This document shows positions 1 to 64,000 of a DNA stretch of 64,000 nucleotides, piece after piece (position 1 is the stretch's first letter; each line of letters opens with the position of its first letter). The notes below the pieces were generated by a model. That model saw only the letters and a list, made by a program, of their open reading frames with translations. It was not told where the DNA came from and searched no databases. A program made the position numbers and the translations under genes. This stretch comes from Liolophura sinensis (lineage: Eukaryota > Mollusca > Polyplacophora > Chitonida > Chitonidae): contig NC_088299.1 in assembly GCF_032854445.1 (NCBI RefSeq), positions 11,651,608-11,715,607 of the forward strand. Reading direction: 5' to 3'.

Positions 1-56
1 CTTACATATTTCTTTGCGAACTGGTGTTATAGATTGGTTTGGAGATGGGCCTTGCA

Positions 57-285
57 ATTATCGACTTGGAACACCCCCTTCATGGTCTATGAGTGGTACA
101 ATAATGTCGACTTGGAACACTCCCTTCATGGTCTATGAGTGGTACAGTAATGTTGAGTTGGAACACCCCCTTCATAGTCTATGAGTGGTACAATAATGTC
201 GAGTTGGAACAACCCCTTTCATAGTCTATGAGTGGTACAATAATGTCGACTTGGAACATCCCCTTCGTGGTCTACAATAATGTTT
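57..285. repeat. About 47-bp tandem repeat, 5 copies
   Basis: Unit contains tcgacttggaacacccccttcatgg split over two halves with ctatgagtggtacaataatg. The array may begin outside the window. Confidence 0.85.
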
Positions 286-1536
286 GACCTGACGATTTAC
301 ACAACTTAAAAAAAACACAAATAAAAAAATTGAATTTATATTACGGTGGTAATATGATTTCATTATACCTATCTTACAATTGTTTAAATAGCTGAGTGCA
401 CTGGCCCTATAAGTACAGTTTCCATCTTAATGAAGGCGCCACCGAGCGAACACGGCTCTGAAGTGCGGAACGGCTGTTACACCATCATCCTTCCCTCAGT
501 GTGACGGTGCGGACTTAACACGATAATTACCTCCACCCCACCTTGGGACGCATATCATGACAGTCAGGGGCTCTGAGCAAAGACACACTTGGTCTTCTGC
601 CAATCGCTGCCAACCGTGCAGGCATTTCAATTTTCTCCGCAGTTAAACCTGGCACAAGACCGTTTCCTGAATAAGTTGGAAATTTGGTTACACCCTTGGT
701 TAGGCGTACTCTAGGGCAGAGATAGTGTATCTTTGGCCTAATACACTGCCACGCGAAGCTCATTATGTGTACAAAAACGCCTTGCTATCAAAGGTACACC
801 ATCTTACACACAAACGAAACAAAACGAATATGTCAAGGGGCATTTAAATGAACAGTTAAAATGAGATCCTAAGTGAGTTAAACTGACAAGAAGCTGTATT
901 TTCATCGGTTACATACAGGTTACTATGGAAGCCGGATAAGGTCTTTGCTTCCTGCCATCACCGAGCGATGGGTCGATTACACGATGATGGCTTTATAGGT
1001 GACGATTTCCCATCACATCGCTGCTCTAATTTTACTCTTCATGCTGCAGTCTTTTGCATTAATGTGTACCCGACATTGCAGGGTGATATGGACATGATAG
1101 AAGTAGGAACTGTGTGTATGGAATTCCTTATCATAGATGCCAACAGGTTATTCACTACAGTGTAAAAATGTTGCTTGCAAGTTGTTAGAGGGCTCTTGAC
1201 GCTTTATCACGTCACAATGAAGGTTTCGAAGTCTTCAGCTGCAATGGGCACTAAGCCAGGCACTTTGTTTACCTCCTTGGAGATTCGTTATTGTTGAAGG
1301 TGTCGATGCATACTTACGGTGTCTAGTGTTGTCTTAAAGCCAAACCTCGGCATAGTGCTATATATACACTGCACTAATAGTCTTATCGTCTTGTCTTTTT
1401 AGCGAAATCAGTGTGCAGGTACAGATCTTGGCTCGAAACAGGGAAGTGCTGAGTGCCAGTTACGAGGACAGCGTTTCCGTCTTAAAGTACATCTATCGTT
1501 TTCATTTGACACTGTGACTCCTGTACATAAAAACGT
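286..1536. other. No recognised feature
   Basis: AT-rich sequence with short open frames only. A repeat-like segment at about 850-920 (ctaagtgagttaaactgaca, atcggttac) is shared with about 7240 and 7495. Confidence 0.5.
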
Positions 1537-1868
1537 CTTCAGTGGCTTAGTGGTTAGAGTCGGAAGACATGGGATCAAACCCAGGTCGGGTCGTTCCAAA
1601 ACAATTGTACTTGTTGCTGTATCTCTGGGAGATTAGTACTCAGAGGCTGAGACAAGGAAACAGAATTGGTTGGCCGCTGTCAGTATGATTTGAATGGGTG
1701 GATCGTCTGGTGTCTTCGGCATGACTCTTCAGTGGGTTGTCATGTCTTGTGTCTTCGGCGTGACACTTCAGTGGTGGCTGCACTTTGACGACATGGACTC
1801 GCCCTGCCACAGGAAGAAATGCAGCGTATTTACACACACCGCATGACATAGATACATACATACATACA
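1537..1868 (+). mobile_element. tRNA-derived SINE (family B)
   Basis: Box A-like agtggcttagtggttagagt and box B-like gggatcaaacccaggtc; then cttgttgctgtatctctggg. The middle is partly duplicated (tggtgtcttcggcatgactc and tgtgtcttcggcgtgacact). Ends in gatacataca repeats. Confidence 0.75.
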
Positions 1869-1886
1869 TGCATACGTTTACATTCC

Positions 1887-1997
1887 TGGTGGTCTCTGTG
1901 GTCCAGATGGTTAGTGTGCCAGAGAGGCGCATTGACACACAAGCCTGTCACCAATACGGTCAGCGTGAATTCAAGTCCAGCTCATGCTGGCTTCCTC
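1887..1997 (+). mobile_element. Family A SINE, 5' part
   Basis: ctctgtggtccagatggtta (box A part) and gtgaattcaagtccagctca (box B part); truncated after cttcctct. It follows directly on a family B element. Confidence 0.75.
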
Positions 1998-2884
1998 TAA
2001 TTGGAATAATGGCCAATTATTTCTACATACACAAGCTTAACATATTAGATAACATAGAAATACTACAAATCTACTACATAATAGTGATACATATTTCTTG
2101 ATGGCATGAACAAGAAATATGCTTACAAAAGTTCTTTATGTCTTTTATACATATTTCTGTGAACAGAATATTTTCCCACGGGAACAACTGGTATATGAAC
2201 ATTTGTTTTAACAAAGTTGATGTTTTATTCCATGCATGTGTACTTCTATTTATAAAACGTCAGTAAAGTCTTTTAGTGGAAGAAACCACACTGTGACTGA
2301 AAATGGGAAGCCACGGCATCTAAATAAATGCCTGAACAGCTTAACAAATTAAGGCAACCACTGAGGTGACGGGAGCTGGGTTTGAGCCCGCGGATTGGCA
2401 CATACGTCCGCGGCTACTGATCTCCAGAACATTGTTATTTCTTACTCCGCCATTTATGGGATAGAGTGTGCACAAGGGAAGTATTCATGTCTTTTAAATA
2501 CCTTAATGAGGACGGCTATAACCAATAATCCAATAAATAAATATGAAAAATTATCGCGCTCAGCTAAATGTGTACTTTGCGTATGAGGTTATATACCGAA
2601 AACAGGAGGAATCTAAGACGGTTGTTTGTTATCTCCCCTGATCTTCCTTGCACGTGTGCTAGTAGACCTCCGCCTGCTTTACTCGTCATCCTGCCTGGAT
2701 TTCCTCCAATTTCACGCGTTGCCATGGTTATGTCTCGAGTCATTACCTCAGTCAAATTTTTTATCAGACGAGTGCTGCCTTCAGTTAATTAAGATTCTAT
2801 TATAAATTATCATGTGTATATTCACCTCGTTCTTTCAGAAATGTTGGTTCAGTATATTTACTTCTATCTTTCTTACCTGTCAAA

Positions 2885-2985
2885 TCACAACGGTGACCAG
2901 TTATGGCGGGAAGAGTCCGGGTACAGCCCAGGGAAACCCATGACCATCCGCACGTGGCTGGCAGACCTTCTCATGGACCTTCTCA
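2885..2985 (-). mobile_element. Family A SINE fragment
   Basis: Middle part only: acagcccagggaaacccatg and cgtggctggcagaccttctc. Confidence 0.6.
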
Positions 2986-3489
2986 CGAAAAACAAATGAC
3001 TAAGACGAAAGATTATCAAATTTTAAATGTATGAACAGATAACAATAAATTAAAAACCCACAGGAAACAAACTTTATATACACTCAATTAATTATACTTA
3101 ATGAATGAGTGAATGACTGAATGAATGAATGCCTTGGGTTTAGGGTGAGAGAGTTTAGCGGGAGAGACCCTGCGGAGGAATTAACAGACGTGAGTTTTCA
3201 CTTGGTTTGAATGCTGAGCTACGTTGCCTAATTTTGCAAATTACAAAATGTTAGACTCCATGACGACATGAACGCTTTTCCCCCGGGGTAAAGGGGTAAG
3301 TTGGGTTCGTCTGTTTGAACAAAGTAAAATGCTTTAACATCCGACTCAAAACATGCAGAAAGCAATGAAAATTCACTGTGGTATATTCTTTTTATTTGGT
3401 TGGATCGAAAAGTGGGGGTTCCAGAACTTATGCTCCCCTTCTCCTCCACTTTGAAAATGAGGGTGCACGCCCCCCCCCCCCCCCTCCGC

Positions 3490-3740
3490 TTCATATGTCA
3501 CTGTGTACTGTGTTTTCTTGTGGCAGAGTGATTCCATGCCATCAAACCACTGCCGCCACTGAAGTATCATGCCCAAAACACCAGACATTACACCTCATCC
3601 AGTCACATTTTGCTGATATTGGGCGAACCAGTCATGTTTCCTTTCTCTAACTTATCAGTGTTGAGCGCCAAGCGAGGCAGCAACAAGTGCCATTTTTTAA
3701 CTCTTTGGTATGACCCGATCCGGGTTTGATCATGGATCTT
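3490..3740 (-). mobile_element. Family B SINE, minus orientation, tail missing
   Basis: Plus view contains ccatcaaaccactgccgcca, the body, then gcaacaagtgcca and the tRNA end gacccgatccgggtttgatc (box B). Box A is eroded. Confidence 0.65.
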
Positions 3741-4680
3741 CAGACTTCTCATACCCAATGACTTTTTTTGGACCTTGGTCATAAAAGAGTTTAATGAAAA
3801 CATGATGCTTAAGATATGACAATGCAAAATTATACATGCTTATATTTTTTGGTCCAGTGTACATATGGTTGTTACGATTCTTCCATTCTAGAGTGTGACG
3901 CGAATTAAAAGTCATAAATAAATAAATATATTTAGCTAACAGTATCTGGGAACCACATCTCACCAAAAACGCACACTGCGTTGTAAACCGTTACAAGCAG
4001 GCCTGTGTGCGCTGTCAGGTACAGAACATGCAAATAAAAAAACCCACTTGTGCAGCTTCTGCATATATCGACATTTTCATTGGCCGTATTTTGGGGCAAA
4101 CCAATGCCCTTGGGGAATCCCAGTATATTGTTACGGCCTGTAAGTTGCTGTATGATAACCCGTACACCCGTACATTCCACCTCCCCCTCCCCGCCTCCAA
4201 CCCCCACTGCTCACCAGTCGTGTAAACTGCATGTTATAGATCCCTTGTGCTCTCTGTAACCCGGAACATGTGGTCGACACTTACTGGAGAGACGAATAGC
4301 CCCAGCGGGATTCCGCAATCCAAACAAACTGTGTTGATCGAAAACCTAAATAAATCTGCATTCAATGCGAGACATGGTATTCTGTTTCCAACAATGCATG
4401 GCTGTTTCTTTGAAACTGGTATGTTCATTGAACAGCACATGGACAAGTAATACCGGTGTATTATATGAGGGGCGTCGTTCCTTAGTGCACATTGTTTCCA
4501 CCACTGTCGACCTTTCCTAAGCCTTCCAATGAGGTCCCAGGTACGAAACCAGCTCTTGCTGGTTTGGTTTAGGACACTTGTTATGTGATTTGGTGAAGGC
4601 CAAGATATCCTGCATCCCATAATACTGGTCATCATCTTGTAGGTGAAAAGCAACTCAACGTGGCGATACATCAGTGAAAG

Positions 4681-4775
<95 letters not shown>

Positions 4776-4777
4776 AT
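4681..4777. repeat. (AAAT)n microsatellite
   Basis: About 24 uninterrupted aaat units; probably the expanded tail of a SINE. It generates a spurious 215-residue Ile/Tyr/Leu/Phe frame on the minus strand. Confidence 0.97.
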
Positions 4778-4887
4778 ACCATCCTTGATCCTTTAAGCTT
4801 ATAATAATTAAAACCCAGATAGATTACAAATGAAATGAGACACAAATGCAAAGCGTATGTATAATTATAATCTTTATACACTGAAAA

Positions 4888-4965
4888 GAGTGAGTGAGTG
4901 AGTGCTTGGGGTTTAACGTCGTACTCAACAATTTTTCAGTCATTTGACGACAAACATTGAAAAGA
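4888..4965 (-). mobile_element. Family C (or B) SINE 3' tail fragment
   Basis: gtgagtgagtgagtgcttgg, ggtttaacgtcgtactcaac and aatttttcagtcatttgacg on the plus strand; the rest is absent. Confidence 0.72.
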
Positions 4966-7314
4966 ACACGTGTATGCAGCATTATACCTATTTCTAACTT
5001 TAAAGAGGCATACAGGAGAGTTTTGGCGCAAAATCCATTAGTGCAAATCCAATCGATTTTTTTGTGCTGTCTGGTAAGTTTAAAATAGCCCAAATAATTA
5101 CTTTTCACAAAAATACGTCTCGTCTGTGCAAGTGTTACCATTCAAAATCGATAATAAATTTCTTAAAATTGAGAAAGCGGGTCGCATTATAACTTATTCA
5201 AACTTTAGAATCATTTTAAAGCTATAAATATTACAGGCATGAGTCTGATATTGACTTAAAGACAATAGTTTGAGCTATTTTTGGTAAATACAGAAAATTT
5301 TATTTGATTAAGCCTCTTTAATCACCGTCAGGCTATTTTCTGGTAAATTGCCTTCGACTTTGTTTCAGTGGTTGTTACTACTGCCATAAAAATAATTCTC
5401 ATCTAAGATTTCATTTTTTTCACCGTCTGTTGTTATTACTGGTCTTCTCCAAATGTACTCAAGTCCTATATTCACCAATGTCAAAAAGTTATGTCACTAA
5501 TGTGGTGGTACGTCTGTAAGTATTCAGTTGATCCAAATCATTCTTCAACAAAATATGGCTAAATATGGTTATAGGATGTGTCTGCAAATGATTAAGCGTT
5601 AAGTTTATTCATAGTTTTGAAGTGATGGCATAGCTGCTCTAAGCCAATCATCAGCACATCCTTTAATCACGTGACTAGATAGCTGGAGGTGAAAACAAGT
5701 CAAACTTAACCTACGCAAGATAGGCCTTGAATAAGATTTTAGCTTGAATTCTTTTCTGGAAAAGTAATCAGAATGTGCCCACCTTTCAAATATGGTAGTT
5801 TCATTGTCCCGTAGTTCTCCAACTTTAGAAATCCGCAAAAATCTGCATTTTACCCATTTAGCACCATGTTATGTCTCACCTCCTGGTCCTTGCTAGGAAA
5901 CCGGATGCCTAATGGTATGACTACCTTGGAGTCGACGTGGAAACGGGTCATTTGAAACAAAACCAGCCAGGAGTGTGTTTGTGAACATCTTATTCCTCGC
6001 TTGTCAGCCGGCTAATGCGTCTTTATTGTAGCTACTTACCGATAACCGTCCACTGCGGTCATACACAGACTCAATTTCGGTTCAAGCAGACCTATGAGTC
6101 AAGGCGAATCCTTTCCGCGGTTACCCCCATCAATAAACCTGGTTATGTTGCATAACTGAAATATCACAGTTTGAAATTTAAGCAAAATCGCCCTCACTTA
6201 GCAAATCGAAACTGTCTTATCAATTTTAACCAATCGGGCGCGACTTATTTCTATAACCCGAAAACACAACTATTTCCACTGATGTTACTCGAACCCCGTT
6301 TTGCCTTTTAGATAATACATTTTACGAGTGAGGTGACATTGTTTCCAGTTTCCAAAAATATGGCAAATCCCTTGGCCTCATAAGAATCCCAGATTAACAG
6401 TTGTTTTATCGGTACCAAACACGTCAGAACACAATGGCTGGAAAATTTAGGTCTGCTTTAACCCCTCTTTCGAAATAACTAAGGCTAACTCATATGTTGT
6501 CTTTTCTTTTAAGTGAAGAAGTTAAACCATCGCAGAATACCGCCTCCGAAAAAAAAAAAACCCGTCAAGAATGGTTCACTTATGCCAAAATGACTACGGT
6601 CAGGTTTACGGGTTTAGGAAACGATGTTCCCAGAAGAAAAGACTCGATATTGCCCAAAATGTATAACAAATATCCTAATCTAAAACAGCACCCGAACTAA
6701 CGACCGCGTGGGATAGGTCAGTGGCTAGGCGGCTATAAGGCGAAGACATATAGTCATTTACGAAAATCGCTCTGAAGGTGTATTGTTATACTGACACAGT
6801 TCTTCAGGCTATACCAAGTGTTCGAAACTCTACCGAATCAACGTGAAATTCTATTTCGTTATAGGTGAATGCAAACGAATGACCCCATCCACTAATATAG
6901 GGCACTAGCCTAAAAAAAAAATGCACTCGGTGCAATTACTTTAGTATGGTTATATAGCAGAAAAAAACACGACACTTCAAGATTGTCTGGAAACACTTGT
7001 CTATGCTGTACTGTAAACTTGGAGATAAGCTACCATGCACCGAAAACATATCTCACAGGGAAGTCGGACAAACAGTATTTGGCCGTCAGTCATGAAATCA
7101 GTGCCGAGAAAAGGGTCTTCTGGCTAATTCTAGGCTAATGGCATCTAATACATTACAAGAAAATACAGCATCTTTTTCAACCAATTTTGCTGAAGCCAGG
7201 GTGTAAGTAGGTACGTTTTATGTATTCACATAAACAGTTGCAAAAGAACCCTAACTGAAGTAAATTGACAAGGTTTCACCGGTTACGTGTGACCACCTGT
7301 GCTGTAGTTTTAAA

Positions 7315-7344
7315 TGGGATATAATATGGAAATATTATATCCCA
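7315..7344. repeat. Short hairpin, 13-bp arms
   Basis: tgggatataatat and atattatatccca separated by ggaa. It lies between two diverged copies (7240-7300 and 7495-7560) of an element with ggttacgtgtg; a third copy is near 850-920. Confidence 0.6.
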
Positions 7345-7889
7345 GGGTTTACTCACCTTGCTGTAGTCTTTGGTATCAGATAGTAGCTTGACTCACCTTC
7401 AGGTGTCTACGACCCCGTACGCTACATATACACTTTTGCTGATTTTGGTCTGTACAGGTGACAGTTGATACTTTTTACAACCATTCACATGAATAGTAAC
7501 AATAAAACCTTAACTGAGGTAAATCGACGAGGCCAAATTTCATCGGTTACGTGTGGCCATTTGCTAATGATCACAGTCATCGCTGCCGTATTGAATATCT
7601 TCTTATCAAGAAGTGTTAGAAGTTTGATTTATTTTCAAGATATCGCTTTCAAACCATAGTTTTTTTTTTAAGAAGGCCAAATGAAATGAAGTGGTCCGAC
7701 GGTTGGTGTCTTTTATGAAGGAGCTAAACAGAAAACAATACCTGTACTAAAATATAGTTTCCACATAACAGGGCCTCTCTGACAGAGATAAATAACATGC
7801 TGACTCGCGAGTCCAGCCCATACAGTTGTTTCGTCAGGGTCTTTAGAGCAAGAGGTTCGTTAGGAGCTTCGAGAAGGTCGGTGCTTTAC

Positions 7890-8135
7890 ACTAACAAAAT
7901 CTGTTAAATTTAACAGAAAATATGTTGCGTTAGTGATGCTGGCATGTAAGTTGTTATTATACACAATATTCTGTCATGTTCATCATAATATCCTGTTAGT
8001 GTAACAGAATCTTTATGTTAAAGGAATAGAATATGTGTACTGTATTTAAGAGAATAATCTGTTACGATAGCAGAATACACTCTATCATCACTCAGATAAC
8101 AGACTTTCTGTTAAATTTAACGATTATTATTTTGA
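7890..8135. repeat. Cluster of ctgttaaatttaacag-type palindromes
   Basis: Palindromic motifs at about 7897, 7992, 8058 and 8109 (ctgttaaatttaacag, ctgttagtgtaacag, ctgttacgatagcag, ctgttaaatttaacg). Looks like a degenerate inverted-repeat element; no coding capacity. Confidence 0.5.
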
Positions 8136-8499
8136 GAGTACATCGCCGGCACTCCGATTTCCTCCACCGTCATCATATACGTGAAAATCATGGGGTGTTG
8201 GTTTTTTCCCCAAAAGATCTCCTCGGCCAATGCACAATTTAGTGGGCCATAACAGTGTTGTAACATAGTTGTGTTTTACTATAAGAAATTAATGTTAGCC
8301 ATATAAGATATCAATGGCACGTCCAATGTCACCTCTGTCAAACTTTATTACCACAACAGCACAAAACTTTGTTCTCCGAAGAAAATTATAGTGTTAATGT
8401 GATCGTTGTCACGAGGAAATAATATACGTATAAATAATATGTTAAATTACTAACGACTGTAATTTTATATCACAAAAAAATAAGTTTGTTTTATTTTCA

Positions 8500-8850
8500 C
8501 CAGAAAATAGTGGCAGTGTTTTATTTTCACAAGAAAATAGTGGCGGTTTTTATTTTCACCAGAAAATAGAAGCAGTGTTTTATTTTCACACGAAAATATA
8601 GTTGCGGTGTTTCAATTTCACAAGAAATAGTGGTGGTGTTATATTTCACAAGAAAATAGCGGCGGTGTTTCAATTTCACAAGAAAATAGTGGTGGTGTTT
8701 CAATTTCACAAGAAAATAGAGGCGGTGTTTCAATTTCACAAGAAAATAGTGGTGGTGTTTTATTTCACGAGAAACTAGTGGTGGTGTTTTATTTTCATAA
8801 GGAAATAGTGGCGGCGTTTTATTTTCACAAGAAAATAATGGTGTTGTATA
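8500..8850. repeat. About 30-bp minisatellite, about 12 copies
   Basis: Unit contains ttttattttcacaagaaaat followed by agtggcggtg; variants have caatttcac for attttcac. Confidence 0.9.
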
Positions 8851-9514
8851 AGGATAAAATAACCGTGAAGTTTATTTTTGGGTTTGAAGCCCGTAACTGT
8901 CTGCTTATTGAGTACACCTGTCTATTCAGTGGCATCCCCTATCCTCCCCTACCCCGGGTATCGCCTGGTCATAAGCCACAACTGTGACTCACGAACTGTT
9001 TACTTCCCTACCGAGGTTAAAAGTCTTATGCCCACTTCCTGAGTGCTAATATGATAGAATTTATTTTTAGGTCCAAAACACGTCAGAAAAACAGCTGAAA
9101 ATATCCACTTCGAGTAACCTTATCTTATTTATAGCTGTTAGCCGATAGAAAGCTTTAAGAACGCTAATTTATCTCAGATGCAGCTCTACAGTTTCCCAAT
9201 TCACAGAGCATTAGCAATTTTCTGCGGTTCGATTCCGGCTCAGGCTAATCAGTTGTCAGCAGATTAAATAATACACTTCAGTGTTTCAGGCCTAACGGAA
9301 AACATTCGGCTGTGTGGAAATACTGACTAACTTCCCAAAACAAACTTTCAGTTGCATTGGCAAGAGCCATATTCGAAATCCTGTTCTCATTGGCTGGCTT
9401 AGGGGCATCAACAGGATTTTTAAGCTAATGGATCTAAAACACATGCATTATATTTACATGTTTTCTCAGAGACAATCTAAACAATTATAACAAAAAATAT
9501 TTGGCCCCAAAAGG

Positions 9515-10300
9515 TAATAAAATACTTTTTCAGTAGGATGAAATTTTAAGTCGTACCTAGTATTGTCACATTTGCCTTCTCTTTACCCTAATATTACTTA
9601 TACTTTTCCAGTAGGATGAAGTTATAAGTCGTACCCAGTATTGTCACGCTTGCCTTCTCTTTACCCTAATATTACTTATACTTTTTCAGTAGGATGAAGT
9701 TATAGGCCTAAGTCATACCCAGTATTGTCACGTTTGCCTCCTCTTTACCCTAATATTACTTACACTTTTTCAGTAGGATGAAGTTATAAGTCGTACCTAG
9801 TATTGTCACGTTTGCCTTCTCTTTACCCTAATATTACTTACACTTTTCCAGTAGGATGAAGTTATAAGTCGTACCCAGTATTGTCACGTTTGCCTTCTCT
9901 TTACCCTAATGTTACTTACACTTTTCCAGTAGGATGAAGTTATAAGTCGTACCCAGTATTGTCACGTTTGCCTTGTCTTTACCCTAATATTACTTACATT
10001 TTTCCAGTAGGATGAAGTTATAAGTCGTACCCAGTATTGTCACGTTTGCCTTCTCTTTACCCTAATGTTACTTACACTTTTCCAGTAGGATGAAGTTATA
10101 AGTCGTACCCAGTATTGTCACGTTTGCCTTGTCTTTACCCTAATATTACTTACATTTTTCCAGTAGGATGAAGTTATAAGTCGTATCCAGTATTGTCACG
10201 TTTGCCTTCTCTTTACCCTAATATTACTTACACTTTTTCAGTAGGATGAAGTTGTAAGTCGTACCCAGTATTGTCACGTTTGCCTCCTCTTTACCCTTCA
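9515..10300. repeat. 78-bp minisatellite, 10 copies
   Basis: Unit contains cagtaggatgaagttataag, tcgtacccagtattgtcacg and ctctttaccctaatattact. Copies are very similar, with one short insertion near 9705. No exon overlap is recognised. Confidence 0.92.
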
Positions 10301-10334
10301 CGAGCTAATGGAGCTAGTGTAAGACACTATTTTT

Positions 10335-10694
10335 TGAGTGAGTGAGTGAGTGCTTGGGGTTTAACGTCGTACTTAACAATTTTTCAGTCCTATGACGACG
10401 AAGGAATCCTTAGAGTGCATGTAATGTGCCTCCTTATTGCAGGACGGATTTCCATCGCTCTTTTATCTAGAGCTGCTTCACCGAGACGTCTTACCGAAGG
10501 CAAGTAATTCGCCCGCCCGAGCCATTATACTGATACAGGTAAACCAGTCGTGACGCTATTCTTTCATGTTTAACGCCATGCGAGGAAGTTACAACTTTCT
10601 CTTTTGAGGTCTTAGGTGTGACTCTTCCCAGGAATAACCTTGGATCTACCATTCCCGAAGCGGACGCTCTATCAGCTATCGGGGCCAGTCCCTA
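10335..10694 (-). mobile_element. tRNA-derived SINE (family C), full length
   Basis: On the minus strand it starts ggggactggccccgatagct, gatagagcgtccgcttcggg and a box B-like ccaaggttattcctgg, has a body of about 230 bp, and ends cgacgttaaaccccaagcac and TCAC repeats. The 3' tail is the same as in family B. Confidence 0.75.
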
Positions 10695-10974
10695 TTTTTT
10701 TTTTTTGAAGTATGGATCAGAGCATCATTATAAAGAAATAAAAATAAATTATAAGAAATAAAAACAGAACAGCAGTAATTAATTACAAAGATTTACGACT
10801 TTATTGGTTGTGTAGGGAGCATTGAAGGAAAACAACTAAAACTACCAGTTAACACAACACTCAAACTTATATTTTAAAATTAAAATATCACATTTTTACA
10901 TATACAAATATTTTGTAATAATTACAACTTTAACTATTTGAATTTCAAGTTAAGCTTTATTTTATAACAATTAT

Positions 10975-11165
10975 TGTGCATTGATGAAGTCACGGATATT
11001 GTCGTTGCATCTGGGTAATTCTTCAACCGTTTCACATGTTTGCAAGGTACTCATTCAAGCATATTCTGAGAGAATTATTCCGTGTTGATTGATAAAATTA
11101 TACTTTTTTTGATGCCCTGAAACTGGCCAATCCAACCAATGTAGTTTTGTCTCCAAAATTAAACC
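10975..11165. repeat. Dispersed repeat, copy 1 (mate at 25985-26140)
   Basis: Shares taattcttcaacc, cacatgtttgcaag, taaaattatacttttt and ccaa(t)ccaaccaatgtagttttgt with 25985-26140. Confidence 0.65.
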
Positions 11166-11630
11166 AAACAATCCAAACAGAGTTGAGGAATTTTGGTAGT
11201 GACAACTCTGTTGATCAGTACCTTTGACATTTGGTTCAATCCATATCTTTGTGAAGAAAAATAATTCTATAAACAACCTGTAGTCTACTGGGTACTCCAT
11301 ACACTGTATATCTTCAGTTATAGAAATTACCCTTCATCAAAGAATTACACATAACATTTTTTTTAGTATACAAGATGGTAAAAATTAGAAGATAGAGAAT
11401 AAAAGGACAAAAAAGAAACAACAACACAAACATCAAAACAGTAGTAATATACAAAACATCATAAACATATACAAATCAACAGAAGAAAAGTACATTTCGA
11501 TACATATGTAAACAAAAAATGCATCATATCAATGAAAAATAAACTGAGAATTCCAAAGAAGTATGATTTCTACAGCTACCACCATGTGAAATATTATGCC
11601 AAATAAATGACTGTCATAGAATTATACCGA

Positions 11631-11896
11631 GGCCTCCGTGGCTCAGTTGGTTAGCGCCCTAGCGCAGTGTAATGACCCACGAGTCTCTCACCAATGCGGT
11701 CGCTGTGAGTTCAAGTCCAGCTCATGCTGGCTTCCTCTCCGGCCGTATGTGGGAAGGTCTGCCAGCAACCTGCAGGTGGTCATGGGTTTCTCATGGGGTC
11801 TGCCCAGTTTCCACCCACCATAATGCTGACCGCCGTCGTACAAGTGAAATATTCTTGAGTACGGTGTAAAACACCAATCAAATAAATAAATAAATA
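11631..11896 (+). mobile_element. tRNA-derived SINE (family A), near full length
   Basis: Best copy of the commonest element in the window. Box A-like tggctcagttgg and box B-like gagttcaagtcc in the 5' tRNA part, a middle with ccggccgtatgtgggaaggt, and a 3' end gtgaaatattcttgagtacg, gtgtaaaacaccaatcaaat and AAAT repeats. Transcription would depend on Pol III; mobilisation by a partner LINE is expected for such SINEs. Confidence 0.88.
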
Positions 11897-12102
11897 GAAT
11901 TATACCCCACAGAGTAAGTGTACTGTGTTTGGTATAATTGTTGACTATAAAAATAAAATATTGAAATAAAACCAGATGCAAAATCCTGCTGACTGGAGAC
12001 CTCCTTCATTGTTAGTTATAAACACAATTGCTTGTTCATGCAGTCAATCTGATAAAATCATAATAACCACATGTACAAACAGTATTACATTTAGTTATTT
12101 TT

Positions 12103-12231
12103 TTGATTGGTGCTTTACGCGGTATCAAGAATACTTGACTTATATGATGGCGGCCATCATCATGGTGGGAAGAAACTGGTCAGAGCTAGGGGAAACCCAC
12201 AGCCAGGATGCCGGCAGATCTTCCCACACAG
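12103..12231 (-). mobile_element. Family A SINE, partial, intergenic
   Basis: ttgattggtgctttacgcgg through atgccggcagatcttcccac; lies 200 bp from the full-length copy in the opposite orientation. Confidence 0.78.
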
Positions 12232-12579
12232 ACAGTATTATACATATGTAACATGCTTACTCTGATCAACCCCAGAAATTTTAATATAAAATTAGATTTG
12301 TATAAGAAAAGCTACAGTATAAACTACCGGCATGGAAAATAGTGCAAGCTCTGTGTAAAATACAGTAATCATGAGAAAAATAATGTTATCACTCCAAACA
12401 AAATACAGACTGCATAGTGGTTACACAAAATGTCAGACTCCAAGATTTATATGCCATTCACAGCTCATTTGATCATTACAGATTCATGTGGCATAGTACT
12501 GGAGGTTAGAGTACTTCACATAGCATAAGAGGATGAGTTGATTGGCATGGTGGGGGGGGGAGGGGAGGGGGCTAATGTA

Positions 12580-13090
12580 GATTAGCTCGCAAGGAAATGT
12601 TGAATAGCAAAGTGGAATTGTTGATTAACCTGGCGGAAATGTTGATTAACCTGGTGGAAGTGTTAATAAGCACACAACAAAAGTTGATTAGCATGCAAAG
12701 AAATGCTGAATAAAAGGGGAAATGTTGAATAGCATGCGGGAAATGCTGAATAGCATGAGGGAAATGTTTATTGACATGGGGGAAAAGTTGAACAGCAAGA
12801 GGGAAATGTTTATGAGTGTGAGTAAAATGTTGACTAAAAAGGGGGAAATGTTGATTAGTATGAGGGAAATATTGACTAACATAGGGAATACTAATTACCA
12901 TGTGTGAAATGTTGACTAATGTTGGGGAAATGTTGATTAGCATTAGGGAAATGTTGACTAACAAAGGGGAAATGTTGATTAGCATGATAGAAATGATCAC
13001 TAACAAAGGGGAAACGTTGATTTGCATGAGTGAAATGTTGATTGGCATGAGGGAAATGTTGAAGGAAATGATGAGTAAAAAGGGCTAAAT
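12580..13090. repeat. About 22-bp minisatellite, over 20 degenerate copies
   Basis: Unit contains gaaatgttgattagcatgag with gg; spacing varies from 21 to 24 bp. Produces Met/Leu/Ile-rich spurious frames on both strands. Confidence 0.85.
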
Positions 13091-13924
13091 GTTAATATAT
13101 TGGCATGGAGGAAAGCTAATACATGTGGCAAGTGCATATGGAACCAGTGAGAGGAAAAATCCATACACTGTACCATGAATAGGAGAATATTGTTAATTCA
13201 ACAGGGGCAAAAATGCAGTAATAAAATATGTTCACATGATCTCATAAATTTATTCAGAATTCTCTCAAAGAGCACATGCTTGCCTTTCTATAAAGAATAA
13301 ATTGATACAAAACTAAAAATTTCAAAACGTTCTTGACAACATAGCATTTAATCTCATTCAGGTTATTTGCTGCATGGTGTATCCCAGCCAAGAATACAAC
13401 AGTCTACTGTAAATCTTCAACCTTTTCAACAATCAAAGCACTTTTTTCAGTAGAATTTATGCATGCAAGCATGATGAAAATCATTATATAAATGATTTGC
13501 TTGTGTCAATAAAGACGCAAGCTTCATAAAGCTGTGCAAATTATTTCTCTACACTCCTAAGAACTCTTAGAATGTTTCAAAATATTGGTCACAGAAACAG
13601 ATGAAAAGATTGAAGAACTACATGTCAGATTGCCAACAAAAACTGTAATCTCAAAGTGGACCTTCTCTCTTCACATCATCAATATGAAACACTTCACTTA
13701 ATTTATATATTTCTTAGACTGTCACACTCAAGAATTTTTCACTTGCATAATGGAAGCCAGTTTTACGGGTGGAAGAAATTGGAGTGCCAGATGTACATGT
13801 AGAGCACCAACCTTTGGCAAGTTACAGACAAACTTTCCCACAACACACACACAGAGATACACACGCCATTTCTGGTGGAAAACAGGTGGTCTTCAATGAA
13901 TGCTGGTTTGCCAATATGGCCACA

Positions 13925-15720
13925 CAACCCTATGAATCACTAACAGCACCACTGGACTCATTTCAGAACTACGATGTTGAATCACTCACAGCACCAATGG
14001 TCTTATTGATGAACTAGGATGCTGAATCACTCACAGCACCATTGGACTCATTGATGAACTAGGATGCTGAATCACTCAAAGCAGCATTGGACTTATTGAT
14101 GAACTACAATGCTGAATCACTCACAGTACCAATGGATTCATTTAAGAACAAGGATGCTGAATCACTCACAGCACCATTGGACTCACTGAAGAACTACAAT
14201 GTTGAATCACTCACAGCACCAATGGACTCATTTCAGAACAAGGATGCTGAATAACTCACAGCACCACTAGACTCATTGAAGAACTACAATGCTGAATCAC
14301 TCACAGCACCAATGGACTCATTTCAGAACAAGGATGCTGAATCACTCGCAGCACCATTGGACTTATTGATGAACTAGGATGATGAATCACTCACAGCACC
14401 ATTGGACTTATTGATGAACAAGGATGCTGAATCACTCACAGCACCATTGGACTTATTGATGAACTAGGATGCTGAATCACTCACAGCACCATTGGACTCA
14501 TTAAAGAACTAGGATGCTGAATAACTCACAGCACCACTGGACTCATTGATGAACTAGGATGTTGAATCACTCACAGCGCCACTGGACTCATTAAAGAACT
14601 AGGATGTTGAATAACTCACAGCACCATTGGACTCATTAAAGAACTAGGATGATGAATCACTCACAGCACCATTGGACTTATTGATGAACAAGGATGTTGA
14701 ATAACTCACAGCACCATTGGACTCATTAAAGAACTAGGATGCTGAATAACTCACAGCACCATTGGACTCATTAAAAAACTAGGACGTTGAATAACTCACA
14801 GCACCATTGGACTCATTATAGAACTAGGATGTTGAATAACTCACAGCACCATTGGACTCATTAAAGAACTAGGATGCTGAATAACTCACAGCACCATTGG
14901 ACTCATTAAAAAACTAGGACGTTGAATAACTCACAGCACCATTGGACTCATTATAGAACTAGGATGTTGAATAACTCACAGCACCATTGGACTCATTAAA
15001 GAACTAGGATGCTGAATAACTCACAGCACCATTGGACTCATTAAAAAACTAGGACGTTGAATAACTCACAGCACCATTGGACTCATTATAGAACTAGGAT
15101 GTTGAATAACTCACAGCACCATTGGACTCATTAAAGAACTAGGATGCTGAATAACTCACAGCACCATTGGACTCATTAAAAAACTAGGACGTTGAATAAC
15201 TCACAGCACCATTGGACTCATTATAGAACTAGGATGTTGAATAACTCACAGCACCATTGGACTCATTACAGAACTAGGATGTTGAATCACTCACAGCACC
15301 ATTGGACTCATTAAAGAACTAGGATGTTGAATAACTCACAGCACCATTGGACTCATTAAAGAACTAGGATGTTGAATAACTCACAGCACCATTGGACTCA
15401 TTATAGAACTAGGATGTTGAATAACTCACAGCACCATTGGACTCATTACAGAACTAGGATGTTGAATCACTCACAGCACCATTGGACTCATTAAAGAACT
15501 AGGTTGCTGAATAACTCACAGCACCATTGAACTTATTGATGAACAAGGATGCTGAATCACTCACAGCCCCATTGGACTCATTATAGGACTAGGATGTTGA
15601 ATAACTCACAGCACCATTGGACTCATTACAGAACTAGGATGTTGAATCACTCACAGCACCATTGGACTCATTGAAAAACTAGGATGTTGAATCACTCACA
15701 GCACCATTGGACTCACTAAT
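13925..15720 (-). repeat. 45-bp minisatellite, about 40 copies, grown from the SCARB2-like stop-codon region
   Basis: Tandem array with a strict 45-bp period, equal to 15 codons. Read on the minus strand each unit resembles ESNGAVSDSTS-stop-FFN, which is the receptor C-terminus itself. Units differ at a few places (aataactc/aatcactc, gttg/gctg, ttaaag/ttatag/ttgatg). From about 14740 to 15240 three variant units form a 135-bp higher-order repeat present about four times. The array would lie in the 3' UTR of the receptor mRNA unless polyadenylation is very early; no clear site was chosen. Confidence 0.9.
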
Positions 15721-15777
15721 AATAGGACTCATGTCATCGTCTGTGCTCCCACTTGTGTACAGTTTCAGCCTCCGAAA
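15679..15777 (-). CDS. SCARB2: SCARB2-like coding exon 13 (cytosolic tail; ends inside the 45-bp array)
   Basis: Residues 478-509 plus a TAG stop. Tail begins FRRLKLY, contains DDDMSPII (acidic di-isoleucine, compare ERAPLI in LIMP-2) and ends SESNGAVSDSTS. The last 11 or so codons and the stop are the first unit of the 45-bp array that continues through the 3' region to about 13925. Acceptor gtctcttacag is strong. Confidence 0.78.
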   Translation of the reverse strand, partial: FRRLKLYTSGSTDDDMSPIISESNGAVSDSTS

Positions 15778-18700
15778 CTGTAAGAGACAAAAAAAAAACC
15801 TATAATGCTTATATTCAGTGATCAATTACTTTCCTACAGTTGCTGTAACATGCTCTGTGAGGTGCTCATATCAAAGCCTCATTCTGGCCCGAGTTTTAGG
15901 TTGATGAAGAAATAACAGATAAAACGAACAAACAATGTATTAGCTTTATATTTTATTCATTTTCTGTGTCTTGTAAGTTTGAATATTAGCTTCTCAGCAG
16001 TACGATGAATATACCTTGCACAGGTTACTTTCCTCCTCTCTACTACACAAGGCAATCAACAGAATCATGTGAAAGTCTAACACATCAAATCTATCTGGTT
16101 TCAAAGTGACAGCCCACTCGGCAACTGATACTTTTGTCCAATTGTGGCAGCTTTTATGAAGAAGCTGTTGGAGATTGACCAATCACACGCACCAGTACAA
16201 AAGTGGGCAGACTACACTTCTGTCAGCATTAAATTTTCCATGAAATTTCTCCGTTTCGCACTGATTGAGTAGGGCAAAGGAATGTAATATAAGTTAAATC
16301 CACTGCTGCATAAGGTAATTAATAATTATGGCTCCGTCTGTTGTACATGGTTTACCTTTTAAAGGGGTAAAGCACACCTCTAATTACCTGAGATTCCTGA
16401 GACTTTGAGAGCAAAATCAAGATGACAACAAAGCACACAAAGCTCCCTACAGCAATGAGGGAATACTGGACTGCCTGGGTGATGGTGAGAGGGACAAACA
16501 GCTGAGACTTCAACATGGCTGCCGTCTTGTCATCCACAACAGCACTCTGAGTACAAAACAATGAATAGGTTAAAAGCAGCACATTCATGGCAATGAATGA
16601 GTCAATAGCCTAACTGATTGATTGATTGATGGTACCCAAGAATATTGCCTTAAAATTCAGTGCAATAAGTGGATGAAACCAGAGGGTTCGAAGTAAACCA
16701 CTGAAGCTCCCTGTTTCATGAAACTTAAGATCAGTAAATTGCTTGGATTCAGCAGATCCTCTATGCAATGTAAAAAATGTAAATGATGAAAAATGACCTC
16801 AGTCCCGGTTTCATTCCAACTGGTCAAGCGAATGCATAAATAGTATGTATGTACCACACTCCCCCTTGCACCATGCCTTACGCAGAATTAGGTAAACCAA
16901 GAGAAGAATGCAATGAAGTTACTTGCAATTTATTTGATGTTACTGGTTCAGAATTACTGCACTGTCATCACATTTAACAAATAAATACACGAAAGCAATG
17001 TAAAGGGAACAGGCCTCATGGATGCTCAGTCATCAGTACACTGACAGATTCAGGATCTATGAAACCTATAATCTGATTGGTATTTTATGCTGTACTCAAG
17101 AGTATTTCACATGTATGACAGAGGCCAGCATGGTTATGGTGGTGGGAAACCAGTTATTTTATAGTTTACCTCATTTATCCACATTACAGGCATGGTTAAG
17201 TTCCTGATGTTTTTTAGTTGCCTGTAACCAAAAAAAAAATACTCACATAGTGATTTTCTGAACAGTTGAACTTTTCTGTTGAGAGGATAGATTTTATACT
17301 CCACCAAATAAATGTATTACAACATTGTTTTAATGTCAAACTACATGCACATACTTTAATGTATTTGCTATGTAGTGCATCCAAATCCAATGACAGCTTT
17401 CATAACCATAATAGACCTCTATTCAAATGTGCACTCTATTGTTTTCTTACACCAATTTTATATTTTCTGTGCACCTTTTCTAGTGAAACAGTCAGCCACT
17501 TAAAAAGTATACTGCTGTTTTAGAGAAATACGCCCATCCTGAAATGAATGTTACAATATGTTGGAAATATCCAACTTGATAACATTTAATGTCTTGTAAG
17601 TAAGTAAGTAAAGAGGATGTGATATATGCCATGCTACAGGAAAGCTAAGAATGTGATATATAGGACACCAGGTGTTGGATGTGCCACTGTGTATGATATT
17701 GTAAGTTTATGGCTACAAATAAATTCTTATGAAATATACTTACTGAATTTCCTTCATCTGAAGCATATAGAGGTTGATCTGTAATCGCTTAGACACTTCC
17801 AAAACAGCGCCCGTGTACTGCAATATGAAATATTAATGTAGACTTAATTTAAAAAAAAAAACGTTGGAATGTGTCAAGGGGAGACAGCCTTGATCAAACT
17901 GGGCACACTAAAGGGGAGATAATCAAATAATATCAACCTTAAATTCCATAGGCAAAACCTTTTTAAATTTTGAAAATCTCTAACTGTTTCAATTTATACA
18001 AAGGAATATTGGTGAAATTAATTACTGCTCTGAATGACATACTAACATCATACAAATTAATTACCACAAGCCTACATATACATGCAGAATCTAAATTAGA
18101 CTAACAGTATGCACAGGACTGCGTTACGCATGAATGACTTACTGGTTCCACATCAACATCTGTGCGATGCCACTCAGCATTTGGGTTCATTCCATCCACA
18201 GCCTTCACTATATGCTCATCAGCCATGTAGAAATGAGGGAAGGACACGATCACAGGACCATGGAAACCGTCCACTGATGAAACAAATACGGAACAATTTC
18301 ACAATTCTTAGGGCACAGCAGAACAAGAACCTTGTACAGCTATGGTAAAGAGATTTGCTTGTGAATAACACGCAAAACAAAAATTAGGTCAAATTATCAT
18401 GCTATAAAACTGAGGTGACAAAAATCGAAGCTGAGAGACACGACTAAGAAAAGTGACACCAGGACACCAGAACTTCCATAACTTTAACACACTGTGTGGT
18501 ACCGATGCCTGAACTCACATAATATCTTGCATGGTGTGATATTGGGCCAAAAGTCATGTATATGTACTTAATACACTGTGTGATATTTGGGCAAGAGCTC
18601 AATCAACTTTCACAGTGTGATATGAGTGCCAGAACTCAAGTAACTTAGACTGTGAGATACTGGAACCACAACTCCAAGTAATTTACACTGTGTGATCTCA

Positions 18701-21700
18701 TAACCTCAGCTTAGGTTATTTATACTGTGTCATATTAGGGCCAGAAGTCAAGTAACATACACTGTGTCACACAGTGGATGTTGCAAATCACCCAACTGAC
18801 ACTGGGTAATCATAAGGAGTTTTCAAAATAAAAACTGCTATAATGGGTGGGCCAGAACCCACAAAACTGACACTGTATGTGTGATGATTAGAACTCACAT
18901 AAATATGGTAAATGACATGTGATACTCACAATCAAGAAAACCTCAATATAGAAAAGGGAAATACCACATGAAATTTACTTTATGGATACTGCAGAGGCCA
19001 GAACTGTGATACTGATGGAGTCAGAACTCACATAACTGCTACTGTGTCATAGTGATGGGACCAGAACTCACATAATTGCCAGTGTGATACTGATGGAGCC
19101 AGAACTTACATAACGGCCACTGTGTGATAGTGATGGAGCCAGAACTCACATAACTGCTACTGTGTGATAGTGATTGAGCCAGAACTCACATAGCTGCCAT
19201 CGTGTGATATTGATGGAGTCAGAACTCACATAACTGCCAGTGTGATATTGATGGAGCCAGAGCTCACATAACTGCCATCGTGTGATACTGATGAGGCCAG
19301 AACTTACATAATGGCCACTGTGTGATATTGAGGGAAACAGAGCTCACATAACTACCACTGTGTGATATTGATGGAACAAGAGCTCACATAATGGCCACTG
19401 TGTGATATTGATGGAACCAAAGTTCACATAACTACCACTGTGTGATATTAATGGGACCAGAGCTCACATAACTGCCACTGTGTGATAAATCATGGAGCCA
19501 GAACTTGCATAACTGACACTGTTTTATACTGAGGGAACCAGAGCTGTAATATAACTGACACTGTGTGTACTGATGGGATCATGATTCACATAACTGACAC
19601 TGGATGATATTGAAGGAAACGGAACTCACATAACTGACACTGTGTGATATTAAGAAGACCGGAAGGCAAGCAGTTTGTCTGCGGAGTACAAAAGCCCAGA
19701 TTGTCAGGGTTGACAGAAACATTGGCTAACTCATTGGCTGTGGAGCTGTATCTGTGTAAGTGTATGCCCTGTGAAGTGTACACATCCCCACTGTACACTC
19801 CATACACTGATCTGAAAATACACAAATACAAACACATAGAGATACACCTAGTATAACATGCCTAGTATTCACCTGACCATGCCACCCCAAACCTTGATCC
19901 ATAGAGGATACTGTACAGTGAAGGTTGAACACCATAAACATTGCTCGAGTGAGAGCTGGACATGATATGAAATGAAATGGGTTTTCATTTCCACCTTTCA
20001 TGAGAGCAATATTTATGATATTCAAACTTCACTGTGCAATATTCTATTTATTATTTATATTTCGATAATATGATGATTCTGTGTATTTTGAATATTTGTA
20101 TATTGAATGTTTTAGTTGCAGGCCTTCACAGCATGTAAATAGGCTGATGTTGTGTATGGCGTCTTGTATGACGTCTTGTATGACATCTTAATTTGTTTTG
20201 ATGTGCGATGTTAGCGTGTTAAAGTTCACAAAACCTGCAATGTGACGTCATCCTGCTGAGCTCCAATTGAAACATCATGTTTCGTTTTTTTGACGTTTTT
20301 GATGGGTATGAAATATCCAAATGTAATAACAAAAGTGATACATGTATCTACATGTAACTGAGTGAAATATCACATTAATCAGCGATGGAAACAATGACAT
20401 TTCACCTTTATATGAATAATAAAATGACAAGTATATCCTCACCTGCAAATATCAGTGGAAAACATATGAAGAACAACGTCCTTCTTCAGAAATGGAGGTG
20501 CGACAGTCCCATCTGAAGAAAATCCAAATCGGTACATGCATGTTTAAGTTAAATTTAGTAAGTGCCAATTCAGACTCACTGGCTCTAGTTTCATGTAGCA
20601 TGTTTACAGTTAAGTAGCTCCCATTAGCTAAGTACATGCACACTTCTTATCTCTAGTACATATGTTGTCATGATAATTAAGGGTTTACTTAGCTGTCAGT
20701 GCACTCTATGAAACTGTCCCGAAGAATAAAAGGACAATATTATCAACGTCAATTTTTATTCTGTTAACAGTTTACATACATGTACAAGAAATGTTGGGTA
20801 CCACTGATCATAAAATACTGGTACTAGTTCATTACCCAACATATGTTATAGTGGACAATGTCACCAAGCATGGTGCACCAAACTGGTACACAATGCTTGG
20901 TAACACTGCACACTATAACAAATGTTTGGTAATGTTATATGTACAGGCCAAGTACTGGTACACACCATGCTCAGTAACACTGTACACTATAACAAATGCT
21001 TGGTAATGTTGTATGTACAGGTCAAGTACTGGTACACACCATGCTTGGTAACACTGTACACTATAACAAATGTTTGGTAATGTTGTATATATACAGGTCA
21101 AGTACTGGTACACACCATGTTTGGTAACATTGTAGACCATAACATCTGTTTGGTAATGTTGTATGTACAAGCCAAGTATTGGTACACACCATGTTTGGTA
21201 ACACTGCACACTATAACAAATGCTTGGTACTGTTGTATGTACAGGCCAAGTGTTGGCACACACCATGTTTGGTAACACTGTACACTATAACAAATGTCTG
21301 GAAATATATGTACAGGTCAAGTACTGGTACACACAATGTTTGGTAACATTGTACACTATAACAAAGGCTTGGTAATGTTGTATGTACAGGCCAAGTACTG
21401 GTACACACCATGCTTGGTAACACTGTACACTATAACAAATGCTTGGTTATGTCCTATGTACAGGCCAAGTACTGGTACATACCATGTTTGGTAACACTGT
21501 ACACTATAACAAAATGTTTGGTAATGTTGTATGTACAGGTCAAGTATTGGTACACACCATGCTTGGTAACACTGTACACTATAACAAATGCTTGGTAATG
21601 TTGTATGTACAGGTCAAGTACTGGTACACACCATGTTTGGTAACACTGTACACTATAACAAATGTTTGGTAATGTTGTATATACAGGCCAAGTACTGGTA

Positions 21701-24700
21701 CACACAATGTTTGGTTACATTGTACACTATAACAAAGGCTTGGTAATGTTGTATGTACAGGCCAAGTACTGGTACACACCATGTTTGGTAACACTGTACA
21801 CTATAACAAATGCTTGGTTATGTCCTATGTACAGGCCAAGTACTGGTACATACCATGTTTGGTAACACTGTACACTATAACAAAATGTTTGGTAATGTTG
21901 TATGTACAGGCCAAGTATTGGTACACACCATGTTTGGTAACACTGTACACTATAACAAATGTTTGGTAATGTTGTATATACAGGTCAAGTACTGGTACAC
22001 ACCATGCTTGGTAACACTGTAAACTATAACAAATGCTTGGTAATGTTGTATATACAGGGCAAGTACTGGTACACACCATGCTTGGTAACACGGTACACTA
22101 TAACAAAGGCTTGGTAATGTTGTATGTATGGGCCGAGTACTGGTACACACCATGTTTGGTAACACTGTACACTATGACAAATGCTTGGTAATGTTCTATG
22201 TACAGGCCAAGCACTGGTACACACCATGCTTGCTACTCTGGACTGAACGTGACTATTATAACAGGTACAAAGAATAATGGTAATGGACTAGGGGTGAGAG
22301 CGTCTGCCTCGTAATTCAGAAAATCTGGTTTAATCCTAAACTGGGTCAAGCCAAAAAAGCTTATCTAGAAACCTTGACCAACCGAGTGTATAGGAGAGAG
22401 ACAGAACTACTGACCTGTGCCATTAATCATATTTGCCCATTGTGTTGACCAGTATGACAGAGAGCTGAAAAGATCAGACACAAGAGTGAAGGATACAACA
22501 TTTATACACTAAAAGCAACAAAAGACTTGTTGAGAGGTCAGAAAAGCTACTCATGACCCACATTTCATCAATGACGCACATCCTATTTGCAGAAGCAGGG
22601 TGTCTTTAGCCAATATTTATTTATTTATTTATTTATTTGATTGGTGTTTTACATGGCACTCAAGAATATTTCACTTATACGAGGGCAGCCACATTATGGT
22701 GTGAGGAAACCGGGCAGAGCGTGATGGAAATAAATGACCATCTGCAGGATGCTATGAGAAAAGGAGAAATCCTGCAATGATTGTTACACAACAATGAAAA
22801 GACACTCAAAATATCTACACATTGCAAGCAAACATAACCAGCTAAACTCTGTGAACGCATAACCATCACCAATAACTCTTTAAAAACAGTTATCATGTAT
22901 ACATGTACAGTTGTATACAGAAATATTGTATCAACGTAGCAGAGCTAAGGTTAGTCTAAATTTATAGAACTTTTCCAGCAACCTGCGGATGGTCTTAGGT
23001 TTCTCCTGGGCTCTGTTCAGTGTCCTCAGACCATAATGTTGGTTGCTGTTTCATTAGTGAAACATTTTTGAATAAGGTATGTGTAAAACACAAATCAAAT
23101 AAATAAATAAACAAACATTTATAACATTTGCAACTGTTTCTTACCTGCTGCCATTGAACTTGTCAATAACTCCCACTTTAGTCAAGTCATTTTCTCCAGT
23201 AAAGACTGTGTAAGTACCATCATATGAGTTGTTTTTCTGTAGCACAAAATGTTTTTGACATACTGTGTCACTCTTTTTTTCACGTGACACATTTTGCTTG
23301 ATTCTAACTGACTAATCAACCTAATAGGGCCACTTATGAGTTTGCGTAAAGTGTGATTAATTTTTCGTTGAAAAAATGTAAATGTTGGCTATAAAAGTAT
23401 CATTTTAAGGTTTTTGTGTGCCTTTGATATTACTTTTCAAACATTAGGTGAAGCACAGTAAATTTTATGTAAATCTAGCTCGTCCAACTCAAAATTGTAT
23501 TCCTCTTGTTTTCCTGAAGTGTAACACATGACAAAGTTTATTTCATGAAAAACATTTGGTACCTTTACCACAGTTACTCAAGATGCATCGATTTGGTCCA
23601 CTGTGGATAGGATTAGGGCACTGGAGGAATCATAGAAGGCCAGAAGTGTCCATCGTCCATTGCCAGGTACTTCACAAAACTGCATCTGAACCAGCCAGAG
23701 CTGGATTTGAACCTGCAACTGGTCAAGAGCAGATCATCTGTGGTGGCGAAACTATCACTTTATTTGATTGAGCCAGCTGAAGCCAATATCATTTACCTAC
23801 CCCAGCAAAGTATCCAGCTATGTTTGTGTAAAACCACTTCTTGTCTATGGCCTGTCCTGCTGACAAGAGGTTATCCTTGTAGCCCCAAATAAGCTCTTTA
23901 ACAGTTTTGTTGTAAAACAAATTCTCCTTGGCTCCAGCAATGACCAATGATATTACAGTTTGGATGAAAGGGCTCTGCCACTTGAAAGATTCTGCAAGGG
24001 ACTGTGGAAAAAAATGTTTGTTTATTGACTTGATTGGTGTTTTACCTAGTACTGTAGAATATTTCGCTTATATGATTGTGGCCAGCAGTCATGGTGAAAC
24101 GAAGCTGAGCAGAGCTTGGTGAAACTCACAGCCAACAAAGAAAAAAACACAGAGTTAAAACAGCAGAAACTCACAAGCTTAGTTCCTTTGTTTTATGTAA
24201 ATTAGTAGCATGACAAGAAGAGCTTTGTGGATTGATCTTATCTGTGTTTACTGTTGAACAATGTTTCACATTTTGTGATGAGTAGAGGAAACCAGAATAC
24301 CCAGAGTAAGCCCTTTGCCAGGAACCAGACAAACCCTCTAGTTTAACCTTCGATGAGAACAATACTCAGGGGCCTCTGTCCCTCAGTTGGTTAGCATGGT
24401 ACAGCAGCGTAATGACCCAGGAGCCTCTCACCAATATGGTCGCTGCAAGTCCAGCCCATGCTGGCTTCCTCTCTGACCGTATGTGGGAAGGTCTGGCAGC
24501 AACCTGCGGATGGTTGTGGGTTTCCCCTGGGCTCTGCTCGGTCTCCTTCCACCATAATGTAATACTTATACAACCACGTTGTATAAGTAAAGTATTCTTG
24601 AGCAGGGCGTAAAACACCGATCAAATAAATAAATAAATAAAGAATAACACTCTAGGCCATCGCTAAAAATTGTTTGTTGGCTGTAACCCAACTGACCTTC

Positions 24701-27700
24701 AAAGCAGAGACATACATGTTCATAATGTTCCATTTGTATTTGGCTCTTTACAGAAATGTACTCATTTTTCTCCCTTGTTTTAATTTCTGTTTAAAATCCC
24801 AGCTTTTTCCTCTAACCAGAAATAGAAAAAAACTTTGCCTACCAACCTTCCCATTTATTCTGACAGGGTCAGGTTACACATAGCAAAGAACTTTCTAGGG
24901 ATGACTGCAGCCAAATGAGGTAGCAAGGACACCATCTGACTTTCAGTTCAAGGTTACAGTGTAGAAGGGCTGATTCCAAAAATTTAAGCCATTTCTGATT
25001 GACTAATTCAAATCAGTAAAGGTACATGTAAGTAAAAACTATGAAATAAGATTTTAGAAATAATTTTGTGGCCCTAGAAGTGAACATGTTGTTTATCAAT
25101 TTAACGTTATCTAAAGGCAAACGTGTCAAAGTTTCAGCCTACATTACAAAAGCTAAGCGTTGCCTGATTAGGTTTTAAATTTTGACGTAAGTCTAAAATG
25201 ACTCTGTGGAATCTGATCTATTGCAGCAAGTAAAAATTCTCCCTCACCAGCAGTACAAAGTTGGGCGTGGTCACAGTGTCATTCTCCTCACCCACAGACA
25301 TTTCCCTAATGAATGTCCAGTACTTCTTCTGTCTGTAGGTCAGGGTTCCATTATCATTGTGGGTCAGGTTCTCCTTGATCCGGTATTCTCTGCAACAAAA
25401 GGCAACATGTTTCATGAGCATACCATTGAATAGTGACTGAAAAAGCATCTCACATACCAACACAATTTAATATGATATTGTATTGGTGAAATTTAGTACA
25501 GCGCATGTTGCTTGTGCCGATATCAGATTTTACTGGCCCAGAAATACATGCACTTAAATGTTGGAATTATGAGATAGGTAATCTCACCAAAGGATCATGA
25601 AGCTGCCTTAGCCTTACACCAGGATTATTAAAATTGTTGCTAAGGAAATCTTATTTTAATACTTTTCATGACACTAAGTTGGCACTTAGGCATTAAAAAT
25701 TTCGGCTCCAGGATCACAAAGCTGTGTCTTAGACTTAAGTCAGACTTAGTCTTAACTTCTGGTGATTAATTCCTGAATCCAGATATGAATAAAAACACTA
25801 ATGTTTTGTACAAGTTAAGACTACGTTTGACTGAACTCTAAAGCCATCTTTGTGTGAAGCAATAATCCTTCATTCTGATTCATTGTAAGATTGACTTAAT
25901 GGACCACACTTATAGTGCTAACTTCACAGAAGCCTTTCCATTTTTCGAGCAGGCTGCTGATTAAATATTTGTGATTGGCTATATGCATTGTGCACTCCTG
26001 TAATTCTTCAACCTTTCCACATGTTTGCAAGATGCTTATTAAAGCATTATTCTATATAGTCTAATAAAATTATACTTTTTGTGGAACCCTGCAATTGACC
26101 AACCCAACCGATGTAGTTTTGTTTCAAAAATAAAAAACTAATTATAAATGTGCATACACTGCACTAAAACTAGCACCAAATTTCACCAAAATACAAGGAA
26201 TTGAGCAAAACAGAAAGGTTGTAACATCAAACCTGTAGGTGTAAGGCCCTCTCTCTTCCACATAGGGTTTCCCACCATTCTCCACTTCTTTAGGGTTTTT
26301 GGTGTCAAACATATAGAATTGCATGTAAATAGGGTAAGGTATGTCTGTCCATAGCTTATAGAATTCAGTCCCTTCTTTGAGGATGACTTTCTGTAAAGAA
26401 AACAACATTCCCTTTCATATTGAATAATGTTACAAATGTTTCACATGAACATTTTCAGGCACTATTTTTATTCAAAGAATTTTTACTTTTCAGACATTCT
26501 CATCTTTTTCTCATTCAACCAACCAATGGACACGACTTCCTTATAGAACCAATGGTCTATGAAATGTTCCATTTTCTGTAGTACCACCTGTTAATTTTGA
26601 TACTTAGTCCCTTGAAAATGATGGCATGTGCTAAATAGGTTAGCCCACGACTGACTTGAACAACACAACACTGTAGGCCTACATCAGCTTCACCTCATTG
26701 GTATGCACAGTCCTCATCAACCATGGACTATTAACCTATACATCAAATATGATAGCTGGCGGGTTTTATGGGTGACGAAAACCAGAGTAAGCACCCGGAG
26801 TAATTAAACTATCTACTTATAGGCAAACTACTGATGACCCCCATTCCATCAATGACACACATCCTATTTGCTAAAGCAAGCTGTCTTCAGCCAATATTTT
26901 TTTATTTATTCGATTAGTGTTTTACACTGCACTCAAGAACATTCCACTTATACTACGGTGGTCAGCATTATGGTAGGAGGAAACCGGGCAAAGATAAACC
27001 CACAGCCATCCGAAGATTGTTTGCACACCTTCCCATGTATGGCTGGAGAGGAAGCCAGCATGCTGGGTCATTGTACCGCGCTGGCACGCTAACACCCTTG
27101 GCCCCCTCTTCAGCCAGTTGACAATGTAAGGCTGTGCAAACAGTCTCACAAGCCATGTCAACCACTCGTCACAAATGCCATACGAACAATGTCACTGAGG
27201 GAACCTAAAAATTCCATGAGGGATTTAACCATTATTTAACCAGTAATTCACATGTTTCACTTTGTCAAATGTTAATTGATTGTTTCTCAAGACCTTTCTC
27301 TCATGATCTCGGATGCTATCACGCTACAAATTTCTTGCCCAAACCAATATTTTTTAGGTAACTTAACCTGAAATACAATCTGGGTTTTACATAAATGTTG
27401 ACAGTAGCTGTTTGTTGTCAATCAGACCTAATTTTGAGTTTTTCCAAAATGGTCTCTTAATAGGTGTTTTACTCCAGTCTCAAGAATATTTCTTGTATGA
27501 TGGCAGACATGGTGGGAGGAAATCCAGCAGAGTCTGGTGAAAACCATCTGCATGTCGCTGGTAGACCTTCACACATTTGACCAGAGAGGAAGCAAAAATG
27601 GTTTGTCTATACAATTCACACATTGGTCAGACAGGGAGTTAAAATGGTTTGTCAATAATTACATACCTATATACATATCATTAATTATTGGTCACAAAGC

Positions 27701-28017
27701 TCATACATGAAGGACGAAAAAGGTTACGAAATCAATCCGTCATATGTAACAGCCACCTCGCAGTTCAATAATTATATTGGCATTTATGTTGAGATTTTAG
27801 TGCTCAGCTGTTAACTTGGATCGTGAAATTAGCCTAGCAGTAACTTTTCTTAATTCACCTGAGGACATGTAGTATGTAACATAAGTATATTACATACCTG
27901 ACTGATTTGTGAGTGAATCAACCAATTGGCCAATGGGATCAGTCCTACCCCTACCCCTAAGACCAGCACACCAATCACCAAGGCAGCCACTGATTTCTGT
28001 TTCCAGCTGCATGCCAT
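15679..28017 (-). CDS. SCARB2: CD36-family scavenger receptor, LIMP-2/SCARB2-like (13 coding exons)
   Basis: Reconstructed by splicing 13 exons (listed separately); all junction phases agree and give 509 residues, against 472-509 for human CD36, SR-BI and LIMP-2. Seen: an N-terminal membrane segment (about 8-31), a luminal domain with several N-x-S/T sites and the family signatures ERGPYTYR, WGYKD, MINGT, SFPHFY and PVMWINE, a second membrane segment (about 449-470) and a 39-residue tail. Cysteines 277, 319, 325 and 336 have the LIMP-2 spacing (FC-x5-C), not the FCxC of SR-BI; the position of the free LIMP-2 cysteine before MINGT is Ala. The tail contains D492-M-S-P-I-I, matching the acidic di-leucine class. 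Family knowledge: LIMP-2 is a lysosomal membrane glycoprotein that carries glucocerebrosidase and moves lipid. Lysosomal placement here is inference. It lies head to head with ANKRD27. Orthology to SCARB2, rather than to another invertebrate class B receptor, is likely but unproven. Confidence 0.88.
16388..16546 (-). CDS. SCARB2: SCARB2-like coding exon 12 (second membrane segment)
   Basis: Residues 425-477. Reads SAVVDDKTAAMLKSQL, then the hydrophobic helix SLIAVGSFVCFVVILILL, then SKSQESQ. Acceptor ttttgtactcag, donor gtaatt, phase 0 at both ends. Confidence 0.86.
17074..17153 (-). mobile_element. Family A SINE fragment beside SCARB2-like exon 11
   Basis: tgattggtattttatgctgt through agcatggttatggtggtggg. 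It ends only about 11 bp from the exon 11 donor. Confidence 0.68.
17170..17221 (-). CDS. SCARB2: SCARB2-like coding exon 11 (52 bp)
   Basis: Residues 407-424. Short exon reading QLKNIRNLTMPVMWINE, the PVxWxNE signature just before the second membrane segment. It supplies the phase change 2 to 0 needed between exons 10 and 12. Acceptor tttggttacag, donor gtaaac. A minus-strand SINE fragment ends about 11 bp beyond the donor. Confidence 0.82.
17744..17817 (-). CDS. SCARB2: SCARB2-like coding exon 10
   Basis: Residues 383-407. Reads YTGAVLEVSKRLQINLYM, the TG...AKRFQINIYV block of the family. Acceptor tcatattgcag, donor gtaagt, ends in phase 2. Confidence 0.86.
18143..18273 (-). CDS. SCARB2: SCARB2-like coding exon 9
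   Basis: Residues 339-382. Reads GPVIVSFPHFYMADE and then MNPNAEWHRTDVDVEP, aligning with SFPHFYQADE...HPNQEDHETFVDINP of LIMP-2. Acceptor tttcatcag, donor gtaagt, ends in phase 0. Confidence 0.87.
18480..19655 (-). repeat. About 42-bp minisatellite, about 25 copies, repeating the SCARB2-like exon 8 donor
   Basis: On the plus strand the unit reads roughly actcacataactgccactg followed by tgtgatattgatggagccag. The unit at 19630-19655 is the 3' end of exon 8 plus its donor. Units nearest the exon are best preserved; those below about 18800 are degenerate. At least nine units keep a GTGAGY donor on the minus strand. Confidence 0.88.
19630..19811 (-). CDS. SCARB2: SCARB2-like coding exon 8 (its donor lies in a minisatellite)
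   Basis: Residues 278-339. Contains the Cys cluster LGFCTPQTNCLPSG...NITQC (Cys319, 325, 336). The last 22 or so bases and the gtgagt donor are one unit of the tandem array filling the next intron, so many near-copies of this donor lie downstream. Acceptor gtattttcag; ends in phase 1. Confidence 0.82.
20443..20512 (-). CDS. SCARB2: SCARB2-like coding exon 7
   Basis: Residues 255-278. Completes MINGTDG and reads to FSTDICR, aligning with FPSDFCR of LIMP-2; holds Cys277. Acceptor attttcttcag, donor gtgagg, ends in phase 2. Confidence 0.85.
20860..22230. repeat. 74-bp minisatellite, about 18 copies, in SCARB2-like intron 6
   Basis: Unit of about 74 bp containing tgtacaggtcaagtactggt, acacaccatgcttggtaaca and ctataacaaatgcttggtaa. 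Copies are highly similar, with alternating gcttgg/tttggt variants. It lies between coding exons 6 and 7 and contains no exon sequence that I can see. Open frames across it are by-products of a period that is not a multiple of three. Confidence 0.92.
22415..22464 (-). CDS. SCARB2: SCARB2-like coding exon 6 (50 bp)
   Basis: Residues 238-255. A very short exon recognised because it supplies the missing phase and the family motif YW-x5-NMINGT. The cysteine found at this site in CD36 and LIMP-2 is alanine here. Acceptor gatcttttcag, donor gtcagt, ends in phase 1. Confidence 0.8.
22612..22745 (-). mobile_element. Family A SINE, 3' part, in SCARB2-like intron 5
   Basis: Tail of five TTTA units then gattggtgttttacatggca; truncated after about 130 bp. 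Confidence 0.78.
22972..23112 (+). mobile_element. Family A SINE, 3' half, just beyond SCARB2-like exon 5
   Basis: From cagcaacctgcggatggtct to AAAT repeats; lies about 30 bp past the exon 5 donor. Confidence 0.78.
23145..23236 (-). CDS. SCARB2: SCARB2-like coding exon 5
   Basis: Residues 208-238. Reads DGTYTVFTGEND, matching the DYVFLTGE block of LIMP-2, and ends in FNGS. Acceptor gtgctacag, donor gtaaga, ends in phase 2. Confidence 0.87.
23268..23480. repeat. Dispersed repeat, copy 1 (mate at 31360-31570)
   Basis: Shares gtgacacattttg, aaaagtatcattttaa and a similar flank with 31360-31570 in the same orientation. One copy sits in the receptor gene, one in the region before ANKRD27. No coding frame. 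Confidence 0.6.
23801..24001 (-). CDS. SCARB2: SCARB2-like coding exon 4
   Basis: Residues 141-207. Carries ENLFYNKTVKELIWGYKD, aligning with the LIMP-2 segment that precedes its apical helices. Acceptor ttttccacag, donor gtaggt, phase 0 at both ends. Confidence 0.88.
24025..24132 (-). mobile_element. Family A SINE, 3' part, just upstream of SCARB2-like exon 4
   Basis: gattggtgttttacctagta through agcttggtgaaactcacagc; truncated. Confidence 0.75.
24371..24641 (+). mobile_element. Family A SINE, near full length, in SCARB2-like intron 3
   Basis: Starts ggcctctgtccctcagttgg, ends gtaaaacaccgatcaaataa plus AAAT repeats; opposite to the host gene strand. Contains a 17-bp internal duplication around the gtataagtaaag segment (tacttatacaacc...gtataagtaaag). 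Confidence 0.87.
25248..25389 (-). CDS. SCARB2: SCARB2-like coding exon 3
   Basis: Residues 93-140. Begins with the completed Arg of PYTYR, then EYRIKENL; contains an N-G-T glycosylation sequon. Acceptor tttgttgcag, donor gtgagg, ends in phase 0. Confidence 0.87.
25985..26140. repeat. Dispersed repeat, copy 2 (mate at 10975-11165)
   Basis: Lies in SCARB2-like intron 2, close to exon 2; same orientation as its mate. Confidence 0.65.
26233..26390 (-). CDS. SCARB2: SCARB2-like coding exon 2
   Basis: Residues 41-93. Contains the family region that reads Y-x-Q-F-Y-x-F-x-x-x-N-P-x-E-V and then ERGPYTYR. Acceptor ttctttacag; donor gtttga is weak but keeps the frame (ends in phase 2) and matches the exon end expected for the family. 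Confidence 0.87.
26899..27106 (-). mobile_element. Family A SINE, nearly full length, in SCARB2-like intron 1
   Basis: Plus-strand view starts with the tail (tttatttattcgattagtgt) and ends at cgcgctggcacgctaacacc. With its left flank (about 26800-26900) it matches 22530-22640, so an older composite copy is shared between introns 1 and 5 of this gene. Confidence 0.82.
27462..27593 (-). mobile_element. Family A SINE, partial, in SCARB2-like intron 1
   Basis: aggtgttttactccagtctc through ctggtagaccttcacacatt to agagaggaagc. Confidence 0.72.
27898..28017 (-). CDS. SCARB2: SCARB2-like coding exon 1 (start codon, first membrane segment)
   Basis: Residues 1-40. The ATG at 28017 opens MACSWKQKS followed by a Val/Leu/Gly-rich membrane segment. 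Donor gtatgt; phase 0. The same exon has a 5' UTR part, 28018-28059, preceded by a good acceptor (cttttcag), so at least one non-coding exon lies further upstream. Confidence 0.85.
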
Positions 28018-29048
28018 TTTGCTCTGAGTCTCTCAGCCTTTACTCTGTCATCGTTTTATCTGAAAAGGAAGCAGAAAGCATTACATGTAGGCCTAAAGAC
28101 ATACAGGCTACTATATTTACCCTTAAAAAATCATCCCCAAAAGTGTGTTTTAGAGGTAATTAAAGGTCAGAACATATTACCTTTTGTGCTAAAATTTATA
28201 TTTTTCCCATGTGATCATAACCTAAAAACAAAATGCCAAACAGTGCTCAAAGATTTTAGGTGAAATAAAGCAGCTATATGTATTTAAGCATTAGAATTAT
28301 CTTTATTCACCTTACATAAGGATAAATATATACCTCTGGACATTACATGTGTACGGCCAGGGTAAAGTCTGGTGAGAGATGTATACATGTACAATTATTG
28401 TTCAGAAATAGGCCATGAGTATACTGTCATTAAATAAATCTAACACGTAACACGGAACATACATGTAATTATACATAAAAATATCTGTATTTGGACAAAT
28501 TACTGGACTAGAGAAACTCTAATGTGTATTATACTTCCAACTTCCTTACATCTATACATGTACATGAATGATGAACCACGTTTACCAGTGGGAGCTTTAC
28601 CTGTCACCTCTATACCTGCATTCTTAGACATAATATCAAAGTTTCTCACAAACTATATAACCTCCTGACCTTTCACAGAAAGCTCCCTCACAGTTTTAAA
28701 GAGCTGCATGTAGCTACTCCAGCCTTAAGAGAAACTAGACTGCATGTTTAAATTATAGTTTAATTTAAAATAAGAGCCTACAGCCTCAGTCACACTTGAA
28801 TAAATCTGACATACCTGAAATTCAGTTAAGGCTAGGCTGATTAGAGCCTATTGTTTTTGTTTCCCTTTAAGCGCGGTAATTCTGTTAGAATCTCTCCTCA
28901 ATTCAGACAAAAAAAAACTGAGAGCACAGGAATCTTATGTGGTTATACTAAACATGCAGTAATGGGTGCAGGTTTCATGAGTAACACCGACCCTGGATGT
29001 AACATCACGGAAAAAGAAACGTTTTCCTTCAACTCCTGGACTAGAGCA

Positions 29049-29126
29049 ACTCTAATGACCATTCACTGTAAAAATAAATGCACAATATCTTGTGCATTTA
29101 TTTTTACAGTGAATGGTCATTAGAGT
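29049..29126. repeat. Perfect palindrome, two 37-bp arms with a 4-bp loop
   Basis: Left arm 29049-29085 and right arm 29090-29126 are exact reverse complements around the loop tatc. Arms begin actctaatgaccattcactg. A related fragment (ctggactagag then aactctaatg) occurs at about 28505. It could be a recent foldback insertion or a small-RNA hairpin; it lies in the 5' intron of the receptor gene. Confidence 0.9.
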
Positions 29127-31359
29127 GATGGTTATATAACCTGAAGTCTGTCACTGGAAGCACCTGTATCCATTTGATTCAAGGCTTGCAAAAGGGGAAG
29201 GGATCGATACAACTGAAATTCGTTAAAACTCAATCACAAATGGGGTATGATACTATGTAATTTCTCTGGGACTTGCAAAAAGGGGCATTGGTAGTACTAC
29301 CCTACAAATTCTTCAAGACTTGCAAAAGGGATATTTGTACTCTGGAAACTGGATAGAAATTAATTTAGAAAAGCAACTGAGATAATAATTTAACCCTTCT
29401 TTTATAAAATAACAGTTTTTAGAACAGGATAGAGCAGTTTTTTATAATTACCCCATATAGGTAACCTAATGGTATATTCTATCCTGTAACAATATTTATT
29501 CAGCATAAACATAAAACATGAAAACAAATAGGTAGGCTATGTCAATCATTTTGAATATCCAAAGAAAATGATCTTAAATAATGAATACTACAGGGTCACG
29601 GCAGGCTTGACTGGTTTTATCATTAACCCTGAAATCAATCAGCAATATTCCCAGCTTGGCTTCCACGTTCACAATTAATTAAGGAAGTATTTCTGAAAAA
29701 ATTCTGTATTATCTGCCCTACATACAAGTAAATCACAATTATGATATTGATGAGCTATACCATGCTGCACATAATGTAGGCCCCTCATTACATGATAACA
29801 CAGACGTCATTGGCTTACATGTAATATCAGTCAGCACATGGATGTAGGTCCCTACAGCATGTGAAAGATGAACAACACTCAATAGGGCCATTATCAAAGC
29901 TAGTGTAACATGCATTCCCATAAATATCTTCCATATCAGTAGCTTGCAGGTTTTTTTCTCTTTTTTTCACACCTGACTATGAACCGGACCTTGCACAGAA
30001 GAAAAAAGGAGAGAACTGACAAAGAGGACCTTTACCGAAATCTTTGATCCGACGTTCGTCAGCTGTCATTCCGTCACACATGCAACCTAGCTTGTGCGCA
30101 ACCTACAACCTCTGCTACTCCATTCAGAACATATTGTTCGCTAATGTCAATAAGTGCATACTCCTTACACTATGCAACAAGTGATGCGATGCAAGATTTT
30201 AAAGGAATATCTTGAACGTCTTGGTGGAAACAAACGATTCAGTCTTTCTTAAACATATACCAATGAGTTTTACACACGGGAGTAGATAACAATCACGCAG
30301 TTCACACATGAAATCTAAACCTACTACACTCGTGATTTGTAAACACATGGTTACTTCCCTCTGTGGAACTCTTCTGTACCGGAAAGTGTACTTGACAGTT
30401 TCCGAAATTTTTAAAGTCAAATGACTTGCTCTTCGAATTACTGGGAAAGTATTAATTGAACAAAATGTCACTCTATCAACATGTCTGTTTAGGTCAAGAA
30501 GGGATTTGCACACAAGCGATAAGATGTCATCAACGTAAGCCATACTGACTCTTAGCTTTAAGTATAATGTAAATTTCAGGGGGGTGTCATTCGTTGTTGT
30601 TGTTGACTTGTGTTGGCCTTCGAGTCAGATTGGAAACTACTTTCCAAACTTGTCACAGATTTACCATTTTGACAACTAAATCTCAATAACACTTTTAGAT
30701 TATGGCGTATAGAACATAGTCACTGATAGTTGTTTATTTTAAAAAGCATTCAGAAATATTCAAGTCAAGTAGCGCCTGAAAGCAAAGTAAACAATGCTGA
30801 AGCGATTATTTTGGCTGTCAACAAGCAGTTTATCAGTCTCTTAGGTGCTTTTCAAGATTCCCTAATTTGGCAAGCTAAATGTCTGCACTCCTTTTTTTCT
30901 CAATTCTGACATTTACCTCGTTGGTAAACTTTTAGCAAGACAGCCATGTTTCTAACAAGCACTGTGCGACCAATGCAACCAGACAAACGAAACCCCTTTC
31001 TGGATTTTAAAAGTCTTTAATGTCACAAAATACAGAGTGTTATGTAGAGGGTATTAAGATTGCAATAATGTGTTTACTCTGTTAAACCTTATGTTACCGC
31101 GAGATTCCCCTGCCTTCACTTAGTATGACAGGGTCTGCCTTTAATAGAAGTTTATATATTTCAGGTAGTCCATTGATGATAATGCATGCACCAAAGGCAG
31201 TATAAGATGAACTTTGCTAAAAGTTAGATTTGATCGATAAATATAACTGAAGCCCCAAAAGTAAGATGTAAAGCAGCAGGTTTACTTTATTTCAATCTAA
31301 TGTAACTACAGTACTGTGTGTTTTTCTGTTATTACTATAAAATTCACCTAAAGTTTATC

Positions 31360-31570
31360 ATTTTTTAGGTGACACATTTTGTTTTGTCTTAATTAATTCA
31401 TACACCTTATTGGGTCACTTTGGGAGTTTTTAGGGAGGTTTAATATTTTATCACAAAAACTTGAATGTTGGCATCAAAAGTATCATTTTAATGCCTTCGT
31501 GTGGTTCTGAAAATACTTTGTTATGTGTCAAACTTTTCGCAAATACAGTAAGTGAGATGTAGGGCAGTAT
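31360..31570. repeat. Dispersed repeat, copy 2 (mate at 23268-23480)
   Basis: taggtgacacattttgtttt through aaaagtatcattttaatgcc; moderately diverged from its mate. Confidence 0.6.
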
Positions 31571-31719
31571 GTGTGACACGTATGCTAAATTTATTTCTGT
31601 CTGCTAGAGAATGTGGCTACTTTAAAGGTATTGTGGTGAGCTCAGGAGGCTTTGTTTCACTTGGCTATTTGGATGTGTAACTATTTGATCATGATTAAGT
31701 GAAGTTTTTTATTTTTTAG

Positions 31720-31788
31720 TATGTCACTAACTCATCTGGCTGAATGTTTAGATATGGGCTGAAGCAGTGGAAACTGCTGTAGACCACA
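31720..31788 (+). promoter_or_regulatory. ANKRD27: ANKRD27 5' UTR segment with a short upstream ORF
   Basis: A strong acceptor (gttttttattttttag) ends at 31719, so the first coding exon probably begins at 31720. An ATG at 31721 opens a short upstream frame that closes with TGA about 40 bp later, before the real start. A weaker acceptor near 31750 (gaatgtttag) would remove that ATG. Which is used is not decidable by eye. Confidence 0.4.
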
Positions 31789-31890
31789 ATGTCAAGATAT
31801 GATGAAGATCTGCTGGAAAACCCCTTTTACCTGGGCCTACAGAATGAGCATAAGGAGCTCTTTGTGACCGCTACAGCCAACAGATGGATT
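31789..31890 (+). CDS. ANKRD27: ANKRD27 coding exon 1
   Basis: Residues 1-34, MSRYDEDLLENPFYLGLQ onward; close to the human N-terminus. Donor gtaagt; phase 0. The open frame continues 417 bp into the intron, which is not coding and includes a foldback element. Confidence 0.9.
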
Positions 31891-34800
31891 GTAAGTAAAG
31901 GAGAAGAGAAAGAAGAAATGTGGAACGTACGTGTATTTATGATATACATTGGTGTAGACATATCAGAATCATTCTGTTATCAGAGACAATTCTACACTTG
32001 TTTCTTGTTCCAACATGTCCTCCCAAAGTATGTACAGAAAGCCATAATCATTCATTCTTTGGTTACATATAGGGCCTATGAGAGAAACAAGTTCTCGGTA
32101 GTTCCGAGTGGGGGGCGCTTGCCGGAAGTTGGGTTAGAAAATGCTCCATTCGCCCAACTTCCTGTATATGCGCGAGCGCCCCCATGCGAACTCCTAAGAA
32201 CTCATATCTCCCATAGGTCCTATACTTTTAAGCTCAGCATACATGAGAGCTTAAATTGCGACTCAGCTCATCTCAGCTGGTCGCACAGAGTTGGTCCTAG
32301 TCACTGATGGACATGCCACTTTAATAAAGAATCAGCTGCACACACATGAAGACTGAAACAGAACAAGTTGAGTGGTGTCATTAGTTTGCATACACGAGAA
32401 CTCGCGGACCTGAAATATCAGGCGGGTTAACTTGTGTTGGTTCTTAATGTCAAACTTTGTATGGCAAGCTTTAGAGCGTTCCAGTTCTTGGAAGGAAAAG
32501 AACACACATATTAGATGCATACAACACTGTTACATGTATGTTACAAAATATACAATCATGTAATGTGAAAATATTTAACTGTACCATGAACTTCTATTTT
32601 TGTCCTATAAAAGCTATTTGTTCATTGGTTAAGTCATTTTATTACGTTGCCAGTTTAAATTAAAAAACTTAAAATGATACATGTTATATGTTGTTATGAG
32701 TTTGACATTATTTTCAGATTTGTACACCCAGGTACAGTTCTGTACACAAGAAAACCTGCGCGTTGATTGACTTCCAGGACCATATTCTTGTCCCATTTCC
32801 AGACTGTGACACGGAATTTAAGTCAGCCAGTGATAAGGTGAACAGAGATGGCTTATAGATGACTTTTTTTTCATTTATTAGTGACTTTATTTAGCTTGAT
32901 ATGGGTGTTAGAATCCACACTGAAACAATGAAAATTGTTAGACATACACCTGACATATGAGCAAATGGTATTATTAAAATGATACATGAATTGTTTGATT
33001 TTATTTCTTAACATGCAGTTTTTGATATGTCCTAACATAGGTAAGGGCAAAAAATCTTCTGTGTTTTATTCTTGGGGTGTAAAATGGCTTCAAACTGCAG
33101 ATTTTCTGATGACACAATGTCAGTCCAGAAATTAAGTAGCATGCAGTCATGATGACAAACGTTCAAGGCAATAGCTGTCAAAACAACACTGCGGTGGGGA
33201 AGCATTTGAATGAGAAGGTTTAAGATGGCCCCACGTTTTCAGTAGTTCATTAAGGGATCATTTGTGTAAATTTCTGACCATTGATGGAAAATATGCAATA
33301 AAAATGGAGGAACTGCATATACAAAAATATATTGAATATGCCTCAAAACTGAAATCAAGTGAAAAATCAAAATCAAAAATAAAAATTTAGCTTGCTTTTA
33401 ATCAAGTCAGCGGAATAGATTAAATGCTTTCTCTGTTTATCATTTATACTTAAACAAGAATTTCATTGGATCTTTGTCGTTTGTGTTTGCAGAAGATCAG
33501 CATTGAAGATAATGCCGTCAAAACAGGAAAAGGATTTCAACTGGAACAATCCGTAATTACGACAGTTTTGTTTACATTATTCTGTAATGACATTATTGAC
33601 ATACATTAGATATCCACTCATAAAAGTTGAACTCTTCCACTATAATTAAACTCTCAAAACCATCTTGCAACCGTCCGATAAATGTGAACAAATCCACTTT
33701 ATCCATGAAAAGTGACCCATACGTTAGCATCTATTATTTGAAGTACCTTGCTCAATTCTTTATCATATCAGTTACAGACAGATAAAAATATAATTGGTAA
33801 TGGTAATGGTTATATATGGGCTGTGACCTTTTTGTTAAAGGTGCCAATTCTGTTTGAGGAAGTTTTCTACAACAACAGCGATGAGAGTTACAGAGTTATC
33901 TGTATTGACCGCCTCTTGACGGTACCTAAAGGTTTGTTAGTTTTGTGTTCGATAATTTCCATGACGCTTTCAAGGACTGTGGTATGTAACAAGATCCAAA
34001 GCTTTCACTGACTCATTTGATTAAAGGATCACTCTCACCTCACACAACGCAGATTTAGAGGCTATACCAGAGATCTGTAGCAAAAAATCTACATTTGGTG
34101 ATCAAATCGGATTTTCTGTATTTACCAATAATAACTCAAACTACTTCCTTGCAGACTTATGCCTGTGTTTTCTATAGTTTTATAAATTTTAGAAACTTCA
34201 TTACTGGTTTTGAATTGTCTTGTGAGCACGGAGCTTATATTTTGTGAAAGCTAATTATTTGGGCTGCTCTAAAACAATAATAAAAATTTGATTGGATTTG
34301 TGCTGATCAAGTATTTGCCAAAATCTCTGGTGTAACCTCTTTAATGTTCAGTAGTTTGCTGTGTAACTGCCAAAAGATGATGGTTTCTTCGAGCCACAAA
34401 GTTGACCCACCTTATCTGACAGAAACATGTCGGAGTTAAGGAGAGGAATCCCACTCAAATAAATAAACAGAAAAACAACAGAACATCCGTGTTATATCTG
34501 AAACCAAACAGGTTAGGTTTGTCTGAACTTGGTAATATGTATGACCCAGGAGCCTCTGACCAATTCGGTCGAGGTGAGTTCAAGTCCAGCTCATGCTGGT
34601 TTTCTATCCGGCCATACATGGGAAGGTCTGGCAGCAGTCTGTGGATGGTAGTGGGTTTCTCCAAGGTTGTGCTCATTTTCCTGCTGTCATTTCATATAAG
34701 TGAAATGTTCTTGAGTAAAACATTAATCAAATAAATAAATAAACTTATGCCATGTATAAGTGTTGTAGGTTTCAGACACTTTGTGACAGTTTATGTGATG

Positions 34801-37698
34801 TTCATACACTGTTGTGTTGTACTGGATGGTCATGCTTTCCCATAGGCTCTACTCGGTTTCCTCTCACAATATTCCTGGCCCATGTCGTGTAAGCGAAATA
34901 TGCTTGAGTACGGCATAAAACAACAATGAAATGAATAAATAAAACATTAGTTTTATACTTTGGTTTAGATGAGACTGTGCCCGAGGAAGACAGACCCGAG
35001 TCTCCTCATAGCTTTGAAGACTGCACAGATCTGCTGTGGGGACATTCAGGTCAGTACTGGTTAGATTTCTATAAAGGCTGTTGTTGAGATGTTGGCTTGC
35101 TTAGCGGACTAGGCTGTGGGTGAATGCTCATCTCCTGCTCTTCTGAGGCTGAGTAAATATGTCAGGAGGTTTGTTTGGTTTTATTTAGATTCTACAGACT
35201 CCACGTTTAGCTCGCTGAGCGGATACATAAGATGGCAATCAGTTTTATTAGTGGAGAAAACTGATCTGCCATGGGTAAACCACTTTTGTTAATTTTTTAC
35301 AAATTTTATTTTTATTTTTTTTTGCTGGGGAACAACACTAAAATATCCCAAAAAAGCCCCCCCAAAAAAGGTATCTTTTTATTTTTTTCAACTTGATGTT
35401 TGTATGATACTCCTGATTTCGAAAAATTTTCTAATGATGTAAATCTCAACAGGAAAAATTGCCGACACGTTCCACATTTCCTATGAATTTGGCGATTTAC
35501 TTTTGAATCGTCCTCTGATATTGGGAAAAGATTCATCCTGCTCGTAAAACAAAAATTGGGGCCTCTGTAGCCGAGGGGGTTAGCATGCCAGTGTGGCAGA
35601 GTGAGCCAGGAGCCTTTCACCAATGCTGTCGATGTGAGTTCAAGCCCAGTTCATGCTGGCTTCCTCTCCGTCCATATGTGGAAAGGTCGTGGGTTTCCCT
35701 AGGGCCCTGCCCTGCTTACTCCCACCATAACGCTGGTCGCCGCGTGTAAGGGAAATACTCTTGAGTATGGCGTGAAGCATATATCAAATAAATAAATAAA
35801 TAAAAACAAAAATTTTATCTGATGTGGTCTCTTGTTTTATGAAAACAGTTGTGGGACATTAGAGAAATCCTTCTCACCAGCACTGTGTGAAAACCCAGCC
35901 AGATACATAGATACATATAAGCATGTATATAAACCAAGTGCCCCAGTGATGCTGTTTTACATTCCTCGTGGCTTAATAAAACTGAATTTGACTAACAAGA
36001 TGCCTAGCTAGTCATATTTCATAGTTGTGACATGACTTTAATTCTGGTATTGTTTAGCCATTTAATTTCATGTGTTATGTAGGTGGTCGAAAGACTCAAG
36101 ACACCCTGGATAAAACCCTGATGACATTTCTGCAGGCTTATGACAACCTTGAGGGGGAGAACCTGAGAGGGATTATGGTGAAAAAATACACAATGTTATA
36201 ATCTTGCAAGCTTGAACTTGATCTTTTGGACAATTGTATTAGAAACTGAAAAATTTCAGTGCAAGAACTTATACCTGTAAGTTCTACTGAATTTTTGGAA
36301 AAAAATCACCAAACATGGTCATATATTGTACAGGCCAGATTATTAGCTCTGCACTTCATACAGCTTTAAATTGAAAAGTTAGTGATACATCTGATGAAGT
36401 TCAAAGATAATATAAATAATCATCGCGAAACAGATTATTTATTTATATTGATTGGTGTTTTACGCTGTGTTAAGAGTATTTCACTTATATGTCAGCGGCC
36501 AGCATTATTATGGGAGGAAACCGGGCAGAACCCGGGAAAACCCACGGCCATCTGCTTGCTGACAGACCTTTTCACAGGCGGCCTAAAAGGCCTTTATATG
36601 TAGTGCTTATTGCCCCTTTGTGCAATGATAATATTATATTTAGGATTATTCTGTTACAGGATGTAGCTGTCGCTCAGTTCACCAAAGCCATGCAAATTGT
36701 CCTCAAGGATTCGACTGTTGTAAGAGTTCATTTTGTTCATTTCGTTACTTATGACTGAAATCTACCTGATGACTAAATATTACAGATGACAGATTAATTT
36801 TAAACAGATGTCAGCCAGCAAGGAATTTCTTTTCCTTTCCTATTCTGGTGAATGGAAAGATATGGATTTTAAGGAAAGCAATATTAGGGGAAAAATATAA
36901 AAAAAAATTCAAATCAAAATTCCCATAAAAACTTAAGAATGGGGCATGACACCCAAGAAACATATTTTTAATAATGGCTTGATGTGTCCTGTCTGTCAGC
37001 TGCAAACATGGTGCCACAGCAAGAAATATGTATGAGCATTGTATATGATCTGCTACAGTGAGACACCCACCTTGATCAGACAGATGAAATGTTGACAATC
37101 AGATGAAACCTAAAAAACACCTGTACAAAATATTTGGGGTATGGCGTGTGTATTGTGTGTGAAACTGGTACTGATGCGATGTTTCAGAGACGTTCAGCCA
37201 AGCACAGTGGGCCTTACATGGACAATCTGAAGCTAGCTGTGGAAGTATGTACCATTTTGTTAACATATATATCATCTTTTCACCTTTTACTGTTACAGTA
37301 ATGCTATAACCCACACTCTAGTCCAGTTCTCGTTTGTTTTTACAGGAATGGAATACATTCATAGATACAACATAAACTTAGTTACTTCCGTCTTATTTCA
37401 AATCCTCTACAAAATTACCATTGGAAATTGTGTTATGAGTATCATATAATACAGCAGTGAAATGCATGCACATGTATATAAATAAATAAAGTATGAATAT
37501 TGTTATCTCTAGTTGTTCTAATATCTGATCCCACCCCTCAAAAAATGAATATTATTATACTCTTTTCTGCTTTTCTGGATATCTAGATTAAAACCATGAA
37601 TTTTACTTTTAAGAGCATGATATAATGCAGTCAGAAATTATATGTATTAAATGAAATACTGACGTTTAAACATTGGCAATATTTCAGTGATATTGTTT

Positions 37699-37729
<31 letters not shown>

Positions 37730-40700
37730 TGCTTGAATATTGTCAGTAACAGGTATGAGTGTGACCAGTGTTTTGTTTTAATGCCAGACCTACATGATGC
37801 ACACGCTCCACAAGAAGCTGTTCAGATCCATCTCCTCTTGTGTAGCATCACAGGATTCCAAACTGAACAAAATCACCCGAAATCTCTCCGAGCTTCAGCT
37901 CAAGGACATGGGCATCAAACAGCAGTTCAGGTGAGTACTGGGACAACACACTTTACTCTGACACACCTGTAGCGGTAATCTTGATTGTGATTTGTACATG
38001 TTTGGCAGGTGGATTTCTCTTGGCAGTATGACTGCTGAGTTTTTTTCCACTCTTTCGTAAAGTTCACAGCTGTCATATCAGTGAAATATTCTGGACAGCA
38101 ACGTTAAACTAAACTGAAATAAATTGTAAAAAATGTTGAACTATTGAAATTTTCTGACAGATGCCATCGGGTGACAGTGTGCCATTCTGTAAACATTGTA
38201 AGGCAGTTGACTCTTGCCAGAAGCTTAGAACATGGACATTATTGTATTTATCATTGCATTTAGTATCAATTATGTTTACGATGAAAAATGTTTTCATTGA
38301 CATTTTCTTGCATTTCTGAAAATGTCTTTAATTGAGAAAACATATGTTCTCTTCTTTAGATTAGGAAAGTTTGAAATTACTGTAAAATAGTGTAATCAAA
38401 AAAAAAGACAATTATTTGGAGCTTACTTTGCATAGTGCCACATATCAAACCCATAGATTTATTCATTATTCATATTAAATGAAGAAAAAATTTCACTTTT
38501 CAGAAACAAAAACATTTGCCTTTTCCTTTACTGATAACGTTGCTTCCAAATCTTTCTTTCTTTGATCTGCAGAAAGGGAAATGTGAACAGTTTAGGAAAA
38601 ATTAAGGAAAATGCCCAATAAAGCCTTTTCACTGTGTTGTCATTAGCACCTTGGTTTCTGTCCTGTACAGTGATGTTCTGTGAGACACTGCTTATCATTA
38701 CACTGTTTTTTTACAGCTTCTTAGAATATTTCAGGGCATCTTAGAAAAGATGACAACATATTAAATACTAAAAATTTGGCTGAAATTCTTCATGTAATGT
38801 TCGGAGTTGTATATCACTGAAAAAAAAAACTCTGTACTTAGATATTTTGTAAATAACTGTATTTCATGTTACAGTAAAAACATCCCAGCAGCTAAACGAG
38901 AGTTGTCCAAGCTGAACAAGTACAGCACTCCGCTGGGGAAGCTGTTCTGTGTGAAACGGGTAGTCAATGCACTGACCAAGCCTCCCAAACAGTCCTTCAT
39001 CAACTCAGATTCTGGTGAGAGTTTGCTAAAACATTGTGTGTAAAACCCAATAGAGGAATGTCAGTTAACTTTATTAAGACAAGTTGTCATGCCAACCGGA
39101 TGAATCCATTGTGTAAGGTGGGGACAATGAAGGTCACAACTCTATTAAAATCAGATGGATATAGTTGCCTCTACTGAAAAGTTCTTATTTGCCGACTAGA
39201 TCTGATGGAACACCTACTCAAAATCTGTCCTCTGTTGGTTCAGTTGAATTCTTTCTTCCATATTACTGAAAGTGAAGTTGAATTATTTGTGGCTTGAAAC
39301 AACAATTCTGATTGGTACTAGTGTTGTTTGATTTGACCTGTCAGCAAGTCTGTATGCGGAATGGCAACTAGACATGTGTCTGGCATTATTGTGAGATTGA
39401 TGCTGACACCTCATATATACGTACATCTACATAGGTTTGGTTGTGTGTTACAGTTACTGAGCCAGTGGGAATGTTATCAACTGACTATTTATGACCTGTG
39501 TTAAGATGAAGGTTTCATTGTGTGTTACAGTTACTGAGCCAGTGGGTATGTTATCCACTGATTATTTATGACCTGTGTTAAGATGAAGGTTTTGTTGTGT
39601 GTTGAGCCAGTGGGAATGTTATCAACTGACTATTTATGACCTGTGTTAAGATGGAGGTTTCATTGTGTGTTACAGTTACTGAGCCAGTGGGTATGTTATC
39701 CACTGATTATTTATGATCTGTGTTAAGATGAAGGTATTGTTGTGCGTTGAGCCAGTGGGAATGTTATCAACTGACTATTTATGACCTGTGTTAAGATGAA
39801 GGTTTCATTGTGTGTTACAGTTACTGAGCCAGTGGGTATGTTATCCACTGATTATTTATGATCTGTGTTAAGATGAAGGTTTTGTTGTGTGTTTAGCCAA
39901 TGGGAATGTTATCAACTGACTATTTATGACCTGTGTTAAGATGGAGGTTTCGTTGTGTGTTACAGTTACTGAGCCAGTGGGTATGTTATCCACTGATTAT
40001 TTATGATCTGTGTTAAGATGAAGGTTTTGTTGTGCGTTGAGCCAGTGGGAATGTTGTCAACTGACTATTTATGACCTGTGTTAAGATGGAGGTTTCGTTG
40101 TGTGTTACAGTTACTGAGCCAGTGGGAATGTTATCCACTGACTATTTATGACCTGTGTTAAGATGGAGGTTTCGTTGTGTGTTACAGTTACTGAGCCAGT
40201 GGGTATGTTATCCACTGACAATTTATGACCTGTGTTAAGATGAAGGTTTCGTTGTGTGTTACAGTTACTGAGCCAGTGGGTATGTTATCCACTGACAATT
40301 TATGATCTGTGTTTAGATGAAGGTTTTGTTGTGTGTTACAGTTGAAGAGCAAGTTGACATGTTAACCACTGATGACTTCCTTCCTATCCTCATTTTCCTG
40401 GTGGTAAAATCCGAAGTGCCCAACTGGTAAGTGCTGTGTAAGTTCTGCCAGAAAGTGTAGAAAACAACAAGTAATTCTACCATGGAGGTATGGAGTTTTC
40501 AGATTTTTACAGCGCATTCAGTCCTGGTGAACAGAGAATTTGTATATTCCCCAGTACTCCTCCACATTTGTTTGGCCTGCGTGACCACAAGTAATTGGCA
40601 GCACATGTTAGACATTTTGTATGCTACACCATAACAAGGCATATTGTTGAAGTACTGGTAAGGTGTTATATGAGAATTGTTAGTTTGACCTGAATATGCA

Positions 40701-43700
40701 TTCACATGTTTTTATGCAAGGTATGTGATCAGGGTCAACTATGAATGCTGTTAATGGTAAAGTGCTTGTATACCCTAAATGACCTAAAATTTCATCTAAA
40801 AAATTGCATTTTTTGGAGCAGATAAATGTCACAAAATATTATTTATGGTGCTGAAACTTAAATTTTTCCAGTGGAATATCATCTAACGTTCCAAGCAAAC
40901 TTCACAACACCTTTTTAAAATCAACAGAACTCTCAGAATCAGTAAAACTGGGAAGGTTAGTCTTGGATGAAATTTATGGTTATTTAGCCTTCAAATTTCT
41001 CATAAAATCTATGAACCCACAGGACCCTTCCCAAAATGCGTGGATTATGCCACAGAACTAACAGTTCTGATTTATGACAAACCATCATGAACGTGTGGGA
41101 AGCTAGTTGTGGTGGGACATGTTCCAATTCCAAATTACTTTTCAGCATTATGGCAGCTGTGGAGTACATGTATGTTATATTTTTGCACAAAATGTTTTTC
41201 TGTTTTCTTTTAGGATGGCCAACCTTGTATACATGAAAAATTTTCACTTTGCCAAATCTTCAAACCACGATGAGTATGGGTAAGATGTCGTGATACATTT
41301 GCATGTACAGGTGTATCTCTTCTTTAGCAGGACAGAGTATAGTGTTTTATGTGTCCATAAATATGTACATGTGTGTACTATAAAGGCAAAATATTTGGTC
41401 GTTTATTATTTGGTGTAACTCTGTAGACATTTTAAGGATCATTCCTGAAGAGGGTTCATACATGTACGTGTACCTACACTGAATATATAGATGTAGACTA
41501 CCAAAGATGTTAATATTTTGAATTTCTCTTGTTTTATTTTACCCAAAACTGATGTGCGGTCATATTTCTTTGCTGCTTTATGGAATGATACAAATGCAAG
41601 CAACCTTATACACTTACAAACAGCATAAGTACACAAATGCAAGCAGCCCGACTATACAAATGCAAGCAGCCTGAGTACACAGATGCAAGGGGCCTAATTA
41701 TACAAATGCAAGCCGCCCGATTATACAAATGCAAGGAGCCCTAGTACACAGATGCAAGCAGCCCGAATACACAGATGCAAGCAGCCCGAATACACAGATG
41801 CAAGTAGCCTGATTATACAAATGCAAGCAGCCCAATTGTACAAATGCAAGCAGCCCACTTTTACAAATGCAAAGAGCCCCATTGTACAAATGCAAGCAGC
41901 TTGATTATACATATGCAGGAAGCCTGATTATACAAATGCAAGCAGCCTGAGTACACAAATGCAAGCAACCCTGTTCAGTTATAAGCAGCCCGAGTATACA
42001 AATGCAAGCAGCCTGAGTACACAAATGCAAGCAACCCTGTTCAGTTATAAGCAGCCCGAGTATACAAATGCAAGCAGCGCGGATATACAAATGAAAGATT
42101 CCTTGATGCGAAAACAGTTCTCCAATGTTAACAGTTTATGCGCTCTTTCTCTAAAGGTAGGTCAGGAGTGATTTGCACAGGTAGTTATTTCCTCTTTCCA
42201 TTTTCAGATATTTCTTGGCCTCCATAGAAGCCGCCTTAGAGCATATAGAGACTGGCAGACTGAAGGAGTTGGTGACAGGTACAAATGCAGCTAAGGTATT
42301 TACAGGAAAATACATGTATCAGTAATACTTCTTGTTATATAAAGTCAGAAATAATTTTGTGGGATGTATTTTCAAAGACTTTGATGAGGACTACAGAAAG
42401 ATACCCACTCAAATACACAGCCCTTTTGCTGCTACCTAGTAGGGTTAGATTAATTAATTAAAGGGGTGTTTTATAAAGACTAACTCGAGTATTTCACTTA
42501 CATGTATATGGAGACAGTCGTTGTCATCTGTGGGTGAAACCAGAGTGCCATGAGTAATATGATGGCTTTGGCAGATAACTGCATGTGATGACTTTTACGT
42601 GCAGAGTGAACTTAATTTGTGTGAAGATCACATAAACCACCCTATGAGAGTTGTTGAGTGCTGAATGCTCTGAAGACAGCGGAATCTTGAAAAAATTCTT
42701 CACAAGTATCAGACTAGATACAAGGAGAGTGATGAGAAAGGATTTTATGAATATTAGAAATATTAAACTTATCATAGCAAAGCAAGTACAAATAAGATTG
42801 AGTTGTTGGAAAATGGGGTGGATTTGAGAGCGTATCTTCCTGTAAAGATAGATTAAATTTCCCATTGATATTTACCAAGGCACTTCATGTTAGAATCCAG
42901 CTCTTGCGTCTTGCGTCTCAGGAGGGTTTGTGAAGGTTGATGATTCACTCATTCATAAACATGACCTGTCATTTAAATGAAAATTTTTAAAACATCAATG
43001 AAATAAATAAATTTGTAAATATGTAAATATAGCAGCTCAGTTGATTTCTGCAGCTTGTGTATGGAAAGATTATAGCTGATGTAAATGATTGATAAAATCA
43101 CATTTCTCCCACAGCTTGAGAGATGGATGCAGCTCTCAGTGAATGTATCAGGGGAGGCAACTGTGGCTAGACAAGATTCCAACAGTTCAGCTAGCGGCAA
43201 CTCAGCCATCGAGACTTTGTTTCAAGTTAGTACTTAGCTCTACTTCTGCTCAAATGTACATATATGATATGTTGTATTAGCATGAATACATGTAAATAGC
43301 ATCACAGTTTAATAATTTGTGGGATAAGTTTTAAGTATGTTTTATGGATGTCGCCTGTATGGACTGTAGAAGAGTCTTGGGGAACAGCTTTGCAATTTTG
43401 AAAACAAGGTGACAAAAAAGAATATACAGTATATAATTGTTAACAATTAACTGATATAGGATTCAAAGTGTAATCAGATCAAATTCGTTGTATTCCATCT
43501 TCAGATTTGAAATGTTAACAATCCGCAACGTGTCGTTCATATGTACAATATTAAAGTGTAGTAGTGTGATGTTACGTAACTTTTTGGTGTCTGAAATGCA
43601 CGGACATGATAGAGCATTTATGTCTGAAATACACAGACATGAGAGAGCATTTATGTCTGAAATACACGGACATGAGAGAGCATTTATATCTGAAATACAC

Positions 43701-46700
43701 TCATGAAAGAGCATTTATGTCTGAAATAAACACGGACATGATAGAGCATTTATATGTGAAATACACAGACATGAGAGAGCATTTATGTCTGAAATACACG
43801 GACATGAGAGAGCATTTATATCTGAAATACACTGTCATGAAAGAGCATTTATGTCTGAAATAAACACGGACATGATAGAGCATTTATATGTGAAATACAC
43901 AGACATGAGAGAGTATTTATGTCTGAAACACACGGACATGAGAGAGCATTTATGTCTGGCATACACGTACGTGATAGAGCATTTATGTCTGAAATACACA
44001 GACATGAGAGAGCATTTATGTCTGAAATAAACACAGACATGATGGGGCATTTGTGTCTGCATGACTGGTGTTAATGATATGACTGCTTGAGCACAAGTAA
44101 AGTTCACAGGATTTAATAGGGAACTTTTGGAACTCCTTCCTTTTCACAGAGCAGTCCAAAGCATTGCATTCTTTTTAGCTCACCTGTATATAGTACAGGC
44201 ATAGCTTATATTGTTCCCTGAAGGTTGGCGTCTAGTAATAGAGAAAGTAATGTTGAACAAAGTGTTGGGGGTGGTATCTTAATAAGCACTACAGGTATTG
44301 AACTCAGGGTTTGCTCACATGTAGAGCACAAAAGCATGAGAGGTATATTCTTGTTGATTGGATGTGTGAATATTAAGTTCTGTCAGTTGCTGAATTCCTG
44401 ACGTAATGTCCTGTGTATAAAGAATCAAGTGTTAAAGGTTGTATGTCAAAAAGTACTACAGGTATTGAGCCTCAACACAGCCAGATATTACTGACTAAAA
44501 TGTCTTCGATGGAATGTATGACACAATGAACCTCAAGGATAACATATATAAATTGATCCTTCTCCTGCCCTGATGATACTAGTTCAATTGAAGTAAATGC
44601 TGAGGTCTATAATTATCAACAATTTCTAATATTTACCTGCTTCAGTGTTTAATTGTTGAATTAAAATGCCTGGTAGGTCCATTCCGCAGGGCACTTTGCG
44701 GAAAGTAGTGGGCATTTAAATCCACTTTGAATAGGCTGCACACGCCAATTTCTGGTGTGCATTAAAGAGAATAGGACCTTTATACCACTCCTGCGAGTAT
44801 AAATCTATTCCCGAGTCGAAATGTTATTGAAATCCACAGAAATATTTCCTTCTGCCTCGTCAAAACAAAGACCCAAGGCGGATGTTTCATCGCTGACGCT
44901 CTGTGAGCATATTAATTACTGTGAATTACCAAATTCACGATCTCAGTTTTTTATGTATTGAGCTGAAATTTTGCATTCATGTGTCTCATACAGGTGAGTT
45001 CTTTGGTAGCCTTGTTACCAATTCTAAGTCTTCTTTCCTGTAGTATGTGACACTTTTTTCTGTATATGTGCTCATAATATGCTTGGATTGTAAGCAAGCA
45101 CTGCAGTTTAATAGAATCAGATGATGTCTTTGATGTACTGCGTTTTGGAACTCAGCAGAATCTCCCAGTCACAATGTACAAGTATGGACGGGATATGAAT
45201 ATGGTCAATCAGGTGGAAATTATTTCAAAGGTTATGCGACAAAAGTTTTATTTTGTGTATTACTGACGAACCGACACCAACAAATTTGAAAAATGGAATA
45301 AAACTGAAAAGTTTTTTTTCAATCCCGATATTGATGTTTTTATGATTTTCCTGTTTACCAAGGCTTATGATAGTGCTCGTTTTTCACAATTTAGATGATT
45401 TTCGTTTCCGTGCCCTTCTTTGACGTTGAAAGAAGATTTATTCTGCCCTATAACCACAATTTAAATTGGTGTGGCCTTATGACAGGTGATCCGGCTTGGT
45501 GATGAGGCTGGCCTGAGAACTCTCCTGTCCCGTAAGGCAGAGCTAGCTGAGGAGGCTCACCTCAAGCTGTGCCATCCGCTCTGCTCCTGTGATAAGTGTG
45601 AACGTATTCTGGCGCAAAGTCGTACAGAAACCATGCTGGCCACGCCCTTCTCCCGTGACGACCGCGGCTATACAGGTACTGCACATGTCAGCTTGCATGA
45701 ATGATTATGGCTAGTTAATGGTTGGAGGACACCAGCCAGACTTTAGTGAGGTATCTGACAAACGTTGTGACTGAGGGCGACAGTTGAAGGGACAAGAGCA
45801 AGATTTAAGCATGTGTCTGTGAACATGAATACAGAATATTAATGAGTGGCAATTGCTAACATAATGAGTAATGTTTAGTGCTTTGTTTAAATGCCGATGA
45901 ATACAAATACAAATGAACACCTATGATTTATGATATATACCTGATATAAGTAATGAGGACATGAATACAGAATGGTAATGAGTGCTGATGCAATGAGCAA
46001 TCTTAAGTGCTGTGTTTAAATGCTGATAAATACACCTGCATTCCATCAACATGACTTCAACATTGACCTTTGCCCTGTCAGTGATAATCTGTGAGTTATG
46101 TGTGGGAAGGTTTGTCAGATACCAGAAATTCCCAAAATTTGGTGATTTACCTCGGGCACTGGTATCCTCTAACCAAGCCAGTGACCAATGAGGTTTCACA
46201 TTTGAGTGAAATATTTGTGGGCGACATATTAACCACCAATCACATTTTGTTTCAGCGCTGCATGTGGCTGCTGTCTATGGTCAGGCTGGGATGATTGACA
46301 TCCTGGCCAAGCACAAGGCAGCCATCAATGCCACAGATTACCTGGGATCAGCACCGCTTCATCTGGCTTGTCATCGGGGATTCCAGAATGTGTCGGTATG
46401 TTCATCTTAAGTCATCATAATCAGTACAGGAAGTCCTAAATAATACAGAGTGGAGCACTCAGTAGTTTGAAATGCACAGTAGATGTGAGGCTACTATGTG
46501 GGTAAAAGTTGTCTTGAAAACTTTGAGGCTGTAGTGGTGGCTAGATGGCTTCTTTTTGTTTGTTTGGGGTTGAATGATTAAGCTAACATAGCAGACCTGT
46601 GTCATTTACTACATATTTATAGCGCTACCTCACTAAAACACCATGCGGAAGACACCTGATATTTTTCGCCAAACCAGTATAAGCCCAGTCACAGTATACT

Positions 46701-49700
46701 GACGATGGGCTAGCTCATACATGAAGTTGGCTTATTTCTTATGCTCAGCATGAAGCTAGACCCTGTACCAAGTTGAGCTGAGTGGTCTTAGGTGCTTAGT
46801 TATGAGAATTTTCAGATGATTTCAGCTGAATTTATGGGAAATCATAATTTTCACAGTACCTGATCTTTGCCCAAATATCTAAAACTAATCATTTTGCTAA
46901 TGTGGGTCAGTAGAATAAATTTCAGCTGATATTGATACAAAAAAATTCTCTTCACTGGGTACTGTGAATATCTGTCTTCACCTATTCTGCAATGACAGGC
47001 ATGATTGGTTTTGGCTTTTCTGATGCTGACAGTCATGACAGTGACTTGTGACCCACATATCAAATGATCTCTGTTCCAGCTGCTACTGTTACATTTCCGA
47101 GCAGACCCCACGGTAACCGATAACGATGGGAACACGCCTCTCCACCTCTGTGCTGCCAATGGACATGAAGATGTGAGTGATTGGCATGGCCACATGATTG
47201 GCACTGCACAACTGCTGTGGGCTGGTTTAGGGTCACATAGCATGTGTAATGCCAGGGCTTGTGAGTGTTAAGACTACCATTTTATGAAGACAAAATCTAC
47301 ATGCACATGTATATGTAATTGGTTAACCTCAGATGATTCATTTTATACCAGGAATATGTGTAAGAGTGGGCAACTGTGCACATTGATCAACCTTATTATA
47401 GATAGCAAGTAGCATAACAATCTCAAAGGTAGATTTTACCAGAGTTACTGAACTTTTTGAAGATATTTGGATTTTTATTGAAAACAAGCTATAACAAGAA
47501 TGTCAGTGTCCAGTTTCATGTACACTGACATTGAGCCTGTTTGTCTTACATATGAAAAAGTTTGTCAGTTACTTGACAAAGGCCACTGGTTTTTCTGGAC
47601 ACTATGGTTCCTCCAACCACGAAACTTTTGTACAAATGAAATTTTCTTGAGTAGAACCTTCCAGCACCAGTAAATCAACTGTTCGATTCATCAGAAGGTC
47701 TTCTGCATTTTAGGTCTTGAATAGTTTTATTTGGAGAGTTAAAGTGTAAATACTGTGCTTTGTGTTTTTCTATCATCAGTGTGTCAAGGCTCTTCTATTT
47801 TTCGATGCGACAGCAAAGACGATAGATGTCAATGCAGTTAATGATATGGGAGATACCCCATTGCATTTAGCGGCCAAGTGGGGATATGGTATGTCTACTT
47901 CTGCCCATGTCATCATTCACTTGTTTATTTAAAGCAAACAGAAAGAATAGCGACAAATATTATTGTGTTGTAATATTTATATATTTAGAATCACTCATAA
48001 GTACAGAATATGTCAAGTCCAGCTCATGCAAGCTTCCTCTCCAGTCGCTGGCAAGCTGTGGATGGTCAGGGTTTTCTCCCAGGCTATGCCCGGTTTTCGC
48101 TCACCATGACGCTTTCCACTGTTGTACAAGTGAAATATTCTTGAGTACGGCCTTAAAGGACAAGACTGCACCTGGCGAAAACATATTTTAGTCAAAGCAG
48201 GATTCTCAAGCTTCTGAAAAGTATCATACTTTATTATTTTAAGGAGATTTCACCAATTAACATGAAGAACAAACTGACAATTCTCCACAAATGGCTTGTG
48301 TGAGTAGGGAATTTTATCCAATCAAACCCGTTGCTGTCAGATTGCGCGGCCTAAGCTGTGACATAGCCTTTACCAATTCACTCCATGAAGTGACATATGG
48401 TAACGTAGGACTACAGCAGTAGTCATCATTTTGAGATCGTTGACAACGATTTAGTTATGTTACTGAAGAGCCATTTCAAAAAGTGTTGTGGGACAGGTCT
48501 GTATCATTTAGGGATCACCACAGATGTAAAATCAGTTGATTTACAAGCTGTGTAATATTCATCGACGATATCATAAATTATGTCAGACTGTAGCGTACTG
48601 TCTCAGCCAAAACCGCATTTATCTCCCCAAATACATTTTTGTCATTCATTTTAGCGTTCAGCCAGCAGTTTCTAAACACCAAATGTCAGAGTCAGTGCAA
48701 ATTTCACTAGGGATGCTGAAGGTTTATGGAAATGAGAAGACGGCATCTCGCTGGACAACACTTAAAATTAATTAAATCTTATGATATAATTTTTTTCCCT
48801 GAATTTAAAGTTTGTTCCTTCATCTTTTTTTGCATACAAGAAATGTTTTTCTGTTTTCTATCCTAAAATACAGTAAAATTATTGAAACACCATGTTCAAA
48901 CCAAAGTGCTTTCTCTGACGTCCGAGATAACTTCAGCTTATTTAAACATCGTCGCTGGAGTTCCTTGCAAATGTAATAGGCATACTGTATCAACAGTTCA
49001 AGCAGTGGAAGAAATATTCTTCCAGTATGTTCAGTTTCCAAGGAAACTATATTTATCATTTGGGCCAAAACTTTTATATGTTATAGGCTACTGCTTAGAC
49101 TATTGGATGGAAAATACCTTCTACGTTAGAGAGCCAGAGTAAATGTGACGTCACATTGCTCTCAATAATGGAGATGTGCTGAAGTAATGTCAAGACGAAG
49201 TTTCTCTAAACTTTTACTGGGTTGAAAAAAAAACCCCTAAAAATATTTAATGTCAGTTTAAGATACTTTGAATGCTAGTCTTTCAGTGGACATAAACATT
49301 AGTTAGGTGCTGTTTTTCACTTTAAACACCAGTCAAATAAAGTAAGATACTTTAAATTGCATCATATTCATGTTCTGGAAAGCTGGCTGTCACTTATTGC
49401 ATAATATGAGTGAAATATTCTTGAGTACAGTGTAAAACACCAATGAAATAAACAAATAAATATCACTGATTGACCAGAACATGAGATACACATGTAATCG
49501 AACTAAAAATAAACTCATTGTATCAAGATAGCGTAGTGTTGAAAAAGGGAATAAAATGTTATTTTAGAAAAAATGAAGAACTGTATTTTCAGAATGACAT
49601 ATTAAAGAAACCTATTTATTACTCACTTCAATTATTTTCTTTGACAAGTGTTTCTCTGCATATATCTTAAATCCAGTACCTTAAATCCTTAAGTTAAATT

Positions 49701-52700
49701 CATGCCATTATTTCTGTGCTTTTTTATCCCTGCCAAGGAGGCTATGTTTTTGACTGCGTTTATTTGTCTGTCTGTTGGCACCATGTGTCTGTATTTTCCA
49801 CCATTGCTAGACAAAATTACAGAGAATTTTCCCTTTTTCTGTAGTGTGGGAATTTGTAAATTTAGCAGATGGCTGATGTTTGTAAGGTGCTCTTTAGTAC
49901 ACTACATGTTGATTTCAGGAATTTCCAGTACAATGTAAGATTTCATGATTTCAGAAAAGATTGTCGAAGCCCTGTTGGAGAATGGTGCTAGGGTGGATAT
50001 ACGGAACAGAAAGAAACAGCTACCTATATCGTGTGCCCACAATGTCAGAGTTCAAGCCCAGCTACAGCAGACTGAGAAGGATATACTGGGTGAAAATGCC
50101 ACACCTCTCTCCCCAGTGAGTTTACTGATCATAATATCATTATGGGTACAACTGACACCTAGTGTGCCATGTTCAAATTACATGTACATGTACCTACATG
50201 TTGATAATGCACAGCAGATGAGAGTTGTCCACTGTTTGAGAACAAGGGTCCGCAGGCGAAAACAGTCGCTGTCTACTCTTTGTTAATACGTAATGGTCAA
50301 GGTTATGTCGTTGTGATTTTGGGCAAGTCCATACCAGTGGAATAGGTGGGAAATCTCAGAGCGAGACACATGACTGTTACTGACAAGTAAATGCACATTT
50401 CCTGCCAGCACCTCTCCGTGTCAGTTTGAGCTCTAAATTCGAATGTAAAAATTTTGCGACGACAGAGGAATGATGATTTTAAGGAATTGATGTCAAACTA
50501 CTCAAAAGTACTGTCAGAAGTGAATGATTTATTTTATTGGAGAAAGTTGTAGATTCAGTTGAAGCTGAAATGGAAGGTGCTTCCTGATATGGTAGTGTTG
50601 CTGAGAATTTGATGACCATGTGGAGCCGATTTCACCTCCAACTTCTTTAACTTGGGTCACACTCTGGGTGACGTTAGGCTTGGAGCCATGCATGCTGACA
50701 CAAGCCACAGAGACATCCGACAACTGTGAGGAAATATCAGCTGAGTGTAAAACACGGCTCAAAGAGCGGCGTTGTTCTTCATACGGCCATATGTAACTCC
50801 TCAGACTGGACTCCTCCTGGTGGCCAGTTATGGACATTACCCCATGTATTCCAACACCAGTTTGGTTCAGAGTAATGGCTGCAGTGGCACGGAGACAGTG
50901 GTTTGTGTACTGCCGACTGAGTCTTACATGACAGGAACTGTGTGGCATCATTGAGCACAAGGTGTTCACTCACTTCGCTTGCTTGTAATACCAGCAAGCT
51001 ACTGCTTTTAGAGGGGTTACTAGTAAGAGGATGTTTAAAAAATGCATCATTTCCCGTGTTGCGCTTATCCAGATTTAGTACCTAGATGCTTCTTTGATGG
51101 CTCCTCTGTATATCTCATATACACGGGATAAGTGCTCTTGGCCGCATGGTGTAGGTAATGGTAAATATTTCACCTTTAAACTTAACTGCCTGACCAGTTA
51201 CATGTGTATGTAAATTCATTTTGCCTTAGTCCTCAGAAAATGTGAGCCGTCAGATCTGAAGAAAATGGGGTTTCTGACAGCACAAATTAGCAACCACCCC
51301 CCCCCCCCCCCCCCCCAATTTTATTAGCGAAATGGAACCGCCCCAGGGTCCATGACGAGGACGGCAACTGTATATAGATTGTCAATTTGAGCACACTTCA
51401 CTCAGCATTGCTTTTAGTGTTAAAGTTTTTGGACTTATGTTAGAATGTTGGTTAGTTTATTTATTTTTTGATTTATGCGGAAGAATTTCAATAACACACT
51501 GTTGGCCGGTAGGATTTCTTGAAAAAAGGAACTTGGACAGTCTCTAGGTAATCATTGTTCAAAAGTGCATGGAATGTTACAAAGACAGGTTTCATCCTTA
51601 TCAAAAACATGAGCGAAACAGCAGTGTCTTGTTTTTGCCAAAAATTGTTGTTAACATGCTTTTCCGGTGATTACATGTACATAGGATTATGAATGTTTTG
51701 GTGAAAATAATTCATTGAGTATTTTTAATGCAAATTTTTACATTTGTACAATATGCATTCAGTGTTGTACCTTGCCTTTCTCTTCTTTATCGTCATTGTT
51801 GCCCAGCATTCATGTTTGTAAAAGTGTAATAGTTTTGTGACGTTGTGATCTATAAACCAAGGTCAGTTTGACAGTACAATGCTAGAAATGTGCGTGTTTC
51901 AGTGGAATAAAACCAACAAGGACATAAAACATATTAAGTCCCAGCTGTAGTAAGCTACTGCTTCGTTGACTTAATGGTTAGAGTGTCTGACTCAAAATCA
52001 GGAGATCAAAAGCCTGGTCATGTCATACCAAAGATTTTAAAAATGCTACTTGTTGCTGCCACACTTGGCACTCAGCACTGAACTGGTTAGTCTAGTGTCA
52101 GTGTAATGTGACTGGGTGGGGGTGTCATCTCTGGTGTGCTCAGCGTGATACTTCATTGGCGGCAGCAGTTTTGTGCCATGGACTCACCCTGCCTCAAGAA
52201 GACACAGTATGTGTACATACACCTAATGACTCCTCGGCATCATATGGCTGAAAAATTGCTAAGTATGACGTTAAACCCCAAGTATACATACATATACATA
52301 CCAATATTAAGTGTCGAAAGTATGATTTTCTGTCCTGATTTAAAATGATTCTGAATATCGGTTACCTCTACGTCAGGCAACTGATAAATTGTTGGTATGC
52401 ACTGGACACTGGATACTTTGTATCTCAGTGTCGGTTTTTTGACAGAAATTGAGACAAGGTGTTTAAAGGATACATGAAATGCTTGATGTGGGCTAATGTG
52501 AAAGTGCAAATGTTTAGAAGAAGACATCAACAATAACAACTGTCAAAACAACTTTGTTCATTGGTAACATCATTTTCGAATATTTCTGACTGTTGATGGA
52601 AATTTCCATAAAATAGAGGGGTGGTTTGGAAATTTGCCAATTTTTGCAATTTTTGGTATGTGTTTTTTCATTTTCCTTAAAAACATCTATTATTGTATCA

Positions 52701-55700
52701 TTTAATTCTCATGGTAAACATGTTGGTATATTGTGTAGAAAGCCAGAGCGGATTCCATAAAGTCTGTGAACAGCAGAAAGTTGAAACGAACCAGAACGGA
52801 GAGTAAGCAATCTACAGAGTCTAGCACAGACAGTGATCTGGTCCAAGATTCTACTGACAGCAAAAAGGTGGATAAACTTCTCAAGGCTGTCAAGTCCAAC
52901 GACGTGGAACTGGTATATAACCTCTATTTCTTTGTCCTCCAGGCGTTCATGTCGGTGACTGATTCAGATAGATCTTTCGAGTTATTATGTCATGACTGAG
53001 TGACGTCCACCCAAGCCCGCCATTCATAAGATTCATCTAATCCAGTTTAATTTGTTTTCTGTGTTCTGTGCACCATCCCAGGTTAACATTGGCAGATTGA
53101 GCCTACTGTGCCATATAGTGACATTCTCCTGTCACAAAGGGGCATTGCGTCAAAAAATGCGCTTATTGGTTGGGCATATGTACATGTGGATTTTGTAACT
53201 ATTGTATCATCATTATTAGATATTTAAGTATTCCTGTTAACATGTACTGTATTTAGCAAACGCTACATGTACGTATACTGAATGTAAAGCACATACATCC
53301 GTGGCAGAGGTGGTTAGCGTGCCAGCACGGCACAAGGACCTAGTAGTCTCTAACCAATGCAGTTGCTGTGAGTGAAAGTCCAGCTCATGCTTGTACCTGG
53401 GAAAGTCTGCCAGCAACATGTTGATGGTTGAAGTACGACTGTAAACCCTAAGCACCCACTCACTCATGCTGATGGTCGTGTGTTTCCCCCTGTGTTCGGC
53501 CTGGTGTCCTCCCACCATAATGCTGGCCTTCGTTGAATAAGTGAAATATTCTTGAATACTACATAAACACCAACCTAATGAATAAATCAATAAATCACAT
53601 GCTTGTACATGCGTACATTTAAGGGGGTACAGACTTGATGCTGATTGGCTAACAATGGAGATAGGGTTGCCGGGAGCTAAACTGTGCAACTTTGGTCACG
53701 CTTGAATAAATCTGCTATACCTAAAATTCAGCTAAGGCAAGGTATAACCTGGGCTTGCCTATCTTTAATGCCAACCTGTCAGAAACAATTCTGTACCCCT
53801 TTAAGATTGATAATGAGTTTACCTCATTTCTGTCATTTTGTCACCTCTAGTTTATCAGACCTTGTGATATATTCCAGGTGAGGTTTTATCTGGGTTGGAC
53901 TGATGATTCTGAGGAAGATGCTGAGATTGATTTCACCCGTCCCCTGTGTCACCCGTTGTGCCAGTGTGAAAAATGTCAGCCCATACAAAAGGTAATGCTC
54001 TGCAAATACATATGATGTGATGTAGTACTTATTATTCGCTGGAATTTATTTTTGTGGATTTTCTCCTAAAATATGTTCGCGGGAAATAATTTTCGCGTAT
54101 TTAAGACAATACTGAAAAGCAAAATCTTCCAAGATATAATATGGCCGAAATTATTGAAGCACGTCAAACAGGTATCATCATGGGTGGCTTTAATCCTCCT
54201 TTGTTTCCTTCGTTGTCGCTAATCCTCGTGATCTGGATCAGAGATTAAAACAATGGGGAATGGATTATCACTACATAAGAAGATTACTTTTGCATCTACC
54301 GTGAGCAGTACTCAAATAGGTGTCACTTCTTTTGAAATCATTGATGAGTACTTTTGAACACCTTGCAAAGTCACCTGTCACCTTTTGAGCAGTTTAATGC
54401 AAAACATATGAATTCACCATTATCGGAACCAGTCACTCATTCTTTATCAAGCAACACAATAAGTTTTGCATGGTTTTCAGTTTTAATTGTCCTCTGTAGC
54501 AGGTCAGAAACCGCAAACATTGCCGTGGCTGTCAAACGGCCAATGTGTTGTTGTTCACACTTCACAATATGTTAGAAGCTCACTCATTGGACCACAGGAG
54601 AGACACAGCCAATGGGATAGCGGGTATCAGAGTGACATTCATTAGAAGCCAGAATGTGCTGGCATCTAGTTTTCTTTCACTTTACGGGCATAGGGAACAC
54701 TAATCAAACTAAAGACGAACGAACTCCCACTTTGTTTTATACCCACCAAGCCTTAGCACCAGAGTTTGTATATATTTAAACCATAATTTCCCGTGCCTGC
54801 CATTAAAAAATTTAGCTGGCCCATCTTCTGGGAAAGATTTCACTTCATTATTTCTACTACCTTTAGTATGTGACTCAATATTTGATATTTTTTTCGCTGG
54901 ACTTATTTTTCGGGTTAAATTATTGAAAGCGAAAATTAGTTTGGCTTGAAAATTAAGTACTGCACAGTGTCTCATGTTATTGAACATACAGATATGTAAT
55001 AAGAAAAAGTAATATCCCCAGTGATCATAACATGTAGTATCCCTAATACATGTAAATGACTGTTTATAGTATCTCCAGTGATTATGTGAATGTACATGTA
55101 ATATTCCCAGTGGTTTCAATTAGTGGGATATTATCAGTAATCTGCATGTAATATACATTTACATATGTAATATCCCTAGTGATAGTGCTAATGTAGTCTG
55201 GGTGGCTGCTGTGTCATTAGTATTTAATGGGTTGGTGTTTTATAGAATACTCTTAATTATAGCTCCTCCGGCCATACGTGGGAAGGTCTGCCTGCAACCT
55301 GCGTATGGTCAGAATTGTTTCCCTTGAGCAGTGCCGTGTTTGCTCCAATTTAAATGCTGGCTGCTGTTGTATAGGGGAAATATTCTTGAGTATGACGTAA
55401 GCACCAATCAAATAAATAAACAAAAAAAATAAATAATTATAATCATACATGAAAATGGTTTCTGCACGACAGTTTTATTAAAAAAAGGAAGTAAACATCA
55501 AAAATTCTACATGTAATAGTTACAAGTAGTGCCTTTTTCCTGTTTGGTGACAAGCTTGTGGCATAGTTACATGTACATGTTGTGTTCAAATGCTGTGTTC
55601 TGTGCCATCATGAGACACGATATCTGTCATGGTTTTTGTTCACAGCACAACAGCTCTAGTTCAGGTGTTCATGTGAACAGTCAGAATGCAGAGGGCATGA

Positions 55701-58700
55701 GTGCCCTTCACGTGGCAAGTGTTCATGGTCACGTGGAGCTGGTGGACCTGATTGTCCACAAGGGAGGTAACCTTGGGGCTCAGACGCAGACACAGACCAC
55801 AGCTCTTCATCTTGCCACTGAACAGGGACATCTCAAGGTAGGGTTCTTATGGTAGCCATTAAGCATAAAATTTTAATGTCCATTAAATGTACAATCTACA
55901 ACACTGTAGAATTGAAGAGCAAAAATAACAGGGCCGGAATGACAGAATTAAAAACAAATGGGGTGGCAGCTGTAATATATTTAAAGAACAAGCAAATGTA
56001 TAAAAATGCGAGTTGTGGTGAGAGCGAAAGTGTGGCTGAAAGTCTTCTAATTGGCGAAAGAAAGAAAAGAAAAAAAATTTAATGCACATGTGTTGGTTAG
56101 TATACTAATAAGAAGGTATTGAATGTTTGTAGCTTTTGCTCATTTACATGTACATGTATGTACCAGTAGGATATCATGTTAGAAGAGAGACTGTTCAGCC
56201 ATTTAAAGGGCACTCCACCCATAAAATTCTCTGTCATTGTATAAGAGAAAAAATCTCATGTGCAAACGTTCAACCTTTAACAACATTTAAATAAATGCAT
56301 CATAAACAAGTAGGAGTGAAAAACCTCATGAAAGTTCCCATGAACTGTCTTTGATAGTAATTGTTTTAGTGTTGCTTGGAAATTTTAAAATAGTCAATGG
56401 GTTTATAACTGCATACCAACGATGATTATCGAAATCGTAGTTTTTAGATACGGAGTTTCAGTTTCAAGGTGTGGTTAGTTCTTGTTGCCACCGTTTACAA
56501 TTAGTGAAAAGTCTTATGAAAGTATGCATTAACTGCAGTGTGTAATTTGTAGCCATCCTCAAAGTAAATCAGTCTTGTCATTATTAAATGTTGTTATGTC
56601 ATTATTCCTTTATCTGCTTCTCATGTAGAAATATAAATCTAGCAAAATTCACATGTTGCCCAACCTGTAATGGGTGCACTTGTTGTTTGACAGGTTGTTC
56701 AAATTCTGGTGGAGAAAGGAGCTAAGCTGAACACAAGAGATTATCAGGGAAACACACCTTTACACCGGGGAGCAATGACAGGAGCAGTAGATACCGTCCG
56801 TTATCTTATACAGGTAGAAACAAAACTAGTTGGCTGTTGTGATTTCAGTATATTTTTATCCCATAATTTGCGACAGGCTCAGAACAAATGAAAATTACAC
56901 CACTCGTGTAATGAATTTGCTGGGTCATTCATTATATATCCTCAGTGTATATTTATTTTATCAGATAATGTTTCACATCCCGGTTTTCTCCCATCATAAT
57001 GCTGGCCGCCTTCGTATAAGTGAGATATTCTTGAGTACCGCGTAAAACACCAGTCAAATAAATAAATGTTTGTTTCGCATTCATGTAGAGTGGGACTAAA
57101 TACTACAGGCTTTCTGTTTAAGTTGGAGATAAGTTTCAGAATAACAAACCCATGGGGTATCTTGTGAAGACAGACATCTTAATGATCAGAGTCATGTAAT
57201 AACTAAATCCTTGCATGAAATTTTAATCATGCGCACTGGAAACAGCTAACCAGCTTAGGAAGTTATACCAGAAGTTCATTACCTAGAAGTGTACAACTTC
57301 CCTATAGCTAGTCTCCACGGCACTTTACACTTTTCTTCCATCTCAAACACATTATGTGACGTATCTGCGCAGCCATGTATTTTTTTTTTCTCTCTATTGC
57401 GCAGCTAAAGTTTGAGAAACAACTGATGCACGGTGGGATCCAAACATGGTTGTGTTGAAATAGACAACAGACAGAGTGTTTTGTGAGAGGACAATAATGT
57501 CTTTGATAGTAATTCTTTAAGAGTTGCTTGGAAATATTAAAATAGTCAGTGAGTTTATAACTGCATACCAACAATGATTATCGAAATCGTAGTTTTTAAA
57601 TATGGAGTTTCGGTTTCAAGGTGTGGCGAGTTCTTGTTGCAGCTGTTTACAATTATATTTCCCATGATTCAGCTCATAATTTCCACCCAAGTGGTTGGCA
57701 TGTTTCTCCAGCAGGTGGCGCGAGCTTCTACTGGTGACGTAACATGTGTACTGTACCTGTACCATGGAGAGCTATAGGGAAGTTGCATACATCTAGGTAG
57801 TGAACTTCAGGTTATGCATGTATACCAGCTGTTGTTGCTGTTGTTACAGAGTGGGGCCAACTATAACCAAACCAACTTCCGTGGGAACAGCCCTCTACAT
57901 GAGGCAGTGTCCGGTAACAAGCTGGAAGTGGCCAGGGTGTTGCTGGAAGCTGGAGCCTTCGTCATGGTGACCAACAATAAGCATCTGACCCCGCTACAGT
58001 TAGCTGTGGTGAGCACTCAGAGTGTGTAGATGGCACTGGCTGACGTTTGCAGATTTCACGGGCTAAATCACCGAGTTAATCAAGTATCTGTAAAACCAAT
58101 TAATGATGAAAGGAATGAAATTTTATATCAAAGAACACAGACGCAGTAATAATTGTACGCTTATGTAAAGAGGAATACTGTGTTAAAGAATGATAGAAAA
58201 GCGTTCAGGATAGTGACAGTGAAAGAAGAGATTAAAAATCATTGATAGTGATTTGATAGTGATATATGTACATGGAAGTGTAATAACTTGAGTTCTTGAA
58301 ATCACTGAAGTGTTGACTTCACGTACATGCAGTGGGAACGGGGATTGCATGGCAAAATACTCAAAAGACTGTTTTACTATTGCAGGACAAACCGATGCAC
58401 AAGTTATTAAGTATGCACCTTCAGCAGATCGTGCCTATGTCCCCCATGCAAGCCCCTTACTCCCAGGAAGTTGGGACTGTGGTGTCATCGGGTAAGTACA
58501 GTTGCTATGTAGTCAGCAGGTCGTGCCTGTGTCCCCCATGCAAGTCCCTTACTCCCAGGAAGTTGGGACTGTGGACTCTGGTAAGTACAGTTGCTATGTA
58601 GTCAGCAGGTCGTGCCTATGTCCCCCATGCAAGCCCCTTATTCCCAGGAAGTTGGGACTGTGGTGTCATCGGGTATGTACAGTTGCTATGTAGTCAGTAG

Positions 58701-59708
58701 GTCGTGCCTATGTCCCCCGTGCAAGGCCCTTACTAAAAGGAGGCTGGGACTGTGGTGTCATCTGGTAAGTACAGTTGTTATGTACAGTTATCAAATTGTG
58801 CCTACATGCAGTCCCCCATGCAGACTTGCTACACTTGATTTTCTGTTTGCATATGGTTTGGATATGTTTTGTTCGCACCATCGCGTCTAAAGGGGTAAGA
58901 TGGAAACATTGTTTGCTCGAGGATTGTTTTAAAACACTTAAAAAAAAAAAATCCAACAACATCTGTTGACAGTGCCATATGCGTCAAAAAGACTTGTAAC
59001 AACTTTAGGAAAAGATATTCTGTGTTATTCACCCTGATTTTAACACAAATTTCTATTTTAGATTTTTCCATCTTTTGCTGAAGAATGTGTTTAATTTTGT
59101 TCACTCAGTGTGATATTGCCGAGCAAATCTGTACAAATCGGTGCATGTTTCAGTTTATTATTTTGCAATTTTTCATTGTTTTAGGGCCTCATACTGACCA
59201 AACCAAGATGAAGGGCTCCTCCAAAGAAAGGAGTCCATCAGGTAATGCTGAGGTTGTGAAGATGTTTGGCCAACAAAATGGGATAGTACCAGGAAGAGAG
59301 TTGATTTCACCTCAAGCTGATGATCTTGGAGGTGGAACAAGTTTGGAAAGGAACATTGTTAAGTCTGGTTCGGGAATCATGAAGGAGAACGTGGGTGAAT
59401 CCTCTGGTGCAAATAATACTCAGTCCTCTGACAAGGCAATCTCAAGGACGCCAGCAGCCTGTACTAATAACCTGAATAGTCCTGAGATCAGATACTCCTC
59501 ATTTGAGGATATGATTCAGAAAAAGTCCTGTACAGAGGACATCTTGGCTTGTAATCAGGTGTTGGATGAAAGCAGTGAAAGGGACACTGAGGTGACTGTC
59601 ACAGGAACTGGAGTGACATTAACATCTGCTATGGCTGAAAATCAGGAATTTGTTACAGGGAAATCTGTGGAAACATCAGCAGAAAAAACTGCTTTAGATT
59701 GTGGTTGA
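31789..59708 (+). CDS. ANKRD27: ANKRD27 (VARP): VPS9 and ankyrin-repeat endosomal trafficking protein (26 coding exons)
   Basis: Reconstructed from 26 exons (listed separately); every junction phase agrees and the product is 1126 residues (human 1050). Order: conserved N-terminus YDEDLLENPFYLGLQ; VPILFEE block (95-101); VPS9 domain about 223-385 with the DDFLP acidic pair at 327-328 and Tyr368; first Cys4 motif CHPLCSCDKC (462-471); first ankyrin block about 492-640; Ser/Thr-rich linker and KKVDKLLKAV (VAMP7-binding region in human); second Cys4 motif CHPLCQCEKC (746-755); second ankyrin block about 770-945; a long, poorly conserved C-terminus. Family knowledge: VARP activates Rab21 through VPS9, binds Rab32/38 and VAMP7 through ankyrin regions and retromer VPS29 through the two 'Zn-fingernails', and drives endosome-to-surface recycling. 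All these parts are present, so the same role is expected. Introns carry SINEs and two exon-edge minisatellites. Confidence 0.95.
32068..32224. mobile_element. Foldback (MITE-like) element in ANKRD27 intron 1
   Basis: Imperfect palindrome over its full 157 bp: tatagggcctatgagag at the left matches the reverse complement of ctcccataggtcctata at the right; inner arms ggggggcgct/agcgccccc and ggaagttggg/cccaacttcc pair too. Confidence 0.7.
32718..32837 (+). CDS. ANKRD27: ANKRD27 coding exon 2
   Basis: Residues 35-74; contains FQDHILVPFPDC, aligning with FESYILIPVEEH of human VARP. Acceptor attattttcag, donor gtgaac; phase 0 at both ends. Confidence 0.86.
33493..33552 (+). CDS. ANKRD27: ANKRD27 coding exon 3
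   Basis: Residues 75-94, KISIEDNAVKTGKGFQLEQS, aligning with DVFIQGNRIKLGAGF of human VARP. Acceptor gtgtttgcag, donor gtaatt; phase 0. Confidence 0.83.
33841..33931 (+). CDS. ANKRD27: ANKRD27 coding exon 4
   Basis: Residues 95-125, VPILFEEVFYNNSDESYRV, nearly identical to the human block. Acceptor ctttttgttaaag; donor gtttgt, ends in phase 1. Confidence 0.88.
34540..34742 (+). mobile_element. Family A SINE, degenerate head, in ANKRD27 intron 4
   Basis: Recognisable from atgacccaggagcctctgac through gtgagttcaagtccagctca to the AAAT tail; the box A part is eroded. Confidence 0.8.
34823..34943 (+). mobile_element. Family A SINE, 3' half, just upstream of ANKRD27 exon 5
   Basis: From ggatggtcatgctttcccat to the tail cggcataaaacaacaatgaa; ends 25 bp before the exon 5 acceptor. 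Confidence 0.75.
34969..35049 (+). CDS. ANKRD27: ANKRD27 coding exon 5
   Basis: Residues 125-152, an acidic linker (DETVPEEDRPESPHSFEDC). Poorly conserved; supported by acceptor ttggtttag, donor gtcagt and matching phase 1 to 1. Confidence 0.78.
35559..35804 (+). mobile_element. Family A SINE, near full length, in ANKRD27 intron 5
   Basis: ggcctctgtagccgaggggg head, box B gtgagttcaagcccag, tail cgtgaagcatatatcaaata and AAAT repeats; part of the middle is deleted. Confidence 0.85.
36083..36177 (+). CDS. ANKRD27: ANKRD27 coding exon 6
   Basis: Residues 152-183, helical segment TLDKTLMTFLQAYDNLEGE preceding the VPS9 domain. Acceptor gttatgtag, donor gtgaaa; phase 1 to 0. Confidence 0.82.
36434..36590 (-). 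mobile_element. Family A SINE, partial, in ANKRD27 intron 6
   Basis: attatttatttatattgatt, ggtgttttacgctgtgttaa, and ggaggaaaccgggcagaacc; 5' tRNA part missing. Confidence 0.8.
36660..36719 (+). CDS. ANKRD27: ANKRD27 coding exon 7
   Basis: Residues 184-203, DVAVAQFTKAMQIVLKDSTV, aligning with the human HIDSANALYTKCLQQLLRDS helix. Acceptor attctgttacag, donor gtaaga; phase 0. Confidence 0.84.
37188..37244 (+). CDS. ANKRD27: ANKRD27 coding exon 8
   Basis: Residues 204-222, ending NLKLAVE (human NLMKQAVE), just before the VPS9 core. Acceptor gcgatgtttcag, donor gtatgt; phase 0. Confidence 0.84.
37704..37730. repeat. (TA)n microsatellite in ANKRD27 intron 8
   Basis: About 13 TA dinucleotides. 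Confidence 0.9.
37788..37930 (+). CDS. ANKRD27: ANKRD27 coding exon 9 (VPS9 start)
   Basis: Residues 223-270; HTLHKKLFRSISSCVASQD opens the VPS9 fold, with LQLKDMGIKQQF matching LQQKDIGVKPEF of human VARP. Acceptor ttttaatgccag, donor gtgagt, ends in phase 2. Confidence 0.92.
38875..39014 (+). CDS. ANKRD27: ANKRD27 coding exon 10 (VPS9)
   Basis: Residues 270-317; IPAAKRELSKLNKYSTPLGK is a hallmark VARP segment. Acceptor catgttacag, donor gtgaga, phase 2 to 1. Confidence 0.93.
39441..40341 (+). repeat. About 77-bp minisatellite, 12 copies, repeating the ANKRD27 exon 11 acceptor and 5' end
   Basis: Unit contains gttgtgtgttacag|ttactgagccagtgggtatgttatccactgattatttatga split here only by the acceptor mark; eight of the twelve units keep the full tgtgttacag acceptor and four have lost it. 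The exon itself (from 40342) is the thirteenth, diverged unit. In exon phase, units read V-T-E-P-V-G-M-L-S-T-D-Y-L-stop against V-E-E-Q-V-D-M-L-T-T-D-D-F-L in the real exon. Confidence 0.9.
40342..40426 (+). CDS. ANKRD27: ANKRD27 coding exon 11 (VPS9 acidic pair; acceptor inside a tandem array)
   Basis: Residues 317-345; VEEQVDMLTTDDFLPILIF holds the conserved VPS9 acidic pair and ends KSEVPNW. Its acceptor (tgtgttacag) and first 40 or so bases match the unit of the 77-bp array directly upstream. Donor gtaagt; phase 1 to 2. Confidence 0.9.
41214..41279 (+). CDS. ANKRD27: ANKRD27 coding exon 12 (VPS9)
   Basis: Residues 345-367; MANLVYMKNFHFAKSS and DEYG correspond to MANLSYIKNFRFSSL and DELG of human. 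Acceptor ttttcttttag, donor gtaaga; phase 2 to 2. Confidence 0.92.
41585..42090. repeat. About 23-bp minisatellite in ANKRD27 intron 12
   Basis: Around 21 copies of acaaatgcaagcagcccgag plus tat/tac, with two longer blocks containing ctgttcagttataagcagcc. Not related to either flanking exon that I can see. Confidence 0.9.
42208..42295 (+). CDS. ANKRD27: ANKRD27 coding exon 13 (VPS9 end)
   Basis: Residues 367-396; YFLASIEAALEHIETGRL completes the VPS9 domain, Tyr368 at the conserved tyrosine position. Acceptor tccattttcag; donor gtattt is chosen over an earlier gtacaa because only it gives phase 0. Confidence 0.87.
42460..42545 (-). mobile_element. Old family A SINE fragment in ANKRD27 intron 13
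   Basis: ggggtgttttataaagacta, gtatttcacttacatgtata and gtgggtgaaacc; strongly diverged. Confidence 0.45.
43115..43225 (+). CDS. ANKRD27: ANKRD27 coding exon 14
   Basis: Residues 397-433, a Ser-rich linker (RQDSNSSASGNSAIETLFQ) between VPS9 and the first Cys4 motif. Acceptor tctcccacag, donor gttagt; phase 0. Confidence 0.82.
43595..44050. repeat. 33-bp minisatellite in ANKRD27 intron 14
   Basis: About 13 copies of a unit containing atgtctgaaatacacggaca followed by tgagagagcattt. Period is a multiple of three, so several frames stay open through it; these are not genes. Confidence 0.9.
44051..45485. other. ANKRD27 intron 14 remainder; nothing recognised
   Basis: No repeat family or coding frame seen apart from the array before it; simple AT-rich intron. 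Confidence 0.4.
45486..45675 (+). CDS. ANKRD27: ANKRD27 coding exon 15 (first Zn-fingernail)
   Basis: Residues 434-497. Contains CHPLCSCDKC (Cys462, 466, 468, 471), a VPS29-binding Zn-fingernail in the family, then PFSRDDRGYT leading into ankyrin repeats. Acceptor ttatgacag, donor gtactg; phase 0 to 1. Confidence 0.95.
46256..46395 (+). CDS. ANKRD27: ANKRD27 coding exon 16 (ankyrin block 1)
   Basis: Residues 497-543; two ankyrin motifs, ALHVAAVYGQAGMIDIL and APLHLACHRGF. Acceptor attttgtttcag, donor gtatgt; phase 1 to 0. Confidence 0.94.
47080..47172 (+). CDS. ANKRD27: ANKRD27 coding exon 17 (ankyrin block 1)
   Basis: Residues 544-574; LLLLHFRADPTV and GNTPLHLCAANGHED match the human LLLLHYKA and GNTPLHLACTYGHED. 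Acceptor tctgttccag, donor gtgagt; phase 0. Confidence 0.94.
47780..47888 (+). CDS. ANKRD27: ANKRD27 coding exon 18 (ankyrin block 1)
   Basis: Residues 575-611; CVKALLFFD and GDTPLHLAAKWGY, as in human CVKALVYYD and GDTPLHIAARWGY. Acceptor ttctatcatcag, donor gtatgt; phase 0 to 1. Confidence 0.94.
48012..48156 (+). mobile_element. Family A SINE, internally deleted, in ANKRD27 intron 18
   Basis: tcaagtccagctcatgcaag through gtgaaatattcttgagtacg; the tail is missing after ggcc. Confidence 0.72.
49385..49462 (+). mobile_element. Family A SINE 3' tail, in ANKRD27 intron 18
   Basis: gagtgaaatattcttgagta, cagtgtaaaacaccaatgaa and AAAT-like end. Confidence 0.75.
49955..50115 (+). CDS. ANKRD27: ANKRD27 coding exon 19 (ankyrin block 1 end)
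   Basis: Residues 611-664; IVEALLENGARVDIRNRKK closes the first ankyrin block, followed by a linker. Acceptor catgatttcag, donor gtgagt; phase 1 to 0. Confidence 0.9.
50529..50969 (-). pseudogene. Tyrosine-recombinase (Crypton-like) C-terminal fragment in ANKRD27 intron 19
   Basis: A 146-residue frame with a recombinase-type block: YTNHCLRATAAITLNQTGV, then SITGHQEESSLRSYIWPYEE. This fits the C-terminal catalytic part of tyrosine recombinases (H-x-x-R, then G-H, then a Tyr nucleophile), as in Crypton transposons and recombinase-derived host genes. Nothing recombinase-like was found before it at 51000-52000, and the frame tails off into low-similarity sequence, so it is a truncated relic. Assignment to Crypton rather than another tyrosine-recombinase element is inference. 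Confidence 0.6.
51959..52300 (+). mobile_element. Family B SINE in ANKRD27 intron 19
   Basis: Head cttcgttgacttaatggtta, box B-like region tcaggagatcaaaagcctgg, body ggactcaccctgcctcaaga, and 3' tail gctgaaaaattgctaagtat then gacgttaaaccccaag. Confidence 0.75.
52739..52912 (+). CDS. ANKRD27: ANKRD27 coding exon 20 (inter-ankyrin linker)
   Basis: Residues 665-722. Basic and Ser/Thr-rich linker, then DSKKVDKLLKAVKSNDVEL, aligning with the VAMP7-binding portion of human VARP. Acceptor tattgtgtag, donor gtatat; phase 0. Confidence 0.85.
53294..53596 (+). mobile_element. Family A SINE with an internal insertion, in ANKRD27 intron 20
   Basis: Head tccgtggcagaggtggttag, box B-like gtgagtgaaagtccagctca, then about 50 bp including taaaccctaagcacccactc (a family C-type tail fragment), then the family A 3' end. 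Confidence 0.8.
53878..53991 (+). CDS. ANKRD27: ANKRD27 coding exon 21 (second Zn-fingernail)
   Basis: Residues 723-760; VRFYLGWTDDSEEDAE then CHPLCQCEKC (Cys746, 750, 752, 755), the second VPS29-binding motif. Acceptor atattccag, donor gtaatg; phase 0. Confidence 0.94.
55261..55437 (+). mobile_element. Family A SINE, 3' half, in ANKRD27 intron 21
   Basis: ctccggccatacgtgggaag through gacgtaagcaccaatcaaat and an AAAT tail. Confidence 0.78.
55646..55837 (+). CDS. ANKRD27: ANKRD27 coding exon 22 (ankyrin block 2)
   Basis: Residues 761-824; SALHVASVHGHVELVDLIV and TALHLATEQGHLK. Acceptor tttttgttcacag, donor gtaggg; phase 0. Confidence 0.94.
56344..56501 (+). repeat. Direct repeat, copy 1 (about 158 bp)
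   Basis: Matches 57496-57655 closely, including gcataccaac[ga]atgattat, cgaaatcgtagtttttaa/ga and gtttcaaggtgtgg. The pair flanks ANKRD27 exon 23. Confidence 0.8.
56694..56813 (+). CDS. ANKRD27: ANKRD27 coding exon 23 (ankyrin block 2)
   Basis: Residues 825-864; VVQILVEKGAKLNTRD and GNTPLHRGAMTG. The usual ankyrin Ala/Cys after H is Arg here. Acceptor ttgtttgacag, donor gtagaa; phase 0. Confidence 0.93.
56978..57066 (+). mobile_element. Family A SINE 3' tail, in ANKRD27 intron 23
   Basis: ccggttttctcccatcataa through gcgtaaaacaccagtcaaat and AAAT repeats. Confidence 0.78.
57241..57835. mobile_element. Element with terminal inverted repeats, just upstream of ANKRD27 exon 24
   Basis: 57270-57320 (gaagttcattacctagaagt and acaacttccctatagct) is the reverse complement of 57764-57812 with few mismatches; flanking aacagct/agctgtt may extend the repeats to 57241 and 57835. 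Inside lies a segment that also occurs at 56344-56501. Confidence 0.6.
57496..57655 (+). repeat. Direct repeat, copy 2
   Basis: Same segment as 56344-56501, here within the inverted-repeat element upstream of exon 24. Confidence 0.8.
57850..58008 (+). CDS. ANKRD27: ANKRD27 coding exon 24 (ankyrin block 2)
   Basis: Residues 865-917; GNSPLHEAVSGNKLEVARVL and VTNNKHLTPLQLAV. Acceptor gctgttgttacag, donor gtgagc; phase 0. A foldback repeat ends just upstream of its acceptor. Confidence 0.93.
58386..58491 (+). CDS. ANKRD27: ANKRD27 coding exon 25 (donor inside a tandem array)
   Basis: Residues 918-953; DKPMHKLLSMHLQQIVPMS onward, following the last ankyrin repeat. Acceptor tactattgcag, donor gtaagt, ends in phase 1. 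The last 70 or so bases and the donor recur three to four times immediately downstream. Confidence 0.83.
58421..58800 (+). repeat. About 92-bp tandem repeat, 4-5 copies, repeating the ANKRD27 exon 25 end and donor
   Basis: Copies begin at about 58421 (inside the exon), 58513, 58602, 58694 and, degenerate, 58791. Each carries the coding-like cgtgcctatgtcccccatgc block, aggaagttgggactgtgg, then a donor: gtaagt at 58492, 58581 and 58765, gtatgt at 58673. Confidence 0.92.
59185..59708 (+). CDS. ANKRD27: ANKRD27 terminal coding exon 26
   Basis: Residues 953-1126 and a TGA stop. Low-complexity, Ser/Thr/Glu-rich tail; RYSSFEDMIQKK may align with the RHTVEDAVV segment near the human C-terminus. Acceptor cattgttttag; phase 1. 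Weak conservation, but the frame is open for 522 bp and continuous with exon 25. Confidence 0.83.
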
Positions 59709-61436
59709 AGCAGGAATGTTCAAAACTGACCCGAGGATAAAACTAAAGGTTTGTTGGAGCAGTGGGCTTCCTGAACAGTGTCCATTTTTACAAAACATGG
59801 TAAATCAATTTTTTGAAACTTTTATCGAAAAAGATGTCGCCTACGTTATATTGCCAGAAGGCGATGTCATTTTCGAAAAGTGACGAAAAATTGATGTACA
59901 AAGTTCTATGAAAGTGAGCCACAGAATTTTTATTGACGTCCAATATTCTTTTCCCAGCTCATCATGATGACATCAAAGTACAGACAGAAGTTACAGTAGA
60001 AATTGGTACAAGTTTTCTTTGATAGCAAAATAATTTGATGCCACTTTGGGTAACTGGCATATTTGATAAATCAAGGTGAGCATATTGTCAAAAACAGGCA
60101 TCCGTCTGAAAACTGTGTTTAAGACTACTTACATTTACCTGTATTATGAACATTTTAGAACATTTTGGACGCTGATGTTATGAAGTTTTCTTTGTGACAT
60201 GCATTTATAGTCAGAAAAGGTGGTTGTATGTTTTAGTGTACACTAATGTTCTTCATAATAATTTTGTCAATAGCCAGACTTAAGGGTGGGGAGGGAAATA
60301 TCCCCCTGTTCCACCTTTGAAACCCAGAAATGTAAATGTTGTAAAAAGGTGGGTTCCCTCGAGTAGGGGATGGGGGGCATATATTTTTGCCATTTCTAAT
60401 TGTTTTCTTGCTTGACTGCTTTTCATTCCCAAAATTAATGAAAATACATGTATCATTAGATACAGTTTTCAGTGATTTCTCTCATATGATAACTTCTTGA
60501 CCACTTCATTTGGTGTAGAGGGTGGGGGGGGGGGGGGGGGGTCATGTGAGGGCCATGTTTTGGCTGGACAGTGGCCTAGATGTAGGCCTATTGCTGTTTT
60601 TGAGGTTATTAACGTCTGCCTATTCTACAGGCTCCTGCTGCAATAACCCCAAGTGAAAATATATCCATGTGTAGCTTAAGCTGGCCCTAACATAGTTAAC
60701 TGTGGGATGCCTGCGGAAAATGAAAGATTTTGGAACTGGTATTTGTGGCTTTAACCCAGCATATCAGGTCTAGAGTTTCTGCGTTTTGCATGAATTTCCT
60801 ACAGTGTAGATCCATGGCTGTTTTTATTGGACAACATTTACTCTGTGTGTACTTTGTACTGCTAGGGAGTATGAATGAACCAAATTATTCCATTCCATTT
60901 TAAACACGGTAATAATCCAAAACAGTCATACAGAATGCAGTCTGTCCCGTTGTCATTGCACTGTGGCATACGACAGGTGGATATTAGTAATCCCACCCTT
61001 GAAAACAAACTGGACTTTGAATAACTCTTCTTGACTATCAAAATGAGCAATAATGATTTCATTGGTGCTATGAGCGTTTTGTTTTTCTCTTTTGTAATCT
61101 CATTAGTAGGAACAGAGCCAAACGAAGCATTTTATGAGAAAAAAGCAGTGACAGGGAAGCTGTTTATTAGCACTGGCCATTTTTGATGATCTAAATATAT
61201 TATATCCAAGTTTAAGTTAAAATCAGATGTTAACTCTCAGGTTTTCATTACAGGATAGTGGAATCTACGATCGCAATTTCAGAGCTTAGTTTAATTTATT
61301 GCTGATTTTCTGTTTTGATCATTCCAAGAAAGAAGATATTGTTTATACTCCAGGTTTAATAGGCATGATTTAGAGAAGTAAATTTTCACTTTAGTGTAAT
61401 TTATACTTTAATAAATCTGAATCACACCTGAGAATG
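59709..61436 (+). other. ANKRD27: Probable ANKRD27 3' UTR
   Basis: No coding frame seen. The first convincing AATAAA on the plus strand after the stop is at 61410-61415 (ttatactttaataaatctga), so the 3' UTR may be about 1.7 kb. A poly-G run (about 60522-60541) lies within. End point is inference. Confidence 0.4.
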
Positions 61437-63443
61437 AAAATAGTTTGGGTTATTTATTGTGAACGGACCGTACAGTGTGATTGCACTTTGTAGATGTGTC
61501 GGAGATGATATGTAGACGTGAAGTTAGTGTTTTGTTAACATTTCCTTAAAGGATATATATGCCACCGGCTGTGGTTTCCACCGGGACGGTTGTAACGTAT
61601 TGAGTTGGATGTAGTAATGTTGTTACCAGCTGTTATTCACCTTATACTGTCAAACTTTCCTGTGTGTGTGTCTTGCACGTCATAACAACGCAACCAGCCG
61701 CACGAGTGTCGTTTACTTCTTATTGTCAACAAGAGCGGGGGAATCTAAAAATCCGCATTCTATATCCGGGATTGAACCGGCACCGCGTGTGCCTCGAAGC
61801 TCGATGGTGTGTATCGCCGTACTCAGGAATTTGTCCCACTTACATGAGCGCTGTCCGGCTTATGATTGGAAGAAACCAGGGCACCCTGAGTAAACGACCG
61901 ACATTAGCGTGATACGCGATATACCTTTTTACCTCATTGGTCAAGCGTAGTTAGGAATATCGCAGGTTAATCAGTTAGCTATATCCTGCTCACGAAAACA
62001 GCACTGTATGGGAATTTCGAGTACCTTACGTATTAATTGTTTTATATGGAAGGTAATATTAAAGGTGAAAGCAAACAGTAGGACGGAATAGGCCTACAAC
62101 ACAGTAAGCCTACAACTGACCGATTCCCGGACCTATATCGCTATATGGTTCCACTTCAGGCAGATATTTAGGCTAATGCCGATTTCCATTATCAGATGAA
62201 CTGATAAAAGCTGAAATATGAAACTTGATCTTTGTCATCCCACACCTGATCGGTCATATACTATCGTCTTAAGGGATTTAAAGTCCTATATTTATATACC
62301 TACATGTGTACATGCTGTAATACTTGTATAGTCGTAAACATACCGATGACAGAACTTAATATACGCTAGCTGTTGCTCTTGCGGTATATAGGCCTATATA
62401 GGTTAAATTACTAGACTGTTTGATCACATAGGCACATATGTGCAGAAAACGTAGGCGTATTTGAAAAAGCTGTGGAATGTTGTGATTGTTTCTGGTGACA
62501 ATGAACAATCGTGTTCACTCGGAATGCTCGGGTATGTAATGTTTTTGTTCTTTATGTCATGCATGCATAATACATGTACATGCTCTCATTGGTGAACTTC
62601 GACACACCAATGCGTCCTCAAAACAACGGAACTATACAGATGGTGAAGGCGCGTAAACATGCACAGTGTATGCGATTTGTTAAATCTACTAGTTGAATGC
62701 GACTAATCAAATGAGCTTCTTCCGATGATTCAATTTATTTATTTATTTATTTGATTATTCCGACGATTTGTGCCATTTGACTAAAACGGATTTTAGCGGT
62801 TTTTGCGATTCGATGCTAGAAATGGAACCGTTATAACGCGGTTTTTGTACGTATTGATGGGCATACTTCACAATATTGCTGTTGGTCAACTTTAAAGCCG
62901 CGTTCACACATTGCAGTTTGTCGTAACGGCACGTGAATTGTTAAGTGATTTTAGTCGAAAGATTCACATGTACAAACCGTGTGAAACATACCTTGTCCTT
63001 TCATTCGACGAGTAGAAACGACAATTCGCGACATGGCAACCTAACCTAATACAAACGGTTTACGTTTCTCTGCGAAACAAAAGCTCCAATCATCGTTCTC
63101 CATGGGGTTCTGCAGTACCTTAACACCTTCTTTATCGGCTAACCAGCTTCAATCAGATGCCGTCAAGATACAAGCAGACTATCTTTACGTAAAAATACCA
63201 ACAAACATTTGGGTAAATATTTGTGGGCTTAACCATTGCTCGAATTTTCCCGATGAACGTACTTAATTCTGCACACCTGATATCTATATGCCGTGGATTT
63301 AACTGGTAGATGTGGATGGTATCTTCACATTGTTTGAATGGCTCGAAATCGAGACCAATGGAATTCACGTAGTATTTCACATAGGTACATTGGAAATGTT
63401 TACTAATTTAACTTAATACATCGCAGGGATTTTTAATGCCATT
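61437..63443. other. Unrecognised sequence after ANKRD27
   Basis: A possible eroded SINE near 61740-61895 (tccgggattgaaccggc resembles a box B on the minus strand). A minus-strand frame at 63153-63380 looks mildly coding but has no matching splice sites. Confidence 0.35.
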
Positions 63444-63517
63444 CGCAAGAATATTTCACGTATGTATGGCGGCGGCCAGTTTCAAAAGTGGAGCAAACCG
63501 GAGTGACCACCGATTAA
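63444..63517 (-). mobile_element. Family A SINE fragment
   Basis: gcaagaatatttcacgtatg, ggcggcggccag and ggagcaaaccgg; diverged. A still older relative may be at 61808-61895. Confidence 0.5.
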
Positions 63518-63601
63518 ACCAGACAAGTAACCCACGGACTTCCTGTGCCTGCACAAGTGATTTCCAGTGCATTTCATGTAAAACCAGCAACACGCACTTA
63601 C

Positions 63602-63758
63602 GAGGTGTTGCCGTGTCCCACCGATTATGGCCAAATGAAAGTTCCCCCGGCTGAATCTCGATGATTTCCTGTTTGTTGTCGATGTCTGGTGTCGAACGAA
63701 CACCTCGTATGTTAACCACATGGGGCGACCCGTCAAAATATGCCTTTATTCGGTACAT
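63602..63758 (-). CDS. Possible first exon of an unrecognised minus-strand gene
   Basis: An ATG at 63758 with in-frame stops just upstream opens 52 codons (MYRIKAYFDGSPHVVNIRGV...) ending at a good donor, gtaagtgcg, in phase 1. The stretch is CpG-rich compared with its neighbours and the codons look coding. I do not recognise the product and could not find a second exon that matches in phase, so this stays tentative. Confidence 0.3.
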
Positions 63759-64000
63759 ACATTCTCATTAAAGAATAGTATAATTTTCCGATGTAAACTA
63801 TGAATCAGGTTGGTGCCCGAGAGGCCGGGAACGGTTCACGTGCTTACTTTTTAATAGCCAGGAGAGGCGAATCCAATACTATTCTCGGACAAGGGACTTC
63901 AAAATTCCCCTGCTTTTAGAGTTCTGAAGGGATTGTATGAAGTTGACAGGAAAACACTTGCCTTCCAATAATATGGCGGTCATCAGTTGTGGGGAAGTTC

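Follow-up and report, generated by a model that had tools for sequence, protein, structure and literature searches.

Why does an exon edge of one of two genes lie inside four of the minisatellites in a 64,000-nucleotide stretch of the Liolophura sinensis genome (the whole stretch analysed, hereafter the window)? We think it likely that these are ordinary minisatellites, each arising from a founder duplication that by chance took in an exon edge and was tolerated. The alternatives are that exon edges themselves start tandem amplification in this lineage, that repeated splice sites are kept by selection, or that the arrays are artefacts of assembly.

The genes concerned are a SCARB2-like gene of the CD36 family and ANKRD27, lying head to head with start codons about 3.8 kb apart (28017-31789). 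To locate them, the window was compared with human SCARB2 and ANKRD27 as queries, first by homology and then with a purpose-written spliced alignment, after which exon edges were corrected by hand using the reading frame and GT/AG. The coding spans are as follows.

15679-28017, minus strand: SCARB2-like gene, 13 coding exons, 510 codons including the stop.
31789-59708, plus strand: ANKRD27, 26 coding exons, 1110 codons including the stop.

Both models form a single open frame with its sole stop at the end. Pfam recognised CD36 in the SCARB2-like product (E 6e-153) and VPS9 and ankyrin repeats in ANKRD27, and the SCARB2-like product matched lysosome membrane protein 2 in the PDB (E 4e-99); an Rfam search of the window gave no match at gathering score. 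The two models comprise 78 edges, 74 of them splice sites, and 4860 bp of coding sequence, in agreement with the earlier note, which had put coding sequence at about 4.9 kb of the 64 kb. In ANKRD27, two CHPLCxCxxC motifs (CHPLCSCDKC and CHPLCQCEKC, at 45486-45675 and 53878-53991) align with those in the human query.

These gene models are predictions from genomic sequence and homology. SCARB2 exon 1 and ANKRD27 exons 25 and 26 were set by eye from open frames, and the donor of ANKRD27 exon 14 was picked so that the frame stays open. Of these, exon 25 bears an array-borne edge, and the spliced alignment had not found it. Its placement, in frame with the exons on either side, was made on its splice sites (acceptor 3.0, donor 6.6) and open frame more than on similarity to the human protein, which is slight. 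Several exons proposed by the spliced alignment were replaced, as they gave no single open frame with their neighbours: 30992-30917, 28333-28311, and 23679-23671 in SCARB2, and 44224-44261, 59520-59591, 62455-62478, 63427-63501, and the pair 52739-52761 and 52795-52912 (as two exons) in ANKRD27. The starts or ends of some other exons were likewise replaced. For ANKRD27 exon 11 the spliced alignment placed the acceptor before 40354, a site that would keep the frame too; its score, however, is -5.3, and that of the site before 40342 is 1.5.

TRF reported 28 rows in the window, which became 13 minisatellites once rows belonging to the same array were merged and periods below 10 were dropped; rows 18572-18767 and 19005-19651 were merged after a common unit was noticed, and the count would be 14 if they were kept apart. 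Four of the 13 are intergenic, leaving nine in the gene span. An exon edge lies inside four, as had been proposed from the letters of the DNA for four of "twelve or so" arrays, and the units of these four measure 45, 40, 77, and 92 bp. These arrays, delimited by TRF and unit alignment, and the exons whose edges they carry are listed here.

13933-15719, minus strand: 45-bp array, 40 units, running from the C-terminal end of the SCARB2-like coding sequence and its TAG stop into the 3' flank.
15679-15777, minus strand: SCARB2-like last coding exon (13), final 41 coding bp inside the array, stop codon 15681-15679.
18500-19651, minus strand: 40-bp array with the SCARB2-like exon 8 donor, clear units 19651-19005, degenerate to about 18500.
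19630-19811, minus strand: SCARB2-like exon 8, donor AGTTAT|gtgagt after 19630.
39433-40372, plus strand: 77-bp array with the ANKRD27 exon 11 acceptor, the last unit being the working copy.
40342-40426, plus strand: ANKRD27 exon 11 (VPS9 domain), acceptor gttacag|TTGAAG before 40342.
58421-58784, plus strand: 92-bp array with the ANKRD27 exon 25 donor, 4 units and a degenerate fifth to about 58840.
58386-58491, plus strand: ANKRD27 exon 25, set by eye, donor CATCGG|gtaagt after 58491.

In all four arrays the working copy is the terminal unit at the end that faces the exon, and the array extends outward from it into non-coding DNA. Read in the direction of the gene, the working copy is thus the first unit for both donors and the stop, and the last for the acceptor. 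The self-similarity of the four edges was confirmed by local alignment of the 60 bases around each edge with its flank, scored against 3336 control points outside arrays: the SCARB2 stop, the exon 8 donor, the exon 11 acceptor, and the exon 25 donor scored 54, 38, 40, and 56, respectively, where the 99th percentile of the controls was 19.8. Weaker tandem copies were sought in the same way at the other 74 edges, and none of the 74 reached the control 95th percentile (14). The window also contains a 21/42-bp array downstream of the SCARB2-like gene (12574-13071) with a strong skew of G over C (0.56, plus strand), a perfect (TAAA)24.5 microsatellite at 4681-4778, and a long array wholly within SCARB2-like intron 6 (20882-22232; 74 bp, with a 371-bp higher order) whose nearest exon edge is 182 bp off.

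The SCARB2-like stop array probably lies in the 3' UTR, because the first AATAAA or ATTAAA sequences past the stop on the minus strand, at 13352 and 13254, are beyond the array. Its unit of 45 is a multiple of 3, and a reading frame carried through the array meets 36 in-frame stops in all. The array-borne C-terminal residues directly follow the sequence DDMSPII in the tail of the protein (15777-15679, minus strand), which we take to resemble a sorting signal of the acidic di-leucine type. At 15147-14742 (minus strand), a three-unit block of 135 bp is repeated about four times in nearly identical form, as if a higher-order expansion had taken place recently. In the exon 8 array, 22 coding bp are followed by the donor and then by intron, and degenerate units occupy most of the 1356-base intron 8; this intron and ANKRD27 intron 10 are mostly array. 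The last unit of the exon 11 array holds the acceptor and 31 coding bp. In the middle of this array (39510-40090), 77-bp units alternate with four 68-bp units, giving a 145-bp higher-order unit, and the four 68-bp units lack the acceptor A and adjoining bases. The exon 25 array has 71 coding bp and the donor in its first unit, the working copy.

How similar the units are along the two longest of the four arrays is consistent with ordinary turnover. Identity to the unit consensus in the stop array was 0.84 for the exon-side unit, 0.96-1.0 for units 7-23, and 0.80-0.91 for the last 12, and along the exon 8 array it ran from 0.80-0.85 through 0.82-0.93 to 0.53-0.75. These two arrays, the longest of the four, thus have a homogenised core and diverged ends, the usual pattern of tandem-repeat turnover, in profiles that favour the core to some degree, since the consensus was drawn by majority from those very units. 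Divergence in the exon 11 array is confined to the exon unit (0.66 against 0.83-0.99), and in the exon 25 array, which has just four units, a gradient from core to end is not clear.

Taken together, these features suggest a simple course of events. A tandem duplication across a donor, an acceptor, or a stop would leave one complete edge in place, and because one complete edge always remains, such a duplication should be nearly neutral. The extra copies would land in the intron or the 3' flank, where they could grow and shrink in number by slippage and unequal exchange, while coding constraint would hold the working copy in its terminal, exon-facing position. We infer the exchange mechanism, the neutrality, and the use of the terminal copy in splicing.

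Whether four overlaps are too many for chance depends on what is placed at random. When whole arrays were scattered over the window, 4.93 of the 13 were expected to include an edge, against four seen (P of at least four, 0.81), and within the gene span the expectation was 4.88 of nine arrays (P of at least four, 0.88). Since whole-array placement expects 4.9, four overlaps are ordinary by this measure. The earlier note had argued for an excess from the small coding share of the window, and that argument fails: it is array length relative to exon spacing that sets the expectation, and long arrays among 39 exons would be expected to touch about five edges by chance.

A different result was obtained when each array was collapsed to one unit, its founder. 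This founder-unit null, which we regard as the fairest to the idea of edge preference and which fits the mechanism of minisatellite growth better than the whole-array null does, expected 0.83 overlaps in the window (P 0.0067) and 0.82 in the gene span (P 0.0051), with four seen. For splice sites alone, with three seen, P was 0.038 in the window and 0.037 in the gene span. Restricted to the seven larger arrays of the gene span, leaving out a 12-bp array and a two-copy 46-bp array, the same null expected 0.71 (P 0.0025; splice sites only, 0.023). Barring founders from lying inside exons gave 0.87 (P 0.0064), placing arrays in non-coding DNA with a coding overlap of at most one unit gave 0.93 (P 0.008), and taking the higher-order periods as founders gave 1.56 (P 0.049). 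What survives of the claimed excess is therefore nominal significance under founder-type nulls (P 0.0025 to 0.05), in tests of a hypothesis drawn post hoc from the same data, in one window, and with a stop codon counted as an edge.

These founder-type results are the main argument for the best surviving alternative, namely that exon edges in this lineage set off tandem amplification. A first duplication might, for instance, be made easier at splice junctions by the sequence, by chromatin, or by transcription-linked breaks. It also draws some support from amphioxus, where arrays of this sort are on record from several genes unrelated to one another, with a mechanism that the passages cited call unclear (PMC3087553; PMC3902484). 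Counted per base, however, the sign is reversed: arrays are scarcer at edges than in the remaining non-coding DNA, with 4 of 78 edges in arrays compared with 15.7% of the non-coding bases of the gene span (6421/40916; binomial P of four or fewer, 0.004), and with a tandem score at 13-15% of 4000 control points. The clean background at the other 74 edges, with no weak tandem copies, likewise speaks against it, and the test was made after the pattern had been noticed.

Nor do the four arrays share the marks that a common edge-linked start might have left. Initiation by R-loops at splice junctions had been proposed, and this signature was rejected for want of a common GC skew: on the coding strand the stop, exon 8, exon 11, and exon 25 arrays have skews of 0.12, -0.06, 0.38, and 0.07. 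A start at the splice consensus itself, the other suggestion, finds no echo in the units, where the edge has no common place (the 45-, 40-, 77-, and 92-bp arrays include 41, 22, 31, and 71 coding bp, respectively). The proposed mechanism is thus not supported over ordinary minisatellite turnover. The excess over founder-type expectations is suggestive, it is seen under those nulls only, and what remains after turnover is either some edge preference or luck in one window. Overall, an edge-linked start appears unlikely to us, and one window does not establish exon edges as starters of such repeats. Its far-reaching form is quite unlikely: minisatellites in this lineage would begin preferentially at exon edges, roughly five times as often as the founder-unit expectation, and many genes would carry rows of copied splice sites from which cryptic exons and new introns could arise at any time.

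Minisatellites that happened to span an edge would be expected to carry copied splice sites, and such sites are present, as judged by sequence, in introns 8, 10, and 25. Scored with a generic splice matrix of our own making, nine donor-like sites in intron 8 equal or exceed the working donor (2.8), and the density of such sites is 7.7 per kb in the intron 8 array compared with 1.6 per kb in other introns. The three repeated donors of intron 25 score 6.9, 3.8, and 6.9, against 6.6 for the working site (58894, also listed, did not arise as a copy of it), and eight repeated acceptors in intron 10 score 0.4-1.25, against 1.5. An in-frame stop would lie in the retained sequence for 20 of the 21 listed intron 8 sites (4 of the 21 are beyond the array), for two of the three repeated intron 25 donors, and for all eight repeated intron 10 acceptors. 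The exceptions are site 19590 in intron 8, which would add 40 bases, and one intron 25 donor, which would add 89, and each of these would shift the frame. Nearly all of these decoys, if used, would therefore be predicted to give a premature stop or a frame shift.

Such copied sites and the in-frame stops that follow most of them are what might be said for selection, in which repeated splice sites would be kept as decoys because they delay or control splicing or direct some of the transcripts towards decay. Copying alone would produce the same sites, however, and amphioxus papers state or suggest, in the passages cited, that splicing across comparable arrays is regular (PMC3087553; PMC3902484). 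We looked for selection on the copied sites as extra conservation of GT/AG in the units of introns 8 and 10, and none was seen. The donor GT is kept at 0.93 in 15 core units of intron 8, where the mean of all columns is 0.875 and 55% of columns are equally well kept. In the 12 decoy units of intron 10 the acceptor G is kept in all 12 and the A in 8, with a column mean of 0.92, so that 4 of the 12 lack the A. Thus the predicted row of decoy sites does exist, with GT/AG columns no better kept than the rest of the unit and no mark of the selection that had been suggested to maintain it, and we consider this explanation very improbable. Tandem arrays are prone to misassembly. An assembly or haplotype artefact affecting array lengths or even the edge copies, for which one amphioxus globin array described by its authors as aberrantly assembled in a draft genome offers a precedent (PMC3087553), is the least probable explanation and scarcely credible here, since the units are told apart by many private changes, arranged in orderly higher-order patterns, and each gene forms one open frame throughout; the copy numbers given are approximate.

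Tandem arrays that span exon edges have been described in amphioxus under the name "mirages", in Adh3 and the globin genes BflGb6 and BflGb9 (PMC3087553) and in troponin C and PGBD5 (PMC3902484). According to the passages cited, splicing proceeds regularly in spite of the mirages in Adh, globin, and troponin C, and the same is suggested for PGBD5 (PMC3087553; PMC3902484). The arrays reported here resemble them in several ways: mirages are minisatellite-like, their units span an intron/exon boundary on the donor or acceptor side, unit lengths are of the same order (10-160 bp), and AG/GT occurs in many units (PMC3087553; PMC3902484). Homogenised clusters with excluded ends, reported for mirages (PMC3087553), are seen here in the stop and exon 8 arrays, with a less clear picture in the other two. 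All four of our arrays are tandem and minisatellite-like (units of 40 to 92 bp), and the unit spans an exon/intron boundary at the SCARB2 exon 8 donor, the ANKRD27 exon 11 acceptor, and the exon 25 donor. The array at 13933-15719 differs in that it repeats a stop codon, the coding end within the last exon, and not a splice site. Three of the four arrays therefore match the known anatomy of mirages, and the stop array is a relative of them and not a strict member. The two sets also differ in the data available: amphioxus mirages have been examined by RT-PCR and give regular products (PMC3087553), whereas the arrays here are known from the sequence of one haplotype.

Human genes provide further parallels. 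The 31-bp VNTR of CBS, with alleles of 16-21, is written c.1444_1467+7(16_21) (PMC2630376). We read this name as 24 coding and 7 intronic bases, and hence as a repeated donor. The title of one paper reportedly links the VNTR to CBS activity. In the same gene, a 68-bp insertion creates a second copy of an intron/exon junction, and of the resulting pair of sites one is strongly preferred in splicing (PMC2630376). The VNTR therefore repeats a donor, as arrays here do, and the insertion copies a junction; the difference is that these are single loci in a vertebrate and known polymorphisms (PMC2630376). The minisatellite of human IFI6 (6-16) supplies several splice donors (PMC4526556, citing Turri 1995), which are used and give several mRNAs, whereas our donor copies are recognised by their sequence. 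In human segmental-duplication genes, novel introns may come from variable tandem repeats located where exon and intron meet (PMC2812944), and tandem duplication is discussed as a source of introns (PMC4974935; PMC3087553). The likeness to our arrays lies in the tandem repeats at edges, and the link to new introns belongs to those cases. Among molluscs, an intronic minisatellite is described in abalone and is not said, in the passage cited, to span an edge (PMC6905558).

The cases described here thus add loci to a published kind. Edge-spanning arrays multiply splice signals beside the working site and so offer natural tests of how a choice is made among similar sites. It has also been proposed that new introns and exons originate from them. 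That four such arrays occur in two neighbouring genes is good reason for a genome-wide count.
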